A stretch of DNA of 64,000 nt from positions 2,976,001 through 3,040,000 of the forward strand of contig NZ_CP034145.1 in assembly GCF_003856835.1 (NCBI RefSeq), given 5' to 3'. The stretch is from Haloplanus aerogenes (GTDB lineage Archaea > Halobacteriota > Halobacteria > Halobacteriales > Haloferacaceae). Below are positions 1 through 64,000 of this stretch, piece by piece. Position 1 is the first letter of the stretch, and every line of letters starts with the position of its first letter. A model generated the notes under the pieces. That model searched no databases and had not been told where the DNA came from. It worked only from the letters and a program-made list of their open reading frames with translations. The position numbers and the translations under genes were made by a program.

Positions 1-1
1 A

Positions 2-370
2 GCGGCGTTGCGAACGCGCGTGCCCGACGCGGTGGCCCGCGCCGGTGCGCTCGTCGTCGCCAGCGCGTTGTTCGGGCTCTATCACGTCGCTCACAGCCCA
101 CCGTTCAACACCGTCGAGACCATCGCACTTCTGACGGTCGTGAGTCTCGGGACGGGCGCGTTCTTCTTCGTCGGCCGGTCGGCCTACGGCGCGCTCGTCT
201 TCCACAATTTCCTCGCGCTGTTCGGCGTCACGTCGGCGCTGGCGGCGGCCGGGCGGTTGGCGGCGTATCGTGCGCCCGTCTGGCCGTTGCTCGTGACTGG
301 TGTCGTCGCCCTCCTCGTCTTCGTGGGGGCGGAGCGAGTGGGCTGGCACGGCGGTGTCGACACGCCGTGA
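2..370 (+). CDS. CPBP-family intramembrane metalloprotease, C-terminal part
   Basis: The gene is cut by the window edge: the frame is open from base 2, and the TTG at 8 is only an internal codon. The visible 122 residues hold two hallmarks of CPBP (Abi/Rce1-type) membrane proteases, FGLYH (near residue 25) and HNFLALFG (near residue 66), between hydrophobic helices. The EExxR motif expected in this family would lie upstream, outside the window. The role would be proteolysis or prenyl-protein processing inside the membrane; the substrate is unknown. The family call rests on the two His motifs. Confidence 0.75.
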   Translation, partial: AALRTRVPDAVARAGALVVASALFGLYHVAHSPPFNTVETIALLTVVSLGTGAFFFVGRSAYGALVFHNFLALFGVTSALAAAGRLAAYRAPVWPLLVTGVVALLVFVGAERVGWHGGVDTP

Positions 371-403
371 GCCGGCGTCACAGGGCGCGACCGGCTTGAC
401 GGG

Positions 404-411
404 ATATATAA
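404..411 (+). promoter_or_regulatory. TATA box of the DUF6293 regulator gene
   Basis: ATATATAA lies 23-30 bp before the ATG at 434. That is the usual archaeal spacing for a transcript starting at or next to the start codon, so a leaderless mRNA is inferred. Confidence 0.6.
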
Positions 412-433
412 CGCTCCCGGCACAGTAACAGGT

Positions 434-1354
434 ATGCAGACCCACATCGTCCCGGTCGGCTTCGACTACGACCGGCTGATCGCGCCGCTGATCCGCGACC
501 AGTTCGACGTGGATCGGGTGATCCTGCTGGAGGGGGCCGTCGGGAGCGAGGCCAACGTGGAGTACTCGCGGAACATCTCGGCCAAGCTGGAACAGGACTT
601 TCGCAACCTGCTCGGGGCGGAGACGCGTCGGGTCGTCGTCGAGGACGTGTACGACTACGACGCCGCCTTCGAACAGGCCTTCGACCTCATCAACGACCAA
701 CTCGACGAGGGGGCGCCGGACGGCGAGGTGTGGGTCAACGTGAGTTCGATGCCCCGGCCGGTGAGTTTCGCGTTCGCCACCGCCGCCCACTCCATCACGC
801 TGGAGCGACAGGCCGACCGCGACCGCATCCACACCTACTACACCGCCCCGGAGAAGTATCTGGAGACGGAACTCGCGGAGGAACTGCGCGCGAACCGCGA
901 CCTGTTGACGGCGCTTCTCGACGAGGGCGAGGTGGACGAGGCGCGCATCCGCGAGCGTCTCGAGGGCACGACCGAACTGCTCGACGAGTTCGACGAACGC
1001 GGCACCACCATCGGCGCCAAGCGCATCGGCGGCAAACACATCGTCGAACTCCCCGTCGCCTCCTTCTCGAACGTCAAACCCTTCGAGGAGGTGATCCTGT
1101 TCGAACTGGGTGAACACGGCGAGTTCGAATCCGTCTCCGAACTCGCGGAGGCCCTCGCGGACGAACTCGGCGAAGAGTACACCGACAGCTTCCGGTCGAA
1201 AGTCATCTACAACGTCGACCGCCTCGGTCCGGGCGGGAAAGGGTACATCGAACAGGAAGAGCACGGCAAATCCTACCGGACGCGGCTCTCCCGCATCGGC
1301 GAACTCTGGGTGCGCGCCCACGCCGACCGGGAGGACGTGCCGGTCGTCGACTAG
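434..1354 (+). CDS. HFX_2341/DUF6293-family transcriptional regulator
   Basis: A 306-residue cytosolic protein. Residues about 1-150 form an alternating beta/alpha region starting MQTHIVPVGFDYDR, like the CARF-type ligand-binding fold. The segment WVNVSSMPRP near residue 98 is typical of the family. Residues about 210-290 look like winged helix-turn-helix (FEEVILFELGEHGEFESVS). The family occurs widely in haloarchaea as a putative ligand-responsive regulator; its targets are not known. A TATA box at 404-411 supports the start. The stop overlaps by 4 bases with the convergent gene on the other strand. Confidence 0.75.
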   Translation: MQTHIVPVGFDYDRLIAPLIRDQFDVDRVILLEGAVGSEANVEYSRNISAKLEQDFRNLLGAETRRVVVEDVYDYDAAFEQAFDLINDQLDEGAPDGEVWVNVSSMPRPVSFAFATAAHSITLERQADRDRIHTYYTAPEKYLETELAEELRANRDLLTALLDEGEVDEARIRERLEGTTELLDEFDERGTTIGAKRIGGKHIVELPVASFSNVKPFEEVILFELGEHGEFESVSELAEALADELGEEYTDSFRSKVIYNVDRLGPGGKGYIEQEEHGKSYRTRLSRIGELWVRAHADREDVPVVD

Positions 1355-2397
1355 AAGTCGAGGCCCCGGGGGTCGTCGCCCGGCACCAGCGGACTCCCCG
1401 GCAACTCGGCGGGTAAGTCGGGCAGGTTGTAGCCGCCGGGCGCCACGTCGTTGGGCGCGTCGGGATAGAACGTCGCGGCGAGAGTCTGGATGTGGTCGCG
1501 ACCCACGTCGAGTTCGAACTGCCCGCCACCGTAGAGGGTCACGTCGCGATCACGGGCGTACTCGACGGTGTCGAGGAGGGATTCGACCGTGCCGAACCGC
1601 GACGGTTTGATATTGAGCCACCGGGGCTCGAACGGCAGGTCGCGCACGCTCTCGACGCCGGTGATGGGGGCGTCCCACGAGATTCGCTCCTGCACGGATT
1701 CGATCAGGGCTCGCGTTTCGTCGGTGAGCGCCGGATCCTCGATCACGGCGTCGGGAAAGCCCTCGATCACCCGCTCGTAGAGGGCGGGGTCGGGTGGCTG
1801 ATCGACGGTCGTCCCGACGTAGTGGCCCTTCAGATCGAGGAGGCGGACCGCGTCGGTTTCGCCGAGGGCGGCGACGAGGGCGTCGTCCCAGTCGCTCGTC
1901 GGATCGAGTTTCAGGCCCAGATCGGGGTGGCGATACAGGATCGCCTCGACCCGATCCGTCGTCGGCGGGTCGCCGAGGCGAGTGCTGACGACGAAGGAGA
2001 CGGAGTCGCGCTCGCGGCCCAGCGCCGACGCCAGATCGGTGTCGGCCTGCCGGAGCGCCAGATCGAGCGCCGCACTCTCGATCCCCCAGCGGCGGTAGTG
2101 GTGCGCCGAGGGTTGTTCCGGCTCCTTCGTGGGAAAGGGGTCCACGTCGTCGAGGGCGGTCGAGAACTCGTCGAACGTGAACTCGCCGGTGGGGACCACG
2201 GAGTTGGTGTCGGCGAGGGCGTCGTGATCCTCACGGTCGTAGGTCACGTCCTCGCCGCGGCCCACGTGACCGTCGCCGTGGAGTTTGAAGACGGTGGTCG
2301 CCCGGGTGAAGCCGCTGGAGGTGTCGCGCTCGTGGCGAGTGCGGGTCTCGCGGTCGATCCGCAGCGGGAGGTCCGCGAGGCGGTCGTAGAGTGACAT
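1351..2397 (-). CDS. Enolase-superfamily-like protein (mandelate racemase/muconate lactonizing type)
   Basis: A 348-residue protein. The C-terminal two thirds read like the enolase-superfamily barrel: GLKLDPTSDWDDAL, then VRLLDLKGHYVGT, VIEDPALTDETRALI, WLNIKPSRFGTVESL and LYGGGQFELDVGR. This suggests an acid-sugar or dipeptide epimerase/dehydratase relative, but several canonical metal ligands (the D/E/E triad) are not all clear, so catalysis is uncertain. The ATG at 2397 was chosen because upstream codons are non-coding in character and AATAAC (minus strand GTTATT) lies about 23 bp before it. It shares a divergent promoter region with the HemG-like gene. Confidence 0.65.
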   Translation of the reverse strand: MSLYDRLADLPLRIDRETRTRHERDTSSGFTRATTVFKLHGDGHVGRGEDVTYDREDHDALADTNSVVPTGEFTFDEFSTALDDVDPFPTKEPEQPSAHHYRRWGIESAALDLALRQADTDLASALGRERDSVSFVVSTRLGDPPTTDRVEAILYRHPDLGLKLDPTSDWDDALVAALGETDAVRLLDLKGHYVGTTVDQPPDPALYERVIEGFPDAVIEDPALTDETRALIESVQERISWDAPITGVESVRDLPFEPRWLNIKPSRFGTVESLLDTVEYARDRDVTLYGGGQFELDVGRDHIQTLAATFYPDAPNDVAPGGYNLPDLPAELPGSPLVPGDDPRGLDF

Positions 2398-2531
2398 GGA
2401 GTCGATAGACGGCCGAGCGGAATAACCGTGTGGCCCGTCAGTATTATCGACACTGTCGCCGTTCGTGTCGACAGGATGAACGTCTGCGCGCGACACAGAC
2501 ACACCGGCAACCACGGCGGAGGGCGTCGCTG

Positions 2532-3071
2532 ATGGCTCGCATCGCCCTCGTGTACGGGACGACCGAAGGCCAGACCGCGACCATCGCGGAGCGGATGGCC
2601 GACGTGCTCGCACGGGCAGGCCACGAGCCGACGCTGTATCACGCCGAACACCTGCCCGCCGACTTCTCGCTTTCCGACTACGAGGCGGTCGTCGTCGGCG
2701 CGTCGGTCCACCTGGGTTCACATCAGGAGTACGTCACCCGCTTCGTCGCCGACCACGTCGACGACCTGAATCGCCTCCCCGCCGCCTTCTTCTCGGTGAG
2801 CCTCACGGCCGCGGAGGGGAGCGACGAGGCGTGGGCGACAGCGCGGTCGCTCCTCGAGGACTTCCTCGCGGAGACGGGGTGGGAGCCGGACGCGACGGCC
2901 GTCGTCCCCGGCGCACTCAAGTACAGCCAGTACGGGACGCTGAAGCGGTTCGTGATGAAACGCATCGCGAAGCGGGCGGGCGGCGGCACCGACACCAGCC
3001 AGAACTACGAGTACACCGACTGGGACGAGGTGGAGTCGTTCGCGGCGGCGTTCGGCGACGCGCTGGACTAA
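2532..3071 (+). CDS. HemG-like flavodoxin-domain protein (menaquinone-dependent protoporphyrinogen oxidase family)
   Basis: A 179-residue flavodoxin fold: the N-terminal LVYGTTEGQTATIAERM is the FMN phosphate-binding loop. The central AFFSVSLTA and the distal GALKYSQYGTLKRF and DTSQNYEYTDWDEV match HemG-type flavoproteins more than electron-carrier flavodoxins. It would oxidise protoporphyrinogen IX using the quinone pool, or act as a related flavin oxidoreductase. The ATG at 2532 opens the conserved beta strand directly, so the earlier in-frame start is rejected. The stop overlaps the convergent DUF1405 gene by 4 bases. Confidence 0.75.
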   Translation: MARIALVYGTTEGQTATIAERMADVLARAGHEPTLYHAEHLPADFSLSDYEAVVVGASVHLGSHQEYVTRFVADHVDDLNRLPAAFFSVSLTAAEGSDEAWATARSLLEDFLAETGWEPDATAVVPGALKYSQYGTLKRFVMKRIAKRAGGGTDTSQNYEYTDWDEVESFAAAFGDALD

Positions 3072-3796
3072 CGCGCCTCCAGTTTCTTCACCCGCGTCGA
3101 CAGCGTGAGGAAGGTAGCGGTGAGCGTCAGGACGACGGCGAAGGCGGCGGCGAGTTCGTGCGTGGGCGAGAGGTGGGTGATCGTCCCGTCGACGATGCGC
3201 TGGCCGGGGAGCAGGGTGTGGTGGGGTGTCTCGACGAGCGGGACGAAGTAGTCCACCAGGTCGTTGAGGCCGTACCACGCGACGGCGACGGCGACGGCGT
3301 AGACGGGAAAGTCGCTGTAGCGGTGGATGATGAACGCCTCGACGACCATCATGAGGTGGCTCCCGAGGAGAAAGGCGTACATCGGCAGGGGCGTGGTGGC
3401 GAGGAAGCCGTCGGCGAAGGCGACGAGGACGAAGGGCGTCCAGAGGCCGAGTTTCCAGCAACCGAAGAAGGCGAGAGCGTTCACGGTTTCGCTGGATCGA
3501 CCCAGTTTCCAGAGCGCGAGCGAGAGGGCGATAAACAGGGTGGCGACGGGACTGTCGGGGACGAGCGGCCAGATGGCGAGCGGTTCGGCCGCGAACTGGA
3601 AGCGGTAGTACCAGAAGCCGAAGGCGGTGCCGACGAGGTTGGTGACGACGACGACCCACGCGAGCGAGAGGCCGAGGTTCTCGACGGCGCGAGGGAGGGG
3701 TGCGAGCCACCCGGGGAGCGGGTCGGGGTCGGGGAGGTCGGCGCCGTCGACGAGGGCGGCGACGCGGTCGAGGACCGACGCCGATCCGGAACTCAT
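3068..3796 (-). CDS. DUF1405 integral membrane protein
   Basis: A 242-residue polytopic membrane protein with about six hydrophobic segments, beginning after a short cytosolic leader (LGLSLAWVVVVTNLVGTAFGFWYY). Family features are FWYYRFQ, NALAFFGCWKLGLWTP, SHLMMVVEAF and WYGLNDLVDY. DUF1405 proteins are widespread in haloarchaea and Firmicutes; their function is not established. There is no operon partner on this strand except the small membrane gene further upstream at 4033. Confidence 0.75.
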   Translation of the reverse strand: MSSGSASVLDRVAALVDGADLPDPDPLPGWLAPLPRAVENLGLSLAWVVVVTNLVGTAFGFWYYRFQFAAEPLAIWPLVPDSPVATLFIALSLALWKLGRSSETVNALAFFGCWKLGLWTPFVLVAFADGFLATTPLPMYAFLLGSHLMMVVEAFIIHRYSDFPVYAVAVAVAWYGLNDLVDYFVPLVETPHHTLLPGQRIVDGTITHLSPTHELAAAFAVVLTLTATFLTLSTRVKKLEAR

Positions 3797-3868
3797 TGTC
3801 GGGGGGAAGGAGCGGGTCGGTAAATCGGTGGCGGTCCGGCCGCGGCACGCGATAGGTGCCGTCGGGGG

Positions 3869-4033
3869 CTACGGTGGGAGAAAGAGCGTGAGGAACGCGT
3901 AGACCGCCCCCAGCAGCAACGTGAACACGGCGAGGACGGCGAACCACGTCCGTCCGTCGCCAGGAACGTTGGGCACCTCCGACGGGTAGTACGGCGAGAG
4001 CGGGTTCTTCGGCTCCGGGTCACGGTCGCTCAT
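3869..4033 (-). CDS. Small single-span membrane protein (54 aa)
   Basis: A short frame starting MSDRDPEPKNPLSPYYPSEV, with one C-terminal transmembrane helix (TWFAVLAVFTLLLGAVYAFLTLF). A polar Pro-rich N-terminus and single tail helix are common in small haloarchaeal proteins of unknown role. The frame continues upstream as a shadow of pdxS, so the ATG at 4033, immediately preceding conserved-looking residues, is used. It lies 72 bp upstream of the DUF1405 gene on the same strand. I do not recognise the family. Confidence 0.6.
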   Translation of the reverse strand: MSDRDPEPKNPLSPYYPSEVPNVPGDGRTWFAVLAVFTLLLGAVYAFLTLFLPP

Positions 4034-4121
4034 CGGTGAGAGATGGGGCGCGAGACGTATCAGTGTCCCGAACGGTGCGCTCACCGGCCCGTCGAACGGG
4101 AATATCGACCGAAAGCCCGCG

Positions 4122-4127
4122 CTTAAG
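4122..4127 (+). promoter_or_regulatory. TATA-like box of pdxS
   Basis: CTTAAG lies 24-29 bp before the ATG at 4151, the spacing expected for a leaderless archaeal transcript. Confidence 0.5.
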
Positions 4128-4150
4128 TCAGTCCCACCGTAACGGGGCGT

Positions 4151-5050
4151 ATGACCGATCTCGAAGAGCTTCGACGCGGTACGGATTTGGTGAAACGCGG
4201 GTTCGCGCGGATGCAGAAAGGCGGCGTGATCATGGACGTGGTCAACGCCGAACAGGCGCGGATCGCGGAGGACTGCGGCGCCGTGGCGGTCATGAGCCTC
4301 GAAGCCGTGCCCGCGGACATCCGCAAGCGCGGGGGCGTGGCGCGGATGGCCGACCCCGCGGCCCTCACCGAGATTCTCGACGAGGTGTCGATCCCCGTCA
4401 TGGGCAAGGCACGCATCGGCCACCAGAAGGAGGCCGAGATTCTGGAAGCGAAGGGTGCGGATATGATCGACGAGAGCGAGGTGCTCACTCCCGCTGACGA
4501 CGACTACCACATCGACAAGCGTGACTTCACTGCCCCCTTCGTCTGTGGCGCACGGAATCTGGGTGAGGCACTCCGCCGCATCGACGAAGGCGCGGCAATG
4601 ATCCGCACCAAAGGCGAGGCGGGGACGGGCGACGTGAATCAGGCCGTCACCCACCAGCGCGCCATCAAGGGCGCGATCCGGCAGCTAGAGGGCATGGCCT
4701 ACGAGGAGCGCGAGCGCTGGGCGCGGGAGCACGGCGCCCCCCGCGACCTCGTCCACGAGACGGCCGAGATGGGCCGCCTGCCGGTCGTCAACTTCGCCGC
4801 CGGCGGCATCGCGACGCCAGCGGACGCGGCGCTCATGATGCACCACGGCTGTGACGGCATCTTCGTCGGCTCCGGTATCTTCGGCGCCGAGAACCCCGAA
4901 GCGATGGGGACGGCCATCGTCGAGGCGGTCAACAACTGGGACGATCCCGACCGCCTCGCGGAGATCGCGACGAACGTCGGCAAGGGGATGAAAGGCCAGT
5001 CCAACGCCGACATGGCCGAGGAAGAGAAACTGCAGGGCCGCGGCGTCTGA
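4151..5050 (+). CDS. pdxS: Pyridoxal 5'-phosphate synthase lyase subunit PdxS
   Basis: A 299-residue barrel protein with full-length family match. It forms PLP from ribose 5-phosphate, glyceraldehyde 3-phosphate and ammonia delivered by glutaminase PdxT, which is not in the window. The two catalytic lysines are visible: K86 in VMGKARIGH and K154 in [11 protein letters not shown]. The phosphate-binding end [16 protein letters not shown] and [14 protein letters not shown] is intact. It is preceded by a TATA-like box and stands alone. Confidence 0.97.
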
Positions 5051-5091
5051 ATCGCGCAGTCCGCCGTCGCGTGACGGCCGGTCCCGACACG

Positions 5092-6606
5092 TCAGGTCGG
5101 CGTCGACGTCGACGCCGGATCAGCCTGCGAACTCGGTTGCCACCGCGAGGCCGGAAAGACGATAGAGACGACGGCACCGGACGGCTCGTTATCCTCGATT
5201 TCGATCGAGCCACCGATGGGTGTCACGAGCCACTTCACGAGCCACAGGCCGAGGCCGCTCCCGTGTTTGAGCGGTCGTTCCTCGCCGTTCGTGATCACCT
5301 CCCGCTCCATCTCGGGGATGCCGTCGCCCCGGTCGGCGACGCTGAGTCGGATCGTGCCGTCCGCACCCTCGTCGACGCCGAGCGTCACGGTCGGGTGCCC
5401 GTCCGTCGAATGCTCGATAGCGTTGTCGACGAGTTCACCCACCGCGACCCGAACCGCGTGCCGATTGGCGAGGACGACCGGGTTCGATCCCTCGACCCGA
5501 ACGGTCGCCTCGGGACACGCGTCGCGATACTCCGCGGCGACCGCCTCCAGTAGCGGCCGGACTTCGACGGGTTGGATGTCGCGGATCTGCTGGTAGATGT
5601 CGTCGAACTGGCGCGCCTGCGCCGAGACGCCGAGGAGGTTTTCGGCGGCCGAGACGATGGACCGAAGATCGGTTCGGGCCCGATCGGCCGGGAGGGTGAC
5701 GGAGTCGCCGTCGTCGGCCGCCTCGACAGCGGACAGCAACCGTTCGGCGTTGCCGACCACCACGTTGAGATCGTTTCGCAGGTTGTGACGGAGGACGCGG
5801 TTGAACACCATCAACTGCTGGCGGCGGGCTTTGCGCTCGGTGATGTCCTGTATCGTCCCACGCAGGAAGAGACCGCTCTCGGTGTCGACGGGCTGACCCG
5901 TCGTCCGGACGATACGGGTGGTTCCCTCGGCCGTGACGAGTCGCGCCTCCACGTCGTACGGGAGGTGCCACTCGAGCGCACGTTCGACGAACGTTTGGAT
6001 TTTCTCCCGATCCGAGGGGTGGTAGAACGCCAGCGCCGCTTCGAGAGAGGGTTCGTACGTGGGATCGACCTCGTGGATGCGACGCGTACCCGCCGTCCAC
6101 CGGAGTTCTCCGGCGTCGAGGTCGAGTTCCCAGCCACCCACGTCCGCCGTCACCTCGGTCCGAGCCGACAGATCCTGTTTCCGTTCGAGCGCCATCTCGT
6201 GTTCCTTGCGCTCGGTGATGTCAGTCTGAATCGCGACGAAATGCGTGATCGTTCCGTCGTCGACGATCGGCGCGATTGTCTGGTTGGCGACGTAGCTCTC
6301 GCCGTCCGCGCGCCGGTTCACGACCTCCGCTTGCCAGACGTCACCGTCGAGGATAGTCGCCCAGAGTCGGCGGAAGTAGTCTGTCGTGTGGTACCCGGCG
6401 TTGAGGAGGTCCGGCGTCCGCCCGACGGCGTCGGCGGCAGTGTAGCCGGTGATCTCCTCGAACGCCGGGTTCACGTAGACGATACGCCCGTCGAAGTCCG
6501 TGACGAAGATAGCGTGGCCGGCCGCCTCGACGGCGCGTTCGAACCACGCCGAGTCCAAGGGAGCATCGGCGTCCAGTCCCGGGGGCCCGTGATCGCCATC
6601 AACCAT
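5092..6606 (-). CDS. PAS-domain sensor histidine kinase
   Basis: A 504-residue cytosolic kinase. Residues about 20-135 are one PAS/PAC domain (AIFVTDFDGRIVYVNPAFEEITGY through FVAIQTDITERK). Residues about 150-265 are a second PAS-like domain ending GTIQDITERKA. The haloarchaeal H-box RHNLRNDLNVV comes next (phospho-accepting His near residue 283). The ATPase follows, with an N box (ELVDNAIEHS), G1 (DRGDGIP) and G2 (HGSGLGLWLV). There is no transmembrane helix, so the signal is cytosolic. No response regulator is adjacent; the nearest is at 16187. Confidence 0.9.
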   Translation of the reverse strand: MVDGDHGPPGLDADAPLDSAWFERAVEAAGHAIFVTDFDGRIVYVNPAFEEITGYTAADAVGRTPDLLNAGYHTTDYFRRLWATILDGDVWQAEVVNRRADGESYVANQTIAPIVDDGTITHFVAIQTDITERKEHEMALERKQDLSARTEVTADVGGWELDLDAGELRWTAGTRRIHEVDPTYEPSLEAALAFYHPSDREKIQTFVERALEWHLPYDVEARLVTAEGTTRIVRTTGQPVDTESGLFLRGTIQDITERKARRQQLMVFNRVLRHNLRNDLNVVVGNAERLLSAVEAADDGDSVTLPADRARTDLRSIVSAAENLLGVSAQARQFDDIYQQIRDIQPVEVRPLLEAVAAEYRDACPEATVRVEGSNPVVLANRHAVRVAVGELVDNAIEHSTDGHPTVTLGVDEGADGTIRLSVADRGDGIPEMEREVITNGEERPLKHGSGLGLWLVKWLVTPIGGSIEIEDNEPSGAVVSIVFPASRWQPSSQADPASTSTPT

Positions 6607-6684
6607 ACGTTGAACACGTTCGGGAGAACGGTCATAATTCGAGCGGGGTGCCTCAGTCTCTGGGAATCGGCCGGGGGCGAACGA

Positions 6685-7566
6685 TCACTCGGAGTACAGC
6701 GTCGCCCCGCGACCGATCTTCGTCTGGTAGGCCCGCGAGTCGACGCCGGCGTCCTTGAACGCCTCGACCATCGCGGAAGCGATTTCCTGTCGATTCTCGG
6801 GATAGCAGGCCGCGATGATGCCCGGCCCGGCGCCGCTGACGGTGACGCCCGTCGCGCCCGCCGAGAGTGCCGCTTCGCGCACCTGATCGTAGCCCGCGAT
6901 GAGGTCGGCCCGGGCTGGCGTGACGAGGCGGTCGTGCATCCCCTTCCCCACCAGCCGCGGATCGTTCCGACACATCCCGGTCGTCAGCGTGGCCGCGCGA
7001 CCGACAGTGTAGATCAACTGCTCCATCGTCGCGCCCGCGGGGACGACATCGCGAGCGTCGCGCGTCGAGACGGCGATTTCCGGCAGACAGGCCACGAGCG
7101 GGATGTCGGCGTCGACGACCGTCACGTCCCGACCGGTGGCGACGGTGAAGCCGCCGAGCAGGGCGGGGGCGACGTTGTCGAGGTGGACTTCGCCAGAGAC
7201 GGTCGCCTCACCTTTCCCCGCGATTGGGACGAGTTCGCGCCGCGAGAGCCCGCGGTCGTAGAGTTCGTTGAGCGCGAGTGCCGCCGCCGCGGCGCTGGCG
7301 CCGGAGGAACCGAGTCCCGACGAGGGGCGAATCCCCTTGTCGATCCGGATGTGTGCCGGGGCGTCGAGCGCCTCGGCGACCGCGCCGACGGTGTTGGAGT
7401 CGGGGTCCTCGGGGATGAACTCGGCCCCGTACCCAGTCACGTCGATCGTCGTTCGGTCGGCCTTCTCGACGCGGACGATGTCCGCCGGCCGGTCGAGGGC
7501 CGCGCCGAACACGTCGAACCCGCTCCCGAGGTTCGCACTCGTGGCCGGAGCCCTGACCGTAACCAT
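6685..7566 (-). CDS. thrB: Homoserine kinase ThrB
   Basis: A 293-residue GHMP kinase. It phosphorylates homoserine for threonine synthesis. The N-terminal TVRAPATSANLGSGFDVFG is the substrate-proximal motif. PSSGLGSSGASAAAA (residues about 81-95) is the GHMP ATP-binding loop, and TGVTVSGAGPGIIAAC near residue 240 is the C-terminal GHMP motif. The ATG at 7566 opens the first beta strand; the longer frame upstream runs antisense to the MFS gene and is rejected. Confidence 0.93.
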   Translation of the reverse strand: MVTVRAPATSANLGSGFDVFGAALDRPADIVRVEKADRTTIDVTGYGAEFIPEDPDSNTVGAVAEALDAPAHIRIDKGIRPSSGLGSSGASAAAAALALNELYDRGLSRRELVPIAGKGEATVSGEVHLDNVAPALLGGFTVATGRDVTVVDADIPLVACLPEIAVSTRDARDVVPAGATMEQLIYTVGRAATLTTGMCRNDPRLVGKGMHDRLVTPARADLIAGYDQVREAALSAGATGVTVSGAGPGIIAACYPENRQEIASAMVEAFKDAGVDSRAYQTKIGRGATLYSE

Positions 7567-7660
7567 GCCCCGGGATTGCGCGAGTCGGGTCAAAAACCTG
7601 CCGAAGGTTCGGGGCGCTGGAGTCGTCAACAGCCGGACACGACATGGCCAAGAGAGCCAA

Positions 7661-7668
7661 TCTATAGG
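7661..7668 (+). promoter_or_regulatory. TATA-like box of the MFS transporter gene
   Basis: TCTATAGG lies about 28 bp before the ATG at 7693. It supports that ATG, rather than the one 9 bases earlier, as the leaderless start. Confidence 0.45.
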
Positions 7669-7692
7669 CCGCTGGCCCCGTCGATGGACAGT

Positions 7693-9021
7693 ATGGCCCT
7701 CCCCGGCGGCGCGACGGCGACCGTCGAGCACCCCCGCCGCGCCGTCGCCACGGTGGTGTTCGTCGTCTTCCTCGACCTCGTCGGCTTCGGCATCGTCATC
7801 CCCATCCTCCCCTACTACGTTCGGAGTTTCGGCGTCGGCGACGTGTTCATCGGCCTGCTGGCGGCGACGTACTCGCTGATGCAGTTTCTCGCGGCGCCGA
7901 CGCTCGGCCGGGCCTCGGATCGCTGGGGGCGCCGCCCGGTCGTCACGCTGTCGCTCGCCGGAAGCGCCGTCGCGTGGGTCGTCTTCGGCCTCGGCGACGT
8001 CGCGGGCGAGGCGGCGGGACCGGCCATCGGTATCGCCGTCCTCTTCGCTGCCCGCGCCCTCGCCGGCGCGATGGGCGGCAACATTGCCGCCGCGCAGGCG
8101 TACGTCGCGGACGTGACGGCGCCCGAAGACCGAGCGGGGGCGCTCGGCCTCGTCGGCGCCTCGTTCAGCCTCGGGTTCATCTTCGGCCCAGCCATGGGCG
8201 GCGCGCTGGCGAGCGAGACGGCGGTGCGGGCCGCGGCCGGCCTGCCGATTCCGGCGACCCGCTTCTCGCTCCCCGCGTTCGGCGCGGCGGCGATGAGTCT
8301 CGTCGCCCTCGGCGTCGCACTCGTCGCCCTCGAAGAGCCCGCGCGCCACCGGACGAGTGGGGTGCGGTCGACGCTGGTCGGGGATTTCGTGACCGCGCTC
8401 CGTGATCCCGCGCTCCGCGGCCTCGTCCTCGCGTTCTTCCTCGTCTCCGTCGCCTTCGCGGGCGTGCAGGTCATGTTCATCCCCTTCGTCGCCGACGCGA
8501 GTGCGTACGGGTTCGACGCCTCGGCCGCCGCCCTCCTGCTCACCTACGTCGGCGTCCTCGGCGCGGTGAATCAGGGGCTGTTGGTCGGCCGTCTCGCCGA
8601 CCGGTTCGGCTCGGGCCGTCTCGCCGTCGCCGGCGCGACGATCCTGTTCGTCGCGCTCGCAGCCCTGCCGTTCGCGCCGGCACTCGGGGAACTCGTCCCG
8701 GCCGTCACTGGCCCCGCGTGGCTCACTCCAGAACTCGTCGCGTTGCTGGCGGTACTGGGCCTGCTCTCGTTCGGCAACGGCCTCCTGAACCCGTCGCTGG
8801 CGACGCTAGTGTCGTCGAACACCGGTGCGGACCGGCAGGGCACCGCCTTCGGCGTCACGCAGGGTGCGGGAAGTCTGGGGCGGACCGTCGGCCCGCCAGT
8901 CGCGGCGGCGCTGTACGCGCTCGTCTACTGGTCGCCCTTCGTCGCCGGCGCAGTGCTGGTGCTGCCGGTGATCGCGTTGCTGGTGGCAGTGGCGCGTGGT
9001 GAAGAAGGGAGACCGGCTTAG
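7693..9021 (+). CDS. MFS transporter, TetA-like drug:H+ antiporter type
   Basis: A 442-residue, 12-helix major facilitator. The first helix contains DLVGFGIVIPILPYY, the signature of TetA-like multidrug pumps. The loop between helices 2 and 3 is GRASDRWGRRPVV (motif A), with a degenerate second copy GRLADRFGSGRL after helix 8. It probably exports hydrophobic compounds; the substrate cannot be read from sequence. An alternative ATG at 7684 would add three residues. The 3' end overlaps carA on the opposite strand by 4 bases. Confidence 0.88.
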   Translation: MALPGGATATVEHPRRAVATVVFVVFLDLVGFGIVIPILPYYVRSFGVGDVFIGLLAATYSLMQFLAAPTLGRASDRWGRRPVVTLSLAGSAVAWVVFGLGDVAGEAAGPAIGIAVLFAARALAGAMGGNIAAAQAYVADVTAPEDRAGALGLVGASFSLGFIFGPAMGGALASETAVRAAAGLPIPATRFSLPAFGAAAMSLVALGVALVALEEPARHRTSGVRSTLVGDFVTALRDPALRGLVLAFFLVSVAFAGVQVMFIPFVADASAYGFDASAAALLLTYVGVLGAVNQGLLVGRLADRFGSGRLAVAGATILFVALAALPFAPALGELVPAVTGPAWLTPELVALLAVLGLLSFGNGLLNPSLATLVSSNTGADRQGTAFGVTQGAGSLGRTVGPPVAAALYALVYWSPFVAGAVLVLPVIALLVAVARGEEGRPA

Positions 9022-10085
9022 TCCGACGTGGCGACCGTCGTGTCGGTCGACACGAGGTCGAGCACGTCGTCGAAGAAGTCGAGCGAGTCGTGGGGGCCGG
9101 GGTTGGCCTCGGGGTGGTACTGGCGGGTGATGACGTTCAGTTCCTCGTTTTCGAGCCCTTCGGCGGTGCCGTCGTTGACGTTCACCTGCGTCACGTTCAG
9201 CTGGTCGCCGGGTTCGCCCACGGTGTAGCCGTGGTTCTGGGTCGTCATGACGACGCGCCCGGAGTCCAGATCACGAACCGGCTGGTTGACGCCGCGGTGA
9301 CCGAAGGCCATCTTCTCCGTGCTGCCGCCGAGGGCGTTGGCGACGACCTGCTGGCCGAGACAGATACCGGCGACGGGCAGGTCGCCGACGTAGGCGTCGA
9401 CCAGCGCCTCGGCCGCCTCGAAGTTCTCGGGGTCGCCGGGGCCGTTCGAGATGAAGAGGAGGTCGGGGTCGACGGCCGCCACGTCCTCGGGCGTGGCGTC
9501 GTAGGGCAGGACGTGAACGGTCGCGTCGCGTTCGAGCAGGGAGTCGATGATCGACCCCTTCGCGCCACAGTCGATCAGGGCGACCGTCGCGGTTGATCCG
9601 CCCTCGTAGACGACGGGTTCGTCGACGCTCACCTGCGCGCCGATGTCCGTGTGCTCGCTCATGCCCTTGCAGGCGTCGAGTTCCTCCTTCGCCGCCTCGG
9701 GTGTCGCGTCGGGGCCAACCGCCAGTCCACACTTCATCGCCCCTTCCTCGCGGATGGAGGTGACGAGGTCGCGCGTGTCGAGGTGGTCGATGGCGGGGAT
9801 GCCCTCCTCGTCCAGCCATTCGACGATGTCCTCCGTGAACTCGCGGGCGATTGCGGCACGGGGGTGAATCCGGTCGGATTCGAATCGCTCCTCTCGGACG
9901 CCGTAGTTGCCGATCAGCGGGTAGGAGAACGTGAGCACCTGCTCCTCGTAAGAGGGGTCGGTCAGACTCTCCTCGTATCCAGTGTACGCGGTCGTGAAGA
10001 CCAGTTCGCCACGCGTCCGACCCGGAACACGGCCACGCGCCTCGACGACGCGGCCATCCTCCAGGGCAAGGTAGGCGTCCGACAT
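9018..10085 (-). CDS. carA: Carbamoyl-phosphate synthase small subunit (glutaminase)
   Basis: A 355-residue protein. The N-terminal CarA domain (YLALEDGRVVEARG, TTAYTGYEESLTDPSYEEQ) is followed by a class I glutamine amidotransferase domain with nucleophile Cys in GICLGQQVVANALGG and the distal His/Glu in QYHPEANPGP. It releases ammonia from glutamine for carbamoyl phosphate, used in arginine and pyrimidine synthesis with CarB, which is not in the window. The ATG at 10085 is preferred to a GTG 12 bases earlier because it lies 26-33 bp from a TATA-like box. It is transcribed divergently from the Lrp gene. Confidence 0.95.
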   Translation of the reverse strand: MSDAYLALEDGRVVEARGRVPGRTRGELVFTTAYTGYEESLTDPSYEEQVLTFSYPLIGNYGVREERFESDRIHPRAAIAREFTEDIVEWLDEEGIPAIDHLDTRDLVTSIREEGAMKCGLAVGPDATPEAAKEELDACKGMSEHTDIGAQVSVDEPVVYEGGSTATVALIDCGAKGSIIDSLLERDATVHVLPYDATPEDVAAVDPDLLFISNGPGDPENFEAAEALVDAYVGDLPVAGICLGQQVVANALGGSTEKMAFGHRGVNQPVRDLDSGRVVMTTQNHGYTVGEPGDQLNVTQVNVNDGTAEGLENEELNVITRQYHPEANPGPHDSLDFFDDVLDLVSTDTTVATSD

Positions 10086-10110
10086 TACGAGAAACACAGT
10101 GATCCGCGGC

Positions 10111-10118
10111 CATTAAGC
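10111..10118 (-). promoter_or_regulatory. TATA-like box of carA
   Basis: On the minus strand the segment contains CTTAAT, about 28 bp before the carA ATG at 10085, consistent with a leaderless transcript. Confidence 0.45.
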
Positions 10119-10136
10119 CTTCCTTTCGAAGCTGAG

Positions 10137-10151
10137 TTACGAATTTCGTAA
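10137..10151. promoter_or_regulatory. Perfect inverted repeat between carA and lrp, probable Lrp operator
   Basis: TTACGAATTTCGTAA is a perfect 7-bp inverted repeat with a 1-nt centre. It sits 32-46 bp before the Lrp start, over the presumed BRE/TATA zone, and about 20 bp upstream of the carA TATA-like box. Short palindromes of this type are typical operators of archaeal Lrp proteins, which usually control their own gene. Regulation of lrp and possibly carA is inferred from position. Confidence 0.6.
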
Positions 10152-10182
10152 TCGGTAAGTCGCTTGCGCGGATACGCGGGGT

Positions 10183-10596
10183 ATGGACGAGCTTGACCGG
10201 CGGATTCTGGGGATCCTCCGGCGGGACTCACGGACGCCGTACACGGAGATTGCGGATCGGGTCGGCACGTCGGAGGGGACGGTCCGCAACCGGGTCGAGC
10301 GCCTCGTCGACGAGGAGATCATCGAGCGGTTCACCGTCGCAACGCGGACGGGAAACGTAAAGGCGATGATCGAGGTGTCGGTCGCCGTCGACGTCGACAC
10401 GACCGACGTGTCCGCACGGATGGCCGAGTGGAACGAGGTCGACTTCGTCTGGCAGGTCTCCGGTGAGGAGGACATCGTCATGGTCGTCGACGCCACGGAC
10501 ACGCAGGCGGTGAACGAACTCATCACGAAAGCGCGGGACTTGGACGAGGTACAGAACACGAAGACGCGGCTGATTCTGGACGAACGGCTGGGGTGA
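10183..10596 (+). CDS. Lrp/AsnC-family transcriptional regulator
   Basis: A 137-residue regulator. Residues 1-60 form the Lrp helix-turn-helix (MDELDRRILGILRRDSRTPY, then IADRVGTSEGTVRNRVERL). Residues about 65-137 form the RAM effector-binding domain (MIEVSVAVDVDTTDV, FVWQVSGEEDIVMVVDA). Such proteins sense amino acids or other small metabolites as octamers or tetramers. Placement divergent from carA, with the palindrome between them, suggests control by arginine, glutamine or pyrimidine status, which is an inference. Confidence 0.92.
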   Translation: MDELDRRILGILRRDSRTPYTEIADRVGTSEGTVRNRVERLVDEEIIERFTVATRTGNVKAMIEVSVAVDVDTTDVSARMAEWNEVDFVWQVSGEEDIVMVVDATDTQAVNELITKARDLDEVQNTKTRLILDERLG

Positions 10597-10741
10597 GTGT
10601 GCCGAACCGCGGGCGTACGTCCGTCGTCGGGTCGGCCAGTCGCCGCCGTCGGCCGTCACGCGGTTCCAAACGCGACCTGAGACGGAGTGGCTGATTTCAG
10701 GCGCTAATCCCCTCCTCGACGAGCGAGTGGGGCGGGATAGT

Positions 10742-11737
10742 TCACTCCCCCAGCGTTTCGGTCGTCACTTCGAAATTGTCGAACGTCGCGGTCACTCCCT
10801 GACCGAAGAGGCGTTCGTCTTCGGGGAACGAAACGAAGTGGTCCCCGTACTGTGGGTGGAAGGGAAACTCGTCGAGGAGGCTGAAGAGGCCGTGAGCCAT
10901 GTTGAACGTGCTCATTCGATCCCGGAGCCGTTCACCGGTGGCGCCGATCGACGGCCACGTGATGTCGTCGAATCGCCCGGGATGTTGCACGTCCAGTGGA
11001 ATGCCCACCTTCTCTTGTCGAGCGACGCTATCGCCGTCCAACAGCCACTCCGCGTGATCCGCACCGCTCGGATTCCGTCGATAGCGGATCGCATAGGTGT
11101 GCATCCCCGGTGAGATATCGACGGTCTCGATAATCTGCGTATACCCCTCGTCGAGGCCTACCCCGTGGACCAGCGGGGCTAGGAGCCGTTCGGTCAGACA
11201 GAACGCTTTCCCTTCGCCCACGAACCAGTCGAATAGCTGTCCCGTCTCGTGGATGTTGAGGACGTGAAACGTGGCCGCCGCCTGCTGGGGTTCGAGCACC
11301 GTTTTGCAGGGTTCGTCCTCGGCGGGGGCGGGACAGATCTGCCGATCGGGGTCGGTTCCCACCGTCGTCGCGTCGATATCGGCGGCGAAGGTGATGCTCC
11401 CGTGATCCGGGATGTCGAAGTAGTTCGTACTCTGGGCGAAATATTTCACGTGATCCAGCGTACTGTCACGTGACGTCTGGAAGGGCACCGCTTCGAGCTG
11501 TAGTTCGCCCGGAAACTCCTGTGTGCGTGTACGCAGCGCCTCCGGTTCAGCGGCAAATCCGGGGATTCGATCGCTCGCGAACCAGCGATTGTGGTACTCG
11601 GTCAATCCATACGTACCGGCCTGTTTGGTGAAGTCGTCGTAGACGTTTGTCATGTGCGCGTTTGCCTCCCCTCGACCGTTCACGCCGTCCGGAACCGTCT
11701 CGACCGGCACTGCCTCGTGCGACGACTGGTTCATCAT
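10742..11737 (-). CDS. DUF6081-like beta-sandwich protein
   Basis: A 331-residue protein without a signal peptide or membrane helix. The sequence is beta-rich, with many aromatic residues, and ends ATFDNFEVTTET, resembling the closing strand of concanavalin-A-like (LamG/GH16-type) sandwiches. SITFAADIDATTVG and HTYAIRYRRNPSG fit the same fold. It resembles the DUF6081 group; no activity is known. Two adjacent ATGs (11737, 11734) are possible, and an AT-rich stretch at 11738-11763 supplies the promoter. Secretion is not indicated. Confidence 0.55.
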   Translation of the reverse strand: MMNQSSHEAVPVETVPDGVNGRGEANAHMTNVYDDFTKQAGTYGLTEYHNRWFASDRIPGFAAEPEALRTRTQEFPGELQLEAVPFQTSRDSTLDHVKYFAQSTNYFDIPDHGSITFAADIDATTVGTDPDRQICPAPAEDEPCKTVLEPQQAAATFHVLNIHETGQLFDWFVGEGKAFCLTERLLAPLVHGVGLDEGYTQIIETVDISPGMHTYAIRYRRNPSGADHAEWLLDGDSVARQEKVGIPLDVQHPGRFDDITWPSIGATGERLRDRMSTFNMAHGLFSLLDEFPFHPQYGDHFVSFPEDERLFGQGVTATFDNFEVTTETLGE

Positions 11738-11850
11738 AATAAATAATGCTGTAAAATAATTAATGTTTTGGCCATGGTCGATGCCCGAATCGGCCCGGCG
11801 ACGTTGCGACGAATCGTCATCGGTAAATCGATGCCCGGAAAAATACGGAT

Positions 11851-12297
11851 ATGAGCGACAGTTCCGACGTACTCGACGCCGACCTCTACCGCCGGACGAA
11901 GGCGCTGCTCGAACCCGGCGACATCGACCTCGCGGGCGCCATCGTCCACACCGACCTCTCGGGACAGGAAGACCTCGAAATGCACGAACTGACGGTCGAA
12001 CTCAACGAGGTCATCGCCGCCCACGCCGGCAAGGGCGAGGCGTACATCTACGCCGGCAACGACGACACCGACTTCTCCTCGAACCAGTTCCAGGGTCGCG
12101 CCGTCGAGGACGATTCCTTCGTCTGGGAGTGCCAGCAACTCCTCCGCAACGGTACCTTCGACCTCGTGTTCTACTACGAGGCGGACGTGGATCAGGACGC
12201 GCTGGTCGAGGCGATCCGTGACCGCGGCTACGAGGTGACGAGCGTCGTCCTCGACGCCGACGACGAACTCGAGGTCGAAGGCAATAGTAACGTTTGA
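11851..12297 (+). CDS. Conserved haloarchaeal protein (DUF5778-like)
   Basis: A 148-residue acidic protein, MSDSSDVLDADLYRRTKALL at the start. The central HTDLSGQEDLEMHELTVELN and the C-terminal DLVFYYEADVDQDALVEAIR then RGYEVTSVVLD form an alternating alpha/beta pattern. It is probably cytosolic. I believe it belongs to the haloarchaeal DUF5778 group, of unknown role. It converges on the rhodanese gene, and its stop codon lies inside a long inverted repeat (12292-12357) that probably terminates both transcripts. Confidence 0.6.
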   Translation: MSDSSDVLDADLYRRTKALLEPGDIDLAGAIVHTDLSGQEDLEMHELTVELNEVIAAHAGKGEAYIYAGNDDTDFSSNQFQGRAVEDDSFVWECQQLLRNGTFDLVFYYEADVDQDALVEAIRDRGYEVTSVVLDADDELEVEGNSNV

Positions 12298-12357
12298 AAG
12301 TCATCACACACCTGATCGCACGGCGTCTTTCGATCGGGTGTGCGAACAGCTTCAAAC
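12292..12357. terminator. Nested inverted repeat between convergent genes
   Basis: CGTTTGAA at the left and TTCAAACG at the right form an 8-bp outer stem that includes both convergent stop codons. Inside it, CACACCTGATCG (12307-12318) pairs with CGATCGGGTGTG (12331-12342) apart from one G-U position. The position between two converging genes suggests bidirectional termination or mRNA end protection. Confidence 0.5.
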
Positions 12358-13089
12358 GCTACGATAGCGCAACTGGCCGTCGACGTCGACGAGACCCGAA
12401 GCGAGGTCGGCGATGGGTGCCGACAGTTCGTAGACGGGCGTCGTGATGCGAATCGAATCCTCGGGCGCCACGTCCGCGAACCGGACGTTGAGCGCGTAGG
12501 AGCCGTCCGAGGCGATAGGCGTGACTTCGCGCTGACCGGTGGGATCGTGGCGCGCCCACGCCCACTCGCCGGCGAGGGCCGGATCGGTCCGCCCCTCGAC
12601 GACCCGGAGCGGGGGTTCGTAGTCGGGGCGGCCGCCGGCGATGGGATACCCTTCGTCCTGCCACGCCCAGAAGCCGTCGTCGAGGGCGGTGACGTTCTCG
12701 TAGCCCGCGTCGATGAGCGCCGCGGCACGCATCGAGGAGAGGTGGTGCGGACAGCCACAGTACGTGACGACGAGCGTGTCGGCGTCCCAGTCGGCGACGG
12801 GGTCGTCTTGCTCCTGACCGTAGCGGGCGGGGCTCCAGACGGCGCCCTCGATGTGGGACTGGATGTAGGCCGAGCGGGAGCGCGCGTCGACGAATTTGGC
12901 CCGATCCGACTCGTACCAGTCGTGAACGTCGGCAATCGGGGCCAGCGGCACCGACTGGCCGTCGACGCTGATAGTCTCGTAGCCGTCGAGGTTCGAGGCG
13001 CTGCCGCTACTGCCGCCGCCGAGACAGCCAGCGACGCCGCCGAGGGCCGCGCCCGCACTCGCGAGAACCGTTCGTCGGGAGAGCGTCAT
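12352..13089 (-). CDS. Rhodanese-domain lipoprotein, Tat-exported
   Basis: A 245-residue protein. The N-terminus SRRTVLASAGAALGGVAGC is a twin-arginine signal with a lipobox, so the mature protein starts at C22 and is anchored outside the membrane. Residues about 50-140 are a rhodanese domain (KFVDARSRSAYIQSHIEGA) with active-site loop TYCGCPHHLSS, where the Cys would carry persulfide. The remaining C-terminal 100 residues look like a beta-rich extra domain. It may act in extracellular sulfur transfer or thiol chemistry. The ATG at 13089 opens the signal peptide. Confidence 0.82.
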   Translation of the reverse strand: MTLSRRTVLASAGAALGGVAGCLGGGSSGSASNLDGYETISVDGQSVPLAPIADVHDWYESDRAKFVDARSRSAYIQSHIEGAVWSPARYGQEQDDPVADWDADTLVVTYCGCPHHLSSMRAAALIDAGYENVTALDDGFWAWQDEGYPIAGGRPDYEPPLRVVEGRTDPALAGEWAWARHDPTGQREVTPIASDGSYALNVRFADVAPEDSIRITTPVYELSAPIADLASGLVDVDGQLRYRSV

Positions 13090-13219
13090 CGGGCCGACGG
13101 TACGAAACGGACGCGCATGAGCCTTCCGCACGACGAGAACCGGGGATCACGGCTGCGTCCGGTAGTTTTCAGCCGCCGGGAGACGACGAGACGTTTAAGC
13201 CCCCGCATCCGAGAGGGAC

Positions 13220-13357
13220 GTGTATGCAACGGACTCGTGTGGGCCGCCGGTCGTTCCCGTCGGCGGTGTCGCCGCGCTCGCACCCGGTGGCGAGCGCGCG
13301 CGGGACCGGGCCATCGCGACGCGGACAGCAGGGCGGGCATTGGAAGAGTTTAGGTAG
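13220..13357 (+). CDS. Possible 45-aa leaderless small protein upstream of hemA
   Basis: A GTG at 13220 opens a 45-residue frame, VYATDSCGPPVVPVGGV at the start and ending in GRALEEFR. TTTAAG at 13194-13199 lies about 24 bp before it, the right distance for a leaderless start. The segment fills most of the 330-bp gap between the rhodanese and hemA genes. The C-terminal half is amphipathic and basic/acidic mixed. Nothing similar is known to me. The frame could be fortuitous in GC-rich DNA; the promoter spacing is the main support. Confidence 0.35.
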   Translation: MYATDSCGPPVVPVGGVAALAPGGERARDRAIATRTAGRALEEFR

Positions 13358-13419
13358 GATGGGCTCAAAAGGCGACGCGAAACGGAGCATATGACAGGCG
13401 TGTCTCGGGGAGATTCACG

Positions 13420-14760
13420 ATGACGACGGGTGTGATTCAGGGAGTAACGGTCTCTCACCAGCGAGCGACCGTCGACGAAATCGAGTCGGCGGCCGCCGAA
13501 GACGAGGAAACGGCCGTCCGTGACCTGCTGGCACGCGAGGGCGTCGACGAAGCCTTCTCCCTCCAGACCTGTAACCGGTCGGAGGCGTACGTCGTCACGG
13601 AATCGGTCGCGGACGGCCGAGCGGCCCTCGACGAATTCGCCCCCGAGGTCCGCGACGGCGCGGTCCGCGAGATGGACCACGAGACCAGCCTGCGACACCT
13701 GATGCGAGTCGCCGCCGGACTGGAGTCGCTCGTCCTCGGCGAGGATCAGATCATCGGCCAGCTTCGCACCGCGTTCGAGACGGCACGCGGCGTCGGCGGC
13801 ATCGGACCGGTACTCGATCCCGCCATCACGAAGGCCATCCACGTGGGCGAGCGCGCCCGGACCGAGACGACGATCAACGAGGGCGTGGTGTCGCTGGGGA
13901 GCGCCGCCGTCGAACTCGCCCGTCAGGAACTCGACCTCGACGGCGCGACGGCGCTGGTCGTCGGCGCCGGGGAGATGGGCCGCCTCGCCGCGCAGGCGTT
14001 CGACGACACGGGTGTCTCGACCCTCGTCGTCGCCAACCGGACGGTGCCGAACGCCGCCCTCCTCGCGGACGAGGTGGAGACGACGGCGACGGCCGTCTCG
14101 CTCGACGCCACCGACGACGCCGCCGAACGGGCAGACGTACTCGTCACCGCCACCGACAGTCCCGATCCCGTCATCGACGCGGCGGCGCTCGCCGATGCCG
14201 GGCGGACACTCGTCATCGACCTCGCCCAGCCACGGGACGTAGACCCGGCGGCGGGGGATCTCGACGGCGTCGAGGCGTACGACATCGACTCGCTGGAGGC
14301 GATCACCGACGAGACGCGCGCCCAGCGCCGCGAGGCCGCCGCGAAGGTCGAGGCGATGATCGACGAGGAGTTCGACCGCCTGCTCGACTCCTTCAAGCGC
14401 CGACAGGCGGACGAAGCCATCAGCGCGATGTACGAGAGCGCCGAGATGGTCAAAGAGCGGGAACTCCGCACTGCGGTCTCCCGGCTGGAAGCACAGGGCG
14501 AGTTGACCGAGGAACAGCGGGAGACGGTGGCGGCGCTCGCTGACGCGCTCGTCGGGCAGTTGCTCGCGGCACCGACCAAGAGCCTCCGCGACGCCGCCGC
14601 CGAAGACGACTGGACGACGATCCAGACCGCGCTCGGCCTGTTCGACCCCGAGTTCGGCGGCGACGACCCGACCCCCGCGACGACCGAGCGACCCCGCGAG
14701 GCGATGGACGACGCCGACGACATCCCCCAGCACGTGCGCGACCGCCTCGGCGACGAGTAA
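13420..14760 (+). CDS. hemA: Glutamyl-tRNA reductase HemA
   Basis: A 446-residue enzyme of full length. It reduces glutamyl-tRNA(Glu) to glutamate-1-semialdehyde, the first step of haem/corrinoid synthesis. The catalytic Cys is C51 in LQTCNRSEAY. GLESLVLGEDQIIGQ follows, then the NADPH-binding ALVVGAGEMGRLAA (near residue 180) and the C-terminal dimerisation helix. The start has a GGGGAG Shine-Dalgarno at 13407-13412 and a CATATG box about 29 bp upstream. An acidic C-terminal extension after residue 400 is typical of haloarchaea. Confidence 0.95.
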   Translation: MTTGVIQGVTVSHQRATVDEIESAAAEDEETAVRDLLAREGVDEAFSLQTCNRSEAYVVTESVADGRAALDEFAPEVRDGAVREMDHETSLRHLMRVAAGLESLVLGEDQIIGQLRTAFETARGVGGIGPVLDPAITKAIHVGERARTETTINEGVVSLGSAAVELARQELDLDGATALVVGAGEMGRLAAQAFDDTGVSTLVVANRTVPNAALLADEVETTATAVSLDATDDAAERADVLVTATDSPDPVIDAAALADAGRTLVIDLAQPRDVDPAAGDLDGVEAYDIDSLEAITDETRAQRREAAAKVEAMIDEEFDRLLDSFKRRQADEAISAMYESAEMVKERELRTAVSRLEAQGELTEEQRETVAALADALVGQLLAAPTKSLRDAAAEDDWTTIQTALGLFDPEFGGDDPTPATTERPREAMDDADDIPQHVRDRLGDE

Positions 14761-14802
14761 CCCGACCCCAACCGTTATTCTTCGCGCGGCCGACGCCTCC
14801 GT

Positions 14803-15078
14803 ATGCCCAACCTGCTCGACGACGACGAGATCGAGCGGCAACTCCCGAACGAGTGGGAGCGCGACGGCGACGAAATCGTCCGCGTCTACCCGTTCGACGA
14901 CTACCTCGACGGCGTCACCTTCGCCACCCGCGTCGGCGAGGTCGCGGACGAGGAGTTCCACCACCCCGAGATCATCATCCGCTACGACGAGGTGGAGGTG
15001 CGCCTGACGAGCCACGAGGCGGGTGGGATCACCGACACGGACGTTCGACTGGCGGCTCTGTTCGACGACGAGCGGTGA
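14803..15078 (+). CDS. 4a-hydroxytetrahydrobiopterin dehydratase (PCD/DCoH)
   Basis: A 91-residue protein matching the small pterin carbinolamine dehydratase fold. The active-site stretch EEFHHPEIIIRYDEVEVRL contains the paired His residues and Pro-Glu of the family, with SHEAGGITDTDVRLA after it. It regenerates pterin cofactor, probably for aromatic amino acid hydroxylation or related pterin chemistry. TTATT at 14775-14779 lies 26 bp before the ATG. The stop overlaps the next gene (TGATG). Confidence 0.9.
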   Translation: MPNLLDDDEIERQLPNEWERDGDEIVRVYPFDDYLDGVTFATRVGEVADEEFHHPEIIIRYDEVEVRLTSHEAGGITDTDVRLAALFDDER

Positions 15079-15440
15079 TGGACGTGGACGCCGCGTACGT
15101 CTTCCGCGTCACCTTTCGCCTCGACGCGCCGGAAGTTGAGGTCGACCCCGAGCAGTTCGAGACGGTGGTCCGAAAACCCGCCGTCGAACCGGGGACCGAG
15201 GGGTGGCGATTCTTCGAGGCGGCGCTCTGGCGCGGCGAGGTGACCGACGCGGCGTACCTGCGCTCGCTGGCCGAGGACTGGCTGTCGGTCCCCGTCGAGT
15301 CGGTGACGTTCAGCGAACTGCGGACGGACGAGGCGTATCTCGACGCGCTCCGGGACGCCATCGCGGGGTCGGGAGCGTTCGAGGACACGCCGCAGGAAGT
15401 CCTGCACGCACATCTGGGGAGTTCGATTCGGGTGGAGTAA
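15078..15440 (+). CDS. LWR-salt protein
   Basis: A 120-residue haloarchaeal protein with the family motif LWRGEV near residue 48 (FFEAALWRGEVTDAAYLRSL). It begins MDVDAAYVFRVTFRLDAP and ends in HAHLGSSIRVE. The family is restricted to halophilic archaea and its function is unknown. The ATG at 15078 overlaps the stop of the pterin dehydratase gene, so the two are probably translationally coupled. Confidence 0.8.
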   Translation: MDVDAAYVFRVTFRLDAPEVEVDPEQFETVVRKPAVEPGTEGWRFFEAALWRGEVTDAAYLRSLAEDWLSVPVESVTFSELRTDEAYLDALRDAIAGSGAFEDTPQEVLHAHLGSSIRVE

Positions 15441-15484
15441 TACGGCGGAACACACTTGTTCGATCCCCACCTATCATCACCCGA

Positions 15485-16138
15485 ATGGTCGCACACGCCT
15501 ACGATTTCTGGCTGTTCGACCTCGACGGGACGCTCGTGGACGTCGACCCCGACTACGCCGACGCAGTGTTCGAACAGGTCGGTGACCGCCTCGGCCGGTC
15601 CTTCTCGGAGCGCGAGGTCGAAGTCCTCTGGCACGGCCTGTCGGGGGAGCGAACCCCGCAGTTGCGAGAGTGGGGGATCGACCCCGACGCGTTCTGGGCG
15701 GCCCTCCACGAAGCCGAAGATCCCGAGGCCCGCGCAGCGGCGACCTACCTCCACGACGACGCCGACTTCGTGGCCGACCTCGACCGGCCCGTGGGACTCG
15801 TCACCCACTGTCAGGAGTATCTGGTCGATCCGGTACTCGACCAACTCGACATCCGCGACTGGTTCGACACGGTCGTCTCCTGTACCCACGACACCGGGTG
15901 GAAACCCGACCCCGCACCGGTGCATCTCGCCATGACCGACCTCGGCGTCGAGTCGAACGCCGAGGGAGTGCTGGCGGGCGACGGCCCGAACGACATCGGC
16001 GCGGCGTGGAACGCCGGCCTCGACGGCGTCCACGTCGAACGCCACGATCCGTACCGGCGCGGCCGCTGTGTCCTCGGTGACTACCGCGTGCAGTCGCTCG
16101 ACGAACTGCGAGCGAAACGGCAGGCGGCGAGCGATTAG
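15485..16138 (+). CDS. HAD-superfamily hydrolase (phosphatase)
   Basis: A 217-residue HAD hydrolase. Motif I is FDLDGTLVDVD near residue 10 (nucleophile D). Motif II region reads RPVGLVTHCQEY. Motif III is TGWKPDPAPVHLAM with the Lys. Motif IV is VLAGDGPNDIGAAWNAG with paired acidic metal ligands. A helical cap lies between motifs I and II (C1 type), as in phosphoglycolate phosphatase-like enzymes. The substrate cannot be assigned. The ATG at 15485 immediately precedes the first beta strand. Confidence 0.88.
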   Translation: MVAHAYDFWLFDLDGTLVDVDPDYADAVFEQVGDRLGRSFSEREVEVLWHGLSGERTPQLREWGIDPDAFWAALHEAEDPEARAAATYLHDDADFVADLDRPVGLVTHCQEYLVDPVLDQLDIRDWFDTVVSCTHDTGWKPDPAPVHLAMTDLGVESNAEGVLAGDGPNDIGAAWNAGLDGVHVERHDPYRRGRCVLGDYRVQSLDELRAKRQAASD

Positions 16139-16143
16139 AACGG

Positions 16144-16181
16144 CGGTCGAAAGTCATCGGGTGTGAGAACAGTTTCGACCG
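16144..16181. terminator. Inverted repeat hairpin between convergent genes
   Basis: CGGTCGAAA (16144-16152) pairs perfectly with TTTCGACCG (16173-16181) around a 20-nt loop. The loop holds a sequence closely resembling part of the repeat at 12292-12357 (GTCATC, then GGGTGTG, then GAACAG). It lies between the HAD gene and the convergent response-regulator gene, so bidirectional termination is likely. Confidence 0.5.
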
Positions 16182-16186
16182 GCCCT

Positions 16187-16933
16187 CTAGTCCGAACGGA
16201 CGAGAACGAGGCCGTCGCTCGTGACGGCGAGTTCGTGGTCGGCGTAGAAGAACCGAACCTGAACGTCGTCACGGGGGCCACCGCTCGACCGATAACAGAG
16301 GGTCGCGAGTGCATCGGCGTCGACGTGCTCGTACAACGGCGGGAACGCCGCAGCATCCCGGTCGGTGTAGTCTTCGACGGCCGAGACGATGACGGTCGCG
16401 AGATCGGCCGTCTCACTCGGCTGGAAGGTGGCGATGGGCACCCAGTGTTCCGCCGTCTGAAGGCCGTCGCGGCCCTCGGTGCGCGTCGCGGCTCGCGGCG
16501 CCACGGCGGCGGTCTGCGGCGACGACGATACGTCGGCGAGCGACAGCACGTGGTCGAACAACGTGTCGAACGGGTCGCCCGAGCTTTTCTTCACGTACTG
16601 TACGCTCGACGTCCGGATCTCCGGGTCGAGGGCGTCGTGGTCCATGGACGTGAACAGGACGACCGGCAGATCGGGGAACGTGTCGGCCGCGTGCGTGACG
16701 AAGGGCTCCCCGTCGGCGGTCCGGAACGAGTCGCTCACGAGACAGTCGATATCGCGAGTCGACAGCAACTCCTCGCCGGTATCCGGGTCGGACGCTGTCA
16801 GCCAGGTGATCTCGTCGTGAACGTCGGCCCAGTCGCTCGACAACTCGAGCATATCCGGATCGTCGTCCACGTGCAGGACGGTACACTGGGAAGACACACC
16901 GTGCTGTTCGGTGTTGGAGTTATAAATACTCAT
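16187..16933 (-). CDS. Response regulator with HalOD1 output domain
   Basis: A 248-residue protein. Residues about 17-130 are a receiver domain: acidic pocket in TVLHVDDDPDM, probable phospho-Asp D68 in DCLVSDSF, and LPVVLFTSMD. Residues about 175-248 are HalOD1 (SAVEDYTDRDAAAFPPLYEHVDADAL then VQVRFFYADHELAVTSDG), a domain found almost only in haloarchaeal signalling proteins. It would relay a kinase signal to unknown partners; no DNA-binding domain is present. The histidine kinase at 5092-6606 is a possible but unproven partner. Confidence 0.88.
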   Translation of the reverse strand: MSIYNSNTEQHGVSSQCTVLHVDDDPDMLELSSDWADVHDEITWLTASDPDTGEELLSTRDIDCLVSDSFRTADGEPFVTHAADTFPDLPVVLFTSMDHDALDPEIRTSSVQYVKKSSGDPFDTLFDHVLSLADVSSSPQTAAVAPRAATRTEGRDGLQTAEHWVPIATFQPSETADLATVIVSAVEDYTDRDAAAFPPLYEHVDADALATLCYRSSGGPRDDVQVRFFYADHELAVTSDGLVLVRSD

Positions 16934-16972
16934 TGGCAGTTCGAGAGGAGCGGTGCGCCGACAGCCGGGTGA

Positions 16973-18877
16973 TCAGGCGTCGAATCCGGCGAGCGACGCC
17001 ACCGTGTCGTCGAGGTGGGTGTCGAGGACCGACCGGAGCGACTCGACGCCCGGTTTGTCGGTCCGCTCGGGGTTCGCCAGCACACGGACGGATTCGGTGC
17101 CGAGGGAGACGAACTCACAGTCGAGGGCGTCGGCGGTCGCCCGGAGGCCGAGGCCGGCGGCCGCATCGCCCGCGAGCACCTTCCGCGCCGGGCTCTCGAA
17201 CCCCTTGACCGTCAGCCCGTAGCCGTCGATGGCGTCGGTCAGGTCGCGGCGGTCGGCATCCCGGTCGGCGGCCACGTCGTCGAGGGCAGCGTCGAGGCTG
17301 GCGCGCAAGCCCGAGTCCATCGCCCGATTGATAAAGCGCAGGTCGCGGTCGACCAGATCGGCCAGCCCCTCGATGTCGTCGGGGTTGCCGGCGGGGACGA
17401 TCAGCCCCCACTCGCGGGTCCAACCCCCGAGGTCGACCGCGTCCACCTCGCGGTCGGAGGGGCCGGAGACGACGGCCACGTCCGGCACGCCGTCGCGCAG
17501 GCGGCGGCGGCCCTGTCGGCTCCCCACGTCGAGATAGCGGGGGCGCTCGACGTGATCGATGAGGCGCGAGAGCGCGGGGTCGTCCTCGCCGACGCCGAAC
17601 AGGGTCGGCGCGCGCACGTCGGGGGAGAACAACTGGACCGTCACCGTCTCGCCCTCGGCCAGATACTCGGTGTCAGCATCCACCTCGACGACGCCGTCGG
17701 CCTCGACGAGACTCGTCGTCGCGCCGCTCCCTTTGTCGACGGGGTAGACGAGGGTCTCACCCGCACCGTCGTCGACGAGGCCGACGGGCATCAGCCGGGT
17801 CCGGCCCTCGCTGTAGCGTTCCTGCACGGCCATCGTGCCTTCGACGGTCGCGGTCTGGGGGGCGGGGAGGCCGGCCGCCGACCGGATCGCCGGCGCGACG
17901 AAGGTGCGGAAGATGGTGAGCGCGGAGACGGGGTAGCCCGGGAGACCGATGTACGCGGAGTGCGAGGCGTCACGGGCCTCGCCGAGACGGCCGACGAGCA
18001 TGGGTTTGCCCGGCTTGACCGAGACGCCGTGAAGCAGGAGTTCGCCCTCCTCCTCGATGACGCGATAGATCACGTCGACGGCGCTGGCCGAGGTGGACCC
18101 CGAGGAGAGCACGAGGTCACACTCGTCGGCGGCCTCGACGAGCAGACGCTCCATCTCGTCGTAGTCGTCGCCGGCGTGGGGGTAGAGGACGGCCTCGCCG
18201 CCAGCCTCCTCGACGCCGGCGGCGATGGTGTAAGAGTTCACGTCGTAGATCTGGCCGGCGTCGCTGTTCAGGTCGTCGCCGGGGCGGACGAGTTCGTCGC
18301 CGGTGGAGACGATGCCGACCGTCGGTGTCCCGCGGACTGGAACCGCGTCGATACCGAGCGCCGACAACAGGCCGATCTCGCGGGGCGTGAGCAGGGTTCC
18401 GGGGCCGAGCGCGCGCGATCCCGCAGCCACGTCGGCACCCGCGACCATCACGCGGTCGCCGGGGGCAACGGAAGTGCGGATGGCGATCCCCGCGTCCACT
18501 TCGTCGGTCCGTTCGACCATCACGACGGCGTCGGCGCCGGGGGGCATCACGGCGCCGGTCGAAATCTCGGCGCAGGTCCCCTCGGTCACCTCCACGTCGG
18601 GTTCGGCGCCGGCGTGGACCGTTCCCACCTGATCGAGGACGACGGGATCGGCCTCGTCCGCACCGAAGGTGTCCGCGGCGCGGACGGCGTAGCCGTCGAC
18701 GCTGGCACGGTCGAACCCCGGCACGTCGAGGGTGGCGTCGATCCGTTCCGCGAGGACGCGCCCGCGGGCCTCGTCCAGCGGGACCGTCTCGTCGTCCGGC
18801 GAGAGGTCGAGGCTCTCGATGGCGTCGCGGGCCTCGGCGGGGGAGGCGAGGTCACGGAACTGCCGTCGGTCCGTCAT
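16973..18877 (-). CDS. MoeA-type molybdopterin molybdotransferase fused to a periplasmic-binding-like domain
   Basis: A 634-residue fusion. Residues about 1-400 are MoeA: FDRASVDGYAVRAADTF, then MPPGADAVVMVERTDEV, GIVSTGDELVRPGDDL, SSGSTSASAVDVIYR and IGLPGYPVSALTIF. These insert molybdate or tungstate into molybdopterin. Residues about 430-634 are a PBP/LysR-substrate-type domain (DPALSRLIDHVERPRYLDVGSRQGRRRL, ending SLAGFDA) that may sense metal or oxyanion. The ATG at 18877 is used; the upstream extension is poor coding sequence. A second MoeA lies directly upstream. Confidence 0.9.
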   Translation of the reverse strand: MTDRRQFRDLASPAEARDAIESLDLSPDDETVPLDEARGRVLAERIDATLDVPGFDRASVDGYAVRAADTFGADEADPVVLDQVGTVHAGAEPDVEVTEGTCAEISTGAVMPPGADAVVMVERTDEVDAGIAIRTSVAPGDRVMVAGADVAAGSRALGPGTLLTPREIGLLSALGIDAVPVRGTPTVGIVSTGDELVRPGDDLNSDAGQIYDVNSYTIAAGVEEAGGEAVLYPHAGDDYDEMERLLVEAADECDLVLSSGSTSASAVDVIYRVIEEEGELLLHGVSVKPGKPMLVGRLGEARDASHSAYIGLPGYPVSALTIFRTFVAPAIRSAAGLPAPQTATVEGTMAVQERYSEGRTRLMPVGLVDDGAGETLVYPVDKGSGATTSLVEADGVVEVDADTEYLAEGETVTVQLFSPDVRAPTLFGVGEDDPALSRLIDHVERPRYLDVGSRQGRRRLRDGVPDVAVVSGPSDREVDAVDLGGWTREWGLIVPAGNPDDIEGLADLVDRDLRFINRAMDSGLRASLDAALDDVAADRDADRRDLTDAIDGYGLTVKGFESPARKVLAGDAAAGLGLRATADALDCEFVSLGTESVRVLANPERTDKPGVESLRSVLDTHLDDTVASLAGFDA

Positions 18878-19013
18878 CGAAGGATACCTCCGATTACGGA
18901 CGCTGGAAGTCGCAGGGCGCGAAGCGGTAGCGAGACGCGAGCAACGTGAGCGTCTCGATACGGCGAACGGCGGAGCCGTGAGCCAGCGAGCGCCATCGTC
19001 TTCCTGAAGTCGC

Positions 19014-20234
19014 TCATGCCGACCACTCCCAGTCCTCGACGGCGACGATTTCACCCTCGTCGTACCCCTCCCGCTCTTCGGGGACGACGACCCAGCCGTC
19101 CGCGAGGGCGACGCTGGAGAGGACGCCGGAACCGCTCGCGCGAGTTGGTTCGGCGGTGTAGCCGTCCTCGGTGTCGGTCAGTCGAACCCGCGCGAACGTC
19201 CGCGTCCCGGGCTCGCTGGATATCTTGCGCGCCAGTTCCGCCTCGACGGTCGGCTGGTCGGGAACGGGCATGTTCCCCGCCGTCTTGAGGACGGGCCGCA
19301 GGAACTGCACGGCGTTGATGATGCAGGCGACGGGGTAGCCGGGGAGCATGATCACGGGCGTCTCCTCGACGACGCCGAGCGCGACGGGGTGCCCCGGTTT
19401 GAGGGCGACGCCGTGAACCAGCACCTCGCCCAGCTCGTCGACGACTTCGGGCGTGTAGTCGCGTTCGCCGACGGAGGAGCCGCCGGTGGTGACGACCACG
19501 TCCTTCGCGAGATCGCGCTGGATCGCGGCGCGGATGGCGTTGGGGTCGTCGTCGACGACGTTTCGGTAGGCGGGGACGCCGCCCCAGCGGTTCGCCAGCT
19601 GGGAGACGGTGAGGCCGTTGGTCTCGATGACCTCACCCGGTCCCGGGTCGCGCTGGACGAGTTCCTCGCCCGTCGGGATCACGCCGACCGTCGGGGGTTC
19701 GTACACCTCCACCTGGTCGACGCCGACCGACTTCAGGAGGCCGAGATCGGAGGGGCGGATGCGGTGGCCGGGCTGGTAGAGTTCTTGCCCCTCGGCGACG
19801 TCCTCGCCCACGTCGCCGACGTTTTCCCCTTCCGCCACGGCGTCGAACACTTCCACCTCGTCGCCGACGGGTTCGGCCTCCTCGATCATGACGACGGCGT
19901 CGGCGCCGTCGGGCAGGTCGCTCCCGGTGTGGACGCGGACGGCCTCGCCGGGGGCGACCGCTCCCTCGCCCTCGCGGAGGATGGCGGGCGAGCGCCCGGT
20001 CGCGCCGAAGGTGTCCTCGGCGCGGACGGCGTAGCCGTCCATGGCGGCACGGTCGTAGCCCGGGACGGGCGTGGGGGCGGTGACGGGTTCGGCGAGGACG
20101 CGCCCGTCGGCTCGGCCGAGCGCCACGCGCTCCGTTCGGTCGTGGCCCGAGACCGCGTCGAGGACGGTCTCCAGTGCCTCGGCGACGCGGGTGCGGTCCT
20201 TGAATCCCGCGCGTTCGAGATCGTCGTGACTCAT
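19014..20234 (-). CDS. Molybdopterin molybdenumtransferase MoeA
   Basis: A 406-residue stand-alone MoeA. Motifs in order: YDRAAMDGYAVRAEDTFGA, LPDGADAVVMIEEAEPV, VGVIPTGEELVQRD, VVTTGGSSVGERDY and IMLPGYPVACIINAVQFL. Domain IV ends at the C-terminus. It catalyses the last step of molybdenum cofactor formation. Two MoeA paralogues in tandem are common in archaea and may separate molybdenum from tungsten use, which is not provable here. The ATG at 20234 opens the N-terminal helix; 137 bp of unremarkable GC-rich sequence separates it from the fused MoeA gene. Confidence 0.92.
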   Translation of the reverse strand: MSHDDLERAGFKDRTRVAEALETVLDAVSGHDRTERVALGRADGRVLAEPVTAPTPVPGYDRAAMDGYAVRAEDTFGATGRSPAILREGEGAVAPGEAVRVHTGSDLPDGADAVVMIEEAEPVGDEVEVFDAVAEGENVGDVGEDVAEGQELYQPGHRIRPSDLGLLKSVGVDQVEVYEPPTVGVIPTGEELVQRDPGPGEVIETNGLTVSQLANRWGGVPAYRNVVDDDPNAIRAAIQRDLAKDVVVTTGGSSVGERDYTPEVVDELGEVLVHGVALKPGHPVALGVVEETPVIMLPGYPVACIINAVQFLRPVLKTAGNMPVPDQPTVEAELARKISSEPGTRTFARVRLTDTEDGYTAEPTRASGSGVLSSVALADGWVVVPEEREGYDEGEIVAVEDWEWSA

Positions 20235-20350
20235 ACCCGCCCTTGCGCTCGGGGATACAAAAACCCGTAGCCGGGGGACGCGATGGACGAGGGCGTGAGA
20301 CGGCCGCACACACCGCGGCCTTTTTCGATGCCCGCGCCTTACCCCGACCC

Positions 20351-20707
20351 ATGTCAGCACTGCGGGACGCGCTTCGGGAACTCCCCGAGGCGGTGTTCGC
20401 GGACCTGCTCGAGAGCGACGACACGTACCTGCTGGTCATCGACCTGCCCGGCGCGACGGCGGAGACGGTCGATATCCGCGTCGAGAAAGGCCGCCTCCTC
20501 ATCGAGGCGCGCCGCGAGAAAGCGCTCCCCGCGTCGTTCGAGTACGTGCGCGAGGATCGGCCGCTCTTTCTCGACGCCGAACTCCCCCTGCCGCCGGACG
20601 CGACGGGGGCGGGTGCCGAAGGGTCGATGGAGCGGGGCGTCCTCGAACTCCGTCTCCCCAAGTACGAGGCCGCACCGGAGCAGTCCATCCCGATCGAGGA
20701 CGCGTAA
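20351..20707 (+). CDS. Hsp20/alpha-crystallin-type small heat shock protein
   Basis: A 118-residue protein. The segment YLLVIDLPGATAETVDIRVEKG begins an alpha-crystallin domain, followed by LLIEARREKALP and MERGVLELRLPKYE, the usual terminal beta strands. The C-terminal tail ends QSIPIEDA, where IPI is the I/V-x-I/V motif used by small heat shock proteins to assemble oligomers. It would bind unfolding proteins without ATP. It lies 6 bp upstream of the ABC1 kinase gene and may share its transcript. Confidence 0.82.
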   Translation: MSALRDALRELPEAVFADLLESDDTYLLVIDLPGATAETVDIRVEKGRLLIEARREKALPASFEYVREDRPLFLDAELPLPPDATGAGAEGSMERGVLELRLPKYEAAPEQSIPIEDA

Positions 20708-20713
20708 GCCCGG

Positions 20714-22390
20714 GTGGTCACGCTGGTCAATCTCCGTGCCTACTGGCGGTTCGTTCGCGTTCTTCACCAGTTTCTGCCGCTGATCGTCACCTACGCCCGT
20801 GACCGTCGGCGGTTCCTCCTGTTCGGTAGCTCCCGGAGCGTCGACCCCGAGACACAACGCAGGCGGGCGGATCGGCTCCTCTCCTCGTTGCTCACCCTCG
20901 GGCCGACGTTCATCAAACTCGGACAACTGCTGTCGACGCGACCCGACGTACTCCCGCCGGCGTACATCGAGGTGTTGACCAGTCTGCAAGACGACGTGCC
21001 GCCGGCGCCGTGGGAGGAGGCCAAGCCCGTCCTCGAAGCGGAAGTCGGTCCCGTCGACGAGGTGTTCGACGAGTTCGACCACGAGGCCATCAGCGGCGCC
21101 AGCCTCGGACAGGTGTACCGCGCCACCTACGAGGGCGACGAGGTGGCGATCAAGGTGCGCCGGCCGGGCGTCGAAGCCCTCGTCGAGGCGGACCTGCGAG
21201 CGGTCAAGTGGCTCCTGCCCATTCTCCTCCGCTTCATCGACGAGGCGCGGCGGTTCTCGGTCGAGAACGTGGCCGAGGAGTTCGACACGACGATCAGACA
21301 GGAGATGGACTACAGCCGGGAACGCCGGATGCTCGTCGAGATACGGGAGAACTTCGCCGACAACGATCGCATCCGCATCCCGAGAGCCGTCGACGAGCTC
21401 TCGGGGAACCGAGTGTTGACGATGGAGTACATCGGCGGGGTAAAGATCAACGACGTCGAGGCGCTGGACGAACTGGGGATCGACCGGAGCGAGTTGGCCG
21501 AGAGCCTCCAGCGTATCTACCTCCAGATGATCATCGAGGACGGCGTGTTCCACGCCGACCCGCACCCGGGGAACCTGTCCGTCATGGACGACGGCGAGAT
21601 CATCTTCTACGACTTCGGGATGAGCGGGCGCGTGGACGCCTTCTTCCAGGAGAAGATCGTCGACTTCTACATCGCGGTGGCGAATCAGGATATCGACGGC
21701 ATCCTCGACGCGATGATCGAGATGGGGACGCTCAGCCCCGACGCCGACCGCGAGGTGATGGGCAACGTGATGGAACTCGCCATCGCGGACGTGCGCGGGG
21801 AGGATCTGGAGCAGTACCGCGTCCAGCAGGTCATCCAGCAGGTGGAAGACACCATCTACGAGTTCCCGCTCAGGCTTCCCCGGAACTTCGCGCTCATCAT
21901 GCGGGTGGCGACGGTCGTGGAGGGGGTGTGTGTCACGCTCGACCCCGACTTCGACTTCATCAGCGTCGCCACGGAGTACCTGACCGAACAGGGCTACCGC
22001 GAGGAGGGGATCAAGCAGGCCGTCGAATCGGCGGGCGACCAGCTAGAGGAGACGGCCCGGTCGCTGGTGACGGTGCCGCCGAAACTCGACGAGGTGCTGG
22101 GTCGGGTCAACCGCGACGACCTGACCGTCGAAGTGAAACTCGCCGACCAGCACGACGTGCTGGATCAGCTCGCGAAACGCATCACGTACAGCATCCTCGT
22201 CGCCGTCGGGTTGCTCTCGACGGCCATCCTCTACTCGTTCAACGAGGCGCCGGAGGCGGCAGCCGTCGCCGGGGCAGTCACGCTGCCCGTCGGCATCCTG
22301 CTCTATCGATCGCTCCGGCGGAAGAAAGGCGTCAAGGCGCGTCCGCAGTTCACCCGGCAGGAGATGCGACGGCGACGCGGCGACGAGTGA
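20714..22390 (+). CDS. ABC1/AarF/UbiB-family atypical kinase
   Basis: A 558-residue protein. The signature [14 protein letters not shown] (KxGQ motif) lies near residue 71, followed by an Ala-rich nucleotide loop ([12 protein letters not shown]), AIKVRRPG and catalytic-like [13 protein letters not shown] then IFYDFGM. Two C-terminal transmembrane helices ([33 protein letters not shown]) anchor it. Relatives support quinone biosynthesis or lipid homeostasis. No ATG is available near the N-terminus, so GTG 20714 is taken as start, 6 bp after the Hsp20 stop. Confidence 0.9.
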
Positions 22391-22413
22391 CCGCTCAGGG
22401 GCTTTCCAAACCG

Positions 22414-22419
22414 TTTATA
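22414..22419 (+). promoter_or_regulatory. TATA box of the eIF5A-speB operon
   Basis: TTTATA lies 25-30 bp before the ATG at 22444. This is the canonical distance for leaderless transcription. Confidence 0.65.
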
Positions 22420-22443
22420 CACCGCCTTCTGTTATCGGACGGT

Positions 22444-22818
22444 ATGGCGCGAGAGCAAAAGCAGGTGCGGGAACTGCAGGAGGGGAGCTACGTCATGATG
22501 GAAGACGCCCCCTGCAAGATCAACGCGTACAGCACGGCCAAACCCGGGAAACACGGCAGTGCCAAGGCCCGAATCGAGGGCAAGGGCGTCTTCGACAGCA
22601 AGAAGCGGTCGCTCAGCCAGCCGGTCGACGCCAAAGTGTGGGTCCCGATCATCGAGCGCAAGGGCGGACAGGTCGTCTCCGTCTCCGGTGACGACGCCCA
22701 GATCATGGACCTCGACACCTACGAGACGTTCACGATGCGCATCCCCGAGGGCGAGTCGCTGTCGCCCGACGACGAAATCGAGTATCTGGAGTACGAAGGC
22801 CAGCGGAAGATCGTCTGA
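22444..22818 (+). CDS. Translation initiation factor 5A (aIF5A)
   Basis: A 124-residue protein with the two beta-barrel domains of eIF5A/EF-P. The hypusination loop reads [11 protein letters not shown], so K36 is the expected modified lysine. The C-terminal OB domain begins [13 protein letters not shown]. It promotes peptide-bond formation at stalling motifs. It is followed 7 bp later by the SpeB-like gene; deoxyhypusine synthase lies 4.8 kb downstream. Confidence 0.95.
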
Positions 22819-22825
22819 GACAGCG

Positions 22826-23662
22826 ATGTTCCCCGGTGCGACCGCTGACCGCGAGGACGCGAACTACGTCGTCGTCGGCGCACCGCTCGATATCTCTACG
22901 ACGTTTCAGCCCGGGACCCGATCCGGCCCCGACCGCATCCGGCGTTTCGCGGGCTCCTTCGAGGATTACGACCACCGAACCGACCAGCACTTTTCCTCCC
23001 TCTCTGTCCACGACGCCGGCAACGTCCACGCGTGGAACGATCCGGGGGAGTACGTCGAGTACGTGGCGGGCACCCTCCGTGACGCCGTCGACGACGACGC
23101 CGTCCCCCTCCTCCTCGGCGGCGAACACACCGTCACCGTCGCCGGCGTCCGCGCCGTCGATCCGGATCTGTTCGTCTGTCTCGACGCCCACCTCGACCTC
23201 CGGACCGCGTTCGACGGGAACTCGTGGAGTCACGCCTGCGTGACCCACCGAGCGCTGGAACGGGCGGACCACGCCGTGATCGTCGGCGCCCGCGCCGGGA
23301 GCGAGGCCGAGTGGGAGCGGGCGCACGAGGACGACGTGACCGTCGTCTCCCCGGAGACGGTGCGGGAGCGTGGCGCGGCGGCCGTCGTCGACGCCGCGGA
23401 GGCGGCCGTCGGGGGCCTCGCCGCCGCGACGACGTACCTGAGCGTCGATATCGACGCCGCCGATCCCGGCGTCGCGCCGGGGACGGGGACGATGGAGCCC
23501 GGCGGGCTGTCGGCACGGGAGATGGGGACCGTGGTCCGCGCGGTGGCACCGCACGCCGACGGCGCCGACGTGGTCGAGGTGAACGACCGCGACGACGGGC
23601 AGGCGGCGACGCTCGGCGGCCACCTGTTGCGGGCGTTCGTGTTCGCGCACGCCGACGAGTAG
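22826..23662 (+). CDS. Agmatinase/arginase-family ureohydrolase (SpeB-like)
   Basis: A 278-residue manganese hydrolase. Metal ligands are visible in GGEHTVT, DAHLDLR and SVDIDAADP, with EVN near the end. The family cleaves agmatine, arginine or guanidino adducts to release urea. Directly following aIF5A, and close to deoxyhypusine synthase, it probably supports the agmatine-based deoxyhypusine route described in halophilic archaea. That substrate is an inference from context and family literature. Confidence 0.9.
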   Translation: MFPGATADREDANYVVVGAPLDISTTFQPGTRSGPDRIRRFAGSFEDYDHRTDQHFSSLSVHDAGNVHAWNDPGEYVEYVAGTLRDAVDDDAVPLLLGGEHTVTVAGVRAVDPDLFVCLDAHLDLRTAFDGNSWSHACVTHRALERADHAVIVGARAGSEAEWERAHEDDVTVVSPETVRERGAAAVVDAAEAAVGGLAAATTYLSVDIDAADPGVAPGTGTMEPGGLSAREMGTVVRAVAPHADGADVVEVNDRDDGQAATLGGHLLRAFVFAHADE

Positions 23663-23667
23663 CGGAC

Positions 23668-24105
23668 TCAGTGAACGGCGACGAAGACGCGAAACCACGT
23701 CCCGTTGTAGCGTACGTACGTCGGCCGGGACTCGTTGTAGAAGCTCCACCCGTCGGCAGCCACCCGCTCCCGCTGCAACGCCGCCCTGAACGTCCGTCGA
23801 CGCTGTCGACTCAGATTCTCGAAGGTCGCCGTCTCGTTCGCGGGAGCCGCCGTCGCGGTTCGGTTCGACACCTGCTCAACGTGGACGAACTCGTGGGGAC
23901 TCGCGTGCCGTTCGGTGTCCGCCGACTCCAGCGAGGCAGTGTCGGTCGGCGCCGCCGTGTCGGTCGCCGTTGGGGTGTCGGTCACTGTCGGCGTGCCAGT
24001 CCGCCGTTCGCCGGCCGTACTGTCGAGACACCCGGCACCGGCGCCGAGACTCGTCCCACAGCGCGCGAGGAACGAACGACGGTTCACGTCCGCTCCCTCG
24101 CCCAT
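23668..24105 (-). CDS. Small Tat lipoprotein of unknown function
   Basis: A 145-residue protein. The start MGEGADVNRRSFLARCGTSL then GAGAGC is a twin-arginine signal with a lipobox (C26). A Thr/Asp-rich spacer follows (TPTVTDTPTATDT), typical of haloarchaeal surface anchors. The C-terminal 75 residues (HEFVHVEQVSNRT to WFRVFVAVH) form a small folded domain with aromatic residues that I do not recognise. It is a cell-surface protein by inference. It faces the SpeB gene convergently, 5 bp apart. Confidence 0.7.
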   Translation of the reverse strand: MGEGADVNRRSFLARCGTSLGAGAGCLDSTAGERRTGTPTVTDTPTATDTAAPTDTASLESADTERHASPHEFVHVEQVSNRTATAAPANETATFENLSRQRRRTFRAALQRERVAADGWSFYNESRPTYVRYNGTWFRVFVAVH

Positions 24106-24187
24106 CGGCGAAAAATATCTTGTGTCCGTCGGAAGCGCTCGACGAGGCCAGCGAAGATCACTAATCCCCGCCGGCCGAGTGGTCAGT

Positions 24188-24946
24188 ATGGATCGACAGG
24201 AGTTCGTCGACCGACTGGACGACCGGCTTCGCACCGACGACTACGCCGATCTGGACGCGAGCGCGAACGGCCTGCAAGTAGGGCGACGTTCGGGTACCGT
24301 CGACCGCGTCGCTATCGCCGTCGACGCCGCGGAAGCGACCATCGAGGCGGCCATCGACCGCGACGCCGACGTACTGCTCGTTCACCACGGCCTCGTGTGG
24401 GGCGGCCTCGACCGCCTCACCGGCCTCGACTACGACCGGATCGAACCACTCGTCGAGAACGACGTTGCCCTCTACGTTTCGCACCTGCCGCTGGACGGCC
24501 ACCAGGAACTCGGCAACGCCGCGATCCTCGCGGACCGACTGGGACTGGCGGAGCAGGAACCGTTCGGGGAGTACGGCACCGAGTACGTCGGCGTGCGAGG
24601 GACGGCGAGCGACGCGTACACCACCGCCGACCTGTCGGCCCGGCTGGACGCGGAGCTCGACACCGAGACGCGGGTGCTCGGGTTCGGCCCGGACGAAATC
24701 GAGGACGTGGGCATCATCACCGGCCGGGGCGTCGACTGGATCGAAGCAGCCGCGGAAACGGACCTCGACGCCTTCATCACCGGCGAAGGGAAACACGAGT
24801 CCTACCACGAGGCGCGCGACCTCGGCGTGAACGTCTTCCTCGCCGGCCACTACGCGACGGAGACGCTGGGCGTCCGCGCGGTCGGTGAGCTCGCCGAAAA
24901 GTGGGGACTCGAAACGACATTCATCGAACATCCTACAGGTCTCTGA
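24188..24946 (+). CDS. Nif3-like dinuclear metal-centre protein (GTP cyclohydrolase 1 type 2 family)
   Basis: A 252-residue Nif3/DUF34 protein. Metal-binding segments are VLLVHHGLVWGG near residue 65 (paired His), YVSHLPLDGHQELGNAA, FITGEGKHESYHEA and VFLAGHYATETLGV. These proteins form hexameric toroids with two metals per subunit and have proposed GTP cyclohydrolase or chaperone-like roles; the true function is unsettled. CACTAAT lies about 26 bp before the ATG. Confidence 0.9.
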   Translation: MDRQEFVDRLDDRLRTDDYADLDASANGLQVGRRSGTVDRVAIAVDAAEATIEAAIDRDADVLLVHHGLVWGGLDRLTGLDYDRIEPLVENDVALYVSHLPLDGHQELGNAAILADRLGLAEQEPFGEYGTEYVGVRGTASDAYTTADLSARLDAELDTETRVLGFGPDEIEDVGIITGRGVDWIEAAAETDLDAFITGEGKHESYHEARDLGVNVFLAGHYATETLGVRAVGELAEKWGLETTFIEHPTGL

Positions 24947-25000
24947 ACTGACAGTTAGATCCCTGATCGAGATTTTCAGCCCACTCAGAGTCGGGGAAAC

Positions 25001-25008
25001 AGTTATGC
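25001..25008 (+). promoter_or_regulatory. TATA-like box of the FAD oxidoreductase operon
   Basis: AGTTATGC lies about 27 bp before the ATG at 25031, consistent with a leaderless start. Confidence 0.4.
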
Positions 25009-25030
25009 TCGATCCCACTATCGGAGTTAC

Positions 25031-26680
25031 ATGTCGACACGGACGCCGCGCATCGTCGTACTCGGTGGTGGGATCGGTGGCCTGAGCGCCGCCCACGAAC
25101 TCGCCGCGCGCGATTTCGACGTCACCGTCTACGAGGCCAAGGAGCAACTCGGCGGGAAAGCCCGGAGCTTCCCCGTCTCGACGCCAGACGGCGGCACGGT
25201 TCCGGCCGAACACGGTTTCCGCTTTTTCCCTGGCTTCTACCGGAACGTGCGGGAGACGATGGAACGGATTCCGCTGCCCGAGGGCGGCGTCGTCGCGGAC
25301 AACCTCGTCCACACGGACGAGACGCTGATCGCGGCCACGGAGGGGCGGGAGACGGTATCGGAGACACGAACGCCACAGACGGTTGGCGAGTGGGCCGAGG
25401 CGTTCAAGCCGACCATCGGCGGCGGTGATCTGACGCCGGCGGAGACGAACTACTTCCTGCGGCGCCTGTTCGTCATCCTGACCAGTTGCCGGGCGCGGCG
25501 GGAACGCGAACTCGACCGCGTTTCGTGGTGGGAGTTCGTCGACGCCGAGTCGCAGTCGCCAGCCTACCGCAAACACCTCGCGGAGAGCACGCAGGCGCTG
25601 GTGGCGCTCCAGCCACAGCGCGGGAGCGCCCGCACCATCGGCCAGATTTACGTGCAGTTGATGCTGGACCAGATCGATCCCAACCGCCCCACCGAGGCGG
25701 TGCTCAACGGCCCGACGAGCGACGTGTGGATCGATCCGTGGGTGACGTATCTGGCGTCGCTGGGTGTCGATTTCCACACGGATTCGCCGGTGACGTGTAT
25801 CGACTCGGACGGCGAGCGCGTAACCGGCGTCGAACTCGCGAGCGGGGAGACGGTGACGGCCGACCACTACGTCGCCGCGCTCCCGGTCGAGGTGATGGCG
25901 TCGCTGGTGACGCCAGACCTCCGCCGGGCGGCGCCGTCGCTCTCGCACGTTGAGCGCCTCGACACCGCGTGGATGAACGGCATCCAGTTCTACCTGACCG
26001 AGGACGTGCCGCTCGCACGCGGCCATCAGGCCTACACCGACTCGCCGTGGGCGCTGACCGCCATCTCCCAGCGGCAGTTCTGGGACGACGGCCCCGTCGA
26101 CGTGGCGGCCGGGAGCGCGGGCGCGGTGCAGGGCGTCCTCTCCGTCATCGTCTCCGACTGGGAGACGCCGGGGGTCGTCTACGACAAACCCGCTCGCGCG
26201 TGCAGTCGCGAGGAGATCAAGACGGAGGTGTGGCATCAATTGGCGGCGCACCTGAACCGCGACGCCGAACGCCTCTCGGAAGAGGTACTCTACGACTGGG
26301 TGCTCGACCCGGCCATCGTCGAAGCGGAGAGTGGGATGGCGAACACCGAGCCACTCCTGATCAACACGGTCGACTCCCTCCGCCACCGGCCACGGGCGGT
26401 GACCGAGGCCCCGAACCTCGTCCTCGCGGCCGATTACGTGCGCACGGAGACGGATCTGGCGACGATGGAGAGTGCGAACGAGGCGGCCCGGCGGGCCGTC
26501 CGTGGCATCATCGACCGCGCGGGTGTCGACGCCGACCCGCCGCAGGTCTGGGGACTGGACGAACCCCGTCTGTTCGACCCGCCGAAACGACAGGACGAAG
26601 TCGCGTTCAGACTCGGTCTCCCACATCCCGGCGAGGCCGAACGCGGTCTGCGAAAGACGGTCCGGGGACTGTGGGGGTGA
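25031..26680 (+). CDS. FAD-dependent desaturase-like oxidoreductase (phytoene desaturase/hydroxysqualene dehydroxylase family)
   Basis: A 549-residue flavoprotein. The dinucleotide-binding motif IVVLGGGIGGLSAAHELAA (residues about 8-26) is followed by VYEAKEQLGGKARSF, the amine-oxidase/desaturase signature. The C-terminal FAD contact is NLVLAADYVRTETDLATMESA. Family members desaturate or dehydroxylate isoprenoids such as phytoene or squalene derivatives. The substrate is uncertain since no isoprenoid gene is adjacent. The stop overlaps the next gene (GTGA). Confidence 0.85.
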   Translation: MSTRTPRIVVLGGGIGGLSAAHELAARDFDVTVYEAKEQLGGKARSFPVSTPDGGTVPAEHGFRFFPGFYRNVRETMERIPLPEGGVVADNLVHTDETLIAATEGRETVSETRTPQTVGEWAEAFKPTIGGGDLTPAETNYFLRRLFVILTSCRARRERELDRVSWWEFVDAESQSPAYRKHLAESTQALVALQPQRGSARTIGQIYVQLMLDQIDPNRPTEAVLNGPTSDVWIDPWVTYLASLGVDFHTDSPVTCIDSDGERVTGVELASGETVTADHYVAALPVEVMASLVTPDLRRAAPSLSHVERLDTAWMNGIQFYLTEDVPLARGHQAYTDSPWALTAISQRQFWDDGPVDVAAGSAGAVQGVLSVIVSDWETPGVVYDKPARACSREEIKTEVWHQLAAHLNRDAERLSEEVLYDWVLDPAIVEAESGMANTEPLLINTVDSLRHRPRAVTEAPNLVLAADYVRTETDLATMESANEAARRAVRGIIDRAGVDADPPQVWGLDEPRLFDPPKRQDEVAFRLGLPHPGEAERGLRKTVRGLWG

Positions 26681-27567
26681 CCGACGACACCGTCCGCGAG
26701 GCGGTGTATCGCTCGCTCACAGCCGAGTTCGCGACGGGGGTGGACGGTCGGCCGGCGACGGTGCCGCTGACGCCCTTCTATGACCCGACGCGGGCGGTGA
26801 TCGTCGTGACCGCATCGCCCGCGTTCGCGGGGAAGGCCGAGCGTGCGGACGCCGATCCGCGGGTGTCGCTTCTGTTGCACGGGGCAGACGAGCGACTCCA
26901 CGTGACCGGACGGACGACGGTCCGCGATACGGATCTGGAGGCCAACAGTGCGGTCGTCGAGCGCCTGCTCCGCGACGAACCGCCGACGCCGAAGCGGGCG
27001 GCGATGACCGCCGCCGCCGACTTCCTGAACACCCGACTCGGCCGCCTACTGCTCGACTGGTACGGCCTGCGCATCCTGATCGAGGTCGAGCCGACGGCAG
27101 TCGAACGAATGCCCACCGGCGGCGTCGAGACGACGGTGCCGGCGTGGCCCGCGGCCGACGTAGACGCGAGCGAGGCCGCGACGTACGACCGGATCGTCGC
27201 GACGGTCGTGCAGGACGGCTGGCCCCGGAGTTGGCCGCTGTCGGCGCCGACCGTCCGGGACGGTCGACTCCGTCTCGACTCCCCATCCGACGTGTCGCCG
27301 ACGGACGGCCAACCGGCCTGTGTCCTCTGTCACTGGCACGACGACGACCTCTCGGCGCTCGAACAGCGACTGATACGGGGTCGCTGTCGGATCGACGGCG
27401 ACGTGGTGTGGTTCGACCCCGCGAGTTCCTTCCACCTGCGCAACCGGACGGCGCTGGATCGACTCCGATTCGTCGTCGACGGCAAACGGCGGACGCGACG
27501 GTACTTCGCGGATCGGGACGAGACGTACAGTCCGTGGCCGGGGCTCCGGACACTGACGGAGTGGTGA
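26677..27567 (+). CDS. Pyridoxamine 5'-phosphate oxidase-like flavin-binding protein
   Basis: A 296-residue protein. The GTG at 26677 overlaps the previous stop codon and opens the coding frame (VTDDTVREAVYRSLTAEF). Residues about 10-140 resemble the split-barrel FMN/F420-binding fold (VPLTPFYDPTRAVIVVTASPAFAGKAERADADPRVSLLLHG, read as segments). The second half has a repeated split-barrel pattern (DGWPRSWPLSAPTV, SFHLRNRTALDRLRF). It is probably an oxidoreductase or flavin sensor coupled to the upstream gene. The family assignment is tentative. Confidence 0.6.
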   Translation: MTDDTVREAVYRSLTAEFATGVDGRPATVPLTPFYDPTRAVIVVTASPAFAGKAERADADPRVSLLLHGADERLHVTGRTTVRDTDLEANSAVVERLLRDEPPTPKRAAMTAAADFLNTRLGRLLLDWYGLRILIEVEPTAVERMPTGGVETTVPAWPAADVDASEAATYDRIVATVVQDGWPRSWPLSAPTVRDGRLRLDSPSDVSPTDGQPACVLCHWHDDDLSALEQRLIRGRCRIDGDVVWFDPASSFHLRNRTALDRLRFVVDGKRRTRRYFADRDETYSPWPGLRTLTEW

Positions 27568-27620
27568 GGCGACGAGGCCGTATCGCGCCGTTGAAACCCC
27601 CGGAGTGCGGAGAGCGGGCA

Positions 27621-28649
27621 ATGACCGACGACGACGCGGACGCAGATGCGGACGGACACCACACCCATCGCGAGGAGTTCCACGAGAACCCGCTCGGCCA
27701 CGCCGACGTGTGGGCGGGCATGAGCGTCGGTGACCTCGCCGATGAGTACGGCAAGGCAGGCATCGGCGCGGCGAAGATGGGCCGCGCCGTCGACGTGTAC
27801 GCCGAGATGCTGGAGCGAGCGGACGTGACCAACTTCTTCGGCCTCGCGGGCGCGATGGTACCCGGCGGGATGCGAGGGATCGTGACCGATCTGATTCGTG
27901 ACGGCCACATCGACGTGTTGGTGACGACGGGCGCGAACCTCACTCACGACGCTATCGAGGCCATCGGCGGCAAACACCACCACGGCCGGACGGCGGAGGC
28001 AGGCCACGAACGCGAACACGACGAACGCCTCCGCGACGAAGGAGTGGACCGCATCTACAACGTCTACCTCCCACAGGAACACTTCACGCTGTTCGAGGGC
28101 CACCTCCGCGACCGTGTCTTCCCCGAGTTCGACGGCGTCGTCGCCACCAGCGAGTTCACGCGCGAACTGGGACGGGCCAATCTGGCCGCCAACGAGGAGA
28201 ACGGCGTCGACGAGGACGCCGGCATCGCCGCCGCCGCGTACGAACACGACGTGCCCATCTTCGTCCCCGCGATTCAGGACTCCGTCCTCGGGATTCAGGC
28301 GTGGATGCACTCGCAGGTGTCGGCGTTTACCCTCGACGCCCTCGCGGACCTGACGAACATCACGGACATCGCGTTCGACGTGGAGAACGCGGGCGCGACC
28401 GTCGTCGGCGGTGGCGTGCCCAAGAACTTCGTCCTCCAGACGATGCTCACGGTGCCCGACGCGTACGACTACGGCGTCCAGCTCACCACCGATCCGGCCT
28501 CGACCGGCGGCCTCTCGGGGGCGACGCTCGACGAGGCACGGTCGTGGGGGAAACTGGAGAAATCCGCGAAGAACGTCACCGTCCTCGGCGACGCGACGAT
28601 CACCCTCCCGCTTCTCGTCGCGGGCGCACGCGACCGGATCGAGGGCTAG
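27621..28649 (+). CDS. dhs: Deoxyhypusine synthase
   Basis: A 342-residue enzyme of family length. It transfers an aminobutyl group to the aIF5A lysine using NAD. The catalytic lysine is K311 in SWGKLEKSAKNVTV. Other family blocks are FFGLAGAMVPGGMRG, DVLVTTGANLTHD, HDVPIFVPAIQDSVLG and TVVGGGVPKNFVLQ. A short His/Asp-rich N-terminal tail is added. The aIF5A and SpeB-like genes lie about 5 kb upstream, grouping substrate and modification enzymes. Confidence 0.95.
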   Translation: MTDDDADADADGHHTHREEFHENPLGHADVWAGMSVGDLADEYGKAGIGAAKMGRAVDVYAEMLERADVTNFFGLAGAMVPGGMRGIVTDLIRDGHIDVLVTTGANLTHDAIEAIGGKHHHGRTAEAGHEREHDERLRDEGVDRIYNVYLPQEHFTLFEGHLRDRVFPEFDGVVATSEFTRELGRANLAANEENGVDEDAGIAAAAYEHDVPIFVPAIQDSVLGIQAWMHSQVSAFTLDALADLTNITDIAFDVENAGATVVGGGVPKNFVLQTMLTVPDAYDYGVQLTTDPASTGGLSGATLDEARSWGKLEKSAKNVTVLGDATITLPLLVAGARDRIEG

Positions 28650-29587
28650 AGCACCCCCGCCACCCGCTCCAGCGCGTCCATCCCTTGCGCCTCGCCGTCG
28701 AGTTCGGGGACGCGTCGGACCGGCAGGTCGAACGTCCCCTCCACCGCGGCGAGTCGGTCGGCGTGGCGGCGCTCGTCCCGCCGACACCGCGCACAGTCGC
28801 AGTCATCCGGGTTCGTGAACAGCCGATTCACGACCAGCGCGTCGACCGGCACCTCGGCCTCGCGCAGGCGGGCGACGAGGCGTTCGCTCTCCGCGATGGC
28901 CATGCGCTCTGGCGTGCAGACGACCCGGAAGCTGGTGCGGGTGGGGTCGCGCAAGAGCGTTCCCACCGCCTCGACGCGGTCGTGAAGGGTCGTCACCGCG
29001 TCCGCGTTGTCGTCGCCCCCGCCACCCCAGTACGCCGCCGGCCCGAGAACCATGCTCCGCGCGGCGCGGGCGGTCCGGCGCACCCGCCGTTGCACGTCGC
29101 CGGCGACGCCCAGCGTCTCCGCCAGTACGTCGGGCAGGTCCAGCAAGCGCAGAGTGTGGCCCGTCGGCGCCGTGTCGAAGACCACGGTGTCGTAGTCGGC
29201 GTCGGCGTAGCGAGCGATATACTCAAGCGCCGCCACCTCGTCCCCGCCGGGGATCAGTCCGGCGTCGAAGAGCCGTTCGAGATCCGACTCGTCGAGAGGG
29301 AGGCCGGCGTCGCGGAACTCGGCGACGAGCGCCTCGACGACGCTGCGGTACGCCTCCTGTCCCGCCTCGGAATCCACCTCGACGGCGAACAGCGCGTCGG
29401 CTACCTCGGTCGGGTCCGCGTCCAGCGAGCGGTCGAACGAGTCGCCCAGCGAGTGGGCGGGGTCCGTGGAGACGACGAGCGTTCGCTTCCCCGCCGCCGC
29501 CAGACCAAGTGCGTGGGCCGCCGCACAGGTCGTCTTGCCGACGCCGCCTTTCCCGCCGTAGAGGACGATATCCGTCTCGTCGGTCAT
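28646..29587 (-). CDS. ArsA/Get3-family ATPase
   Basis: A 313-residue ATPase. The deviant Walker A is LYGGKGGVGKTTCAAA near residue 10, switch I is STDPAHSLGDSFD and switch II is VFDTAPTGHTLRLL. A Cys cluster DCDCARCRRDE lies near residue 270, which may bind zinc. It resembles archaeal Get3 homologues that target tail-anchored membrane proteins, rather than arsenite pumps, since no arsenic genes are nearby. The ATG at 29587 directly precedes the P-loop strand. It is the last gene of the core chromosomal block. Confidence 0.88.
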   Translation of the reverse strand: MTDETDIVLYGGKGGVGKTTCAAAHALGLAAAGKRTLVVSTDPAHSLGDSFDRSLDADPTEVADALFAVEVDSEAGQEAYRSVVEALVAEFRDAGLPLDESDLERLFDAGLIPGGDEVAALEYIARYADADYDTVVFDTAPTGHTLRLLDLPDVLAETLGVAGDVQRRVRRTARAARSMVLGPAAYWGGGGDDNADAVTTLHDRVEAVGTLLRDPTRTSFRVVCTPERMAIAESERLVARLREAEVPVDALVVNRLFTNPDDCDCARCRRDERRHADRLAAVEGTFDLPVRRVPELDGEAQGMDALERVAGVL

Positions 29588-29740
29588 CGGAACTCGGTAC
29601 GCGCCGGAGGGACACAAAGCCGCGGGTCGGGGGACCTTTGGTGTCGCAGGGCGGAGTGTCGGGTGGCCGATGACGAGGGCACCGCTCCGAGTCGGGGTGG
29701 CACCCGGTGGTGACGAGCCCTATGAGTGCCGAGGCCCATT

Positions 29741-29754
29741 TTCTGGTACCAGAA
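29741..29754. repeat. 14-bp perfect palindrome at the element boundary
   Basis: TTCTGGTACCAGAA is a perfect palindrome just where GC-rich chromosome gives way to AT-richer sequence, about 90 bp before the coiled-coil/integrase operon. It could be an operator for that operon or part of a recombination site; no second copy was seen in the window. Confidence 0.5.
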
Positions 29755-29845
29755 TCGCCCCTAGAGTTAAAAAAGAAAGCAGCTCGTATTATTTCCATAA
29801 GTTAACCGCATTCGTCCGTGGTTGGCTGTCAGGAGGTATCGAACG

Positions 29846-30337
29846 ATGACCGGTTGGAAGCATAACATGGGAATGTCGGAGGACATGGCGCTCGTGAAGT
29901 CGTACGTCCCCGACCAAGTCAAAGAGACCTGGAAGGAAGAGGCAGAAGAGCAGGGTCAGTCCCTGTCCAAGTACGTCGCCGCGAAGGTCGAGCAGGCCCG
30001 CGCACAGCAACAGGTCCCGCAGACCAGCAACACGGAGGAAGTCGAGAAACTTCAGCAACGAATCGCGGAACTCGAAGACCAGCTGGACGAGGCACGGGCC
30101 AGACAACCCGAGGCCTCCGCAACCGTCTCCATCCTCGAAGATGGCGCGGTGAAGCAGAACCTCTCCCACCGCTGCAAGACGCTGGAGGAACTCCTCCGCG
30201 AACTCGTCGAAGACGTGGCTGTCGATCAGTTGATACGGGAGCCGGTCGAGACACGGCTCTACGAACTGGCGGCGGAGAAAGAAGTCGAGTTCCAACGCGG
30301 CGCAGGATGGCGGCTCACCGGAGGTGACCGCCGATGA
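29846..30337 (+). CDS. Coiled-coil DNA-binding-like protein, first gene of the integrase operon
   Basis: A 163-residue protein. The first 50 residues (SYVPDQVKETWKEEAEEQGQSLSKYVAAKV) resemble a ribbon-helix-helix type of N-terminus. Residues about 55-95 are a heptad-rich coiled coil (EEVEKLQQRIAELEDQLDEARAR). The C-terminal half looks like a small winged-helix (LLRELVEDVAVDQLIREPVETRL). An unusually complete Shine-Dalgarno, AGGAGGT at 29831-29837, 8 nt before the ATG selects this start over an upstream GTG. It overlaps the integrase start (ATGA) and probably acts as its accessory or regulator. Confidence 0.65.
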   Translation: MTGWKHNMGMSEDMALVKSYVPDQVKETWKEEAEEQGQSLSKYVAAKVEQARAQQQVPQTSNTEEVEKLQQRIAELEDQLDEARARQPEASATVSILEDGAVKQNLSHRCKTLEELLRELVEDVAVDQLIREPVETRLYELAAEKEVEFQRGAGWRLTGGDRR

Positions 30338-31260
30338 AGGAGTGGGAAAAGACCATCCTCGACAACAAGCACGACGCCGTCAACCAGTTCCTCCAGAGCA
30401 AGGAGAACACGGGGAAGTCCAAGCGAACGCTCAACGCGTACAGCCGGATACTCCAGAAATTCTACCACGAACACTTCCCCGAACTCACGCCACAGGAGAC
30501 GGAGGTGCGCCACGTCGAACAGTACCTCGGAGCACTCAACCACCGAGGCCTGACACAGAACACGAAACGGCGCTACCTCGAATCCATATCCGCATTCTTC
30601 ACCTGGGCCATGAAACGCCCACGCTTCGAAGACATCAACGGAAATCCCGCCGCGGTCTTACTGGAGGATATTCCGAAACAGGTCCGGAACCGACCGGACT
30701 GCGCCACGTGGGAGAACGCGAAGAAGGTCGTCAAGGCGATCAACGATCCACGCGACAAGGTCATCGCCGCCTTCCTCGCTAAAACCGGGTGCAGGGTAAC
30801 GGAAGCGGTCAACATCCGCAGGGACGACGTGATGACCGACGAGGGATTCGTCCGTCTCCGGGAACGGAAGGGTGGGAAGCAGACTGTCGTCCCTATCGAC
30901 GGCGAAATGATCCGGGCCTTCCAGCGGTTCGAAGTCCTCCGCCACGGCGACACCGAGGACATGTTCGTCTCGATGAAGGGCAACCGGATCGGCCGGGAGC
31001 GAATCCGGCGAACCATCCGAAGCGCCGCAGTCCGCGCCGACGTGATGGAGGAAGGCGAAACCCGTTTCCACAAGAAATTCACGCCTCACACCTTCCGCAG
31101 CGTCTTCACCACGCTGATGCGGAACCAAGGCATGAGTGACCACATCCTCCAGTACATCCGCGGCGACTCGGAGCAGGACATCATGGACGTGTACACCCGC
31201 GTCGACCGGACGGAGGCCCGAGAAGAATACCTGGAGTGCATCAAAAAACTGGAATTCTAA
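30334..31260 (+). CDS. Tyrosine recombinase/integrase (XerC/D-like)
   Basis: A 308-residue recombinase. Residues about 10-100 are the SAM-like core-binding domain. The catalytic domain has R154 (KTGCRVTEAV), K179 (RERKGGKQ), H252 and R255 (PHTFRSVF) and nucleophile Y287 (DVYTRVD). The usual second His/Trp before the Tyr is replaced in YIRGDSEQDIM, as seen in many haloarchaeal integrases. It probably integrates and excises this element, whose left edge it adjoins. It is translationally coupled to the coiled-coil gene by ATGA overlap. Confidence 0.9.
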   Translation: MKEWEKTILDNKHDAVNQFLQSKENTGKSKRTLNAYSRILQKFYHEHFPELTPQETEVRHVEQYLGALNHRGLTQNTKRRYLESISAFFTWAMKRPRFEDINGNPAAVLLEDIPKQVRNRPDCATWENAKKVVKAINDPRDKVIAAFLAKTGCRVTEAVNIRRDDVMTDEGFVRLRERKGGKQTVVPIDGEMIRAFQRFEVLRHGDTEDMFVSMKGNRIGRERIRRTIRSAAVRADVMEEGETRFHKKFTPHTFRSVFTTLMRNQGMSDHILQYIRGDSEQDIMDVYTRVDRTEAREEYLECIKKLEF

Positions 31261-31265
31261 CCCCG

Positions 31266-31274
31266 AGGAGGTGA
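31266..31274 (+). promoter_or_regulatory. Strong Shine-Dalgarno followed by an AUC codon
   Basis: AGGAGGTGA is nearly the full complement of the archaeal 16S rRNA 3' end. The base after the GGTGA core plus 7 nt is an AUC codon (31282) opening a good coding frame; no AUG, GUG or UUG is placed for that frame. Confidence 0.6.
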
Positions 31275-31281
31275 ACCACGA

Positions 31282-31407
31282 ATCGAACACGACGTTGGCA
31301 AAGTCTTCAACGCCGACAACGAGTTAATCGGCGGCACCGTCTTCCTCACTCCCGAGGAAGTCGAACGACTGGAGAGACAGGGCAAGCTCGAAATACAGAC
31401 CGACTGA
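31282..31407 (+). CDS. 41-aa small protein with AUC start codon
   Basis: The frame reads I-EHDVGKVFNADNELIGG, then TVFLTPEEVERLERQG and KLEIQTD. It is acidic, has natural haloarchaeal codon use and a beta-beta-alpha pattern like small accessory proteins. It shares the integrase reading frame and follows its stop with an intervening GAGGAGGTGA. The only in-frame codon at the correct distance is AUC. A GTG inside the Shine-Dalgarno opens a different, 18-codon frame that looks non-coding. Function is unknown; it is the third gene of the integrase operon. Confidence 0.6.
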   Translation: MEHDVGKVFNADNELIGGTVFLTPEEVERLERQGKLEIQTD

Positions 31408-31462
31408 ATTATATCACTTATTTAATATTTTCTTACTGTAGTTATACTATGGTGAGAACGAC

Positions 31463-31714
31463 GTGGCATCGCTGACAATCAAGCTTCCAGACAATCAGAA
31501 GTCCGAAATCGAAGCTATCGCTGGGGAGAAAAACTACAACAGCGTCTCGGAGTACGTACGGGAGGCCCTCCGCGACAAAGTAGAGGAAGATCTATTTCTC
31601 CGACCAGAAGTCGCTGAAAAGCTCCGAAAACGACTCAAGAAACACAGGGACGGAGACGTCGAAGTAGTCTCCCACGAGGAAGTCTTGGAAGAGCTGGGAC
31701 TGGATGAAGATTAA
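31463..31714 (+). CDS. Ribbon-helix-helix antitoxin (CopG/ParD-like)
   Basis: An 83-residue protein. The N-terminal SLTIKLPDNQKSEIEAIAGEKN and NSVSEYVREALRDKV form a CopG/ParD ribbon-helix-helix DNA-binding domain. The acidic C-terminal half (LRKRLKKHRDGDVEVVSHEEV) would wrap the toxin. The start is GTG, 7 nt after GGTGA (31451-31455). It overlaps the ParE-like toxin by 11 bases, the usual antitoxin-toxin arrangement, and probably represses its own promoter. AT-rich TATTTAATATT at 31418-31428 supplies a TATA-like sequence. Confidence 0.85.
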   Translation: MASLTIKLPDNQKSEIEAIAGEKNYNSVSEYVREALRDKVEEDLFLRPEVAEKLRKRLKKHRDGDVEVVSHEEVLEELGLDED

Positions 31715-31997
31715 CTGGCTGGAAGAAGCCCGAAACGACCTACAACGATTCGAGAAATCAGTACGAGACGAGATCGCGGTCCGAGTCGGGCAACTGGAAA
31801 ACAATCCGCTCGGCGAAAACACGTCGCTATTCAGTAAGCAGGGCATGGAGATTTTTCGATTGAAGCTAAAGGACGGCCAGTTAGATCACAGGGTATTCTT
31901 CGACTTGGATGGCGGTGAAGTCGTAATACTGGGAGTCGAACACCGAGATCAAGCGTACACACCCGAGTCCATCAAGAGAATCAAGTCCCGGCTCTGA
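31704..31997 (+). CDS. RelE/ParE-family toxin
   Basis: A 97-residue protein with the RelE/ParE fold order: KINWLEEARNDLQRFEKSVRDE, a helical hairpin, then LKDGQLDHRVFFDLDGGEVVILGVEHRDQAY. Members either cleave mRNA on the ribosome (RelE) or poison gyrase (ParE); the residues do not settle which. It is paired with the ribbon-helix-helix antitoxin immediately upstream and may stabilise the element. Confidence 0.85.
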   Translation: MKINWLEEARNDLQRFEKSVRDEIAVRVGQLENNPLGENTSLFSKQGMEIFRLKLKDGQLDHRVFFDLDGGEVVILGVEHRDQAYTPESIKRIKSRL

Positions 31998-32227
31998 ATC
32001 CTCCGAGACCAACATACAGTAGTAAGTCGTTAGTCTCTCAGTACTGTTTCAAACCCGTCTGTCTGGGCTGTCGGGTTCGTTTCTAACCTGTTTCGAGCCT
32101 GTCGTCGCGTCCCCGGTGTTTGGGTTCGGGGCTGTTTCCGGGCCGATTTTCAGACCTGTTTAACATATAGTCAATTGATTTATAAAAGTTAACTACAATA
32201 TGTAAAGTAGAGGGTGGCAGGAGCAGA
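31998..32227. other. Non-coding stretch with spaced CTGTTTC motifs and a promoter
   Basis: No gene was found in either strand. CTGTTTC occurs at 32044, 32088 and 32132, exactly 44 bp apart, and CTGTTT again at 32156. GGGTTCG also occurs twice. The segment ends with TTTATAAAA (32179-32187), the probable TATA box of the RadC gene. It might hold protein-binding sites or part of a transfer origin. Confidence 0.4.
32179..32187 (+). promoter_or_regulatory. TATA box of the radC-like gene
   Basis: TTTATAAAA lies about 45 bp before the GTG at 32228. Transcription would begin near 32210 and give a short leader holding GGCAGGAG (32217-32223 region) as Shine-Dalgarno. Confidence 0.5.
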
Positions 32228-32656
32228 GTGGAATACGAACTTGGAAGCATCCAGGTAACCGCAGAACTCCAAGACGAGGACAGCGAGGAGATTCAGAGCT
32301 TTTCCGATGTTACCAGCAAGTACGGGTTCCTCAGGGAGAGACCGAAGGAACACTTCTACGCGGTCTTCCTGAAGTCGGACAACGAGGTGATCGGTGACAA
32401 ACTGGTCAGCCTCGGAGGTGCCAGCTCCGCCTCCATCGACACGAAGGATGTAGCTCGGACCGCCGTCCTCACCAACGCCTCGGCCGTCATTCTCGTCCAC
32501 AACCATCCGAGCACTAACGACAGGCCGACCGACCAAGACTTGAAGGCCACCAAGGCGATTCAAGACGCCCTCGACCTCTTCGATGTCGAAGTCCTCGACC
32601 ACGTCATCATCTCACAGACCGGCAGCTACAGCATGAAGCAGAACGGCGACATCTGA
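32228..32656 (+). CDS. RadC/JAB-domain protein (JAMM motif)
   Basis: A 142-residue protein of the RadC/DUF2466 family. The metal-binding JAMM motif is intact: VHNHPSTNDRPTDQD with H91, H93 and D104. The rest of the fold (FYAVFLKSDNEVIGDKLVSLGGASSA, DVLDHVIISQTG) is present, without the N-terminal helix-hairpin-helix of bacterial RadC. Such short forms are common on plasmids and integrated elements. The GTG start is supported by the upstream purine-rich site. Its role on mobile DNA is unclear. Confidence 0.85.
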   Translation: MEYELGSIQVTAELQDEDSEEIQSFSDVTSKYGFLRERPKEHFYAVFLKSDNEVIGDKLVSLGGASSASIDTKDVARTAVLTNASAVILVHNHPSTNDRPTDQDLKATKAIQDALDLFDVEVLDHVIISQTGSYSMKQNGDI

Positions 32657-32686
32657 AATAAAAGAATCAACCCGGCGACTACTACC

Positions 32687-32917
32687 ATGGAAGCCGACAG
32701 AATCCTCAACGAATACGACCTCTCGAAAGAGACCGCTGCCCGATACATCGACGCAATCACTCGGATGAACCAATCGGAGACGGCCGAAGAAATCGGAGTC
32801 TCACGCCAGACCGTCAACCGATACAAGAACGTATTCGCAGAGATGACCGCGCAAGAACGCAGCCTACTAATCGCCTCTCTCGCGCAGGACCAATTCCTCG
32901 AACAAGCAACGGAATGA
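32687..32917 (+). CDS. Small helix-turn-helix protein
   Basis: A 76-residue protein. Residues about 25-50 read MNQSETAEEIGVSRQTVNRYKNVF, a clear helix-turn-helix (homeodomain-like/resolvase type). The flanking helices are LNEYDLSKETAARYIDAI and LLIASLAQDQFL. It is a likely transcriptional regulator of the element. It lies 30 bp downstream of the RadC-like gene on the same strand and may be co-transcribed. Confidence 0.75.
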   Translation: MEADRILNEYDLSKETAARYIDAITRMNQSETAEEIGVSRQTVNRYKNVFAEMTAQERSLLIASLAQDQFLEQATE

Positions 32918-33013
32918 TTTCACTCGTCTCTCTAAAAAATCGAATCTCTACGCCAATACTGCTGAAATATTTTTAACAGTTCCCGTACCACACAGTAGCA
33001 ACAAGGGTTCTGT

Positions 33014-34045
33014 ATGGATCGACGCCAGTACCTCGGCTTGACGGGAACGAGTATCGCGGCACTTCTCGGCGGTTGTTCGTCGTCAGGCAGTCAGAGCACT
33101 GCAACCGCTACGGATACGGCTACCGCCACCGCAACTGCGACGCCGACAGCCTCGCCAACTGCAACTGAGACAGCCACACCGACTGAGACGGCAACCGCTA
33201 CGCCTGCGTCGGATCCATATAATATCGACCGGTCGTACGTTGAGTTCATACGCGAAGAGTATCTGCCGAGCGGTGAGCAGGCCCGGAAGATCGCGGATAA
33301 TTTCGACACTGATGCTGTTGATCCTGGTTCTCCGCAGTTCGGTGAGCAGGTGTTGATGCAGATGAATGATGTTGTGAATACCGGGACTTCGTGGAGCCAG
33401 GCCTATGATACGGCTCGGGCCGCTCAGTACGCTGTAACCGAAATCCTGGGTGAATCGATCGATCCGGAGGACAGCAACTCCGTCCACGTCAGACCCGTCC
33501 CGCTCCTCCTGACAGGGAAAGATAAGCATGGAGTGGATTTCCACGACAGCCACGGCCGGACCACAATGGCCGCAGCATACGGAGAAACCACCGACGGAAA
33601 CATACTCAACCCAGAAGAAGACGGAATCGGCGGAAACGAAGGCATAATTGCTTCAACAGTAGAACACGAAAGGGGGATTAAAGATAGTACCTTTAGATGG
33701 AGCCACTTTGATGTTATCAATCAAAAGAAAAACAACAGATTCACCCCCGCGGGTGCGGATCGGTACCATACTCAGATTGGGAAACTTATTCCTGATCTGT
33801 ATCCTGCAGGTAAAATTCCTGCAACGCCTCAGGCTTGGATGACTGAATCCGGGGCGAAGCTCTTGGATGAGCGAGTTGTCGAGGATTATGATGGAATTGC
33901 TCCGTATGTGGAGATCGCTGAAGGATTCAGGGATGTTGAGGCAGGAAAGATTGGGAAGATATACGAAGAAGACGGTGAATTTGCCGTCGAACAGGTAGAT
34001 CAGGATGCATACAGGAACGACATTTTCTTCGCTCCCGAACTCTGA
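33014..34045 (+). CDS. Element-encoded lipoprotein with Thr/Ala/Pro stalk
   Basis: A 343-residue protein. MDRRQYLGLTGTSIAALLGGC is a twin-arginine-like signal with a lipobox (C21). Residues about 22-68 are a low-complexity TAT/TP-rich stalk encoded by degenerate GCNACN repeats. The C-terminal domain (YVEFIREEYLPSGEQARK to RNDIFFAPEL) has no family I recognise. It includes FHDSHGRTTMAAAY and a VEHERG segment that could bind metal, without a clear HExxH. Surface exposure is inferred. A second lipoprotein with a similar stalk is at 51503. Confidence 0.75.
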   Translation: MDRRQYLGLTGTSIAALLGGCSSSGSQSTATATDTATATATATPTASPTATETATPTETATATPASDPYNIDRSYVEFIREEYLPSGEQARKIADNFDTDAVDPGSPQFGEQVLMQMNDVVNTGTSWSQAYDTARAAQYAVTEILGESIDPEDSNSVHVRPVPLLLTGKDKHGVDFHDSHGRTTMAAAYGETTDGNILNPEEDGIGGNEGIIASTVEHERGIKDSTFRWSHFDVINQKKNNRFTPAGADRYHTQIGKLIPDLYPAGKIPATPQAWMTESGAKLLDERVVEDYDGIAPYVEIAEGFRDVEAGKIGKIYEEDGEFAVEQVDQDAYRNDIFFAPEL

Positions 34046-34429
34046 TTAAGGCCAATTAAAATTGAGCTTGAATACTTCCAGCGGATCCTTATTAGGGGTT
34101 GGGTTTCCTGCTATTCCGGTGGATCCTTCTGGGAAGTGTTGCCAGAGTTCTCCGTTGGGGTTTTGGGTGTTGTCGGCGCGTTTTTCCAGCCATTGTTGTT
34201 CGGTGGGGTCGGTGTTGATGCCGAGTTGCTGGTTGATTCCTGGTGTTCCAAGGCTTCTGTCGGCGTCGAGTTCCATGGTGGAGTTGGTGTCAACTATTTG
34301 GCCTGCTACTGAGCTTCCTTCGACGATGTATCCTGTATCGGAAGTTCCTGTGACTTCTGTGACTGATCCTCCGCTGTAGATCCATCGCCGGGTTCCCGGT
34401 GTAATGTCTCCTGTACTGCCGGATGGCAC
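34046..34429 (-). CDS. Hypothetical protein at the end of the transfer operon
   Basis: The frame reads from a GTG at 34429 (VPSGSTGDITPGTRRWIYSG) to NFNWP, 127 residues rich in Gly, Ser, Thr, Asn and Pro, like an extracellular or appendage protein without a signal. The same frame is open back to the stop codon of the winged-helix gene (DSGDNSCIYGFQQE precedes the GTG), so translation may begin earlier, for example at an AUC at 34450, or by readthrough of the TGA. It is the most distal gene of the minus-strand operon. I do not recognise it. Confidence 0.5.
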   Translation of the reverse strand: MPSGSTGDITPGTRRWIYSGGSVTEVTGTSDTGYIVEGSSVAGQIVDTNSTMELDADRSLGTPGINQQLGINTDPTEQQWLEKRADNTQNPNGELWQHFPEGSTGIAGNPTPNKDPLEVFKLNFNWP

Positions 34430-34471
34430 TTCTTGCTGGAAGCCGTAGATGCAGGAATTATCCCCTGAGTC

Positions 34472-34873
34472 TCAGTCCAATCTCCTCTGCACCTGCTTTT
34501 GGAACGTATTGAGTCGGGCTTCTAAGCTCTCAACCTGCTCCTCCACTTGATGCACCTTCTCCACGAGTTCTCGGTGAGTCAGGTTCTCGTACTGGTCTAG
34601 ATCTTCTTCATCCTGTTTTAGTCGCTCTTGTCCGTTCTCGGTTAGTTCGGCTTGTTTTGGTGCTTGGAAGACGCGTTTCTGGCCATCGATTACGCGTTCG
34701 ACCATTCCGTCGGGTTTCTCGACGTGGATGAGGCCCTGTTCTTCGAGTTTTTCGAAGGCGTAGGTGACGTGATGGTTTTCGAGGGTAGTGACTGCGGTGA
34801 TCTTCTGGACGTCGTCTTTCCCGTTGCCGATACAGGTGAGGACGACCCGGTCTTTCTCTCTGAGCGAGGTCAT
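34472..34873 (-). CDS. Winged-helix protein with C-terminal coiled coil
   Basis: A 133-residue protein. Residues 1-75 look like a MarR/PadR-like winged helix (REKDRVVLTCIGNGKDDVQKI, HHVTYAFEKLEEQGLIHV, DGQKRVFQAPKQAELTENG). Residues about 85-133 form a coiled coil (LVEKVHQVEEQVESLEARLNTF). The ATG at 34873 overlaps the VirD4-like stop codon. It probably regulates transfer genes or acts as a relaxosome-type accessory; both are inferred. Confidence 0.7.
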   Translation of the reverse strand: MTSLREKDRVVLTCIGNGKDDVQKITAVTTLENHHVTYAFEKLEEQGLIHVEKPDGMVERVIDGQKRVFQAPKQAELTENGQERLKQDEEDLDQYENLTHRELVEKVHQVEEQVESLEARLNTFQKQVQRRLD

Positions 34874-36777
34874 AATTCGAGGAGGACACATTTGGTTCCG
34901 AGTTCTGTGCAGAAATCGTCCTCATTACGGTAGAGGCAAGCCACCTCTAGATCCTCGCGAGTGCTGTACTCCAGCTCTGGACACTCCATCTCGGTTTTTT
35001 GGCGTTCCTGTAGCTCTTCCCCGGATAGTTCGAGGATTCGGTACTCGACCTGTTTCAACACCTCTACGTCGGTTACGGATTCGCCGTCGTCAGTGTAGTA
35101 GCTGTAGCTGCCGTTCTCGTCTTCGTATTCTGAGCCACGGCGGTTGACTGGATCGGAGACAATGTTCTCCAGCTTCGCTGCGTTGCCTTCCTCAACGACG
35201 AAGAGGACTTCTCGCTCTTCTTCGAGGCCGCGTCGCAGGTTTTTGAGTACTTTTGCTGGTTTGCTGAGTGTCTGGCATTCGGCTTCGAGGTGTGCGAGTT
35301 CTCCGTCTGGGAGGTGGACGTGCCCGTCCGGTTTCTCTTCTTCGTGGCCTTGGTGGAACAGGTGGGTTTGGAATCCGCGTTCTTCAAGCTGTTTCTCGGC
35401 CTGTGCGAGCAGCTCCTGGTGTTTTTTGCTTCCGGCGTTGGCCTGGTTTCCGAGTGATTGCTCTATTTGGAGTTCTGTTCGAGATGCTCGATCAGCGGAA
35501 CTTTGTCTCTTGATCTGTTCTACGTCGCTGTAGTCGGCGTTCCAAGGCGGGTAGGTGTCGAAAGTAATCGCGTTTTGCTGGGTTCGTTCTGCGGGTTTCT
35601 GGACTGCGGCCCGGTATTTGCCCATGGAGGTTAGCGTGTCTCTGTCGAGGCCGTGGAGCATTCCGGCAATTCGGTTGATGTCTTCGGTGCCGCTTGGGTC
35701 GAAGAAGACCTTGGTGCGGCAGTTGTTCGAGACGGCCCGGCGCATTTCGGTGGCGAGTTGGTGGAGGTACTGAGTGGCGAGCCAGCATCCAAGCCGGTAT
35801 TCGCGGGCCTCGGACAGCATCTTAGTGAAGTTGGAGCCTTCACCTCCGAAGTTCTGGAGTTCGTCGACGTAGAGATAGAACGGCGTTCTCTGGTCTTCCG
35901 GTTCTGCGATCCGGCTCTGTGCTGCGGCCCAGATCTTGGTGATGGCGATACTGCCGACGAGTTCTGAGGTCGTTTCCCCGATGTCGCTTTTCCGGATGTC
36001 GACCAACAGGATCTTGCCCTCGTCGACTACCTCCTTGAAGTCGACGCCTGAGTCTTCGGCTCCGATCACTCTCCGGATGGTTGCGTTCATCACGAAGTCG
36101 TTCAGGCGGCGCTGCAACGGCTCCAGATCATACGAAGACATGTCCTCTTTCACCCGGACGAGCTGCTCACGGATTACCGAGTCCTGTATCCTGTCAACCA
36201 GATCCGAGAGCTCGTCTTCGTTGATGACGCAACGAAAGACGTCGACCAATGTCTTCGATTCGTCGTGTTTGATGTTCTGGTCAAGGTGTGCGCGGAGCAG
36301 GGTTTCTAGGACGCGGCCGAACTGGTCGCCCCAGTTCTCGGATTGGCGTTTGAACAGGTCGATGAGGTCGGAGACGATGATCTCCTTCTGGTTCTCCCGC
36401 TGTGCAGTGTTCATGTCGTCGGTGATGTGGGGTTCGAGGACGTTGATCGGTGTCACTGGTTCCTGAGCCGGGTTGACGTAGACGACGTCTTCGACTCTGT
36501 CTTCTGGGAGTTTGGCGAGGAATTCGTCGATCATCTCGCCTTTCGGGTTGATGATGCAGAGGCCGCGGCCTTTCCTCGCGTCCTGTAGGGCGACGTGGAG
36601 CAGGAGTTGGGTCTTCCCGTGTCCGGTCGGGCCGACGTTGAGGACGTGTGTCCGCCGCTTGTCGTCGTCGAGGGTGACGTTCTCCTCGACGCCCATCATG
36701 GATTTGCGGCTGCCGAGGTAGGTGATGGACTGATTCCCAGTACTCTCGATCAGGTTCTGAGCTTCTTCGGGAGTCAT
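34870..36777 (-). CDS. VirD4/TraG-like type IV coupling ATPase
   Basis: A 635-residue ATPase. Walker A is NVGPTGHGKTQLLLH near residue 48. GLCIINPKGEMIDEFL follows, as in TraG/TraD proteins, and Walker B is FYLYVDELQNFGGEGSNF. A TraM/TraD-recognition-like stretch (LGCWLATQYLHQLATEMRRAVSNNCRTKVFF) comes next. The last 180 residues include an acidic tail and a Cys-rich end (CPELEYSTREDLEVACLYRNEDDFC, read in parts). There are no N-terminal membrane helices, unlike bacterial VirD4. It would couple substrate DNA to the transfer channel. It overlaps both neighbours by 4 bases. Confidence 0.85.
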   Translation of the reverse strand: MTPEEAQNLIESTGNQSITYLGSRKSMMGVEENVTLDDDKRRTHVLNVGPTGHGKTQLLLHVALQDARKGRGLCIINPKGEMIDEFLAKLPEDRVEDVVYVNPAQEPVTPINVLEPHITDDMNTAQRENQKEIIVSDLIDLFKRQSENWGDQFGRVLETLLRAHLDQNIKHDESKTLVDVFRCVINEDELSDLVDRIQDSVIREQLVRVKEDMSSYDLEPLQRRLNDFVMNATIRRVIGAEDSGVDFKEVVDEGKILLVDIRKSDIGETTSELVGSIAITKIWAAAQSRIAEPEDQRTPFYLYVDELQNFGGEGSNFTKMLSEAREYRLGCWLATQYLHQLATEMRRAVSNNCRTKVFFDPSGTEDINRIAGMLHGLDRDTLTSMGKYRAAVQKPAERTQQNAITFDTYPPWNADYSDVEQIKRQSSADRASRTELQIEQSLGNQANAGSKKHQELLAQAEKQLEERGFQTHLFHQGHEEEKPDGHVHLPDGELAHLEAECQTLSKPAKVLKNLRRGLEEEREVLFVVEEGNAAKLENIVSDPVNRRGSEYEDENGSYSYYTDDGESVTDVEVLKQVEYRILELSGEELQERQKTEMECPELEYSTREDLEVACLYRNEDDFCTELGTKCVLLEL

Positions 36778-37760
36778 GGCTGTGCGGTTCGGATGTTCTG
36801 CTGGTTGCGGTCGGGAATCGAGACGAGTGCAGCGAGTTCGGAGGTGGAGGCCTGGAAACTGAGACTCCAGTCGTCGAACTCTCTTCTCCGGACAGCATCG
36901 GCGAACTCGAGGAAACGGGATTCGCGTAGTGATCGGACGGTACTGGTGTTGAGGTACTGTCCGGTCGTGGCGTCTTCGAAGTGATTGAACGCCCCAGCGA
37001 GTTCCTTCACCCGGCTGGGTGTGTGTTCTCCGGCTCCGATGACGAGGAACCGTATCGACACATCGAACCGTGGACTACCGGCCTTATCCTCAATCGCGTC
37101 TGCTTGCTGCCTCTCTCGCGGGGTTGCCGGGCGATCATGCCAAGGGAAGATATCAGGCTTCTCCTTACGGAGGTAACCCAGTTGCTTGTAGGCCCGTCGG
37201 ATCCACAGTCTGTTTCGAACCGGTTCTCCGATCTTGGGCTGGAACAGGATTTGAACGACGAACTTCGTGTCCCACATTGCGTGCCGATGTAAGGCCGCGG
37301 TCAGGGCGTTGATCGGCGGGATATCGTACTCGGTACGTAACGGGTAGCAGTCTCTTCTTCCGACAGTGAGCAGGCCCCCACCGATGGTGTCGTCTTTCAG
37401 AACCGGCAGTCCATCTACTCCAGTCTCGAATCCGAGTCCAGGGATCTGCTCGCTCAGATTGGTTCTCAGTTTGCGTTCCAGCCGCTTCGACGGTACCGTG
37501 TACTGGTAGGTGAGTTCGCCGCTCTGGCTTCTGCGTATTTCGTATGCGATAACCGGTGAGGCGTTGGACAGTCCGAGCCACTTGGTCTGGTACTCGGTGA
37601 TCCCCCTGACGAACTGGTTTAGCGTGGAAGGGATGTCGCCGTTTCGTGGCGGTTTTACCTCGACGGTGTACTGGCTTCCCGCTCCGTGATGCAGCTGCTC
37701 GGCTTCGTCTTCTGAGAGCGTGGTGTGGTTGTGGAGTAGTCGGTTTTTGAGGTCTATCAT
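36774..37760 (-). CDS. Unknown protein of the transfer operon
   Basis: A 328-residue soluble protein, MIDLKNRLLHNHTTLSEDEA at the start. It has beta-rich segments (QYTVEVKPPRNGDIPSTLNQFVRGI, VIAYEIRRSQSGELTYQYTVP) and a conserved-looking FDVSIRFLVIGAGEHTP. The pattern resembles the N-terminal, non-ATPase region found fused to archaeal HerA/TraG-type transfer ATPases. It lies between the VirB4-like and VirD4-like genes, overlapping the latter by 4 bases, so a shared complex is likely. No catalytic motif was found. Confidence 0.6.
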   Translation of the reverse strand: MIDLKNRLLHNHTTLSEDEAEQLHHGAGSQYTVEVKPPRNGDIPSTLNQFVRGITEYQTKWLGLSNASPVIAYEIRRSQSGELTYQYTVPSKRLERKLRTNLSEQIPGLGFETGVDGLPVLKDDTIGGGLLTVGRRDCYPLRTEYDIPPINALTAALHRHAMWDTKFVVQILFQPKIGEPVRNRLWIRRAYKQLGYLRKEKPDIFPWHDRPATPRERQQADAIEDKAGSPRFDVSIRFLVIGAGEHTPSRVKELAGAFNHFEDATTGQYLNTSTVRSLRESRFLEFADAVRRREFDDWSLSFQASTSELAALVSIPDRNQQNIRTAQP

Positions 37761-37766
37761 CGGGGG

Positions 37767-40364
37767 TCACTCCTGTAGCTGGATGTAGCGCTCTGAGAGT
37801 GCGGGGCAGGCGGTCAGCAGGGTTCTCGCTCGGTCGATGGATCCGTCAAGGATGACGACGCCGAAGATGAAGCGGCCTCTTGCGGTCCAAGCATCGAACC
37901 GGACGGGTTCTCCGACTCCGAACAGTTCGTCGACGGCGTACTGGACGTGGTCGGGTTGCCACCGACTTATGTGGATCAGGTACCGGTCGTTTTTCGGTCC
38001 GAGGTACGTACCGAGAACCCAGTCTTCTGCGACCGGAACTGCCCAGCGATCCGTCGTGGTTCCCAGTTTTTTCCAGCCCGGCAGCACTTCCGGGAGCAGT
38101 TCTTCAGCCGAGGCCTCTCTGTCTGGATCCTCCGCCTCGGTGATGCACGTATCCGGCAGTTCGAGCAATCCGTCCTCGGAGCCGCGGACTTCTCGGTTTC
38201 TGGCTTGGGACTGAGTGTTCAGGTTTCCGGTGTCTGCGTCGGGGTTTTTGATTTCTGTTCCACCATCTGACTTGACAGGGTTGTCTGGGTCGTTGGTCTG
38301 TTTTCCACGAGCTTCGGTGGCGGTGTTTTCGGGCATGGATATGAGGTTCTCTTCGAATTCTCTGGTGATGAGGTCGTGTTCGCTCTGCGTGGACTCGATT
38401 CGGAGCTTGGTGCTGACGGGACCGCGGATGATAGCCTCACTGAAGGGCAGGTCAGTACCGGTCCGTAGCCTCCGAAGTTCTACGGCCTGCTTCGGTGATA
38501 GGTTGAAGAAGTCGGAGACACCGGTCTCGACGTCTTGGTGTTTCATGAAGAGGTAGCAGTCGACGTTTCGAAGGATGTTCTGGCCTGCTTGACTGCGGGT
38601 GAAATCCGAGGCGTTCTGTGTGATCATCTCGACCGAGACGTTCCGGTCGCGGCCCTCTCTGACCAGTCCGTCTAACGCTTTTCTCCCGTTTGGGTCGAAG
38701 AGGAGGCGGTGAGCCTCGTCGATCAGGACGATGGTCTTCCGCCGGTCTTCCGATGCCTTCCTGTAGATGTGGCGGACAGCTTCGGACAGAAGATCGGTGT
38801 TGTCCTGGCTGCGGTCAGCGACCGTGTACCGCGTCACCGAGCCCGTCTCCAGGTCGGAAAGCGTGGCAGAATCGAGTACAACGGTCTCTCCATCGATTGC
38901 CTCGGTCAGGCTACCGTACTCCTGTTTTGGGTCGATGATGTAGACTTGGAGGTCGCTGTAGGTCTGCCAGGAGCGGAGGAGTGACAGGATCGCGAAGTAG
39001 GTCTTACCGGATCCGGTCTTGCCCATGCGGGCGATGTGGCCGGCTTCCCAGGTGAACCGGTTTAGGACGACTGGCATCGAGTTCCGCGTGTCGATACCGA
39101 ACGAGATGCCGCCTTCCTCGATCTTGTCGTGGGTGGAGAACGCGAAGCTAGCTGCGACTGACCGTGAGGGCATTATCATTCCACGGTCCAGTCCGTCGGG
39201 GCGCGTGATGGAGTCCGTCCGTATGCTTCGCGGGGTTTCCAGCCACGGTTCTTCGTGTTTAATGTTGAATCGGCGTAGCAGCCGCTTTACTTCTTCAGTG
39301 GTTTCGTCGACTTCTTCCCATGACTCGCCGCGGATGACGATGTATGCGGCGGCGTTCACGAGGCGTTCGTCACCCGATCCCTCGATGTCGATCAGATCCT
39401 GTGCGTCGGCTAGCTTCCGGTCGATTTCGGAGCTTCGCAAAGGGTTCGGTGTGGCGACAGTCTCGGCACGCATTCGGCCGACCAGGCGGCCCAGCTTCTT
39501 CCGTTGCTTATCCGACGCAGGTTCCACGTTCTGGACGACGTCGATGAATCCCGGCGCGTCCATGTTCAGTATGTCCGAGAGGACGCCTGGCCCGCGTTTT
39601 TCAGGGTAGCCGGAGATGCAGAGGATGCGCCGGTGGCTGTCTTCTCCGATGGTGTACCGGGTGTTGGTTAGTGAGGGTTCGGAGATTTCCAGCCTGTTGA
39701 GGGTTTGTTCCAGCGGGGTTCTGGTGATGTGGTTTGCTGAGAGGTCACCGGCGTTCAGGCTGTTTCGGATCATCCGACACCGCTCGACCGTGTCCTCGAT
39801 ACGGGCCTCGACTGACCGGGATTCGGATTCTTTCCAAGGTAGTATCGACGGTGAGTCTGGGGAATCTCTGATGACGACGTAGTGATCGGTGGTGACGGCT
39901 TGGTTCTTGACGCACCTACAGTCGGAGAGGTCGACCCGGCGTTTCCGGGAGTGGATCTCTACGGGATCTTCGATCTCACGGTGAAGGTTGGCAAGGGTGT
40001 CGCGGTTTACCTGCCAGTCTCGCTCCGACGCCATGTCGAGGTCTACGGAGTCGATCTCAACCAGTCCGATCACAACTCCGTTGTCGGTGACGGCGACCTG
40101 GTCTCGGACTTCGTACTCGCATTCCAGCTGCTGTTTCTCAGTGTGGAAGCGGAGCAAGTCGACCAGTACTTTGTCGAGAGTTTTACCGTGGATCTGGAGT
40201 TCGGCGAAGCCGATACCGACAACCGATCCTACAACGGCACCCGGGAGTCCGGCCAGGATCAAGCCGATAAATACTGGGAGAATAATTCTGACGAGGTCTC
40301 CGACGGTGTATCGCCAGAACTTGACTTTGAACTCCGTGATGGGAGCGGGGTACTGTACCTTCAT
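37767..40364 (-). CDS. VirB4/TraC-like conjugation ATPase with N-terminal membrane segment
   Basis: An 865-residue ATPase. Residues about 20-55 hold two hydrophobic helices (LVRIILPVFIGLILAGLPGAVVGSVVGIGFA), resembling a VirB3/PrgI-like domain fused to VirB4. The motor domain has Walker A ARMGKTGSGKTYFAIL near residue 440, IIDPKQEYGSL, and Walker B TIVLIDEAHRLLFDP. The QNASDFTRSQAGQNILRN segment is typical of VirB4/HerA. The last 170 residues are an extra domain after an Asp/Asn-rich linker. It powers assembly of the transfer apparatus. It overlaps the VirB6-like gene by 4 bases. Confidence 0.88.
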   Translation of the reverse strand: MKVQYPAPITEFKVKFWRYTVGDLVRIILPVFIGLILAGLPGAVVGSVVGIGFAELQIHGKTLDKVLVDLLRFHTEKQQLECEYEVRDQVAVTDNGVVIGLVEIDSVDLDMASERDWQVNRDTLANLHREIEDPVEIHSRKRRVDLSDCRCVKNQAVTTDHYVVIRDSPDSPSILPWKESESRSVEARIEDTVERCRMIRNSLNAGDLSANHITRTPLEQTLNRLEISEPSLTNTRYTIGEDSHRRILCISGYPEKRGPGVLSDILNMDAPGFIDVVQNVEPASDKQRKKLGRLVGRMRAETVATPNPLRSSEIDRKLADAQDLIDIEGSGDERLVNAAAYIVIRGESWEEVDETTEEVKRLLRRFNIKHEEPWLETPRSIRTDSITRPDGLDRGMIMPSRSVAASFAFSTHDKIEEGGISFGIDTRNSMPVVLNRFTWEAGHIARMGKTGSGKTYFAILSLLRSWQTYSDLQVYIIDPKQEYGSLTEAIDGETVVLDSATLSDLETGSVTRYTVADRSQDNTDLLSEAVRHIYRKASEDRRKTIVLIDEAHRLLFDPNGRKALDGLVREGRDRNVSVEMITQNASDFTRSQAGQNILRNVDCYLFMKHQDVETGVSDFFNLSPKQAVELRRLRTGTDLPFSEAIIRGPVSTKLRIESTQSEHDLITREFEENLISMPENTATEARGKQTNDPDNPVKSDGGTEIKNPDADTGNLNTQSQARNREVRGSEDGLLELPDTCITEAEDPDREASAEELLPEVLPGWKKLGTTTDRWAVPVAEDWVLGTYLGPKNDRYLIHISRWQPDHVQYAVDELFGVGEPVRFDAWTARGRFIFGVVILDGSIDRARTLLTACPALSERYIQLQE

Positions 40365-41605
40365 TTGTCACCACGCCCCCGGAGTTCGGTCTCTTTCGTC
40401 CAGTCGCCGTTCTGGTCTTGGTGCCAGTTCTCCTCGACGTCGACCTTCGTTTCGTCCTGCCTGATACGGTCCTTCACCTTTCTCTTGGCCCGATGCAGCC
40501 TTCCACCGGTCTGGTGCATCTCGACCTCGTTGTTGGACCGGTGCTGGAGCCGGACCTGGTCAGGTTTCTTCTCTGCGAACCGGTTTCTGGCTTGGTTGAT
40601 CCGTTGAGTTCCTTTTTCCCTGAAATTCTGGTACTGCTCTCGGACCTTGGGTTTCACCCGGTCGCCGGCCTTTCCAGCTGCGTTTCGACTGAATAGGAGG
40701 GCCGGAAGCACTAGCGAGGAGCTGGATGAAAGTATCTGGAACGGGAGGGCCAGCATGACGAAGTATCCTCCGAGACCCCAGATGTACTGTGGCAGCGCGT
40801 TCTGGCCCTGCATATCCAGCAACGCCAGTACCAACTGATAGGCGATCAGGTCCATCGGCCCGATCAGCAGGAAGCCGATGAACAGGCCAGTCAGCGGTGA
40901 GGCGAACTTGCGCGTCGGCTGGAAGTAGGTAAGCAGGAAGATCAAGGGGGAGGCAGCGACGTAGAACAACAGGTAGAACGATTGAACGATGAAGAGAATC
41001 ACGAGGGCGAGCAGGACTGCCGCTTGAATCCAGATCACAACAGCAGTTGTGAGAGTGACGGATAGGCCGCTCATCGTCGAAACCGGTCCCGGCCGGAGTG
41101 CAGCTGCCGCCAGACGCGAGAGTTCGACAGGGTAGTAGAGTAGCCACGGCGAGACTCCGCCAGCGGCTACAACGGCGAGGAGTTCAACCGTAGGCCGGAT
41201 GCCATCTGCTCTGCCGGTGATGTGCTGGAAGCCGATCCAGATGAGGACGGGGACGGCAAGCAGTAGCGTGAGCTGGAAGACGGTGTGGTGGACATCCAAC
41301 ACGTCCTGATGTTTCACATCCGGGTATGATACCATGACGTAGGAGAGGGTTTCAGAGATAGTCTGGACTAAAGCGTGGAACGGTTCGACCAGTAGCGTCA
41401 GCCCTGCCTCAACGATGATGTCGCCCAGGTCGTCACCGAGTTGCTCGACTTCGTCGACCAAGTCTTCAATGGCATCAGTGAGGGCGCTGAGGTCGATCAC
41501 AGGGCCTTCGTCTTCCTCGTCTTCCTCCTGAGCAGCCGCTGGAGTGGCGGCAGCCAGAGCCAGGAACATGGTAACTCCGAGGATGAAGAGGGTGCGCCGG
41601 TTCAT
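40361..41605 (-). CDS. VirB6/TrbL-like polytopic membrane protein
   Basis: A 414-residue protein. A cleavable signal (RRTLFILGVTMFLALAAATPAAAQ) precedes an acidic patch EEDEEDEG. About six transmembrane helices follow, including VFQLTLLLAVPVLIWIGF, VIWIQAAVLLALVILFIVQSFYLLFYVAASPL and FIGFLLIGPMDLIAYQLVLAL. The last 110 residues are basic and cytosolic. The topology matches the channel component of type IV secretion systems. It lies 2 bp after the pilin gene and before the VirB4-like gene. Confidence 0.75.
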   Translation of the reverse strand: MNRRTLFILGVTMFLALAAATPAAAQEEDEEDEGPVIDLSALTDAIEDLVDEVEQLGDDLGDIIVEAGLTLLVEPFHALVQTISETLSYVMVSYPDVKHQDVLDVHHTVFQLTLLLAVPVLIWIGFQHITGRADGIRPTVELLAVVAAGGVSPWLLYYPVELSRLAAAALRPGPVSTMSGLSVTLTTAVVIWIQAAVLLALVILFIVQSFYLLFYVAASPLIFLLTYFQPTRKFASPLTGLFIGFLLIGPMDLIAYQLVLALLDMQGQNALPQYIWGLGGYFVMLALPFQILSSSSSLVLPALLFSRNAAGKAGDRVKPKVREQYQNFREKGTQRINQARNRFAEKKPDQVRLQHRSNNEVEMHQTGGRLHRAKRKVKDRIRQDETKVDVEENWHQDQNGDWTKETELRGRGDK

Positions 41606-41607
41606 CT

Positions 41608-42018
41608 CTACGCACCCCCGCAGAGGACTCCCTTCACGAATTCTACAAGCCCTCCAGCCATCAGGACGATTATCAGACCGACGAACGTGTTGAAGATGAT
41701 TCGCCGGGCCTTCTGCTGGCTGTCCGGGGTGCCGCGCATCCAGAGGATGCCCCCGTAGATCAGCATGATCGTCGCGATCAGGAGTGCGAGAGCGATCCCC
41801 AGCTGCTGGACCCGAGTGAGCAGTTCGACAATCTCTTGGAACTGAGAGGGCATGTCGCCACAGGAAGCACTGGTCTGGGCCGCGGCACGCCGAGGGATTG
41901 AAACGAGGGCAGTGGTGAGGGAACTAATTGCAGCGAGTTGGCTTCGGCTGGGGGATAGCTTAGTGAGGGAGTGACGTAACCACGTTTTGTATGCCCCGGA
42001 CAGCGGTAGGCGGGACAT
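41608..42018 (-). CDS. VirB2/TrbC-like pilin
   Basis: A 136-residue protein from the ATG at 42018, or 167 residues from 42111. A basic N-terminus and signal region (SSLTTALVSIPRRAAAQ) precede a likely cleavage before TSASC. The mature part has two transmembrane helices (LGIALALLIATIMLIYGGILW and IIFNTFVGLIIVLMAGGLVEF) joined by a short polar loop, the hallmark of VirB2/TrbC pilins. It is the first gene of the minus-strand transfer operon. The start is uncertain; both ATGs lie downstream of an AT-rich promoter stretch near 42221-42240. Confidence 0.72.
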   Translation of the reverse strand: MSRLPLSGAYKTWLRHSLTKLSPSRSQLAAISSLTTALVSIPRRAAAQTSASCGDMPSQFQEIVELLTRVQQLGIALALLIATIMLIYGGILWMRGTPDSQQKARRIIFNTFVGLIIVLMAGGLVEFVKGVLCGGA

Positions 42019-42220
42019 GATGGATGGGGATACGGGCAGATTAGCGGTGGTTATGATTGATGCGGTTGCGGAGGCGAGCGTCGCCACTCGCCGGCGGATG
42101 TTTTCGTACATATCTCTGTTTCTGGGCTTTCAGCCTGTTTTCAGGCTGTATCGCGTGGTGTTGTGGCCGGGCTTCTTACCGGCCAAGTTGGTCCAAGGCT
42201 GGAATCGAGGTAAGTACTAT

Positions 42221-42240
42221 CAAATTTATTATAATATATT
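42221..42240 (-). promoter_or_regulatory. AT-rich promoter region of the transfer operon
   Basis: The minus strand reads AATATATTATAATAAATTTG. This is the only TATA-like sequence upstream of the pilin gene and probably drives pilin-VirB6-VirB4-VirD4. A leader of at least 80 nt follows, depending on the start codon. Confidence 0.4.
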
Positions 42241-42293
42241 CAGATCTACTGTGAGAAGGAGTTTTAGCACGAGGAATCTGTTTTACGTGTAGA

Positions 42294-42746
42294 ATGAGCA
42301 CGGAGTGGGAGGAAATCGCATCTCGGACGATTAGGGATAACAGGAAAGTCCGGACACCAGATTGGTTTGTTGAGTTATTCGCCGTGGACGGAATGGATGA
42401 CTCCGTTTTCTGGAACTATGAGAAGAACTCGAAATACATCGTTCTCTCTGATCGACCTCTCTCAAAAAGCCAGTATCAGCCCGTAACACGAACTTTGATC
42501 TACAACGAGGGAGGTTACCGGAAGATCCGCCCGCCGGGCGATTTCTCTGAGGTTCTTCTTTCCAAATTCTTTGAGGGGAACGAGTTGTTCTACCTGCTTC
42601 ACCGAGACATGAGAGGCGAAGATAACCCTACATCAGTGTATTTACTGACCCGGAGAGAGGTCCTTGATCTCTTGCCGAATGGGAACCCAGATTCAGATCT
42701 GAAGAGCAAGATCCTGAGTACTCCGGGCCTCCTTCCCTCAATATAG
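42294..42746 (+). CDS. Hypothetical protein upstream of the membrane M48 peptidase
   Basis: A 150-residue soluble protein, MSTEWEEIASRTIRDNRKVR at the start, with many aromatic residues (FVELFAVDGMDDSVFWNYE, LFYLLHRDMRGEDNPTSVYLL). No signal, membrane helix or known motif was found. GTTTTACG lies close upstream and could act as a leaderless promoter. It precedes the M48 peptidase by 20 bp on the same strand and is probably co-transcribed. Confidence 0.65.
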   Translation: MSTEWEEIASRTIRDNRKVRTPDWFVELFAVDGMDDSVFWNYEKNSKYIVLSDRPLSKSQYQPVTRTLIYNEGGYRKIRPPGDFSEVLLSKFFEGNELFYLLHRDMRGEDNPTSVYLLTRREVLDLLPNGNPDSDLKSKILSTPGLLPSI

Positions 42747-42766
42747 GCCGCCTCTAAATCCAAGTC

Positions 42767-44488
42767 ATGCGAATTCTCCGAGTGGAATGGTCGATAGAGT
42801 CCTCTTTTGATTCGGTCAAGAAGCATCTGGAGGATCAGATGGGTGATCCGGATTTTGGCGACGAAAGGATCTATAGATGGAAGCCCACTTCGAGGTTCGA
42901 AAGCCGTGTGATAGAGCTTGATCGATCAGAGGGCATGATTTGTATGGAAAATACAGCCCCTGATTTCCTGAAATACGCTCTGCATCTGCTGATTGCAGCT
43001 CTTGTTTTGGGGGTCGTCGGCCAGAAACAGTTAGTGATAGATGCTGGGACCGGTGCTTCACTTCTCCTCTTTTTCGGATTCAGGCATCTCGTTGACGTGC
43101 CTCGGCACGAAGACTACGTGATAACCTCGATAGCTATTTCCAAGTACTATTTTGCCAGCATCCTTCTGGCAGGGATCTTTGCCGTATTCTCCAGTTTTAG
43201 CACGTCTGGAACGCTTCAGATAGTGTATATCGTGGGAGGCTTGCTGATTCTGGGAGAGCATTTTGCCCAAGGTTCGCTGCCTATTGATTCGGATTATATT
43301 CCGGACCCTGGCAGCAGTCAATCCTTCCTCCATGTACCTGTACTCGGGCTTGCAGCTCCGCTCGGGTCGTATGCCCTGATTAATCTCTTCAATTTGCTTC
43401 GGACCTCTGCGCTCCCGTATTGGAGTGTCGTATCACTTACTGCGGTTTTTGCTGTGCTTGGGACTCGGGGATATGGTATGGCGTGTAGAGACGCTCTCGA
43501 CAGAGTTCGACTGGATCGGAATGCTTTCTTTCCGTCGAAACCGATTCGTGCCGTTGCGGCACTCCTGTATATTTGCGTTAACGTCCTCTCTCTGGCGATG
43601 CTTGTTTTCTGGGTCGATCTCCTCGCTCTTGGAATATCTGGAGGTGGCCTGATTCAGGACTTCACACCGAGAGGTATCGAACTGTTCACTCAAATCTATG
43701 CAAATCTTGATGCCGTCTTCCAACCTTTGCCCCTGCTATCTCCCCGGAGCTATTCCCTCCTGTTTGCCTCGCTGATTTTCCTTCCAACACTCCTGCTGGT
43801 AGGGACTTGGCTTGCGTTTCTTGTTCTGAATATGCACCTCAAGATGAATCTGATCGTGAAGGGCAGGCCAGAGAGTTTCAGCGAAATAGACGGTTCCAAT
43901 ATATCGGTTATTTCGGTCGATGTTGGCCGCCCCATCATCAAACCGCTTAGCCTGTTTTTCGGACTGAAGAAGTGTATTGTCGTGGATAAGTCGGTTCTTG
44001 ATTTTCTTGATGAAGACAGGGATGAGACTCAGGCAGTCTTGGCACACGAGGTCTACCATCTCCGCAACAGAGAAGTCCTAGTGAATATTCTCTCGTCGAT
44101 CTTTTCGCTAGTTGTTTTCGGGGGCAAAAATGCGCTGCTCGCGTTCTACGATTACCCCCGTATTGAGGAAGAGGCCGATAGATACGCGGCTGAGATGTTC
44201 GGAGCTGAGTCCTTGCAGAGCGCCTTGAGGAAGATCGAATACTTACAGGTACAAGCTACCGGCGACTCAAGAATTGAGCAGATACTTGGAATGCCTGGGT
44301 TCACCGGTTCACGAACCAGAGCAGATGAAGAAAACGCGGACGATCCGCAGGAAGAGGCCCCGCTCCTTCAGCGGGTACTGACTGACTTTTCGGCCCCTTA
44401 CAACCTATTTTATGGAACCGTGTTATTTGACCAGGCCCACAGGTCTGTTGATGAGCGTATCCAGAGACTTGCCGATATGACCAGCTAG
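42767..44488 (+). CDS. Membrane-bound M48-type zinc metallopeptidase
   Basis: A 573-residue protein with about eight hydrophobic segments. The zinc motif HEVYH lies near residue 426 (AVLAHEVYHLRNREVLVN), and the third ligand is probably in PRIEEEADRYAAEMFG, as in HtpX/Ste24 families. The first 60 residues are a soluble cap (MRILRVEWSIESSFDSVKKH). M48 proteases cut membrane or prenylated proteins. On a mobile element it could process transfer or surface components, which is speculative. Codon use is AT-rich relative to the chromosome. Confidence 0.85.
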   Translation: MRILRVEWSIESSFDSVKKHLEDQMGDPDFGDERIYRWKPTSRFESRVIELDRSEGMICMENTAPDFLKYALHLLIAALVLGVVGQKQLVIDAGTGASLLLFFGFRHLVDVPRHEDYVITSIAISKYYFASILLAGIFAVFSSFSTSGTLQIVYIVGGLLILGEHFAQGSLPIDSDYIPDPGSSQSFLHVPVLGLAAPLGSYALINLFNLLRTSALPYWSVVSLTAVFAVLGTRGYGMACRDALDRVRLDRNAFFPSKPIRAVAALLYICVNVLSLAMLVFWVDLLALGISGGGLIQDFTPRGIELFTQIYANLDAVFQPLPLLSPRSYSLLFASLIFLPTLLLVGTWLAFLVLNMHLKMNLIVKGRPESFSEIDGSNISVISVDVGRPIIKPLSLFFGLKKCIVVDKSVLDFLDEDRDETQAVLAHEVYHLRNREVLVNILSSIFSLVVFGGKNALLAFYDYPRIEEEADRYAAEMFGAESLQSALRKIEYLQVQATGDSRIEQILGMPGFTGSRTRADEENADDPQEEAPLLQRVLTDFSAPYNLFYGTVLFDQAHRSVDERIQRLADMTS

Positions 44489-44557
44489 TCTGAGGATTCA
44501 TCCGAAACACACCCTCTCATCACCTACTACCCTGTTCTCCCCGCCTTAGTTCTACAG

Positions 44558-44562
44558 GGTGA
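44558..44562 (+). promoter_or_regulatory. GGTGA Shine-Dalgarno core 6 nt before an AUC codon
   Basis: GGTGA is followed by 6 nt and then AUC at 44569, which opens the DUF932 frame. The in-frame codon overlapping the Shine-Dalgarno is a stop, so the gene must start after it. Confidence 0.55.
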
Positions 44563-44568
44563 TACTCT

Positions 44569-45558
44569 ATCCAAGGTGAACAGTACGCTTTCGACGATTT
44601 AGACGAGCTTTACGAAACCGCTGAAGAGCTTCCCGAGGTCGACAGACACGACGTCTACGCCCATCACACCGGAGAGGATGAGTGGGAGGAGGTGCCGTAC
44701 CGCGACAGTCTCTGGACGGACGATGGAAGGGCGACCGGCGTGGTCTCTGCCTCCCAAGACTTCTACAACATCATCCAGTACGGCGATGTCCTGGAGACTA
44801 TCGGTGACGCCGTCGACCGCCACGAAGACATTACGCCGAGAGGCAGGGTCTCGATCTCTCCGACAGCCCACAAGATGTCGGCTTCCATCGACTTCGACGG
44901 GGCAACGATCTACGCCAACGAGGACGATCCCATCGACCTCGGGTTGCAGGTGCAGAGCGGGCACTCTGGTTTCCACGGTCTGAAGTACGATGTGGGAGCG
45001 GAGCGCCAGGTGTGCAGTAACGGGATGACGGCATTCATTTCCGACCTAAGCTTCGACCAGACCCATAGCGATCCGTTCCAGCCCGGTCTTGCGTACAACG
45101 CTGTCGACGCCGTCATCCAGAGCCCGGCCGAGATAGAGCAACGACTGGCCCAAGCCCAGAACCGCGAACTAATGAACCAGGACGAGGCCCTGCTTGTCTT
45201 GATGGACTCGGGTATCGGACGTTACCTCGAACAGCCTGTCCCCGACCTGCTCAACGCTCTGTACGACGAGGTAGATGATCCGGAGGCTCCGACACTCTGG
45301 GAGACGTACAACGCGGCCACACGCGCACTCACGCACTACACTCAGGTCCCCGACTACGAGTTAGCCGATGGGTTTGAACAGGCGGCCCAGCTTCTGGAGA
45401 CAGGCGGTAACGAGATTCCTGAACCAGAACGATTGGGGCAGCAAGCGGTTGAGAGACGGACCCGTGAACTTGTCGAGCGAGGTGATGCCGAGCCGCTGTG
45501 GGAGGGCGAGACCGAAACCCTGCGAGAGCTCCAGGAATTCCACGACGTGGAGGCATGA
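44569..45558 (+). CDS. DUF932 plasmid/phage-like protein with AUC start codon
   Basis: A 329-residue protein. The frame begins I-QGEQYAFDDLDELYETA right after a TGA and a GGTGA site, with no AUG/GUG/UUG until GTG 44692. The DUF932 core (WEEVPYRDSLWTDDGRATGVVS, FYNIIQYGDVLETI) straddles that internal GTG, so starting there would cut the domain. Later blocks are SGHSGFHGLKYDVGAERQVCSNGM and LDSGIGRYLEQP-like. DUF932 proteins are common on plasmids and phages; some relate to recombination or antirestriction, and function is unproven. Confidence 0.75.
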   Translation: MQGEQYAFDDLDELYETAEELPEVDRHDVYAHHTGEDEWEEVPYRDSLWTDDGRATGVVSASQDFYNIIQYGDVLETIGDAVDRHEDITPRGRVSISPTAHKMSASIDFDGATIYANEDDPIDLGLQVQSGHSGFHGLKYDVGAERQVCSNGMTAFISDLSFDQTHSDPFQPGLAYNAVDAVIQSPAEIEQRLAQAQNRELMNQDEALLVLMDSGIGRYLEQPVPDLLNALYDEVDDPEAPTLWETYNAATRALTHYTQVPDYELADGFEQAAQLLETGGNEIPEPERLGQQAVERRTRELVERGDAEPLWEGETETLRELQEFHDVEA

Positions 45559-45604
45559 AACAGATGCTGATCCCACGAAGCCAAAATCCAGAACGCTGGG
45601 TAGC

Positions 45605-45612
45605 GGTGAGGT
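45605..45612 (+). promoter_or_regulatory. Shine-Dalgarno GGTGAGGT before an AUU codon
   Basis: The GGTGA core (45605-45609) is followed by 6 nt and AUU at 45616. An in-frame TGA lies within the site, so no earlier start is possible. Confidence 0.55.
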
Positions 45613-45615
45613 ACA

Positions 45616-45924
45616 ATTACTGATTTTGACGAAGAGGAGCCGATAGCGCGGTGGGAAGCAGCTTTTCTTCCGGACTGGGAGTGGGAGGCCTACGACAAGG
45701 ACGACGGTCTCTACTTCGGCCGCGTCCGCTCCCCGAACACGTACGGTGAGTGGGAGTACGGCTACTTCTCCCAAGAACAATTGACGGAAGCCGGGGCCTA
45801 CCGAACCGACCTATATCCGGAGGACGAAGCACCGCTATTTCCGGACGGCGGAGAAATCGAAGATATCGTCGCAGTCTACGAAACGGAGTTAGCGGCCATG
45901 CTGGAAGAAGGTGATGACGTATAG
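45616..45924 (+). CDS. Acidic 102-aa protein with AUU start codon
   Basis: The frame reads I-TDFDEEEPIARWEAAFLP, then DWEWEAYDKDDGLYFGRV, SPNTYGEWEYGYFSQEQL and so on to EEGDDV. It is strongly acidic and rich in Trp and Tyr, with consistent third-position bias, so coding is convincing. The only AUG is 11 codons before the stop. An in-frame TGA precedes the AUU by three codons. Function is unknown. It lies 57 bp after the DUF932 gene and overlaps the following gene by 4 bases. Confidence 0.7.
   Translation: MTDFDEEEPIARWEAAFLPDWEWEAYDKDDGLYFGRVRSPNTYGEWEYGYFSQEQLTEAGAYRTDLYPEDEAPLFPDGGEIEDIVAVYETELAAMLEEGDDV
45910..45915 (+). promoter_or_regulatory. Shine-Dalgarno GGTGAT before an AUA codon
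   Basis: The GGTGA core ends at 45914, and 6 nt later AUA (45921) opens the next gene. The AUA overlaps the stop codon TAG of the preceding gene, mimicking the common ATGA overlap. Confidence 0.55.
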
Positions 45925-46361
45925 ACTCAGTCGATGAGATCCTGGAAGAGTATGTCGACGAGCGACACCAGTTCCAAAGGAAGCCGTACTGGCTCTTCCT
46001 TGACGCCCAAGACGAGCTGAAGTGGGAGACGTTCGCGTACTTCCCCGAGGCCCACTACAACCGGGAGATAAGCAAACGAATCAGAAAAGAATGGGAGCAG
46101 GAGATTCTGCCTGACGGCGGTTCGAGGACGCAGTACTACTGGAGTGGCGAAAAGGGAATTGTCTACCACACTGACGCCGGTGACGAAATGGTAGACCCGT
46201 TCTTCGGCTCCATCGAAGAAGCAGAACGCTATCTCGAGGATCTAGCCGATAGACACGGCAAGGAGCAGTACATCGGATTAGTCCTGAGAAAATCCGGGAA
46301 CAGAAAGGTCGAGGAAGCTACCGAGGTACTGACTGAGCAGAGCGGGATAGCGGACTGGTGA
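45921..46361 (+). CDS. 146-aa protein with AUA start codon
   Basis: The frame reads I-DSVDEILEEYVDERHQFQ, then RKPYWLFLDAQDELKWET, FAYFPEAHYNREISKRIR, GEKGIVYHTDAGDEMVD and ends SGIADW. It is soluble, mixed alpha/beta and acidic. The first in-frame AUG is well inside (near residue 92), so an internal start would lose most of the protein. The start codon AUA shares bases with the upstream stop TAG, as expected for coupled genes. No family is recognised. It completes a three-gene set with the DUF932 gene. Confidence 0.7.
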   Translation: MDSVDEILEEYVDERHQFQRKPYWLFLDAQDELKWETFAYFPEAHYNREISKRIRKEWEQEILPDGGSRTQYYWSGEKGIVYHTDAGDEMVDPFFGSIEEAERYLEDLADRHGKEQYIGLVLRKSGNRKVEEATEVLTEQSGIADW

Positions 46362-46414
46362 TTTAGATCGGATATTTTCCGGAGGTAGCAAATCATCTTA
46401 GCAGGGAATATTCT

Positions 46415-46810
46415 TTATATTTCCTCAAGGAAGGTGCTGGGGGATACGATCTGTATTCCCTCAAATTCCTCTAAGTCCAGTAGGTCGCTATCTCCGGATA
46501 CCACGTAGCTTCCATCGGCTGCTAACGCACACTCCAGAAACTTGTTGTCGTCCGGATCCCGACAGACCTCCACTGACGGTTCCGGCTGGACGATGTGGAA
46601 TTCGGTTGCAATGTGGCTGAGGAATCTCTGCTTCTCGGATTCTCTAAAGTCGAGATGAGGATAGTCCATCACCAGCGCGAGTTCTCTCAGGATGTCGGGC
46701 GAGGTGTAGCCGGTAATGCTGTCATCGAAGACCTTCTTGAGACATTCCTCTGGCTTACCGTTCCAACCCAGTGCGGAGATGAGGACATTGGTGTCGAAAA
46801 CCGCTTTCAC
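46415..46810 (-). CDS. PIN-domain toxin (putative endoribonuclease)
   Basis: A 131-residue PIN protein. Acidic active-site residues are seen in AVFDTNVLISALGW (first Asp), SPDILRELALVMDY (Glu), CRDPDDNKFLECALAADG (Asp) and VSGDSDLLDL (Asp). The start GTG at 46810 overlaps the antitoxin stop (GTGA) and puts the conserved beta strand at the N-terminus; an ATG at 46831 is the alternative. PIN toxins of this group cleave RNA when the antitoxin is lost. Confidence 0.85.
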   Translation of the reverse strand: MKAVFDTNVLISALGWNGKPEECLKKVFDDSITGYTSPDILRELALVMDYPHLDFRESEKQRFLSHIATEFHIVQPEPSVEVCRDPDDNKFLECALAADGSYVVSGDSDLLDLEEFEGIQIVSPSTFLEEI

Positions 46811-47070
46811 GCTTTCTGATCTCTGGCCCATTCGATAGCATCCTCGACAACGTCTTCGTCGACATCTTCTTCGCGGAAGCGTTTCTGGATGTTCTGACTC
46901 AGTTCCTCATACTCCGAGTCGATGTCCAGTTCGATTTTCTTGAAGATAACACCGTCTTCAACCGGAACAGCCAGGAATCGGTCTGAAGGTTTGAACCCTG
47001 CCTGTTCGCGGATCTCGCTCGGTACCACAAGCTGCCCTTTTTCAGACATTTTGACGATTTCTTCGCTCAT
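46807..47070 (-). CDS. AbrB/MazE-type antitoxin
   Basis: An 87-residue protein. The N-terminal VKMSEKGQLVVPSEIREQAGFKPSDRFLAV is a SpoVT-AbrB swapped-hairpin DNA-binding domain (read as a single block). The helical acidic tail (EELSQNIQKRFREEDVDEDVVEDAIEWARDQ) would bind the PIN toxin. The ATG at 47070 is preferred over an upstream TTG. It is followed by the PIN gene with GTGA overlap. The direct repeat GTTAAAC just upstream is a candidate operator. Confidence 0.85.
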   Translation of the reverse strand: MSEEIVKMSEKGQLVVPSEIREQAGFKPSDRFLAVPVEDGVIFKKIELDIDSEYEELSQNIQKRFREEDVDEDVVEDAIEWARDQKA

Positions 47071-47073
47071 ATT

Positions 47074-47096
47074 GTTAAACAATTCAACTGTTAAAC
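47074..47096. repeat. Direct repeats GTTAAAC upstream of the antitoxin gene
   Basis: GTTAAAC occurs at 47074-47080 and 47090-47096, 16 bp apart, beside the TATA-like TTTTAAATA (47097-47105 region). Position over the antitoxin promoter suggests an autorepression site. Confidence 0.45.
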
Positions 47097-47203
47097 TTTT
47101 AAATATTGTGCTGAGAGGAGCGATACCAGAAAACGAAAACCGATTTCAAACGAACTGACGCCTAACTCGCCATAATAGACAGTTTCTGAATCAAAACTAA
47201 CTC

Positions 47204-49174
47204 ATGAATTCGCCCGACGGTAAAAGCCTGCTCAGCGTAGCGAAACGCAACGATCTCCTTGATGACCCGGAGGTTCGGAAACTGGTCTTAGCCGCCGGTA
47301 TCTCCAACAACCAACTCCTCCGAGAGACCGCTTCGAAAGCCGTACTTGGGAAGTCGGTTCAGCACTGGGAGTATCCCTTCGACCGGCAACCACACGTAGG
47401 AGATATCGAACTGGGAAAGACGTTCCAGAACCAGCGTTTCCAGCTCTCGCAGGAAGACTTGACGAAGCATCTTCTCGCAGTCGGCCAGTCAGGTTCGGGG
47501 AAGACCACGCTGTTCTACTCATTGATGGAGGAGATCGAAAAACCGTTCTGGGCGTTCGATCTGAAGCAAGACTACCGGCACGCCGACGATGTCTTAGTGC
47601 TTCCCTGGACGGAACTCCGGTTCAATCCGCTGAAGCCACCGGAAGGTGTTTCGCCCCGGCGCTGGGCTCAGGTCTTTGCTGAGATCTTCGGCCACGCTAC
47701 TGCTCTCCTCAGCGGTTCGAAGAACTATCTGATGAAGAAGGTCGTCGAGCTGTACCAGCTGTACAACCTGTTCGACCGAGTTGAGAAGCCGTATCCGAAC
47801 CTCCACGAGTTGGAGATGCTGATCGACTCGGACGGGATCAACTTCGTCAGGAAGCAGTCAGACTACCGCGACACCCTGCTCAACCGTTTGGAGGCGATGA
47901 ACCTTGTCGCAGGCACCGTCTTCGACTGTAGCCAAGGCTACTCTATCCAAGAGCTTCTACAGCGGGATGTTGTCTTCGAGTTTGACGGTCTTTCCCGAGA
48001 TGTCCAGAATTTCTTGATGGAGATTCTCTTTACGTACGTTTTCGAGTACAGGTTGGCGCAGAATCATCGTGATGAGGGCCTCAACCACGTCTTCTTCCTC
48101 GACGAGGGCAAGAGGGTCTTCTCGGTGTACAAGGAGCGGCAGGATGCCTCCGGTATCCCCGAAATCGACGAGTTGACCGCGAAGATGAGAGAGTTTGGAG
48201 AGGGTATCGTTGTCGCGGATCAGGAGGCTTCGAAGCTGACCGATTCGATCAAGGCCAACACCTACACCAAGTTGCTTCTACCTACGGCGGGAAGGAAGCA
48301 GTTCCAAGCGGTTTCCGAAGCGATGAATCTCTCAGAGAGGCAGGCGGAGTTCGCCCAGAGCCTCGAAGTCGGGGAAGCGATTGTCCAGGTCGGAAGCGGT
48401 GACCCAGTCCCGGTCAAGCTCGAAAACTACGAGATAGAGAAGCAGATTTCGGATGAGGAACTCGAAAAACGCCAAGCGAAGAACTGGGAAGAACTCAGCT
48501 CTACACCGAGGGATGCGACACCTGAGTTCGAACAGGCCATTCTCCCCGACCAAGGGACAAGGGAAATTCCCGAAGACCCAGAGAGAGAAATCGAAGTCTC
48601 TGAAGACGCGGATCGATTACTGGAAGATATCGTCGAGAATCCATTCAAGTCGCTGACCGAGAGGTACGAGAAGTTCCCGAGCAGCTACAAGGGAAACAAC
48701 GCGAAGAACGACTTGGTCGACCAAGGCCTCGTCGTCGAAGGGAACGTCCGAGTAGGAGAGCAGAGGAAACTGCTTCAGTTGACGGAGAAAGGCCGGGACT
48801 ACGCCAAATCCCTAGATCTGGAAGTGAAACACACGGGGCGAGGCGGAGTCGTCCATCGATACTGGCAGCATCGGATCCAGGATGCATTCGAAGAAGCGGG
48901 GTGGCATGCCTTCCTGGAAAAGTTCGACGCCGACGTCTATGTCAACATGGGAAGCACGGAGCTAGTGGTCGAAGTAGCGATGGGCGACAACCCAAGAGAA
49001 ATCGACCACGTAGAGGACCACCTCGAACGAGGATTCATCGTCTGGGTCGCCTGTCGAACCAAGGAGATTCGAGACGGACTGAAGCAGAGACTGGAGGATA
49101 ACGGACTAGATCCGGATTCCGTGATGTTTCGACTGTTTCGGCAGTTCAACGAGTTAGAGCTCAACTCTGGATGA
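47204..49174 (+). CDS. HerA/VirB4-like ATPase with winged-helix and nuclease-like C-terminus
   Basis: A 656-residue protein. Walker A is HLLAVGQSGSGKTTLFYS near residue 93; FWAFDLKQDYRH and Walker B HVFFLDEGKRVFSV follow, then a sensor-like VVADQEASKL. After an acidic linker (residues about 440-480) there is a winged helix (SLTERYEKFPSSYKGNNAKND, LLQLTEKGRDYAK). The end (DADVYVNMGSTELVVEVAMGD, RGFIVWVACRT) resembles a PD-(D/E)XK nuclease core with Ala in place of the catalytic Lys. It is probably a second DNA-translocating ATPase of the element, for transfer or defence. Confidence 0.78.
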   Translation: MNSPDGKSLLSVAKRNDLLDDPEVRKLVLAAGISNNQLLRETASKAVLGKSVQHWEYPFDRQPHVGDIELGKTFQNQRFQLSQEDLTKHLLAVGQSGSGKTTLFYSLMEEIEKPFWAFDLKQDYRHADDVLVLPWTELRFNPLKPPEGVSPRRWAQVFAEIFGHATALLSGSKNYLMKKVVELYQLYNLFDRVEKPYPNLHELEMLIDSDGINFVRKQSDYRDTLLNRLEAMNLVAGTVFDCSQGYSIQELLQRDVVFEFDGLSRDVQNFLMEILFTYVFEYRLAQNHRDEGLNHVFFLDEGKRVFSVYKERQDASGIPEIDELTAKMREFGEGIVVADQEASKLTDSIKANTYTKLLLPTAGRKQFQAVSEAMNLSERQAEFAQSLEVGEAIVQVGSGDPVPVKLENYEIEKQISDEELEKRQAKNWEELSSTPRDATPEFEQAILPDQGTREIPEDPEREIEVSEDADRLLEDIVENPFKSLTERYEKFPSSYKGNNAKNDLVDQGLVVEGNVRVGEQRKLLQLTEKGRDYAKSLDLEVKHTGRGGVVHRYWQHRIQDAFEEAGWHAFLEKFDADVYVNMGSTELVVEVAMGDNPREIDHVEDHLERGFIVWVACRTKEIRDGLKQRLEDNGLDPDSVMFRLFRQFNELELNSG

Positions 49175-49325
49175 GTGTTTCGGGTAGTTCGGCGTATCGG
49201 AATATAATATCTCTAAACAAGAAATCGGCGAACAAATCTTTCTATTCAAATCTTCCAAGCTTTGGTTCAGATGTGAGTTGAGAGTCACCCCGTCCTATTT
49301 AAAACTCAGACACCAATTTTCGCTT
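49175..49325. other. Promoter-containing spacer before the structured RNA
   Basis: No coding frame was found. TATTTAAAA at 49296-49304 is a strong TATA box; transcription would start near 49326, about 12 nt before the basal stem of the RNA described below. Confidence 0.5.
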
Positions 49326-49550
49326 GAAAGACCAAACGAAGGAAGGAGAGAAGTCGAAAGGCAGTGAACGGATAATACCTAGCCCCGTCCGGGCACCTGA
49401 TGAAGGGTTCACTGTCCTTCAACCGTGATGAGGGGTGAGAGCCCCAAGAGAACTGCTGTGTACCGGGACTCTGGTCAAAGGGTTAGGTGTCCGTATACAG
49501 CTGTGAATCCATTCGAAGCGCTGTCTTTCCCAGCTTCTTTCCTTCTATTT
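49326..49550 (+). ncRNA. Structured RNA of unknown class upstream of the second recombinase
   Basis: The segment has no open frame but folds end to end. P1 is about 23 bp: 49338-49344 with 49539-49545, 49349-49353 with 49534-49538, and 49356-49366 with 49519-49529 (11 bp, two G-U). P2 is 49377-49385 with 49480-49488. Hairpins are 49401-49406 with 49416-49421, and GGGGU-GAGA-GCCCC at 49432-49445, capped by a GNRA tetraloop. CTGCTGTGTAC (49453-49463) can pair with GTATACAGCTG (49493-49503) at 10 of 11 positions, which would make a pseudoknot across P2. A TATA box 26 bp upstream supports a discrete transcript. It may be free-standing or the 5' leader of the recombinase, whose ATG lies at 49569. 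Confidence 0.65.
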
Positions 49551-49568
49551 GAGGTGTAGAACTACTCT

Positions 49569-50807
49569 ATGTCGACGAAACGCTATATCAACGTTGAGAA
49601 ACAACTGCAAAATCTGAAAGATTCCGAGCTTGAACCAGCTAATGTAGACGCAATACGGAAGTTCATAGATCACTGCGCTGCTGAGGACATCAGTGAGGTG
49701 CGGCAAAGCCGATTGATAACTGCTCTGAAATCTCTGATACTGAATTTTGGCCCTGACAGCTTTGAGTTAAGCGGCGCTACTGAAGAAGAGTTGAAGATGA
49801 CTATTGCCTCTTTGAACAGGAGTGATTACGCTGACTCCACCAAGCATACGATGAGGGCTGCTGCGAAGAAGTTCTACAAGATCGAGAACGGTGGACACGA
49901 GCATCCGGAGAAGGTAGATTTCTTTTCTGCGTCGGCCAGCCAGAAGTCGACGGTAAGTCGGGAGGATATTTTCACCAAGGAAGAGCTGAAGCGGTTGTTC
50001 AGCGGTTTCATCAATACGCGTGACCGGGCCTTTACGATGGTTCTGTATGAGTCGGCGGCTCGTCCTGGCGAACTCTTGTCGCGGAATCTTGGGGACTTCA
50101 CGTCGAATGCGAAGGGCGACTTCATCTATCTTGAGGGGATCAAGGGCACGCCTGATCGTACGAATCAGCTGGTTCGTTCGGGACGGCCCTTGCGTGAGTG
50201 GATCGCTCAGCATCCTCTCGGTGGAGAGGTAGGCGATATTGATGATCCGAGTGTGCCGCTGTGGGTCAAGACTCAGCAACAGGAGTGCAAGAAGTGTGGA
50301 AAGGTTCCGCAGCAGCATGGAAATACAGATTGCCTGTATGATCCAGATCTCCGGGATCGGTGGAAGTACGATAGTTTTCTACGCCGGTTCCAAGATGCCT
50401 GTGAACGAGCCAGTATACCGGACAACAAGCGTAGGCCGTACAACCTTCGGCACACTCGATTGACGGAGGTGGCGACGTTCATGGGTTACGAGCAGCTCAA
50501 CAAGTTCGCCGGCTGGACACCCGGAAGCGACCGAGCGAAAGTCTACGTCCACCTCAACAACGACGACGTCAACGAAGCGATCAGAGAAGAGTACGGTCTG
50601 AGCGGTGAGGAAGACGAGGATCAGAGTGAAGACTGCCCGTTCTGCGGGACAGAGAACGAGTCCATACACTCGGAGTGCCGTAACTGCGGACGGCCTCTCA
50701 GCTTGGAAAAGGAGCAATCGAAGGAAGAGAAACAGGAAGTCTTGGAGCGTCTCACGGAATTGGAAGAGAAAGGAGTACTGGAGAAGTTGGAACAACTGGA
50801 GAATTAG
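49569..50807 (+). CDS. Tyrosine recombinase with zinc-ribbon insert and tail
   Basis: A 412-residue recombinase. Catalytic residues are R165 (YESAARPGELL), K192 (GIKGTPDRT), R294 in PYNLRHTR (with Tyr in the usual first-His place), W316 (FAGWTPGS) and nucleophile Y326 (KVYVHL). Cys pairs appear in an insert (CKKCGKVPQQHGNTDC, near 240-255) and in a C-terminal zinc ribbon (CPFCGTENESIHSECRNCG). A terminal coiled coil follows (LERLTELEEKGVLEKLEQL). It resembles recombinases of haloarchaeal plasmids and viruses. The structured RNA precedes it. Confidence 0.88.
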   Translation: MSTKRYINVEKQLQNLKDSELEPANVDAIRKFIDHCAAEDISEVRQSRLITALKSLILNFGPDSFELSGATEEELKMTIASLNRSDYADSTKHTMRAAAKKFYKIENGGHEHPEKVDFFSASASQKSTVSREDIFTKEELKRLFSGFINTRDRAFTMVLYESAARPGELLSRNLGDFTSNAKGDFIYLEGIKGTPDRTNQLVRSGRPLREWIAQHPLGGEVGDIDDPSVPLWVKTQQQECKKCGKVPQQHGNTDCLYDPDLRDRWKYDSFLRRFQDACERASIPDNKRRPYNLRHTRLTEVATFMGYEQLNKFAGWTPGSDRAKVYVHLNNDDVNEAIREEYGLSGEEDEDQSEDCPFCGTENESIHSECRNCGRPLSLEKEQSKEEKQEVLERLTELEEKGVLEKLEQLEN

Positions 50808-50865
50808 CTTCAGAAGTCCGGTGTAATGACACCGGTTTACCCCTCACTCTTCTCGTTGTTATGCT

Positions 50866-51018
50866 ATGACCCGCATTGCGTCAGGCGAAGTCTTCGAAGC
50901 CGAGGAACTCTTGGAAGAAGTCGAGTCCTGGAGCGAAGAGGAGATCAAGGAGTTGCCGAAGCTGTATCAGAGGAAGGCAAGGGAATTTCGGCGGCTTCGG
51001 AACCGGGGCGAGGAATAA
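50866..51018 (+). CDS. 50-aa acidic helical protein
   Basis: ATG 50866 opens MTRIASGEVFEAEELLEEV, then ESWSEEEIKELPKLYQRKA and REFRRLRNRGEE. It is predicted fully helical with an acidic then basic half, resembling the short partner proteins of plasmid recombinases. It lies between the recombinase and the coiled-coil gene on the same strand. Function is unknown. Confidence 0.6.
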   Translation: MTRIASGEVFEAEELLEEVESWSEEEIKELPKLYQRKAREFRRLRNRGEE

Positions 51019-51050
51019 CCAGTAACCTAGGTGTTCGCCCATAGTTCCCT

Positions 51051-51464
51051 GTGGAATACTTTGACTACGGAGCCGAGAACCTGGATACTGGATTCGACGT
51101 AGAGGAGTTCTTGGAGCGGTCACAGAGGAATCAGGGACAGCGGCTAGAGCAGCAGCTTAAGCGGATCAAGAAACAGTTGGAAGAGCGGGATCGGATCTTT
51201 GAGGAGAACCGCAGCGAGTTAGAGTTGAAGCTGGACTGGTATCTGGAACGATTACAAGAGGAGTACAACTCGGTCGGGCCAGAATCCGTTGACGAACTGA
51301 AAGAGAAAATAGAGGAGTTCTACGAGTCGATCAGGGAGGAGCGCCGGAGGCATTGGCGCGACAGGCAGGAACTGGAGCAGGAGAGACGACAGATTGAACG
51401 AGAATTAGAGGAGATAGAAGCGAGTACTTTCGATTTAGTCGAGAGTCTGCAGACAGATTTTTAA
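51051..51464 (+). CDS. Coiled-coil protein of unknown function
   Basis: A 137-residue protein from GTG 51051 (an in-frame stop lies two codons upstream of it). After a short acidic start (EYFDYGAENLDTGFDVEEF) nearly the whole length is charged coiled coil (LEQQLKRIKKQLEERDRIF, LKEKIEEFYESIREERRRH, ERRQIERELEEIEA). It is probably structural or an accessory of the recombinase or replication proteins. It has no catalytic motif. Confidence 0.65.
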   Translation: MEYFDYGAENLDTGFDVEEFLERSQRNQGQRLEQQLKRIKKQLEERDRIFEENRSELELKLDWYLERLQEEYNSVGPESVDELKEKIEEFYESIREERRRHWRDRQELEQERRQIERELEEIEASTFDLVESLQTDF

Positions 51465-51502
51465 CAATTCTGTTACGTTATGATGACAAGAGGCCGTTGA
51501 AG

Positions 51503-52684
51503 ATGACCGGTCCGCTATCTCGACGCCGTTTCTTAGAATGGAGTCTTGTTTCTTCTTTCCTTGCTGGTTGCTCAACGACAAATAATTCAACAGGTCGATC
51601 AGCCACCCCTACTGATACGACATCTACTGCTACTGCGACATCCACCCCTGAGCCTACTGAACAAACGGAGACACCTCAGGAACCAGAGTATCCGGATACA
51701 GGATCACTCTCATTCAACCCGGCGGGGGGCGCACCAGCAGACCACGCAGTATTCAACGGCGATGTAGACCTCGGAGTGTTCTCCAACAATCCCGAAGACT
51801 ACCAGATGCCATCGATACAGCAACTCCGTGAACTATACCACTTCCAACAAATAGACCGGATAGCAGAAGGACTTGAAGGAAAGGTGGAGGTTACAGGGAA
51901 AAAACGGTCGGAACTGCTGCATGAATTTCCAAGAAGACTGCTTAACGGAGAATGGGTAGACAGTAATATAGCTGAAGTATTGGAAGAGAGACACGATACA
52001 GATTTAGGCGATTTCTTCTATGAAGAAGTATTTAATTCAAAAGCACCTCTAATAGAGAGAATTCCAGAGTCAAACTACAATGGTCTATGGATGAACGTAG
52101 AGATGCTCTCCACAGATACTGGAGTCTCATCAACTCACGACTTCATCCGGACAGCAGCATTAGCAGCTGCAGAACATTATTCAGTTGGAAATGAAACGTT
52201 CACGAGCCATATGAAGACTTTGGGTGGAAGCCACGGGCTGGGCATTGCAATGACGGGCCTAACCTACAACCAGAGTAAGCAATCCAACCAGAAAGTCTAT
52301 GGAATAGAAACTGATCCAAATGAGCCAGAACAGATCTGGCCACTCCAAAAAGGCTACGTCAACAGAGATAGCAGAATACCAATCGAAAAACCTGAAGCTC
52401 CTGGGAATATAACTCAATGGATGGGTATAGGATTTGATGATGGAAAAATACCGGAAGTATTTCAAAATACGGAATATTCAAACATCAATCTTCAAATTGA
52501 AGGAGTGGATCAGTGGGTTGATTTCAAGCGTAATTCTGCGAATCATGCCGGGATGAAGTTTGTAGATTCTATGGTCCTAGCGGCCTACATCGAAGATGAA
52601 GCATACGAAGACGGACAACTACCTGGACTGGAAGACGCAACTGTCCGCGTCTCTCCAAAAGGCTTGGACTATAATTTAGCTTGA
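51503..52684 (+). CDS. Element-encoded Tat lipoprotein
   Basis: A 393-residue protein. MTGPLSRRRFLEWSLVSSFL then AGC (C23) is a twin-arginine lipoprotein signal. A Thr/Ser/Pro stalk (residues about 25-60) follows. The large C-terminal domain (FNPAGGAPADHAVFNGDVDLGV to RVSPKGLDYNLA) is not recognised. It is rich in aromatic and charged residues and probably sits on the cell surface. It has lower GC than the chromosomal lipoproteins. The ATG at 51503 is preferred to the TTG two codons earlier. Confidence 0.75.
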   Translation: MTGPLSRRRFLEWSLVSSFLAGCSTTNNSTGRSATPTDTTSTATATSTPEPTEQTETPQEPEYPDTGSLSFNPAGGAPADHAVFNGDVDLGVFSNNPEDYQMPSIQQLRELYHFQQIDRIAEGLEGKVEVTGKKRSELLHEFPRRLLNGEWVDSNIAEVLEERHDTDLGDFFYEEVFNSKAPLIERIPESNYNGLWMNVEMLSTDTGVSSTHDFIRTAALAAAEHYSVGNETFTSHMKTLGGSHGLGIAMTGLTYNQSKQSNQKVYGIETDPNEPEQIWPLQKGYVNRDSRIPIEKPEAPGNITQWMGIGFDDGKIPEVFQNTEYSNINLQIEGVDQWVDFKRNSANHAGMKFVDSMVLAAYIEDEAYEDGQLPGLEDATVRVSPKGLDYNLA

Positions 52685-52762
52685 TTTTTTAGCTGATACT
52701 CAGTAGATCCGAAGTTGCACCACTACCTGACTGGAGGATGTCCGAATAAAGACACATAGTTC

Positions 52763-53803
52763 TCACTCGGTTAGCCTAATTTCTCGCGTCTTCCCTTTCT
52801 CTCCGCCGTAATAGTAGTCCGCTTGAATCAGATCAAGCATCTCCAGTTCTTTGAGGAAGTCGCTTAGTCGTCTGTTGCTCAGAGAGTCTATCGATTCAAT
52901 CCTGCAGAGTTTCCGATATCGCTGGTATATCTTCCCAGTTCGAATCCCGTCATCCGCCCCTTCATCCAGATCGACGATAGCGCTGTACAGAAGCTGGTGA
53001 TGTTGGCTGAAGTCGCTAAGAAGTCGCCCCGCATACGTATCAAGTGCCTCTTGATACACGTCAGTTACACCCGGTTTTGAAAGAGTCTCATTAGCGTTCC
53101 TCGCTGCTGTTTGCAACCAGCAGAGTGCGAATCCGACATTCCTTGTCGATGAAGAGATATGAGATAGCGCCTCTTTGTGCAGGCTTCGTGGAGCAAGTGC
53201 TTTCCGAGCTCTATCCGCAAGTATCTTGAAGATCTCCTCGCTGGAGTAGGGTTCAAACGTGAGCGTACGAGGATAGAGCGAGCTGAATGTTCTTTCCTCC
53301 ACCCACTCCTCAAGACTTGCTTGGCCATTAGAGATCAATACGAGACTGAGTGATTCTCTGTCGTCGATCCGAGAGAGGAAGTAGAGCAAATCATTCCCGT
53401 CGTTCAAGAGAAGAAGATCGATTTCGTCGAGTACGATGATTGTCGGGAGACCTCCGATTCTCTTGTCAAGCTTGCGCTGTAGCGAGGCCGTGTGGTGACC
53501 CTCCTCCGCCGACTCCCTCAGTAATTGTTCGTGGATCCGAGAGAGTACCTTGTACTGAGTGTTGAACCGAGTGCAGGGGACATAGCAGGTCGCGACGGAG
53601 TCATCAAGTTCGTGGAGTTGCCTCCGAACCAGATGAGTTTTCCCGACGCCGCGGGGACCTCGGATGATCAGGTCAGTCGACCCGGATTCCATTGTTACCG
53701 TGAAAAATTCTCTAAGCGCTGACAGCGTATCCTCTCGGTCTACGAAGCTTGCCGGAATATAATTCGCTTGGAGGGGAGCGGGGTTCTGAATGAGGGCACT
53801 CAT
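52763..53803 (-). CDS. Orc1/Cdc6-type AAA+ ATPase
   Basis: A 346-residue protein. Walker A is LIIRGPRGVGKTHLVRR near residue 46, Walker B is TIIVLDEIDLLLLND, and sensor 1 is LSLVLISNGQASLEEW. The lid (EEIFKILADRARKALAPRSLH) and a C-terminal winged helix (HHQLLYSAIVDLDE, LSNRRLSDFLKELEMLDLI) complete the Orc1/Cdc6 layout. It may initiate replication of an episomal form of the element or act as an accessory ATPase. It diverges from the second Cdc6-like gene; no clear origin repeats were seen between them. Confidence 0.82.
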   Translation of the reverse strand: MSALIQNPAPLQANYIPASFVDREDTLSALREFFTVTMESGSTDLIIRGPRGVGKTHLVRRQLHELDDSVATCYVPCTRFNTQYKVLSRIHEQLLRESAEEGHHTASLQRKLDKRIGGLPTIIVLDEIDLLLLNDGNDLLYFLSRIDDRESLSLVLISNGQASLEEWVEERTFSSLYPRTLTFEPYSSEEIFKILADRARKALAPRSLHKEALSHISSSTRNVGFALCWLQTAARNANETLSKPGVTDVYQEALDTYAGRLLSDFSQHHQLLYSAIVDLDEGADDGIRTGKIYQRYRKLCRIESIDSLSNRRLSDFLKELEMLDLIQADYYYGGEKGKTREIRLTE

Positions 53804-53933
53804 AGCGTCAACTGAACGTCTCGAATTAATGTACTACTGAGGAGACCGGGTTTTCTGTTGGCCTTCTCTTGAACTGATTCAATAGAAAAATTCGACCTTC
53901 AATCGTTTATCAATCCCATCCGAAGCACGACCC
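53804..53933. other. Spacer between divergent Cdc6-like genes
   Basis: A 130-bp AT-rich interval. I looked for origin-recognition-box-like inverted repeats and saw none. Its location between two initiator-like genes makes it the only candidate origin position in the window, at low confidence. Confidence 0.25.
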
Positions 53934-53979
53934 GTGACAACGATATTTGAAGATGATGACCTGAATAGTTACCCGGTGG

Positions 53980-54786
53980 TTGCTCCTGTTCGGCTCATCT
54001 AACTCAGGCAATAGCGTATTTCGAGACAGGTCAGTACTAACGTCAGATAGTCCGTTGGACACACCTATCGGACGAGACGACGAGATAGAACGGATAGCCG
54101 AGGCCGTCCAGCCGTTAACCCGGAGAAATCCTGCTGAGAACCTGCTGATCTACGGCCCGGCAGGGATCGGTAAATCGACCTGTGTCCAACACGTTTTCGG
54201 CGAACTGGAGAAGCATAGCCGAATCAAGCCCGTCTTCATCAACTGCTGGCAGTACAACACCCGGTCGTCACTCCTCACCGAACTCCTGATCCAACTCGGA
54301 TATCCTGCACCTCGAAAAGGCAAGCCAGTCGACGTACTCCTCTCGAAACTCAGCGAGTGGTTGAACAAGAACCGAGGAGTCGCCGTAGCACTCGACGAGT
54401 TCGACCAGCTCGAAGACAAGAACAAGGTAGTCTATGACCTCTTGATGCTTAATCAGGAAGTGGAGAATCGGTTGGGAACGGTCCTAATCTCGAATCAGCT
54501 GCCCTCACAGCTCTTCCTAGATCCACGGAGTAACAGCCGACTCTCTCTTTACACACTCCAGTTCGAACCATACGGCTCGGAGCGATTGGAAGAGATCCTG
54601 AGAAGCCGAGTCGAACAGACCTTCCAACCAGGAACGGTACCAGATGAGGTGATTCAACGAGTCGCTGAGCAGGTTGCGGACGAAAGCGGTGATTGTCGGA
54701 AAGCATTAGAGATGCTGTTGAAAGCAGGACGGAGGGCAGACCAGGAAGGGAAACCCGAACTATCTATTGAAGACATCAATCGATAG
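53980..54786 (+). CDS. Orc1/Cdc6-like AAA+ ATPase lacking the winged helix
   Basis: A 268-residue frame. The AAA+ core is complete: FRDRSVLTSDSPLDTPIGRDDEI, Walker A LLIYGPAGIGKSTCVQ, Walker B GVAVALDEFDQLED, sensor 1 GTVLISNQLPS and lid GDCRKALEMLLKAGRRA. The protein ends there, without the roughly 100-residue winged helix of Cdc6. Upstream, a GTG at 53934 opens a different frame reading VTTIFEDDDLNS, which looks like a genuine Orc1/Cdc6 N-terminus. A frameshift between 53965 and 54030 is therefore likely, and the real start is unclear. Confidence 0.65.
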   Translation: MLLFGSSNSGNSVFRDRSVLTSDSPLDTPIGRDDEIERIAEAVQPLTRRNPAENLLIYGPAGIGKSTCVQHVFGELEKHSRIKPVFINCWQYNTRSSLLTELLIQLGYPAPRKGKPVDVLLSKLSEWLNKNRGVAVALDEFDQLEDKNKVVYDLLMLNQEVENRLGTVLISNQLPSQLFLDPRSNSRLSLYTLQFEPYGSERLEEILRSRVEQTFQPGTVPDEVIQRVAEQVADESGDCRKALEMLLKAGRRADQEGKPELSIEDINR

Positions 54787-54965
54787 AGAGAATTCATTAC
54801 AAAATTGCGGGTTCTGCTCCGGAAACCGAATTTCGCAATACTCGCCAAGGCCCGGAGGAGTAAATTTAGACCCCGCCGTCTTGCCTTAGTTTCACTTTCA
54901 CTCTGGATGGATGAACCTTTAGCAGATAGGGAGTGTTGAGTTGAGCAAGCAGGGGGGTTTCAATC
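54787..54965. promoter_or_regulatory. Promoter and leader of the Dnd operon
   Basis: TAAATTTA (about 54862-54869) preceded by purine-rich GGAGGAG is a good TATA/BRE pair. Transcription would start near 54893 and give a leader of about 70 nt before GTG 54966, which is preceded by GGGGGGT. Further upstream, ATTGCG and CGCAAT form a small inverted repeat. No gene is present. Confidence 0.45.
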
Positions 54966-55391
54966 GTGCCCAGCTTCGATGTGGAGAAAACGGAGATCAC
55001 CGTCTTCGAGATCGATGGCTTATACCTGTTTAGACAGTATTTCGACGAAGACGGCTTGTTCCAGCAGCTTGAGGAGTACTATAATTCCGAAAGATATCGA
55101 TTCGAAGTTCCAGAGTGCGATCTTCCAGAAATAAGTCAGATTTTGGATAATTATTTTTACGAGCTGAAGCTGGCAGACAATCCTGCAGAGTACTGCGCCG
55201 TTATAGACAAGGGTATCGACGCGTCGGACATCATGAGAAACGCGGTAGCCACTCAAAGGCACAGAGACTTCGTCATTTTTCTCCTAAAAGATAAGATATC
55301 GCTCAAGCAAGCCAAGGAGCATGGCGCAATATCGCTTGAAAAATCAGAAATTTACAAAGAGGTTCTGAGATGGAAAACCGACGGATCGTAG
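54966..55391 (+). CDS. Unknown protein heading the Dnd operon
   Basis: A 141-residue protein from GTG 54966, with GGGGGGT 7 nt upstream. It reads PSFDVEKTEITVFEIDGLYLF, EEYYNSERYRFEVPECDLPE and later AVATQRHRDFVIFLLKDKISLKQAKEHG, where the last part looks like a short helix-turn-helix (SLKQAKEHGAISLEKSEIY). It could be the regulator of the operon, taking the place of DndB, which is absent. It is not a DndB homologue by sequence. It lies 73 bp upstream of dndC. Confidence 0.55.
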   Translation: MPSFDVEKTEITVFEIDGLYLFRQYFDEDGLFQQLEEYYNSERYRFEVPECDLPEISQILDNYFYELKLADNPAEYCAVIDKGIDASDIMRNAVATQRHRDFVIFLLKDKISLKQAKEHGAISLEKSEIYKEVLRWKTDGS

Positions 55392-55464
55392 CGGGGGCAT
55401 TGGGCGGTTCGAACGGAAAATTGAAGTGTCTAGCCGGCACGAATCAAACGAAGAGATTATTAGC

Positions 55465-56949
55465 ATGAGTACGGACAATCTCGAAGTTTCTAAGACCGGA
55501 CAAGAAAAGGGAGAATCCGTATTTGACACCCGGTCACTCAAGGAAATCTATGAGGAAATACAGAACACCTATCTCGCGGACAATCGCCCTTGGGTCATCG
55601 GATATAGTGGTGGAAAGGACTCTACTACCGCCCTTCAGCTAATCTGGTACGCTATTGAGGATCTTCCAGAAGAAAAAAGAAATAAGCCGATATACGTTAT
55701 TTCGAGCGATACGTTAGTCGAAACACCGAAGATAGTCAATCATATCGTCTCTACTCTCGAAAACATAAACGAATACGCAGAGAAGAAAAATCTCCCGTTC
55801 ACGGCCCACAAGGTCACCCCCAAAGTCGACGACTCATTCTGGGTTAATCTGATTGGCCGAGGCTACCCGGCACCGAACCAAAACTTCCGCTGGTGTACTG
55901 AGCGGCTCAAGATCGACCCTGCGGACCGTTTCATCGAGAACAAAGTCTCCGAACACGGCGAAGTCATCGTCGTTCTAGGAGCACGCAAAGCCGAATCCGC
56001 CACCCGCGAACAGGTGATGGAAATGCACAGCATCGACGGTAGCGTGCTCTCCCGCCACAACAAGTTCGCCAACGCCTTTGTCTACACCCCTATCGAGGAC
56101 TGGATCGTCGACGACGTCTGGACGTACCTCATCCAAGCCGTCGAAAATCCATGGGGCAAGAACAACAGAGATCTCGCAGCCCTCTACCAGGAAGCCGACG
56201 ACGAATGCCCGATGGTCATCGACACGAAAACACCCTCCTGCGGGAACAGCCGGTTCGGCTGCTGGACCTGCACCGTGGTCTCCGAGGACAAGGCGATGCA
56301 GAATATGATCGACGAGGGAGAGGACTGGATGGAACCCTTGTTGGAGTTCCGTGACTTCCTCAAAGAAACACAGGATCCGGAGAAGAAGCCGAAATTCCGG
56401 CAAGTAAAGGGCCGTCAACACGGCTACGTCAAAGAGAAAACCAACGGCAGCGACGGCATCATTCCCCGTGCCCACAAGTTCGAGTTCTGCAAGGACCTGC
56501 TCCGCAAGCTCCTAGAAACGCAGAAAGAGGTCAACGAAAGCCTCCCCGAAGACGAGGAAATGGAGCTGATCCGAGAGGAAGAGATCAGAGAAATCCGCCG
56601 CCTCTGGCGCGAAGAACGTGCAGACTGGGCTGACTCCGTACCAAAGATCTACAACGAGGTCATGGACGACAACCTCAACTGGGTACATGACGACCTCGGT
56701 TCCTTCGGAGAGATGGAAGCAGAAGTCCTGAACGAAGTCTGCGAAGACCATGACGTACAGCCGGAACTCATCAAACGCCTGCTCGACACCGAGTTCCAGC
56801 ACTACGGAATGAAACGCCGGGCCTCGATCTACAGCGAGATAGACAAGGTCATGAGGGAGGACTGGCGGGACCTAGAAGAGATCGTTTCGGAGATCGAAGG
56901 GGAAGACCGGATAGAAGCATGGCAGTACGACGGTATCGGAGGAACCTGA
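55465..56949 (+). CDS. dndC: DNA phosphorothioation protein DndC
   Basis: A 494-residue PAPS-reductase-like ATP pyrophosphatase that activates DNA backbone phosphate for sulfur entry. The PP-loop is VIGYSGGKDSTTALQ (residues 48-53 for SGGKDS). The iron-sulfur cysteines are C144 (FRWCTERL), C259, C266 and C269 (SCGNSRFGCWTCT). The C-terminal half is helical. An upstream GTG at 55426 is an alternative start. It is followed 9 bp later by dndD. Confidence 0.95.
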   Translation: MSTDNLEVSKTGQEKGESVFDTRSLKEIYEEIQNTYLADNRPWVIGYSGGKDSTTALQLIWYAIEDLPEEKRNKPIYVISSDTLVETPKIVNHIVSTLENINEYAEKKNLPFTAHKVTPKVDDSFWVNLIGRGYPAPNQNFRWCTERLKIDPADRFIENKVSEHGEVIVVLGARKAESATREQVMEMHSIDGSVLSRHNKFANAFVYTPIEDWIVDDVWTYLIQAVENPWGKNNRDLAALYQEADDECPMVIDTKTPSCGNSRFGCWTCTVVSEDKAMQNMIDEGEDWMEPLLEFRDFLKETQDPEKKPKFRQVKGRQHGYVKEKTNGSDGIIPRAHKFEFCKDLLRKLLETQKEVNESLPEDEEMELIREEEIREIRRLWREERADWADSVPKIYNEVMDDNLNWVHDDLGSFGEMEAEVLNEVCEDHDVQPELIKRLLDTEFQHYGMKRRASIYSEIDKVMREDWRDLEEIVSEIEGEDRIEAWQYDGIGGT

Positions 56950-56958
56950 AGATACTCT

Positions 56959-58986
56959 ATGAGGATAAACAAGCTGGTAATCACCGATTTTGGACCTTAT
57001 CGTGGACGCAACGAGATCACTCTCACATCAAGTGACGACTCTCCAATCGTCTTGTTCGGCGGGAAAAACGGGGCAGGGAAGACCACACTGTTTGAGGCCA
57101 TAGGATTCTGCCTCCACGGGAAATCCTCGCTCGGTCGTCGCACCGCCAGAAAAGACTACGAACAAGCCATCCGGAGCAAACTCCACGAATACCCTGACGG
57201 CAAAGCAGACAGCGCCGCCGTACGCTTGGAGTTCGAGTACGCCCACATGGGCGAAGTCGACCACTACTCGGTCGAACGCTCATGGCGAGACAGAGGCAAG
57301 AGCATCGTCGAAAACCTGGAGGTTCGAAGAAACGGACAGATACCATCCGAGCTGAACGAAGACCAGTGGCAGGACTTCCTCAAGGAACTCGTTCCTCCCG
57401 GCGTCTCACAGCTGTTCTTCTTCGACGGCGAGAAGATTCAAGAACTCGCATCCGCAGTCGAATCTGACGCTGACTTCGAAGACTCGATGTACTCCCTTCT
57501 CGGTCTGGACCTGATCGAACGACTGGACACTGACCTCTCCATCTACATCTCCCGCAAACTGGATGAGAGCGGAGTCGAAGGCATCAACGAGGAACTCGAA
57601 GAACTCCGAGATGAGCGAAACCAGTTCGAGCAGGAACTCAAGGATTTCAAGCAGGAGAAAGAAGAGAAAGAAGAGAAACTGCAGGAGCTGGACTCGAAAA
57701 TCGACAGCAAAGAGTCCAAGATCGCTCAGGAAGGCGGGTCATACGCCGACAAGCGAGAAGAACTGAAAGAGCGCCGTGCAGAACTCAACGCCAGCATCGA
57801 ACAACACGAAAATCAGATCCGGGAAATCGCTATGGGTGCATACCCGTTCACCTTGGCACCGGATCTGTGTGAGGCCGTCGTCGACCGGCTCAAGACCGAG
57901 ACAGAACGGCAGAACAAGGTGACTGCCAGAAACGAACTCACTGATGAACTCAACAACGTGCTCGGGGACAACGAAGTCTGGCAGGAAACCGAGGTTCCTG
58001 AAGACCAGATTGGGGAAGTCGCGGAACGTATCCAGCAAAAGCTCCAGGGACGTCTTGAAATCGATGATGAAGAGCCAGAGCTCGCACACCAGTTCTCCGA
58101 AGCACAACGCCAAGAAATCTACTCCCTAGTGGACAAGGCGTTGCACGACGTTCCGCAGCAGCTGTCAGAGGTGACTGAAGAACTGGAAGAGGAAACCCGA
58201 GAACTCCAAGAAGTGGAAGCTGGTCTTGGCAAAGCACCTGATGAAGAACTCATCTCCCCGCTCATCGAAGACCTGAACGAGCTGACCGAAGAGAGGGGTG
58301 CGATCAAGTCCCGGCTGGAAGAGCTTGAAGAGGGAATCAGTAAGGCACAGACAAAACTCGAACGGAAAGAAAACGAGATCGAGAACAAGCTGGAGAAGAA
58401 AGCCCGTGTCGAAGATGTTTCCGAACGGGCAAACCTAGCTACAGACGTACGTGACGCAGTTCAGGACTTTCGAGAACAACTTGCTAAGGAAAAACTCCGG
58501 AAACTGGAAAGCAAACTCAGTGAACGGTACATCACGCTCTCCAACAAGGGCAAGTTCTACGACAAGATTGAGATAGACGAGGAAACCCTTGATATCTCCA
58601 TCAAGACCATCCACGGCAACAAGAAGCCGCACACTGAGCTTTCCGCTGGTGAACGACAGATATTCGCCACCTCTCTACTCTGGGCGCTGGCTGACATCTC
58701 CGACCGTCCACTTCCGTTCATCGTCGACACACCTCTTGGACGCCTTGACAACGACCATCGGGATAACCTGATCACGCACTTCTTCCCCGAGGCAGCCCAC
58801 CAAGTCATAATCTTCTCCACCGACACTGAGATCGACGACAGCCAGTACCAGAAACTGGAGGGCTACATCTCTAATGCCTACCATCTCGAATACGACGAAA
58901 CAGAAGGCCGGACAATTCCCTCGAAGGGTTACTTCTGGGACGATGATGACGAAAACCAGCAGTCCCTAGAGGAGATCACTTCATGA
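56959..58986 (+). CDS. dndD: DNA phosphorothioation ATPase DndD
   Basis: A 675-residue SMC/Rad50-like protein. Walker A is VLFGGKNGAGKTTLFEA (near residues 34-42). Long coiled coils fill residues about 210-540. The ABC signature is ELSAGERQIFATSLLWAL, with Walker B PFIVDTPLGRLDNDH. DndD is proposed to nick or open DNA and supply energy for sulfur insertion in the DndCDE complex. The stop overlaps dndE (ATGA). Confidence 0.94.
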   Translation: MRINKLVITDFGPYRGRNEITLTSSDDSPIVLFGGKNGAGKTTLFEAIGFCLHGKSSLGRRTARKDYEQAIRSKLHEYPDGKADSAAVRLEFEYAHMGEVDHYSVERSWRDRGKSIVENLEVRRNGQIPSELNEDQWQDFLKELVPPGVSQLFFFDGEKIQELASAVESDADFEDSMYSLLGLDLIERLDTDLSIYISRKLDESGVEGINEELEELRDERNQFEQELKDFKQEKEEKEEKLQELDSKIDSKESKIAQEGGSYADKREELKERRAELNASIEQHENQIREIAMGAYPFTLAPDLCEAVVDRLKTETERQNKVTARNELTDELNNVLGDNEVWQETEVPEDQIGEVAERIQQKLQGRLEIDDEEPELAHQFSEAQRQEIYSLVDKALHDVPQQLSEVTEELEEETRELQEVEAGLGKAPDEELISPLIEDLNELTEERGAIKSRLEELEEGISKAQTKLERKENEIENKLEKKARVEDVSERANLATDVRDAVQDFREQLAKEKLRKLESKLSERYITLSNKGKFYDKIEIDEETLDISIKTIHGNKKPHTELSAGERQIFATSLLWALADISDRPLPFIVDTPLGRLDNDHRDNLITHFFPEAAHQVIIFSTDTEIDDSQYQKLEGYISNAYHLEYDETEGRTIPSKGYFWDDDDENQQSLEEITS

Positions 58987-59384
58987 GCCAGAAGTTCAAC
59001 CGCATCACGATAGGTAACGACGCAACCAACCGGTTGAAAATGCTGAAAGCCAACACCGGTATGACCCCGAACTACCTGTGCCGAATCGGGTTCTGCTACT
59101 CTCTGAACGAATCCCGGCCACCAAACCCGGAAGAATACGACAACGAGGGCCAGACGTTCAACCGGTACACCCTCCTTGGAGAACACGACGCACTCTACAT
59201 GGCACTCCTGAAGGAGCGGCTGATCCAGGAAAACAAAGACCCTGAAGAGGTTCTGTACGACGAGTTCGTCGCACACCTCAACCGAGGAGTGATCCGAGTC
59301 CACGGCAACGTCAGAGACCTAACTGACCTCGAAGACCTGGTGCCCGGTGAAGTGAAAGGGAAGCACGCTCAACAGGAAGGATAA
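58983..59384 (+). CDS. dndE: DNA phosphorothioation protein DndE
   Basis: A 133-residue protein, KFNRITIGNDATNRLKMLKA at the start, the ribbon-helix-helix-like DNA-binding fold of DndE. RIGFCYSLNESRPPNP and LYMALLKERL continue the family pattern. It binds nicked DNA as an oligomer and positions the modification complex. It has a 4-base overlap with dndD and a 1-base gap to dndA. Confidence 0.92.
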   Translation: MSQKFNRITIGNDATNRLKMLKANTGMTPNYLCRIGFCYSLNESRPPNPEEYDNEGQTFNRYTLLGEHDALYMALLKERLIQENKDPEEVLYDEFVAHLNRGVIRVHGNVRDLTDLEDLVPGEVKGKHAQQEG

Positions 59385-59385
59385 C

Positions 59386-60564
59386 ATGAGTCCTGACGTG
59401 GCAACACCCATCTACCTTGACCATCACGCCACCACCCCTGTAGACGAAGACATCGTCGACGGGATGAAACCCTACTTCACAGAAAACTACGGGAATCCTG
59501 CCAGCGAAGATCATATTTACGGGGCCAACGCCAAGAAAGCGGTCAACGAAGCCCGAGAACGAATCTCAGAAGCGGTAAACTCCAGGCCTGAGGAAATCAT
59601 CTTTACCAGCGGAGCCACCGAATCCGACAATCTGGCGATCAAGGGAGCCGCCGAGTACGCGGCCAAACACGACAAGGGGAACCACGTCATCACAGCTGTC
59701 ACCGAGCACGAAGCCGTACTCGAAGCCTGCGAAGCAGTGGAAGAGAAAGGATTCGACGCTACATATCTCCCTGTCGACGAACACGGCCAGGTCGATCCCA
59801 GTGACGTAGAAGACGCGATACGTGACGACACCGTGCTGATCTCGATTATGGCCGCAAACAACGAGATCGGTACCACTGCACCCCTGCAAGAAATCGGTGA
59901 GATAGCGAAAGAGCACGAGGTCTTCTTCCACACCGACGCAGTCCAGGCAATCGGCTACCTCCCTATCGACGTCGAAGAAATGGGGATCGACCTGATGTCT
60001 ATCTCCGGCCACAAGATCTACGGGCCGAAAGGCGTCGGCGCACTCTACGTCCGCCGCAGAAACCCGAAAGTCAAACTTGAACCACTGCTTCACGGCGGCG
60101 GCCACGAACGAGGCTGGAGATCTGGAACTCTCAACGTACCATCCATCGTCGGTTTCGCAAAGGCAGTGGAGATGGCCGACAAGAACATGGAAGAACGTAC
60201 CAGCCACGTTGACGAGCTCACCTCGTATATGTGGGAACGCCTCAACGAGGAGCTGGACGACATCGTCCTGAACGGTCACCCGGAGGAGCGGATACCCAAC
60301 AACCTCAACATCAGCTTCACCGGCGTAGAGAACAAAGCTCTCGTCAAGAACCTTCAACCCGATATAGCGGTCTCAGCAGGCTCCGCCTGTACCACGGGCC
60401 AGGTTGAAGCCTCACACGTCCTCCAGGCCATCACCGACAACGAAGACAGGTGGCACAACGCCATACGGTTCGGCCTCGGAAAAGACAACACAAGAGAAGA
60501 AATCGAGTACGCCACCGACGAAGTAATCAAGATCGTCAACAGACTCCGCAACATCACCTTCTAA
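59386..60564 (+). CDS. dndA: Cysteine desulfurase DndA/IscS-like
   Basis: A 392-residue class V aminotransferase. PLP lysine is K210 in SISGHKIYGPKG; the mobile catalytic Cys is C335 in SAGSACTTGQ. The N-terminus reads IYLDHHATTPVD. It supplies persulfide sulfur to DndC. Its position after dndE gives the order C-D-E-A found in archaeal phosphorothioation loci. Confidence 0.93.
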   Translation: MSPDVATPIYLDHHATTPVDEDIVDGMKPYFTENYGNPASEDHIYGANAKKAVNEARERISEAVNSRPEEIIFTSGATESDNLAIKGAAEYAAKHDKGNHVITAVTEHEAVLEACEAVEEKGFDATYLPVDEHGQVDPSDVEDAIRDDTVLISIMAANNEIGTTAPLQEIGEIAKEHEVFFHTDAVQAIGYLPIDVEEMGIDLMSISGHKIYGPKGVGALYVRRRNPKVKLEPLLHGGGHERGWRSGTLNVPSIVGFAKAVEMADKNMEERTSHVDELTSYMWERLNEELDDIVLNGHPEERIPNNLNISFTGVENKALVKNLQPDIAVSAGSACTTGQVEASHVLQAITDNEDRWHNAIRFGLGKDNTREEIEYATDEVIKIVNRLRNITF

Positions 60565-60570
60565 AAACTC

Positions 60571-60777
60571 ATGACCCAGTCAAAACAACTTCAGAGTAAG
60601 ATCGTCGACAAACTCGGGGTAATGAGGGACGATATCCACGTCACCAGCGACGAGGATGCACTCACCTTCTACCTTCCACCCGACAAGCTCGAAGAAGCCG
60701 AAACCATCCTTGACAGAGATTTAGAGGTACTGGAAGAGCACGAACACGAGTACCTCGTCAAAGCCGACATCCAGTAA
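60571..60777 (+). CDS. Small protein following dndA
   Basis: A 68-residue protein, MTQSKQLQSKIVDKLGVMRD at the start and ending EHEYLVKADIQ, with a beta-alpha-beta pattern (ALTFYLPPDKLEEAETILDRDLEVL). It begins 6 bp after dndA and is therefore in the same operon. I do not recognise it; it may be a sulfur-relay or assembly partner. It faces the convergent resistance genes 13 bp away. Confidence 0.65.
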   Translation: MTQSKQLQSKIVDKLGVMRDDIHVTSDEDALTFYLPPDKLEEAETILDRDLEVLEEHEHEYLVKADIQ

Positions 60778-60790
60778 GACCAGTCAGCAG

Positions 60791-61249
60791 TCAGTCGTCA
60801 TCATCCGTTACATCTGCATCCGGGCGGTGATCCTGATGCATCGTAACAACTTCAGTCCGGAGTGTGGAGAGAGTATCTTTTGGTCCACGGACCAAGTCGT
60901 CGATATACTCGAAACCGCCATTCGCGTATTCCTGGACTATTTGAGCTACCTGGCTGCCATCCTTCAGGATCTCGGCGTCGTCAGCTTCCTTCACTGCAAC
61001 CGATTTGATTACCCACTGCTCGTCCTTCGTCAAGGCACTCCAAGGAATGCTCCCCGACCTTGAGTCAAGAGACTTCTGGAGGCCCTGGTCATACCCGATT
61101 CCCAGCGACACCATGAACAACTTGCTCATCTGCTGACCTGCGAAAGGAGAGCCGCTGTCCTCGTCAATCAACTCCTTATAGCGGTCTCGCTTTTTCTCCT
61201 CGATCACAAGGTCGCGCGGGATCTCGGTTTCCTCAATCTCGTCGATCAT
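60791..61249 (-). CDS. Phosphorothioation-associated resistance protein, 152 aa (candidate PbeD)
   Basis: A soluble protein, MIDEIEETEIPRDLVIEEKK at the start, with a central FAGQQMSKLFMVSLGIGYDQGLQ and SALTKDEQWVIKSVAV that recall the DndE-like/ArsR-size partners of restriction modules. The acidic tail is PDADVTDDDD. It is the last gene of a four-gene minus-strand set convergent with dndCDEA. The order helicase, small protein, SMC ATPase, small protein matches what is expected of PbeABCD; the letter is inferred from order only. Confidence 0.6.
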   Translation of the reverse strand: MIDEIEETEIPRDLVIEEKKRDRYKELIDEDSGSPFAGQQMSKLFMVSLGIGYDQGLQKSLDSRSGSIPWSALTKDEQWVIKSVAVKEADDAEILKDGSQVAQIVQEYANGGFEYIDDLVRGPKDTLSTLRTEVVTMHQDHRPDADVTDDDD

Positions 61250-63219
61250 CTTTCAACCACCTCGGTTTTCAACCCGCTATTGCTCAGCAGGTATTCATTA
61301 GAGATACTATCCTTCATCCTGCTTTCAACCTGGGTAGTGTACTCTGAGTCTGTCATGAGGAAGGTGAGCTGTGTTCCCTCTATGTAGTCCGGGATGTTCT
61401 CGGCAATCCTGTTCCGTGGTTCACTAGATATCCTGCCCAGAGGCGTGTCAATAACGATGGGGGCTTCGAATCCACTGATACTGGTGAGGGCGGACATGAA
61501 CGACAATGCCAAGACCTGCTTCTCTCCAGCAGACAGGGAACCAATCTTGTCCATTCCGAACTCATCCAGGACTCGGATAGTATAGTCCTCCTCCAAGACA
61601 ATCTCGTATTCTTCGTCTTTCCAGATCAGCTGGTTGAAGTACTCCTCTATTTTCTCCTGAGCCTGACTACGGATCTCGCCCAATACAGTCTGCTGGATCT
61701 CATTGACGTGGTCAATCGACTGCTCCAGGAACTCCAGCTTCTTCACCAGGTCCTGGTGCTTCTCTTTCTTCTTTAATTCCTTAGTCAGCTCCTCGTCTTT
61801 GTTATCTACCTCTTCCTGCTTCAACGCGATATCACTCACAATATCCTCTTTCTGATCCTTCAGGGTCTCCTCCCGGTCTTCTAAGTCGTCAAGCTGATCC
61901 TCAATAGCATCTACGTCGATATCTTCGTCCGAAGTATCGTACTGCTTCAGCTCCTCTTTGATCTCGTTGATCTCAGTCTCCGTGTCACTAATCTCCTCTT
62001 CGACCTCACGGATCTGGCCTCGCAAATCCAAGAGCTGGCTCACTTTCTCAGTTCCAACATCCTGGATACGGGGGATCTCACTCTTACCCTCCAGATTTTC
62101 ATCCTCATCCAGGCCCTGCTCAACTTCCTCAAGAAGATCTTTAAGCTCGTGCTCGTGGTCCTCTTCTATCGGCTCACCGCAGATACACTCACCCTCTTCC
62201 AAGAGCTCTCGGATGAAGTAGTCCTGAATCCTCGGAGGTAACTTCCCTTTCTCGTGTAACTCGTTGATTTGCTCCAGAGTGAAATCAAGAGCATCGTAAC
62301 AGTACACAATAGGAGCTGCCTCCGCCAGGACATCGCCAGATCGATTCTGAAGATTCTCTTTTCTACTGCGGAGATTCTTCAACCGATCCTTCGCCTTGCT
62401 ACGCTGCTCCTGTCTACTCCGAATATACTTGTCATCACTATCCTCAAGCTTCGATTCCTTCTGCTTGATCAGCCGCCGCGTCTCCTCAAGGTTAGAAACG
62501 ATCTCTTCCTTGTCACCCTCTAAATCCTCAAGTTCGTCTCTCAGCTCGTTCAATTCCTCACGAAGCTCATCTTCCTTCCCGGAGAAATCATCCTTATCCT
62601 GTATCTGGTCACGAACTCTCTTCAGGTGGTTCTCCGATCTCTCCAGAAGGTCAATATGCGAGACGTCGACGATACCTTTCTTCACATTCTCCGAATACTC
62701 TTCTTCAAAAAACGTGTCAAGCCGTTCACCGTCAAAGAGGTAGTAATCACGGACGTCAACAGGGAGAATCTGGTTTAGGTGAGCGATAGGATCGTCCTTG
62801 ATATCCCAATCAGAGCCCTCCTTACGCTGTAGTGTAAGATCGTCAGAAGCGTCGCTAAACTGGTTCTCCCCCTTCTTGACCGTTGTAAAACTCCGCTTGA
62901 ACCTGTATTCCGGACTATCTCTGCCAAACCGGACCTCCACATACCCATTAAGCTCTTCACCTTCATCTAGATCTTCCAGCTTGTCTCGATTGCCGTACGG
63001 GTAAACATTCAGTCCTTCTTCTTTCGACTCCTCAAGATGTTCCTCGGTATCGTAAAGACAGAAAGTGATAGCGTTCAGCAGATTTGACTTTCCAGAGCCG
63101 TTCTCTCCCTCTATGACATTGATATTCTTCTTACCATCAGTTTTGAGCTCGATTCGTTGCTTTCCGTGGAATTGTCTGTAGTCCTTCACCTCCACAGAAT
63201 GAATCTGTATCCTACTCAT
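61246..63219 (-). CDS. SMC/Rad50-like ATPase of the phosphorothioation resistance module (candidate PbeC)
   Basis: A 657-residue protein. Walker A is NVIEGENGSGKSNLLNAI near residue 40, and the N-terminal domain ends with DYYLFDGERLDTFFEEEY. Coiled coils surround a central CICGEP, like the zinc hook of Rad50. The signature is SLSAGEKQVLALSFMSAL, with Walker B APIVIDTPLGRISSE. It parallels DndD but is a separate gene on the opposite strand, so it probably works in immunity rather than modification. ATG 63219 overlaps the preceding gene by 8 bases. Confidence 0.82.
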   Translation of the reverse strand: MSRIQIHSVEVKDYRQFHGKQRIELKTDGKKNINVIEGENGSGKSNLLNAITFCLYDTEEHLEESKEEGLNVYPYGNRDKLEDLDEGEELNGYVEVRFGRDSPEYRFKRSFTTVKKGENQFSDASDDLTLQRKEGSDWDIKDDPIAHLNQILPVDVRDYYLFDGERLDTFFEEEYSENVKKGIVDVSHIDLLERSENHLKRVRDQIQDKDDFSGKEDELREELNELRDELEDLEGDKEEIVSNLEETRRLIKQKESKLEDSDDKYIRSRQEQRSKAKDRLKNLRSRKENLQNRSGDVLAEAAPIVYCYDALDFTLEQINELHEKGKLPPRIQDYFIRELLEEGECICGEPIEEDHEHELKDLLEEVEQGLDEDENLEGKSEIPRIQDVGTEKVSQLLDLRGQIREVEEEISDTETEINEIKEELKQYDTSDEDIDVDAIEDQLDDLEDREETLKDQKEDIVSDIALKQEEVDNKDEELTKELKKKEKHQDLVKKLEFLEQSIDHVNEIQQTVLGEIRSQAQEKIEEYFNQLIWKDEEYEIVLEEDYTIRVLDEFGMDKIGSLSAGEKQVLALSFMSALTSISGFEAPIVIDTPLGRISSEPRNRIAENIPDYIEGTQLTFLMTDSEYTTQVESRMKDSISNEYLLSNSGLKTEVVER

Positions 63220-63394
63220 TTTCTGAGACGATGTCGTCGAGCATATCTTTGTAATCGTCGCTGTACCGAGGCATAGGCTGGTCAAGATTATCGCGCTCGA
63301 ACTTCAGAATCTGTTTAATGAACGCTCTCTGATCCTCATCCTCGATTTCGTCGACCTTGTCCGTGATTAGACGGTTGACTTCTGGTTTATCCAT
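63212..63394 (-). CDS. Small 60-aa protein of the resistance module (candidate PbeB)
   Basis: The frame reads MDKPEVNRLITDKVDEIEDE, then DQRAFIKQILKFERDNLDQP and MPRYSDDYKDMLDDIVSENE. It is wholly helical and acidic. It lies between the helicase and the SMC-like ATPase and overlaps the latter by 8 bases. It may link the two proteins. Its small size and fixed position are the reasons to keep it. Confidence 0.65.
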   Translation of the reverse strand: MDKPEVNRLITDKVDEIEDEDQRAFIKQILKFERDNLDQPMPRYSDDYKDMLDDIVSENE

Positions 63395-63466
63395 AATGAG
63401 TCCTGTTTTGTTGTCTGAAATATTCCTTTCAGTTGCTAACTACGCTGATGAGGCAATGATCACACG

Positions 63467-64000
63467 CTACACTTCATATATTGTTCGGACTGTCTCGATG
63501 GCGTTCCGGGCCTCAATTTCGTTGTCAGCATTCGATGCGAACTCATCGAACCTGTCCAGTTCCTTTAACAAAATCTTTTTCTCGATTTCTTTGATATCGG
63601 GATTCAAATCCTCTGACAGGGATGGAACCACAATTATATCATGGATGACTGCTTTCTCCTTTCCCTCATAATGCCGGAGGACGCGCCCTCTCCTCTGGAT
63701 AAATTGCTTGGGATTCCCCGTGCTTGACATTAATATGGCCTCCCGAGTAGATGGCACGTCTACTCCTTCGTCCAGACATTTCATCGCCACCAAGGCGTCA
63801 TAGTTCCCCTTATCGAACTGCTCTAGGAGTTCCGGTCTCTCACTCGGTTTCTCCGCCTGAGTGAACTTATGATGGAAAATACCGTGTTCGTCTAAGATCT
63901 GCTGCGCTTGGTCAATTTGCTCGTCGTTAGTGTAGACCAGGAGATGGTCTGGCTCATCAATCCCTTCTAAAATGTCATGGAGCTTGCTGTACTTGTTCTC
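63467..64000 (-). CDS. SF2 helicase of the phosphorothioation restriction family, C-terminal part (candidate PbeA)
   Basis: The gene runs off the window. The visible 177 residues hold the second RecA-like domain: HLLVYTNDEQIDQAQQI, DALVAMKCLDEGVDVPST (motif V) and FIQRRGRVLRHYEGK (motif VI). They end with a short helical tail. This matches the DEAD/ERCC3-like helicases linked to Dnd loci. It would be the first gene of the minus-strand immunity operon. The N-terminal domain and any nuclease part lie beyond 64000. Confidence 0.82.
   Translation of the reverse strand, partial: ENKYSKLHDILEGIDEPDHLLVYTNDEQIDQAQQILDEHGIFHHKFTQAEKPSERPELLEQFDKGNYDALVAMKCLDEGVDVPSTREAILMSSTGNPKQFIQRRGRVLRHYEGKEKAVIHDIIVVPSLSEDLNPDIKEIEKKILLKELDRFDEFASNADNEIEARNAIETVRTIYEV

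What the first reader, a model, noticed from the sequence alone, without database searches (positions are those of the whole stretch)
31282..46361. Four genes of one element appear to start with AUC, AUC, AUU and AUA
At 31282, 44569, 45616 and 45921 a convincing coding frame has no AUG, GUG or UUG near its N-terminus. In each case an AUH codon sits exactly 6 or 7 nt after a GGTGA core (31270, 44558, 45605, 45910), the same spacing used by the GTG-started antitoxin at 31463. In-frame stops lie just upstream in all four. AUH codons are normally rejected by initiation fidelity factors; E. coli infC (AUU) is the textbook exception, used for feedback control. A cluster of such starts suggests deliberate low or fidelity-sensitive translation, or a relaxed initiation system in this host. 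These genes would be missed or truncated by standard annotation.
Basis: partly seen in the sequence, partly recalled or inferred. Interest (0 to 1): 0.9.

Follow-up and report, generated by a model that had tools for sequence, protein, structure and literature searches.

The report
Conserved AUU/AUC/AUA starts in haloarchaeal elements
A family of mobile DNA elements in salt-loving archaea starts several of its genes with AUU, AUC or AUA instead of AUG, just after a strong ribosome-binding site, and the habit is conserved across many genera, so it looks like a real and selected way of starting translation rather than a reading error.

Summary
All four genes begin at ATC, ATC, ATT and ATA, 6-7 nt after a GGTGA core, with no usable ATG/GTG/TTG nearby. 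Homologues decide the matter. In the DUF932 family 24 of 28 relatives have ATT/ATC at the aligned codon (ATG in the other four). The 102-aa family has ATT/ATC in 13 of 21 and ATG/GTG in 8. All clear cases of the 146-aa family use ATA/ATC/ATT. Codons ahead of the first possible NTG evolve as coding sequence. Four DUF932 loci found after the rule was formed all obeyed it. At least eight gene families in these integrated, conjugation-type elements show it. In 836 kb sampled from the host genome, strong ribosome-binding sites are followed by NTG (14) and by AUH only at chance level (2), so this is not a generally relaxed host. Within the 102-aa family AUH starts have stronger Shine-Dalgarno pairing than ATG/GTG starts. 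Best reading: Met-tRNAi initiates at AUH, made possible by a strong SD, giving attenuated, SD-dependent, probably fidelity-sensitive expression of a defined set of element genes. Initiation and its output are unmeasured. Single AUU starts are known; a conserved multi-gene set was not found in the literature searched.

The parts
31267..31274 (+). Shine-Dalgarno GGAGGTGA of the 41-aa gene
   Evidence: sequence; in related elements (L076-L085) a stop TGA lies inside this SD
31282..31407 (+). 41-aa gene, start ATC (only a sub-threshold DUF7443 hit)
   Evidence: homologues start ATC/ATT/TTG/CTG/ATG/ACG at or next to the aligned codon
44557..44563 (+). Shine-Dalgarno GGGTGAT of the DUF932 gene
   Evidence: conserved GGTGA/GGTGG in homologues
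44569..45558 (+). DUF932 gene, 329 aa, start ATC
   Evidence: Pfam DUF932 E=2.3e-7; 24 of 28 homologues ATT/ATC, 4 ATG; codons 2-40 under purifying selection
45605..45609 (+). Shine-Dalgarno core GGTGA of the 102-aa gene
45616..45924 (+). 102-aa gene, start ATT
   Evidence: 13 of 21 homologues ATT/ATC, 8 ATG/GTG at or next to the aligned codon
45908..45915 (+). Shine-Dalgarno AAGGTGAT of the 146-aa gene, inside the end of the 102-aa gene
45921..46361 (+). 146-aa gene, start ATA; ATA overlaps the TAG stop of the 102-aa gene (ATAG, 4-nt overlap)
   Evidence: all clear homologues ATA/ATC/ATT
30334..31260 (+). tyrosine integrase of the element (ATG start)
   Evidence: Pfam Phage_integrase E=3.1e-22
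31463..31714 (+). ParD-like antitoxin, GTG start after GGTGA, comparison gene
34870..42111 (-). conjugation-type module with ATG starts: VirD4/TraG-like 34870, VirB4-like 37767, TrbC/VirB2 pilin-like 41608
   Evidence: starts listed
47204..50807 (+). HerA/FtsK-like ATPase (47204) and second tyrosine recombinase (49569), ATG starts

Best explanation
The four codons are genuine start codons. SHOWN by sequence comparison: AUU/AUC/AUA sit where some relatives have AUG, follow a conserved strong SD, and begin frames under purifying selection, in at least eight gene families of a widespread haloarchaeal integrated conjugation-type element. INFERRED: the ordinary initiator Met-tRNAi pairs with AU and mismatches the third base; a strong SD-anti-SD duplex holds the small subunit long enough for near-cognate initiation despite aIF1 proofreading. 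The result is attenuated expression that depends on the SD and is sensitive to initiation fidelity. The element uses this on a set of accessory genes, while its integrase and conjugation genes keep AUG. The 146-aa gene overlaps its upstream neighbour and may also be served by reinitiation.
For: Aligned first codon: DUF932 AUH 20/24, plus 4/4 in loci found afterwards; 102-aa AUH 13/21 and NTG 8/21; 146-aa AUH in all clear cases, and its 107-aa relative is ATT in the four elements whose DUF932 uses ATG. Codon-position differences before the first NTG are 108/87/276 (DUF932), 101/86/348 (102 aa) and 216/169/345 (146 aa) at positions 1/2/3. AUH-NTG switches on the DUF932 tree: 2, 6 and 0 for the three genes. 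ATT is over-represented at starts against internal Ile codons (15 of 23 against 31 of 172, p=6e-6). Eight AUH families. Host control NTG 14, ATH 2 against element relatives NTG 5, ATH 17 (p=2e-4, rows not independent). SD pairing is stronger in AUH than NTG members of the 102-aa family (-10.0 against -6.2 kcal/mol, p=0.0003; DUF932 p=0.065). No tRNA gene in the window.
Against: No expression, proteomic or ribosome data. Reported work in H. volcanii finds SD motifs non-functional in de novo initiation (stated in PMC6728339), which this reading contradicts for DUF932. Homologous rows are related, so the p-values overstate the evidence. The host control rests on only 14 strong-SD NTG genes in about a quarter of the genome. 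Start assignment allowed up to four codons of slack and took the candidate with the best SD. The attenuation role is inferred; near-cognate efficiency in haloarchaea is unmeasured here (ATT about 0.3% of ATG in E. coli, Hecht 2017 as cited in PMC10666635).
Confidence: 0.78

Rival explanations
1. Tolerated drift: with a strong SD any AUN works about equally well in haloarchaea, so the third base of the start drifts without selection for low expression.
For: In the 102-aa family AUU and AUG/GUG interchange at least six times on the tree. The third base also varies in DUF932 (nine codon changes). The 41-aa family mixes ATC, ATT, TTG, CTG, ATG and ACG.
Against: Strong-SD host genes do not drift: 14 NTG, ATH at chance. 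The 146-aa family never shows NTG among clear cases. ATT and ATA are commoner at starts than among internal Ile codons, where ATC dominates. AUH members carry stronger SDs.
Confidence: 0.17
2. A trans-acting factor of the element (an unknown protein, or a modified initiator tRNA) licenses AUH starts, so these genes are expressed only when the element is present or active.
For: AUH is tied to the element and not to the host. Several element proteins have no known function.
Against: No element protein matched an initiation factor. No tRNA gene in the window; the few in related stretches are elongator-type tRNAs or a tRNA cluster that looks chromosomal.
Confidence: 0.06
3. Wrong start: translation really begins at an internal NTG, or at the GTG inside GGTGA followed by a frameshift.
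For: GGTGA always contains GTG; a standard ORF call picks an internal GTG (44692 in DUF932).
Against: Spacing is 6 in some and 7 in other members of the same family, which would need different frameshifts. The GTG frame soon meets stops. Conserved residues and third-base substitution bias precede every NTG. The 41-aa gene and the first 88 codons after the start of the 146-aa gene contain no NTG.
Confidence: 0.02
4. Termination-reinitiation alone explains AUH use: ribosomes already on the mRNA are handed to the AUH codon by the SD near the upstream stop.
For: The 146-aa start overlaps the 102-aa stop by 4-16 nt in most elements. In related elements a stop lies in the SD of the 41-aa gene.
Against: DUF932, the best-conserved AUH gene, has no detected coding stop within 80 nt in nearly all elements. 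In the window the 102-aa start is 57 nt from the previous stop.
Confidence: 0.12

Closest known systems
E. coli infC (IF3), AUU start
   Same: near-cognate AUU after an SD, conserved; used for low, fidelity-sensitive translation (own knowledge)
   Different: infC encodes the fidelity factor itself and is one gene; here many unrelated element genes, in archaea, with AUC and AUA too, and no gene matched an initiation factor
Asgard (Kariarchaeaceae) tubulin AtubA with inferred ATT start (PMC13394414)
   Same: archaeal ATT start with an upstream ribosome-binding site inferred from sequence, deposited protein too short
   Different: a single gene in one genome; no conserved multi-gene set
Haloarchaeal termination-reinitiation at overlapping genes (PMC6728339, PMC10666635)
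   Same: SD inside the upstream gene and short overlap, as at the 146-aa gene (ATAG is the analogue of ATGA)
   Different: those pairs use NTG; DUF932 here is not overlapped and has a strong SD, although SDs are described as non-functional for de novo initiation in haloarchaea
Integrative and conjugative elements
   Same: integrase plus VirB4-, VirD4/TraG- and TrbC/VirB2-like genes
   Different: relaxase, attachment sites and transfer not identified

Membership tests
Near-cognate (AUH) translation starts | AUH codon at the position where homologues have AUG | tested here: met
   ATG at the aligned codon in G389, G055, G102, G254, G330 and others
Near-cognate (AUH) translation starts | ribosome-binding site at normal spacing | tested here: met
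   GGTGA/GGTGG 6-7 nt upstream across families
Near-cognate (AUH) translation starts | protein initiates at the AUH codon in vivo | not testable with these tools
   needs N-terminal proteomics or ribosome profiling
infC-type fidelity-autoregulated start | gene product is an initiation fidelity factor | tested here: not met
   no initiation-factor match
infC-type fidelity-autoregulated start | expression responds to initiation-factor level | not testable with these tools
   needs aIF1 titration
Termination-reinitiation pair | start overlaps or closely follows the upstream stop | tested here: inconclusive
   met at the 146-aa gene, not met at DUF932 in nearly all elements
Integrative conjugative element | integrase plus VirB4/VirD4-type ATPases | tested here: met
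   same gene set in relatives
Integrative conjugative element | relaxase, attachment sites, transfer | not tested
   no relaxase recognised among the proteins scanned; att sites not resolved

The most novel reading that the evidence does not exclude
A haloarchaeal element family has evolved a separate initiation class, strong SD plus AUH, that keeps a defined gene set under a different translational control (fidelity- and SD-dependent, insulated from leaderless initiation) than its AUG genes and the host. This would show that the SD is functional for de novo initiation in haloarchaea.
Probability: 0.45. Interest if true: 0.9.

Novelty: new variant of a known kind. Interest (0 to 1): 0.82.

Why it matters
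Start codons outside NTG are treated as rare accidents and gene callers largely ignore them. Here they are a conserved, multi-gene property of a mobile-element family across haloarchaea, a group where SD motifs are reported not to drive de novo initiation. If true, whole gene sets in haloarchaeal elements are probably mis-started, and the elements offer a natural system for asking how archaeal aIF1/aIF1A and the SD set start-codon fidelity.

Tried and rejected
A loose GGTGA scan was too noisy; the stricter 6-mer SD scan replaced it. The alternation pattern double-counts overlapping SD variants, so only its single-motif rows were used. Searches of viral contigs and of plasmids for DUF932 found no relative. 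DUF6610 on plasmids mostly uses ATG with an N-terminal extension, so AUH is not a property of that family everywhere. I first took an unannotated DUF6610 copy on a Natronosalvus plasmid as a gene missed because of its AUH start, but its frame is only 89 codons, so I dropped it. AlphaFold models of the 102-aa and 146-aa proteins were poor (mean pLDDT 58 and 46) and were not used. A pattern search over 392 genomes was too specific to help. A-to-I editing could turn AUA but not AUC/AUU into a G-like codon and is rejected by logic.

Full report
OBSERVATION. The four frames, the AUH codons, the GGTGA cores and the spacings are as described. The frames are open for 41, 329, 102 and 146 codons. The 329-aa product matches Pfam DUF932 (E=2.3e-7); the others have no clear family. 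The first in-frame ATG/GTG/TTG is at codon 41, 55 and 89 of the three longer genes, and the 41-aa gene has none.

SURROUNDINGS. The genes lie in an integrated element: tyrosine integrase (30334), ParDE pair, VirD4/TraG-, VirB4- and TrbC/VirB2-like genes on the minus strand, then the AUH genes, then a HerA/FtsK-like ATPase and a second tyrosine recombinase. Much of this gene set recurs in related genomes. The integrase and conjugation genes start with ATG, most without a good SD. A relaxase and attachment sites were not identified.

HOMOLOGUES. This is the decisive test. 102-aa gene: the aligned first codon is ATT in most relatives after GGTGA and ATG in others. DUF932: in 14 element copies the aligned codon, or its neighbour, is ATC/ATT in ten and ATG in four. 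A genome-wide scan added named loci in Halobellus, Halonotius, Halorubrum, Halobaculum, Haloarcula, Halosimplex, Halovenus, Haloferax, Natrinema and Halorussus. Non-redundant totals are DUF932 20/24 AUH, 102-aa 13/21 AUH (8 NTG), and the 146-aa gene AUH in every clear case. As a prospective check, four DUF932 loci seen only afterwards are all ATT/ATC after GGTGAT, giving 24/28. The closest relative (93% identical) has ATT where the window has ATC. The 41-aa family, behind the integrase, has ATC, ATT, TTG, CTG, ATG or ACG at the likely start.

CODING EVIDENCE. Before the first NTG the substitutions between the window and relatives over 60% identical fall mostly on third positions (108/87/276; 101/86/348; 216/169/345). 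The protein is therefore translated from upstream of every NTG. Spacing alternates between 6 and 7 within a family, which excludes a GTG-plus-frameshift model. ATT is strongly preferred at starts, whereas ATC dominates internal Ile codons, so these are not ordinary Ile codons of a longer frame.

SCOPE. A scan of 38 sequences that carry the element or relatives of the 41-aa gene finds eight families with SD+ATH starts in three or more copies: DUF932 (15), 146-aa (15), 102-aa (9), a DEFGRTLEEQ family (4), a 500-aa family (ATA in all three), a 107-aa relative of the 146-aa protein (ATT), the 41-aa family, and DUF6610 (extended). Elements whose DUF932 has ATG still use ATT in the 107-aa gene.

CONTROL. 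In 836 kb of the host genome outside the element, strong SDs lead to 14 NTG and 2 ATH starts, with about 2 expected by chance from other codons. In the relatives' stretches it is 5 NTG and 17 ATH, chance 0.8 (Fisher p=2e-4). Rows are related and the host set is small, but the direction is clear: AUH belongs to the element. Host aIF1A (two copies) and aIF1 are present.

MECHANISM. Within the 102-aa family AUH starts have more stable SD pairing than NTG starts (-10.0 against -6.2 kcal/mol, p=0.0003); DUF932 shows the same trend (p=0.065). On the DUF932 tree AUH and NTG exchanged at least 2, 6 and 0 times in the three genes. This fits SD-compensated near-cognate initiation. The role, attenuated and fidelity-sensitive expression, is inference. 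In E. coli ATT works at about 0.3% of ATG (Hecht 2017 as cited in PMC10666635). aIF1 favours discrimination against non-canonical starts in Sulfolobus (cited in PMC6237735). Reinitiation may help at the 146-aa gene, which overlaps its neighbour by 4-16 nt in most elements, but not at DUF932. Haloarchaeal SDs are described as non-functional in de novo initiation (PMC6728339), so the DUF932 leader is a direct challenge to that view.

KNOWN OR NEW. Single near-cognate starts are known (infC AUU, own knowledge; an inferred ATT start in an Asgard tubulin, PMC13394414). Ten searches of the held open-access library found no conserved multi-gene AUH set in haloarchaea; subscription papers are not covered. 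I file it as a new variant of a known kind: near-cognate initiation, used systematically by a mobile-element family.

LIMITS. No wet-lab data. The tallies allowed up to four codons of slack around the aligned position, and the candidate with the best SD was taken, which favours SD-led starts in both classes. P-values ignore relatedness. Low-confidence structure models gave no function.

Noticed in passing
L018:12850 (G000:C1 about 1912850): A host-side 162-codon frame with ATA 6 nt after AGGTGA and no NTG until codon 13: either an isolated AUH start or chance.
   Followed up: no
window 30334-50807: Integrated element with VirB4-, VirD4/TraG- and TrbC/VirB2-like genes, apparently a conjugation-type element widespread in haloarchaea; its DUF932 gene has no match in the plasmid collection.
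   Followed up: partly
L091:4246, L089:6524, G260 stretch 20619: 500-aa family next to the AUH genes, start ATA in all three copies, with weak similarity to plasmid 'ATP-binding proteins' and a HEIGHH metallopeptidase-like motif.
   Followed up: partly
L125:3028 (Halanaeroarchaeum sulfurireducens plasmid pHSR2-01): The public record itself annotates a DUF6610 gene with an ATC start, probably a fallback for a missing NTG.
   Followed up: no
window 31463-31997: ParD/ParE-like toxin-antitoxin pair next to the integrase; the antitoxin starts GTG after GGTGA.
   Followed up: no
window 46415-46831 (-): PIN-domain protein (Pfam PIN_3, E=7.5e-17) directly after the AUH genes; among the related stretches compared it was found in one.
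   Followed up: no

What the first reader, a model, noticed from the sequence alone, without database searches (positions are those of the whole stretch)
49326..49550. Large structured RNA of unknown class in front of a recombinase
A non-coding 225-nt stretch begins about 26 bp after a strong TATA box and closes on itself with a roughly 23-bp interrupted basal stem. Inside are a second 9-bp stem, a GNRA-capped hairpin, a 6-bp hairpin, and a 10/11 pairing that would cross the second stem as a pseudoknot. Such compact pseudoknotted architecture is typical of ribozymes, riboswitches and guide-type RNAs. It ends just before GAGGTG and the recombinase ATG, so it may be a leader that gates integrase synthesis or a separate element RNA.
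Basis: partly seen in the sequence, partly recalled or inferred. Interest (0 to 1): 0.85.

Follow-up and report, generated by a model that had tools for sequence, protein, structure and literature searches.

The report
Integrase leader RNA spanning its attP site
The folded stretch in front of the recombinase is a real, conserved RNA leader, but the same DNA is also the site at which the recombinase inserts its element at the ends of tRNA genes, so that inserting the element cuts this RNA gene in two.

Summary
The structure is real (z = -4.4; antisense strand only -0.8) and matches no Rfam family. All 28 uninterrupted full-length relatives of the recombinase carry a homologous leader, 184-321 nt long, behind a TATA box at near-constant distance.

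The leader is also the recombinase's attachment site (attP). In a nanohaloarchaeal MAG it is split: the 3' half plus recombinase follows tRNA-Met (attL), while TATA box plus 5' half lies on another contig (attR). They share the 14-bp repeat CCCGGCTTTCCCAT, 13 nt of it the tRNA 3' end. An unsplit relative carries the same sequence. A distant relative shows the same pattern at tRNA-Ile with another 14-bp block.

The core is a dyad of TGAACCG motifs. CAANNGAA recurs in direct copies. Strand S2 equals tRNA 3' ends in several elements, and S3, exactly 17 nt downstream, is complementary to S2 and covaries with it. Two distant integrases behind other tRNAs keep that geometry.

Best reading: an attP-spanning leader of a tRNA-targeting integrase, probably tying Int synthesis to the excised state (inferred). 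RNA-guided recombination is not excluded, but unlikely. The window's copy is intact; its element apparently sits in the sR-tMet gene, probably through a separate integrase.

The parts
49298..49305 (+). TATA box (TTTAAAAC) of the leader/integrase promoter
   Evidence: 34-39 nt before the first conserved motif in most of 30 leaders, including the nanohaloarchaeal attR; promoter function inferred
49326..49550 (+). structured leader RNA that is also the attP region of the recombinase
   Evidence: fold z -4.4; sense strand folds better than antisense across 27 leaders, p = 0.0002; conserved in all 28 uninterrupted full-length relatives; split in attL/attR
49333..49340 (+). copy 1 of direct repeat CA[AT]NNGAA (CAAACGAA), possible arm-type site
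   Evidence: 98 copies on the + strand and 3 on the - strand of 29 leaders, shuffles 7.3 +/- 2.8
49341..49366 (+). 5' strand of basal stem P1/P2
   Evidence: MFE structure; own 5'/3' halves pair better than exchanged halves
49355..49429 (+). attP core module (75 columns, almost gap-free in 26 leaders; model R2)
   Evidence: cmsearch 72.3 bits; also matches its own reverse complement at 49421-49347, i.e. dyad symmetry
   Evidence: conserved inverted motif, little covariation
49382..49385 (+). strand S1 (GCCC), pairs with S2
   Evidence: 85.6% of cells paired, 0 of 500 shuffles
49383..49396 (+). position that corresponds to the 14-bp repeat shared by attL and attR; strand exchange expected here
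   Evidence: by alignment with L207, L019 and L262; not observed in the window itself
49391..49395 (+). strand S2 (GGGCA): in relatives its end coincides with the 3' end of a tRNA
   Evidence: the tRNA source of this particular S2 was not identified
49407..49414 (+). right core-type motif GTTCACTG
   Evidence: inverted copy of 49362-49369 about the same axis
49413..49417 (+). strand S3 (TGTCC), complementary to S2 at 17-nt spacing
   Evidence: 86.2% of cells paired, 22 cells changed on both sides, 0 of 500 shuffles; 22 of 26 leaders at spacing 17
49445..49452 (+). copy 2 of direct repeat (CAAGAGAA)
49510..49517 (+). copy 3 of direct repeat (CATTCGAA)
49519..49546 (+). 3' strand of basal stem P2/P1
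49551..49556 (+). Shine-Dalgarno GAGGTG
   Evidence: sequence; GTGA-like motif at this place in most relatives
49569..50807 (+). tyrosine recombinase, 412 aa
   Evidence: Pfam Phage_integrase E 1.7e-7; residues that I assign as catalytic (R165, K192, R294, H295, W316, Y326) invariant or nearly so in 16 relatives; weak profile match to XerC/D/A

Best explanation
The stretch does two jobs. As DNA it is the attP site (about 190-320 bp) of a tRNA-targeting tyrosine integrase: a dyad core with TGAACCG-type motifs, an exchange block carrying the 3' end of a tRNA, and direct repeats CAANNGAA that look like arm-type sites. As RNA it is the 5' leader of the integrase mRNA, transcribed from the TATA box just upstream, and its ends pair across the attachment site. 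In the excised circle, promoter, complete leader and int gene are joined. Integration at a tRNA 3' end splits the leader: tRNA, 3' half and int at one end; promoter and 5' half at the other, pointing into host DNA. Shown here: conservation, structure with covariation, the split with attL, attR and an unsplit relative, tRNA-derived S2 strands. Inferred: that the leader is transcribed, that the core and repeats bind Int, and that the arrangement makes Int synthesis depend on the excised state. Whether the fold raises or lowers Int synthesis is not known.
For: Leader in front of all 28 uninterrupted full-length recombinase genes. attL: tRNA-Met ...CCCGGCTTTCCCAT then TCTATCAAGGG, 3' half and int. 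attR in the same MAG: TATA, 5' half...GCCGCCCGGCTTTCCCAT then host DNA. Unsplit relative in a haloarchaeon: CCCGGCTTTCCCATTCTATCAA. The two nanohaloarchaeal halves still pair (-24.9 kcal/mol). Distant integrase in a second nanohaloarchaeon: attL at tRNA-Ile and an attR 20.8 kb away sharing the 14 bp CTCTCGGGGCTTAA. S2 equals tRNA 3' ends over at least 6 nt in 7 of 26 leaders by strict column (background rate 0.65%, p about 3e-10), 9 of 26 with hand-set ends. Basal stem covaries; sense strand folds better than antisense; TATA spacing nearly constant; core matches its own reverse complement. Overlap of att sites with integrase promoters is known and linked to autoregulation (PMC2951348).
Against: No transcript or recombination assay was available. 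Only one member of the close family is seen split at a tRNA; the other leaders are intact although they lie in genomic contigs. In the window the element appears to be integrated in the sR-tMet gene, probably by another integrase, so this attP is not its present junction. The tRNA source of the window's S2 (GGGCA) was not found. L019 and L262 are contigs of one incomplete MAG. With tRNA ends shuffled within their last 8 letters, 300 trials gave a mean of 0.9 but a maximum of 7 matches, so the tRNA statistic is partly compositional. DNA constraints alone (dyad core) also make both strands fold better than shuffles (mean z -3.7 sense, -2.6 antisense).
Confidence: 0.76

Rival explanations
1. Pure DNA element: a lambda-like complex attP whose inverted and direct repeats are protein-binding sites; the RNA fold is a by-product.
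For: Dyad core and direct repeats. Both strands fold better than shuffles. In a distant relative behind tRNA-Ile the 17-nt S2/S3 geometry is kept while a TATA-like sequence lies downstream of S3, so S2:S3 may not be part of that mRNA.
Against: The basal stem and S2:S3 change sequence between elements while staying complementary, although the recombinase hardly changes; a protein-binding site would keep its sequence. Sense folding exceeds antisense folding.
Confidence: 0.2
2. RNA-guided tyrosine recombinase: the leader RNA (S3, perhaps S1 and a second copy in long leaders) pairs with the tRNA 3' end and directs the integrase, in the manner of IS110 bridge RNAs.
For: S3 is complementary to the tRNA-derived strand S2 and covaries with it at exactly 17 nt, while the recombinase is highly conserved. 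Its place next to the recombinase resembles IS110 bridge RNA (PMC11208160).
Against: Complementarity is only 5-6 nt; no second guide for the left side was found by eye; specificity for a tRNA can come from attP/attB core identity alone (Ms6 precedent, PMC1762012); the leader gene is destroyed by integration; distant relatives keep the geometry without a long leader.
Confidence: 0.08
3. Ligand riboswitch, ribozyme or stand-alone regulatory RNA unrelated to recombination.
For: Strong fold, two mutually exclusive helices S1:S2 and S2:S3.
Against: No Rfam match; the att halves explain the position; the mutually exclusive strand is the tRNA-derived one.
Confidence: 0.03
4. Attachment site folded as single-stranded DNA, as integron attC sites are.
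For: The top strand folds better than the bottom strand; the module includes a VirB4/HerA-like ATPase, so entry as single-stranded DNA is thinkable.
Against: TATA box at near-constant distance and position in front of the Shine-Dalgarno point to RNA; attL and attR look like ordinary double-strand exchange.
Confidence: 0.06

Closest known systems
tRNA-associated integrase modules with attL overlapping the integrase promoter (KplE1 intS, PMC2951348)
   Same: Tyrosine integrase next to a tRNA 3' end; att site and int expression region overlap; expression can depend on the att state.
   Different: There the overlap is with the promoter and regulation is by IntS/TorI binding. Here promoter and int lie on opposite sides of the core and a covarying RNA fold spans it.
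Phage lambda attP (about 240 bp with core and arm sites, PMC8371274) and sib retroregulation of int (Schindler and Echols 1981; details from general knowledge)
   Same: Similar length, core plus repeated sites; in lambda too an RNA structure near att is separated from int by integration.
   Different: sib is downstream of int and acts through RNase III; here the structure is the 5' leader and is itself cut in two.
IS110/IS621 bridge RNA (PMC11208160)
   Same: Structured non-coding RNA next to the recombinase gene with a strand complementary to the target.
   Different: IS110 enzymes are not tyrosine recombinases; bridge RNA has two guide loops for target and donor. Here there is one 5-6 nt complement, and the RNA gene overlaps the exchange point.
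SNJ2-type and other archaeal tyrosine integrases (PMC8371274)
   Same: Haloarchaeal tyrosine integrase of an integrative element, attachment in tRNA or small-RNA genes.
   Different: The 412-aa family shows no reportable similarity to the 308-aa integrase of the same element (E 0.34), carries C-terminal zinc-ribbon cysteines and has this leader.

Membership tests
Tyrosine recombinase (Phage_integrase, PF00589) | catalytic domain with conserved R, K, H/R, H/W and Y | tested here: met
   Pfam E 1.7e-7 above gathering cut-off; residues assigned by motif are conserved in 16 relatives; function not assayed
tRNA-targeting integrase with attP/attB identity block | attL and attR flank the element and share a core that restores the tRNA | tested here: met
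   L019/L262 share CCCGGCTTTCCCAT for a 67%-identical relative; distant relative shares CTCTCGGGGCTTAA; not seen for the window copy itself
Known Rfam RNA family | score above gathering threshold | tested here: not met
   no match at gathering, nothing meaningful at E up to 10
Structured RNA | covariation beyond shuffles and slid controls | tested here: met
   the 9-bp stem only marginally
Structured RNA | transcript detected | not testable with these tools
   no RNA-seq available; TATA box only
IS110 bridge RNA system | IS110 recombinase (DEDD domain plus serine transposase domain) | tested here: not met
   the enzyme is a tyrosine recombinase
IS110 bridge RNA system | two loops with left and right guides for target and donor | tested here: inconclusive
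   only a right-side complement (S3) found; no left guide seen by eye
Lambda-like complex attP | arm-type sites bound by Int | tested here: inconclusive
   direct repeats CAANNGAA strongly enriched; binding not testable

The most novel reading that the evidence does not exclude
The leader RNA takes part in target choice: its S3 strand pairs with the tRNA 3' end and makes this the first RNA-assisted tyrosine recombinase, which would explain how nearly invariant enzymes use several tRNA genes and why S3 follows S2 at exactly 17 nt in distant integrases too.
Probability: 0.08. Interest if true: 0.95.

Novelty: new variant of a known kind. Interest (0 to 1): 0.62.

Why it matters
Regulated integrases and att sites near int promoters are known, but I found no report of a conserved, covarying RNA fold that spans attP and is cut in two by integration. 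It offers a simple way to tie integrase synthesis to the excised state in archaea. The att sites also keep a piece of the tRNA they last used: one haloarchaeal genome holds a leader with the tRNA-Met end of a nanohaloarchaeon, evidence of exchange of such elements between the two lineages. The complement placed exactly 17 nt behind the tRNA end, kept in distant integrases, is a new and unexplained rule of att architecture that can be tested directly.

Tried and rejected
Rfam at gathering score and at E up to 10: nothing. Second copy of the leader core elsewhere on the elements as the partner att site: only chance matches of 13-15 nt. The window's recombinase as the integrase of its own 42-kb element: unlikely, since the element ends lie at the sR-tMet 3' end next to a 308-aa integrase. 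IMG/VR for further relatives: none; a DNA pattern gave 53 contigs that were not analysed further. Nanohaloarchaeal tRNAs as source of the window's S2: no match. PX (9-bp) stem as an RNA helix: at most marginal covariation. Exchange between S2 and S3 (dif-like geometry): disfavoured because the 14-bp blocks end 1 to 3 nt behind the tRNA end. Model R1 was built with a helix shifted by one column and replaced by R2. AlphaFold model of the recombinase had mean pLDDT 57.9 and was not used. Literature on RNA-guided tyrosine recombinases and on structured att leaders: nothing relevant in the open library.

Full report
What was checked. The stretch 49326-49550 folds at -87.5 kcal/mol, against -67.0 +/- 4.7 for dinucleotide shuffles (z -4.4). 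The reverse complement is no better than its shuffles (z -0.8). Over 27 leaders the sense strand folds better than the antisense strand (mean z -3.7 against -2.6, Wilcoxon p = 0.0002). No Rfam family matches. The window is haloarchaeal: the only Rfam hit is the box C/D RNA sR-tMet at 29665-29736, and the recombinase's relatives are haloarchaeal.

Relatives. The recombinase (49569-50807, 412 aa) has full-length relatives of 62-89% identity in haloarchaea. 27 of 391 class-wide genomes hold a match, and three family-wide searches added only two records, one of which duplicates a known leader. All 28 uninterrupted full-length copies have a homologous leader of 184-321 nt, beginning with CTTGAAAACCCAAACGAAGGAAGGAGA-like sequence and ending with a UCUCCUUC-like strand. 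A TATA box lies 34-39 nt before the first conserved motif in most leaders.

Structure. Basal stem: matched 5' and 3' parts pair at -27.4 kcal/mol on average and exchanged parts at -22.2, none of 20,000 permutations as good. In the core of 75 columns, almost free of gaps in 26 sequences, two windows stand out of 2016: S2:S3 and S1:S2. S2:S3 pairs in 86.2% of cells with 22 cells changed on both sides, 0 of 500 shuffles; S1:S2 pairs in 85.6%. They share strand S2 and exclude each other. It is a conserved inverted motif TGAACCG about the same axis as S1:S2, and the core model matches its own reverse complement, as expected of a recombinase core site.

The attachment site. In the nanohaloarchaeal contig L019 a tRNA-Met gene runs straight into the 3' half of the leader, then the recombinase. 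The 5' block with TATA box lies on another contig of the same MAG, L262, and runs into host DNA at the same place. Both contain CCCGGCTTTCCCAT, of which 13 nt are the tRNA 3' end. A haloarchaeal genome (G280, L207), in which the recombinase gene is broken by an insertion, has the unsplit leader with CCCGGCTTTCCCATTCTATCAA. The two nanohaloarchaeal halves still pair (-24.9 kcal/mol). So integration splits the leader, and the exchange block lies around S2.

tRNA ends in other leaders. With the S2 end fixed by this junction, 7 of 26 leaders match the 3' end of a haloarchaeal tRNA over 6 or more nt, against 0.65% at other positions; 9 with hand-placed ends, e.g. GCGAGTCCA (tRNA-Ala) and CCCGGCCCG (tRNA-Lys). 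Shuffling the last 8 letters of the tRNA ends gave a mean of 0.9 and a maximum of 7 in 300 trials, so composition helps and the direct attL/attR evidence carries more weight. The window's own S2 (GGGCA) has no identified tRNA.

A 17-nt rule. In 22 of 26 leaders the five bases at exactly 17 nt behind S2 pair with it in at least 4 positions; at other spacings mostly 0-2 leaders do, except 8 at spacing 10. Two distant integrases found directly behind tRNA genes show it too: tRNA-Ile (GGGGCT, 17 nt, AGCCCC; 6 of 6) and tRNA-Thr (CCGGCT, 17 nt, AGCCGT; 5 of 6), and 17 is the best of the spacings 8-30 in both. Two examples are few, and the geometry was noticed in the first before the second was tested. 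For the tRNA-Ile case an attR with the 14-bp block CTCTCGGGGCTTAA lies 20.8 kb away, so exchange is at the tRNA end there as well, not between S2 and S3. The purpose of the complement is unknown.

Repeats. CA[AT]NNGAA occurs 98 times on the plus strand and 3 times on the minus strand of 29 leaders (shuffles 7.3 +/- 2.8), at recurring positions. I read it as arm-type sites; an RNA motif is possible.

Surroundings. Many of the elements share a module: VirB4/HerA-like ATPase, leader, recombinase, a 50-aa and a 137-aa protein, and two Orc1/Cdc6 proteins, with cargo between. In the window the 13-bp GAGTGCCGAGGCC at the end of sR-tMet recurs at 41.7 and 42.5 kb downstream, and a 308-aa integrase (30334-31260) lies just inside. 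The element appears to be integrated there; the leader's attP is therefore unused at present.

Mechanism. Shown: conservation, fold, split, tRNA-derived S2. Inferred: transcription from the TATA box, Int binding, and that complete leader plus promoter exist only in the circle (or in an element integrated by other means), so that Int is made there and silenced by integration. Whether the fold itself represses, stabilises or merely protects is open. Autoregulation where att overlaps an integrase promoter is known in KplE1 (PMC2951348); retargeting of an integrase between tRNA-Ala genes by changing the attP core is known for Ms6 (PMC1762012). Guide RNA for a recombinase is known only for IS110-type enzymes in the papers read (PMC11208160); here a short complement is all that speaks for it.

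Limits. No transcript, no assay, one split example within the close family, an incomplete MAG, and covariation statistics that do not model the tree.

Noticed in passing
29665-31260 and L073 (own 71441, 72176): Element of about 42 kb apparently integrated in the box C/D gene sR-tMet (13-bp repeat GAGTGCCGAGGCC) with its own 308-aa integrase; the same repeat ends the G028 and G370 elements, and G370 carries a 65%-identical integrase.
   Followed up: partly
55426-63285: DndC, DndD, DndA and PbeC-like genes: phosphorothioation defence cargo.
   Followed up: partly
34870-40364 (-): Large minus-strand ATPase-like proteins with weak mad8/HerA/DndH similarity.
   Followed up: no
L257, L258, L252: Leader cores without the recombinase beside the sR-tMet gene in three other haloarchaea; in L257/L258 S2 (TCGGCCA) equals the end of a nanohaloarchaeal tRNA-Phe.
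   Followed up: partly
L207 (G280): Haloarchaeal genome holding a leader with the nanohaloarchaeal tRNA-Met end; recombinase gene broken by an insertion. Suggests transfer of the element between the two lineages.
   Followed up: partly
L270 and L304: Distant integrases directly behind tRNA-Ile and tRNA-Thr carry a complement of the tRNA 3' end at exactly 17 nt.
   Followed up: partly
L058 (G147): Shared module in circularly permuted gene order, consistent with a circular form opened at a different place.
   Followed up: no
L020 and L244 (G312): A further small-class leader separated from its recombinase, apparently by an insertion sequence at the contig ends.
   Followed up: no
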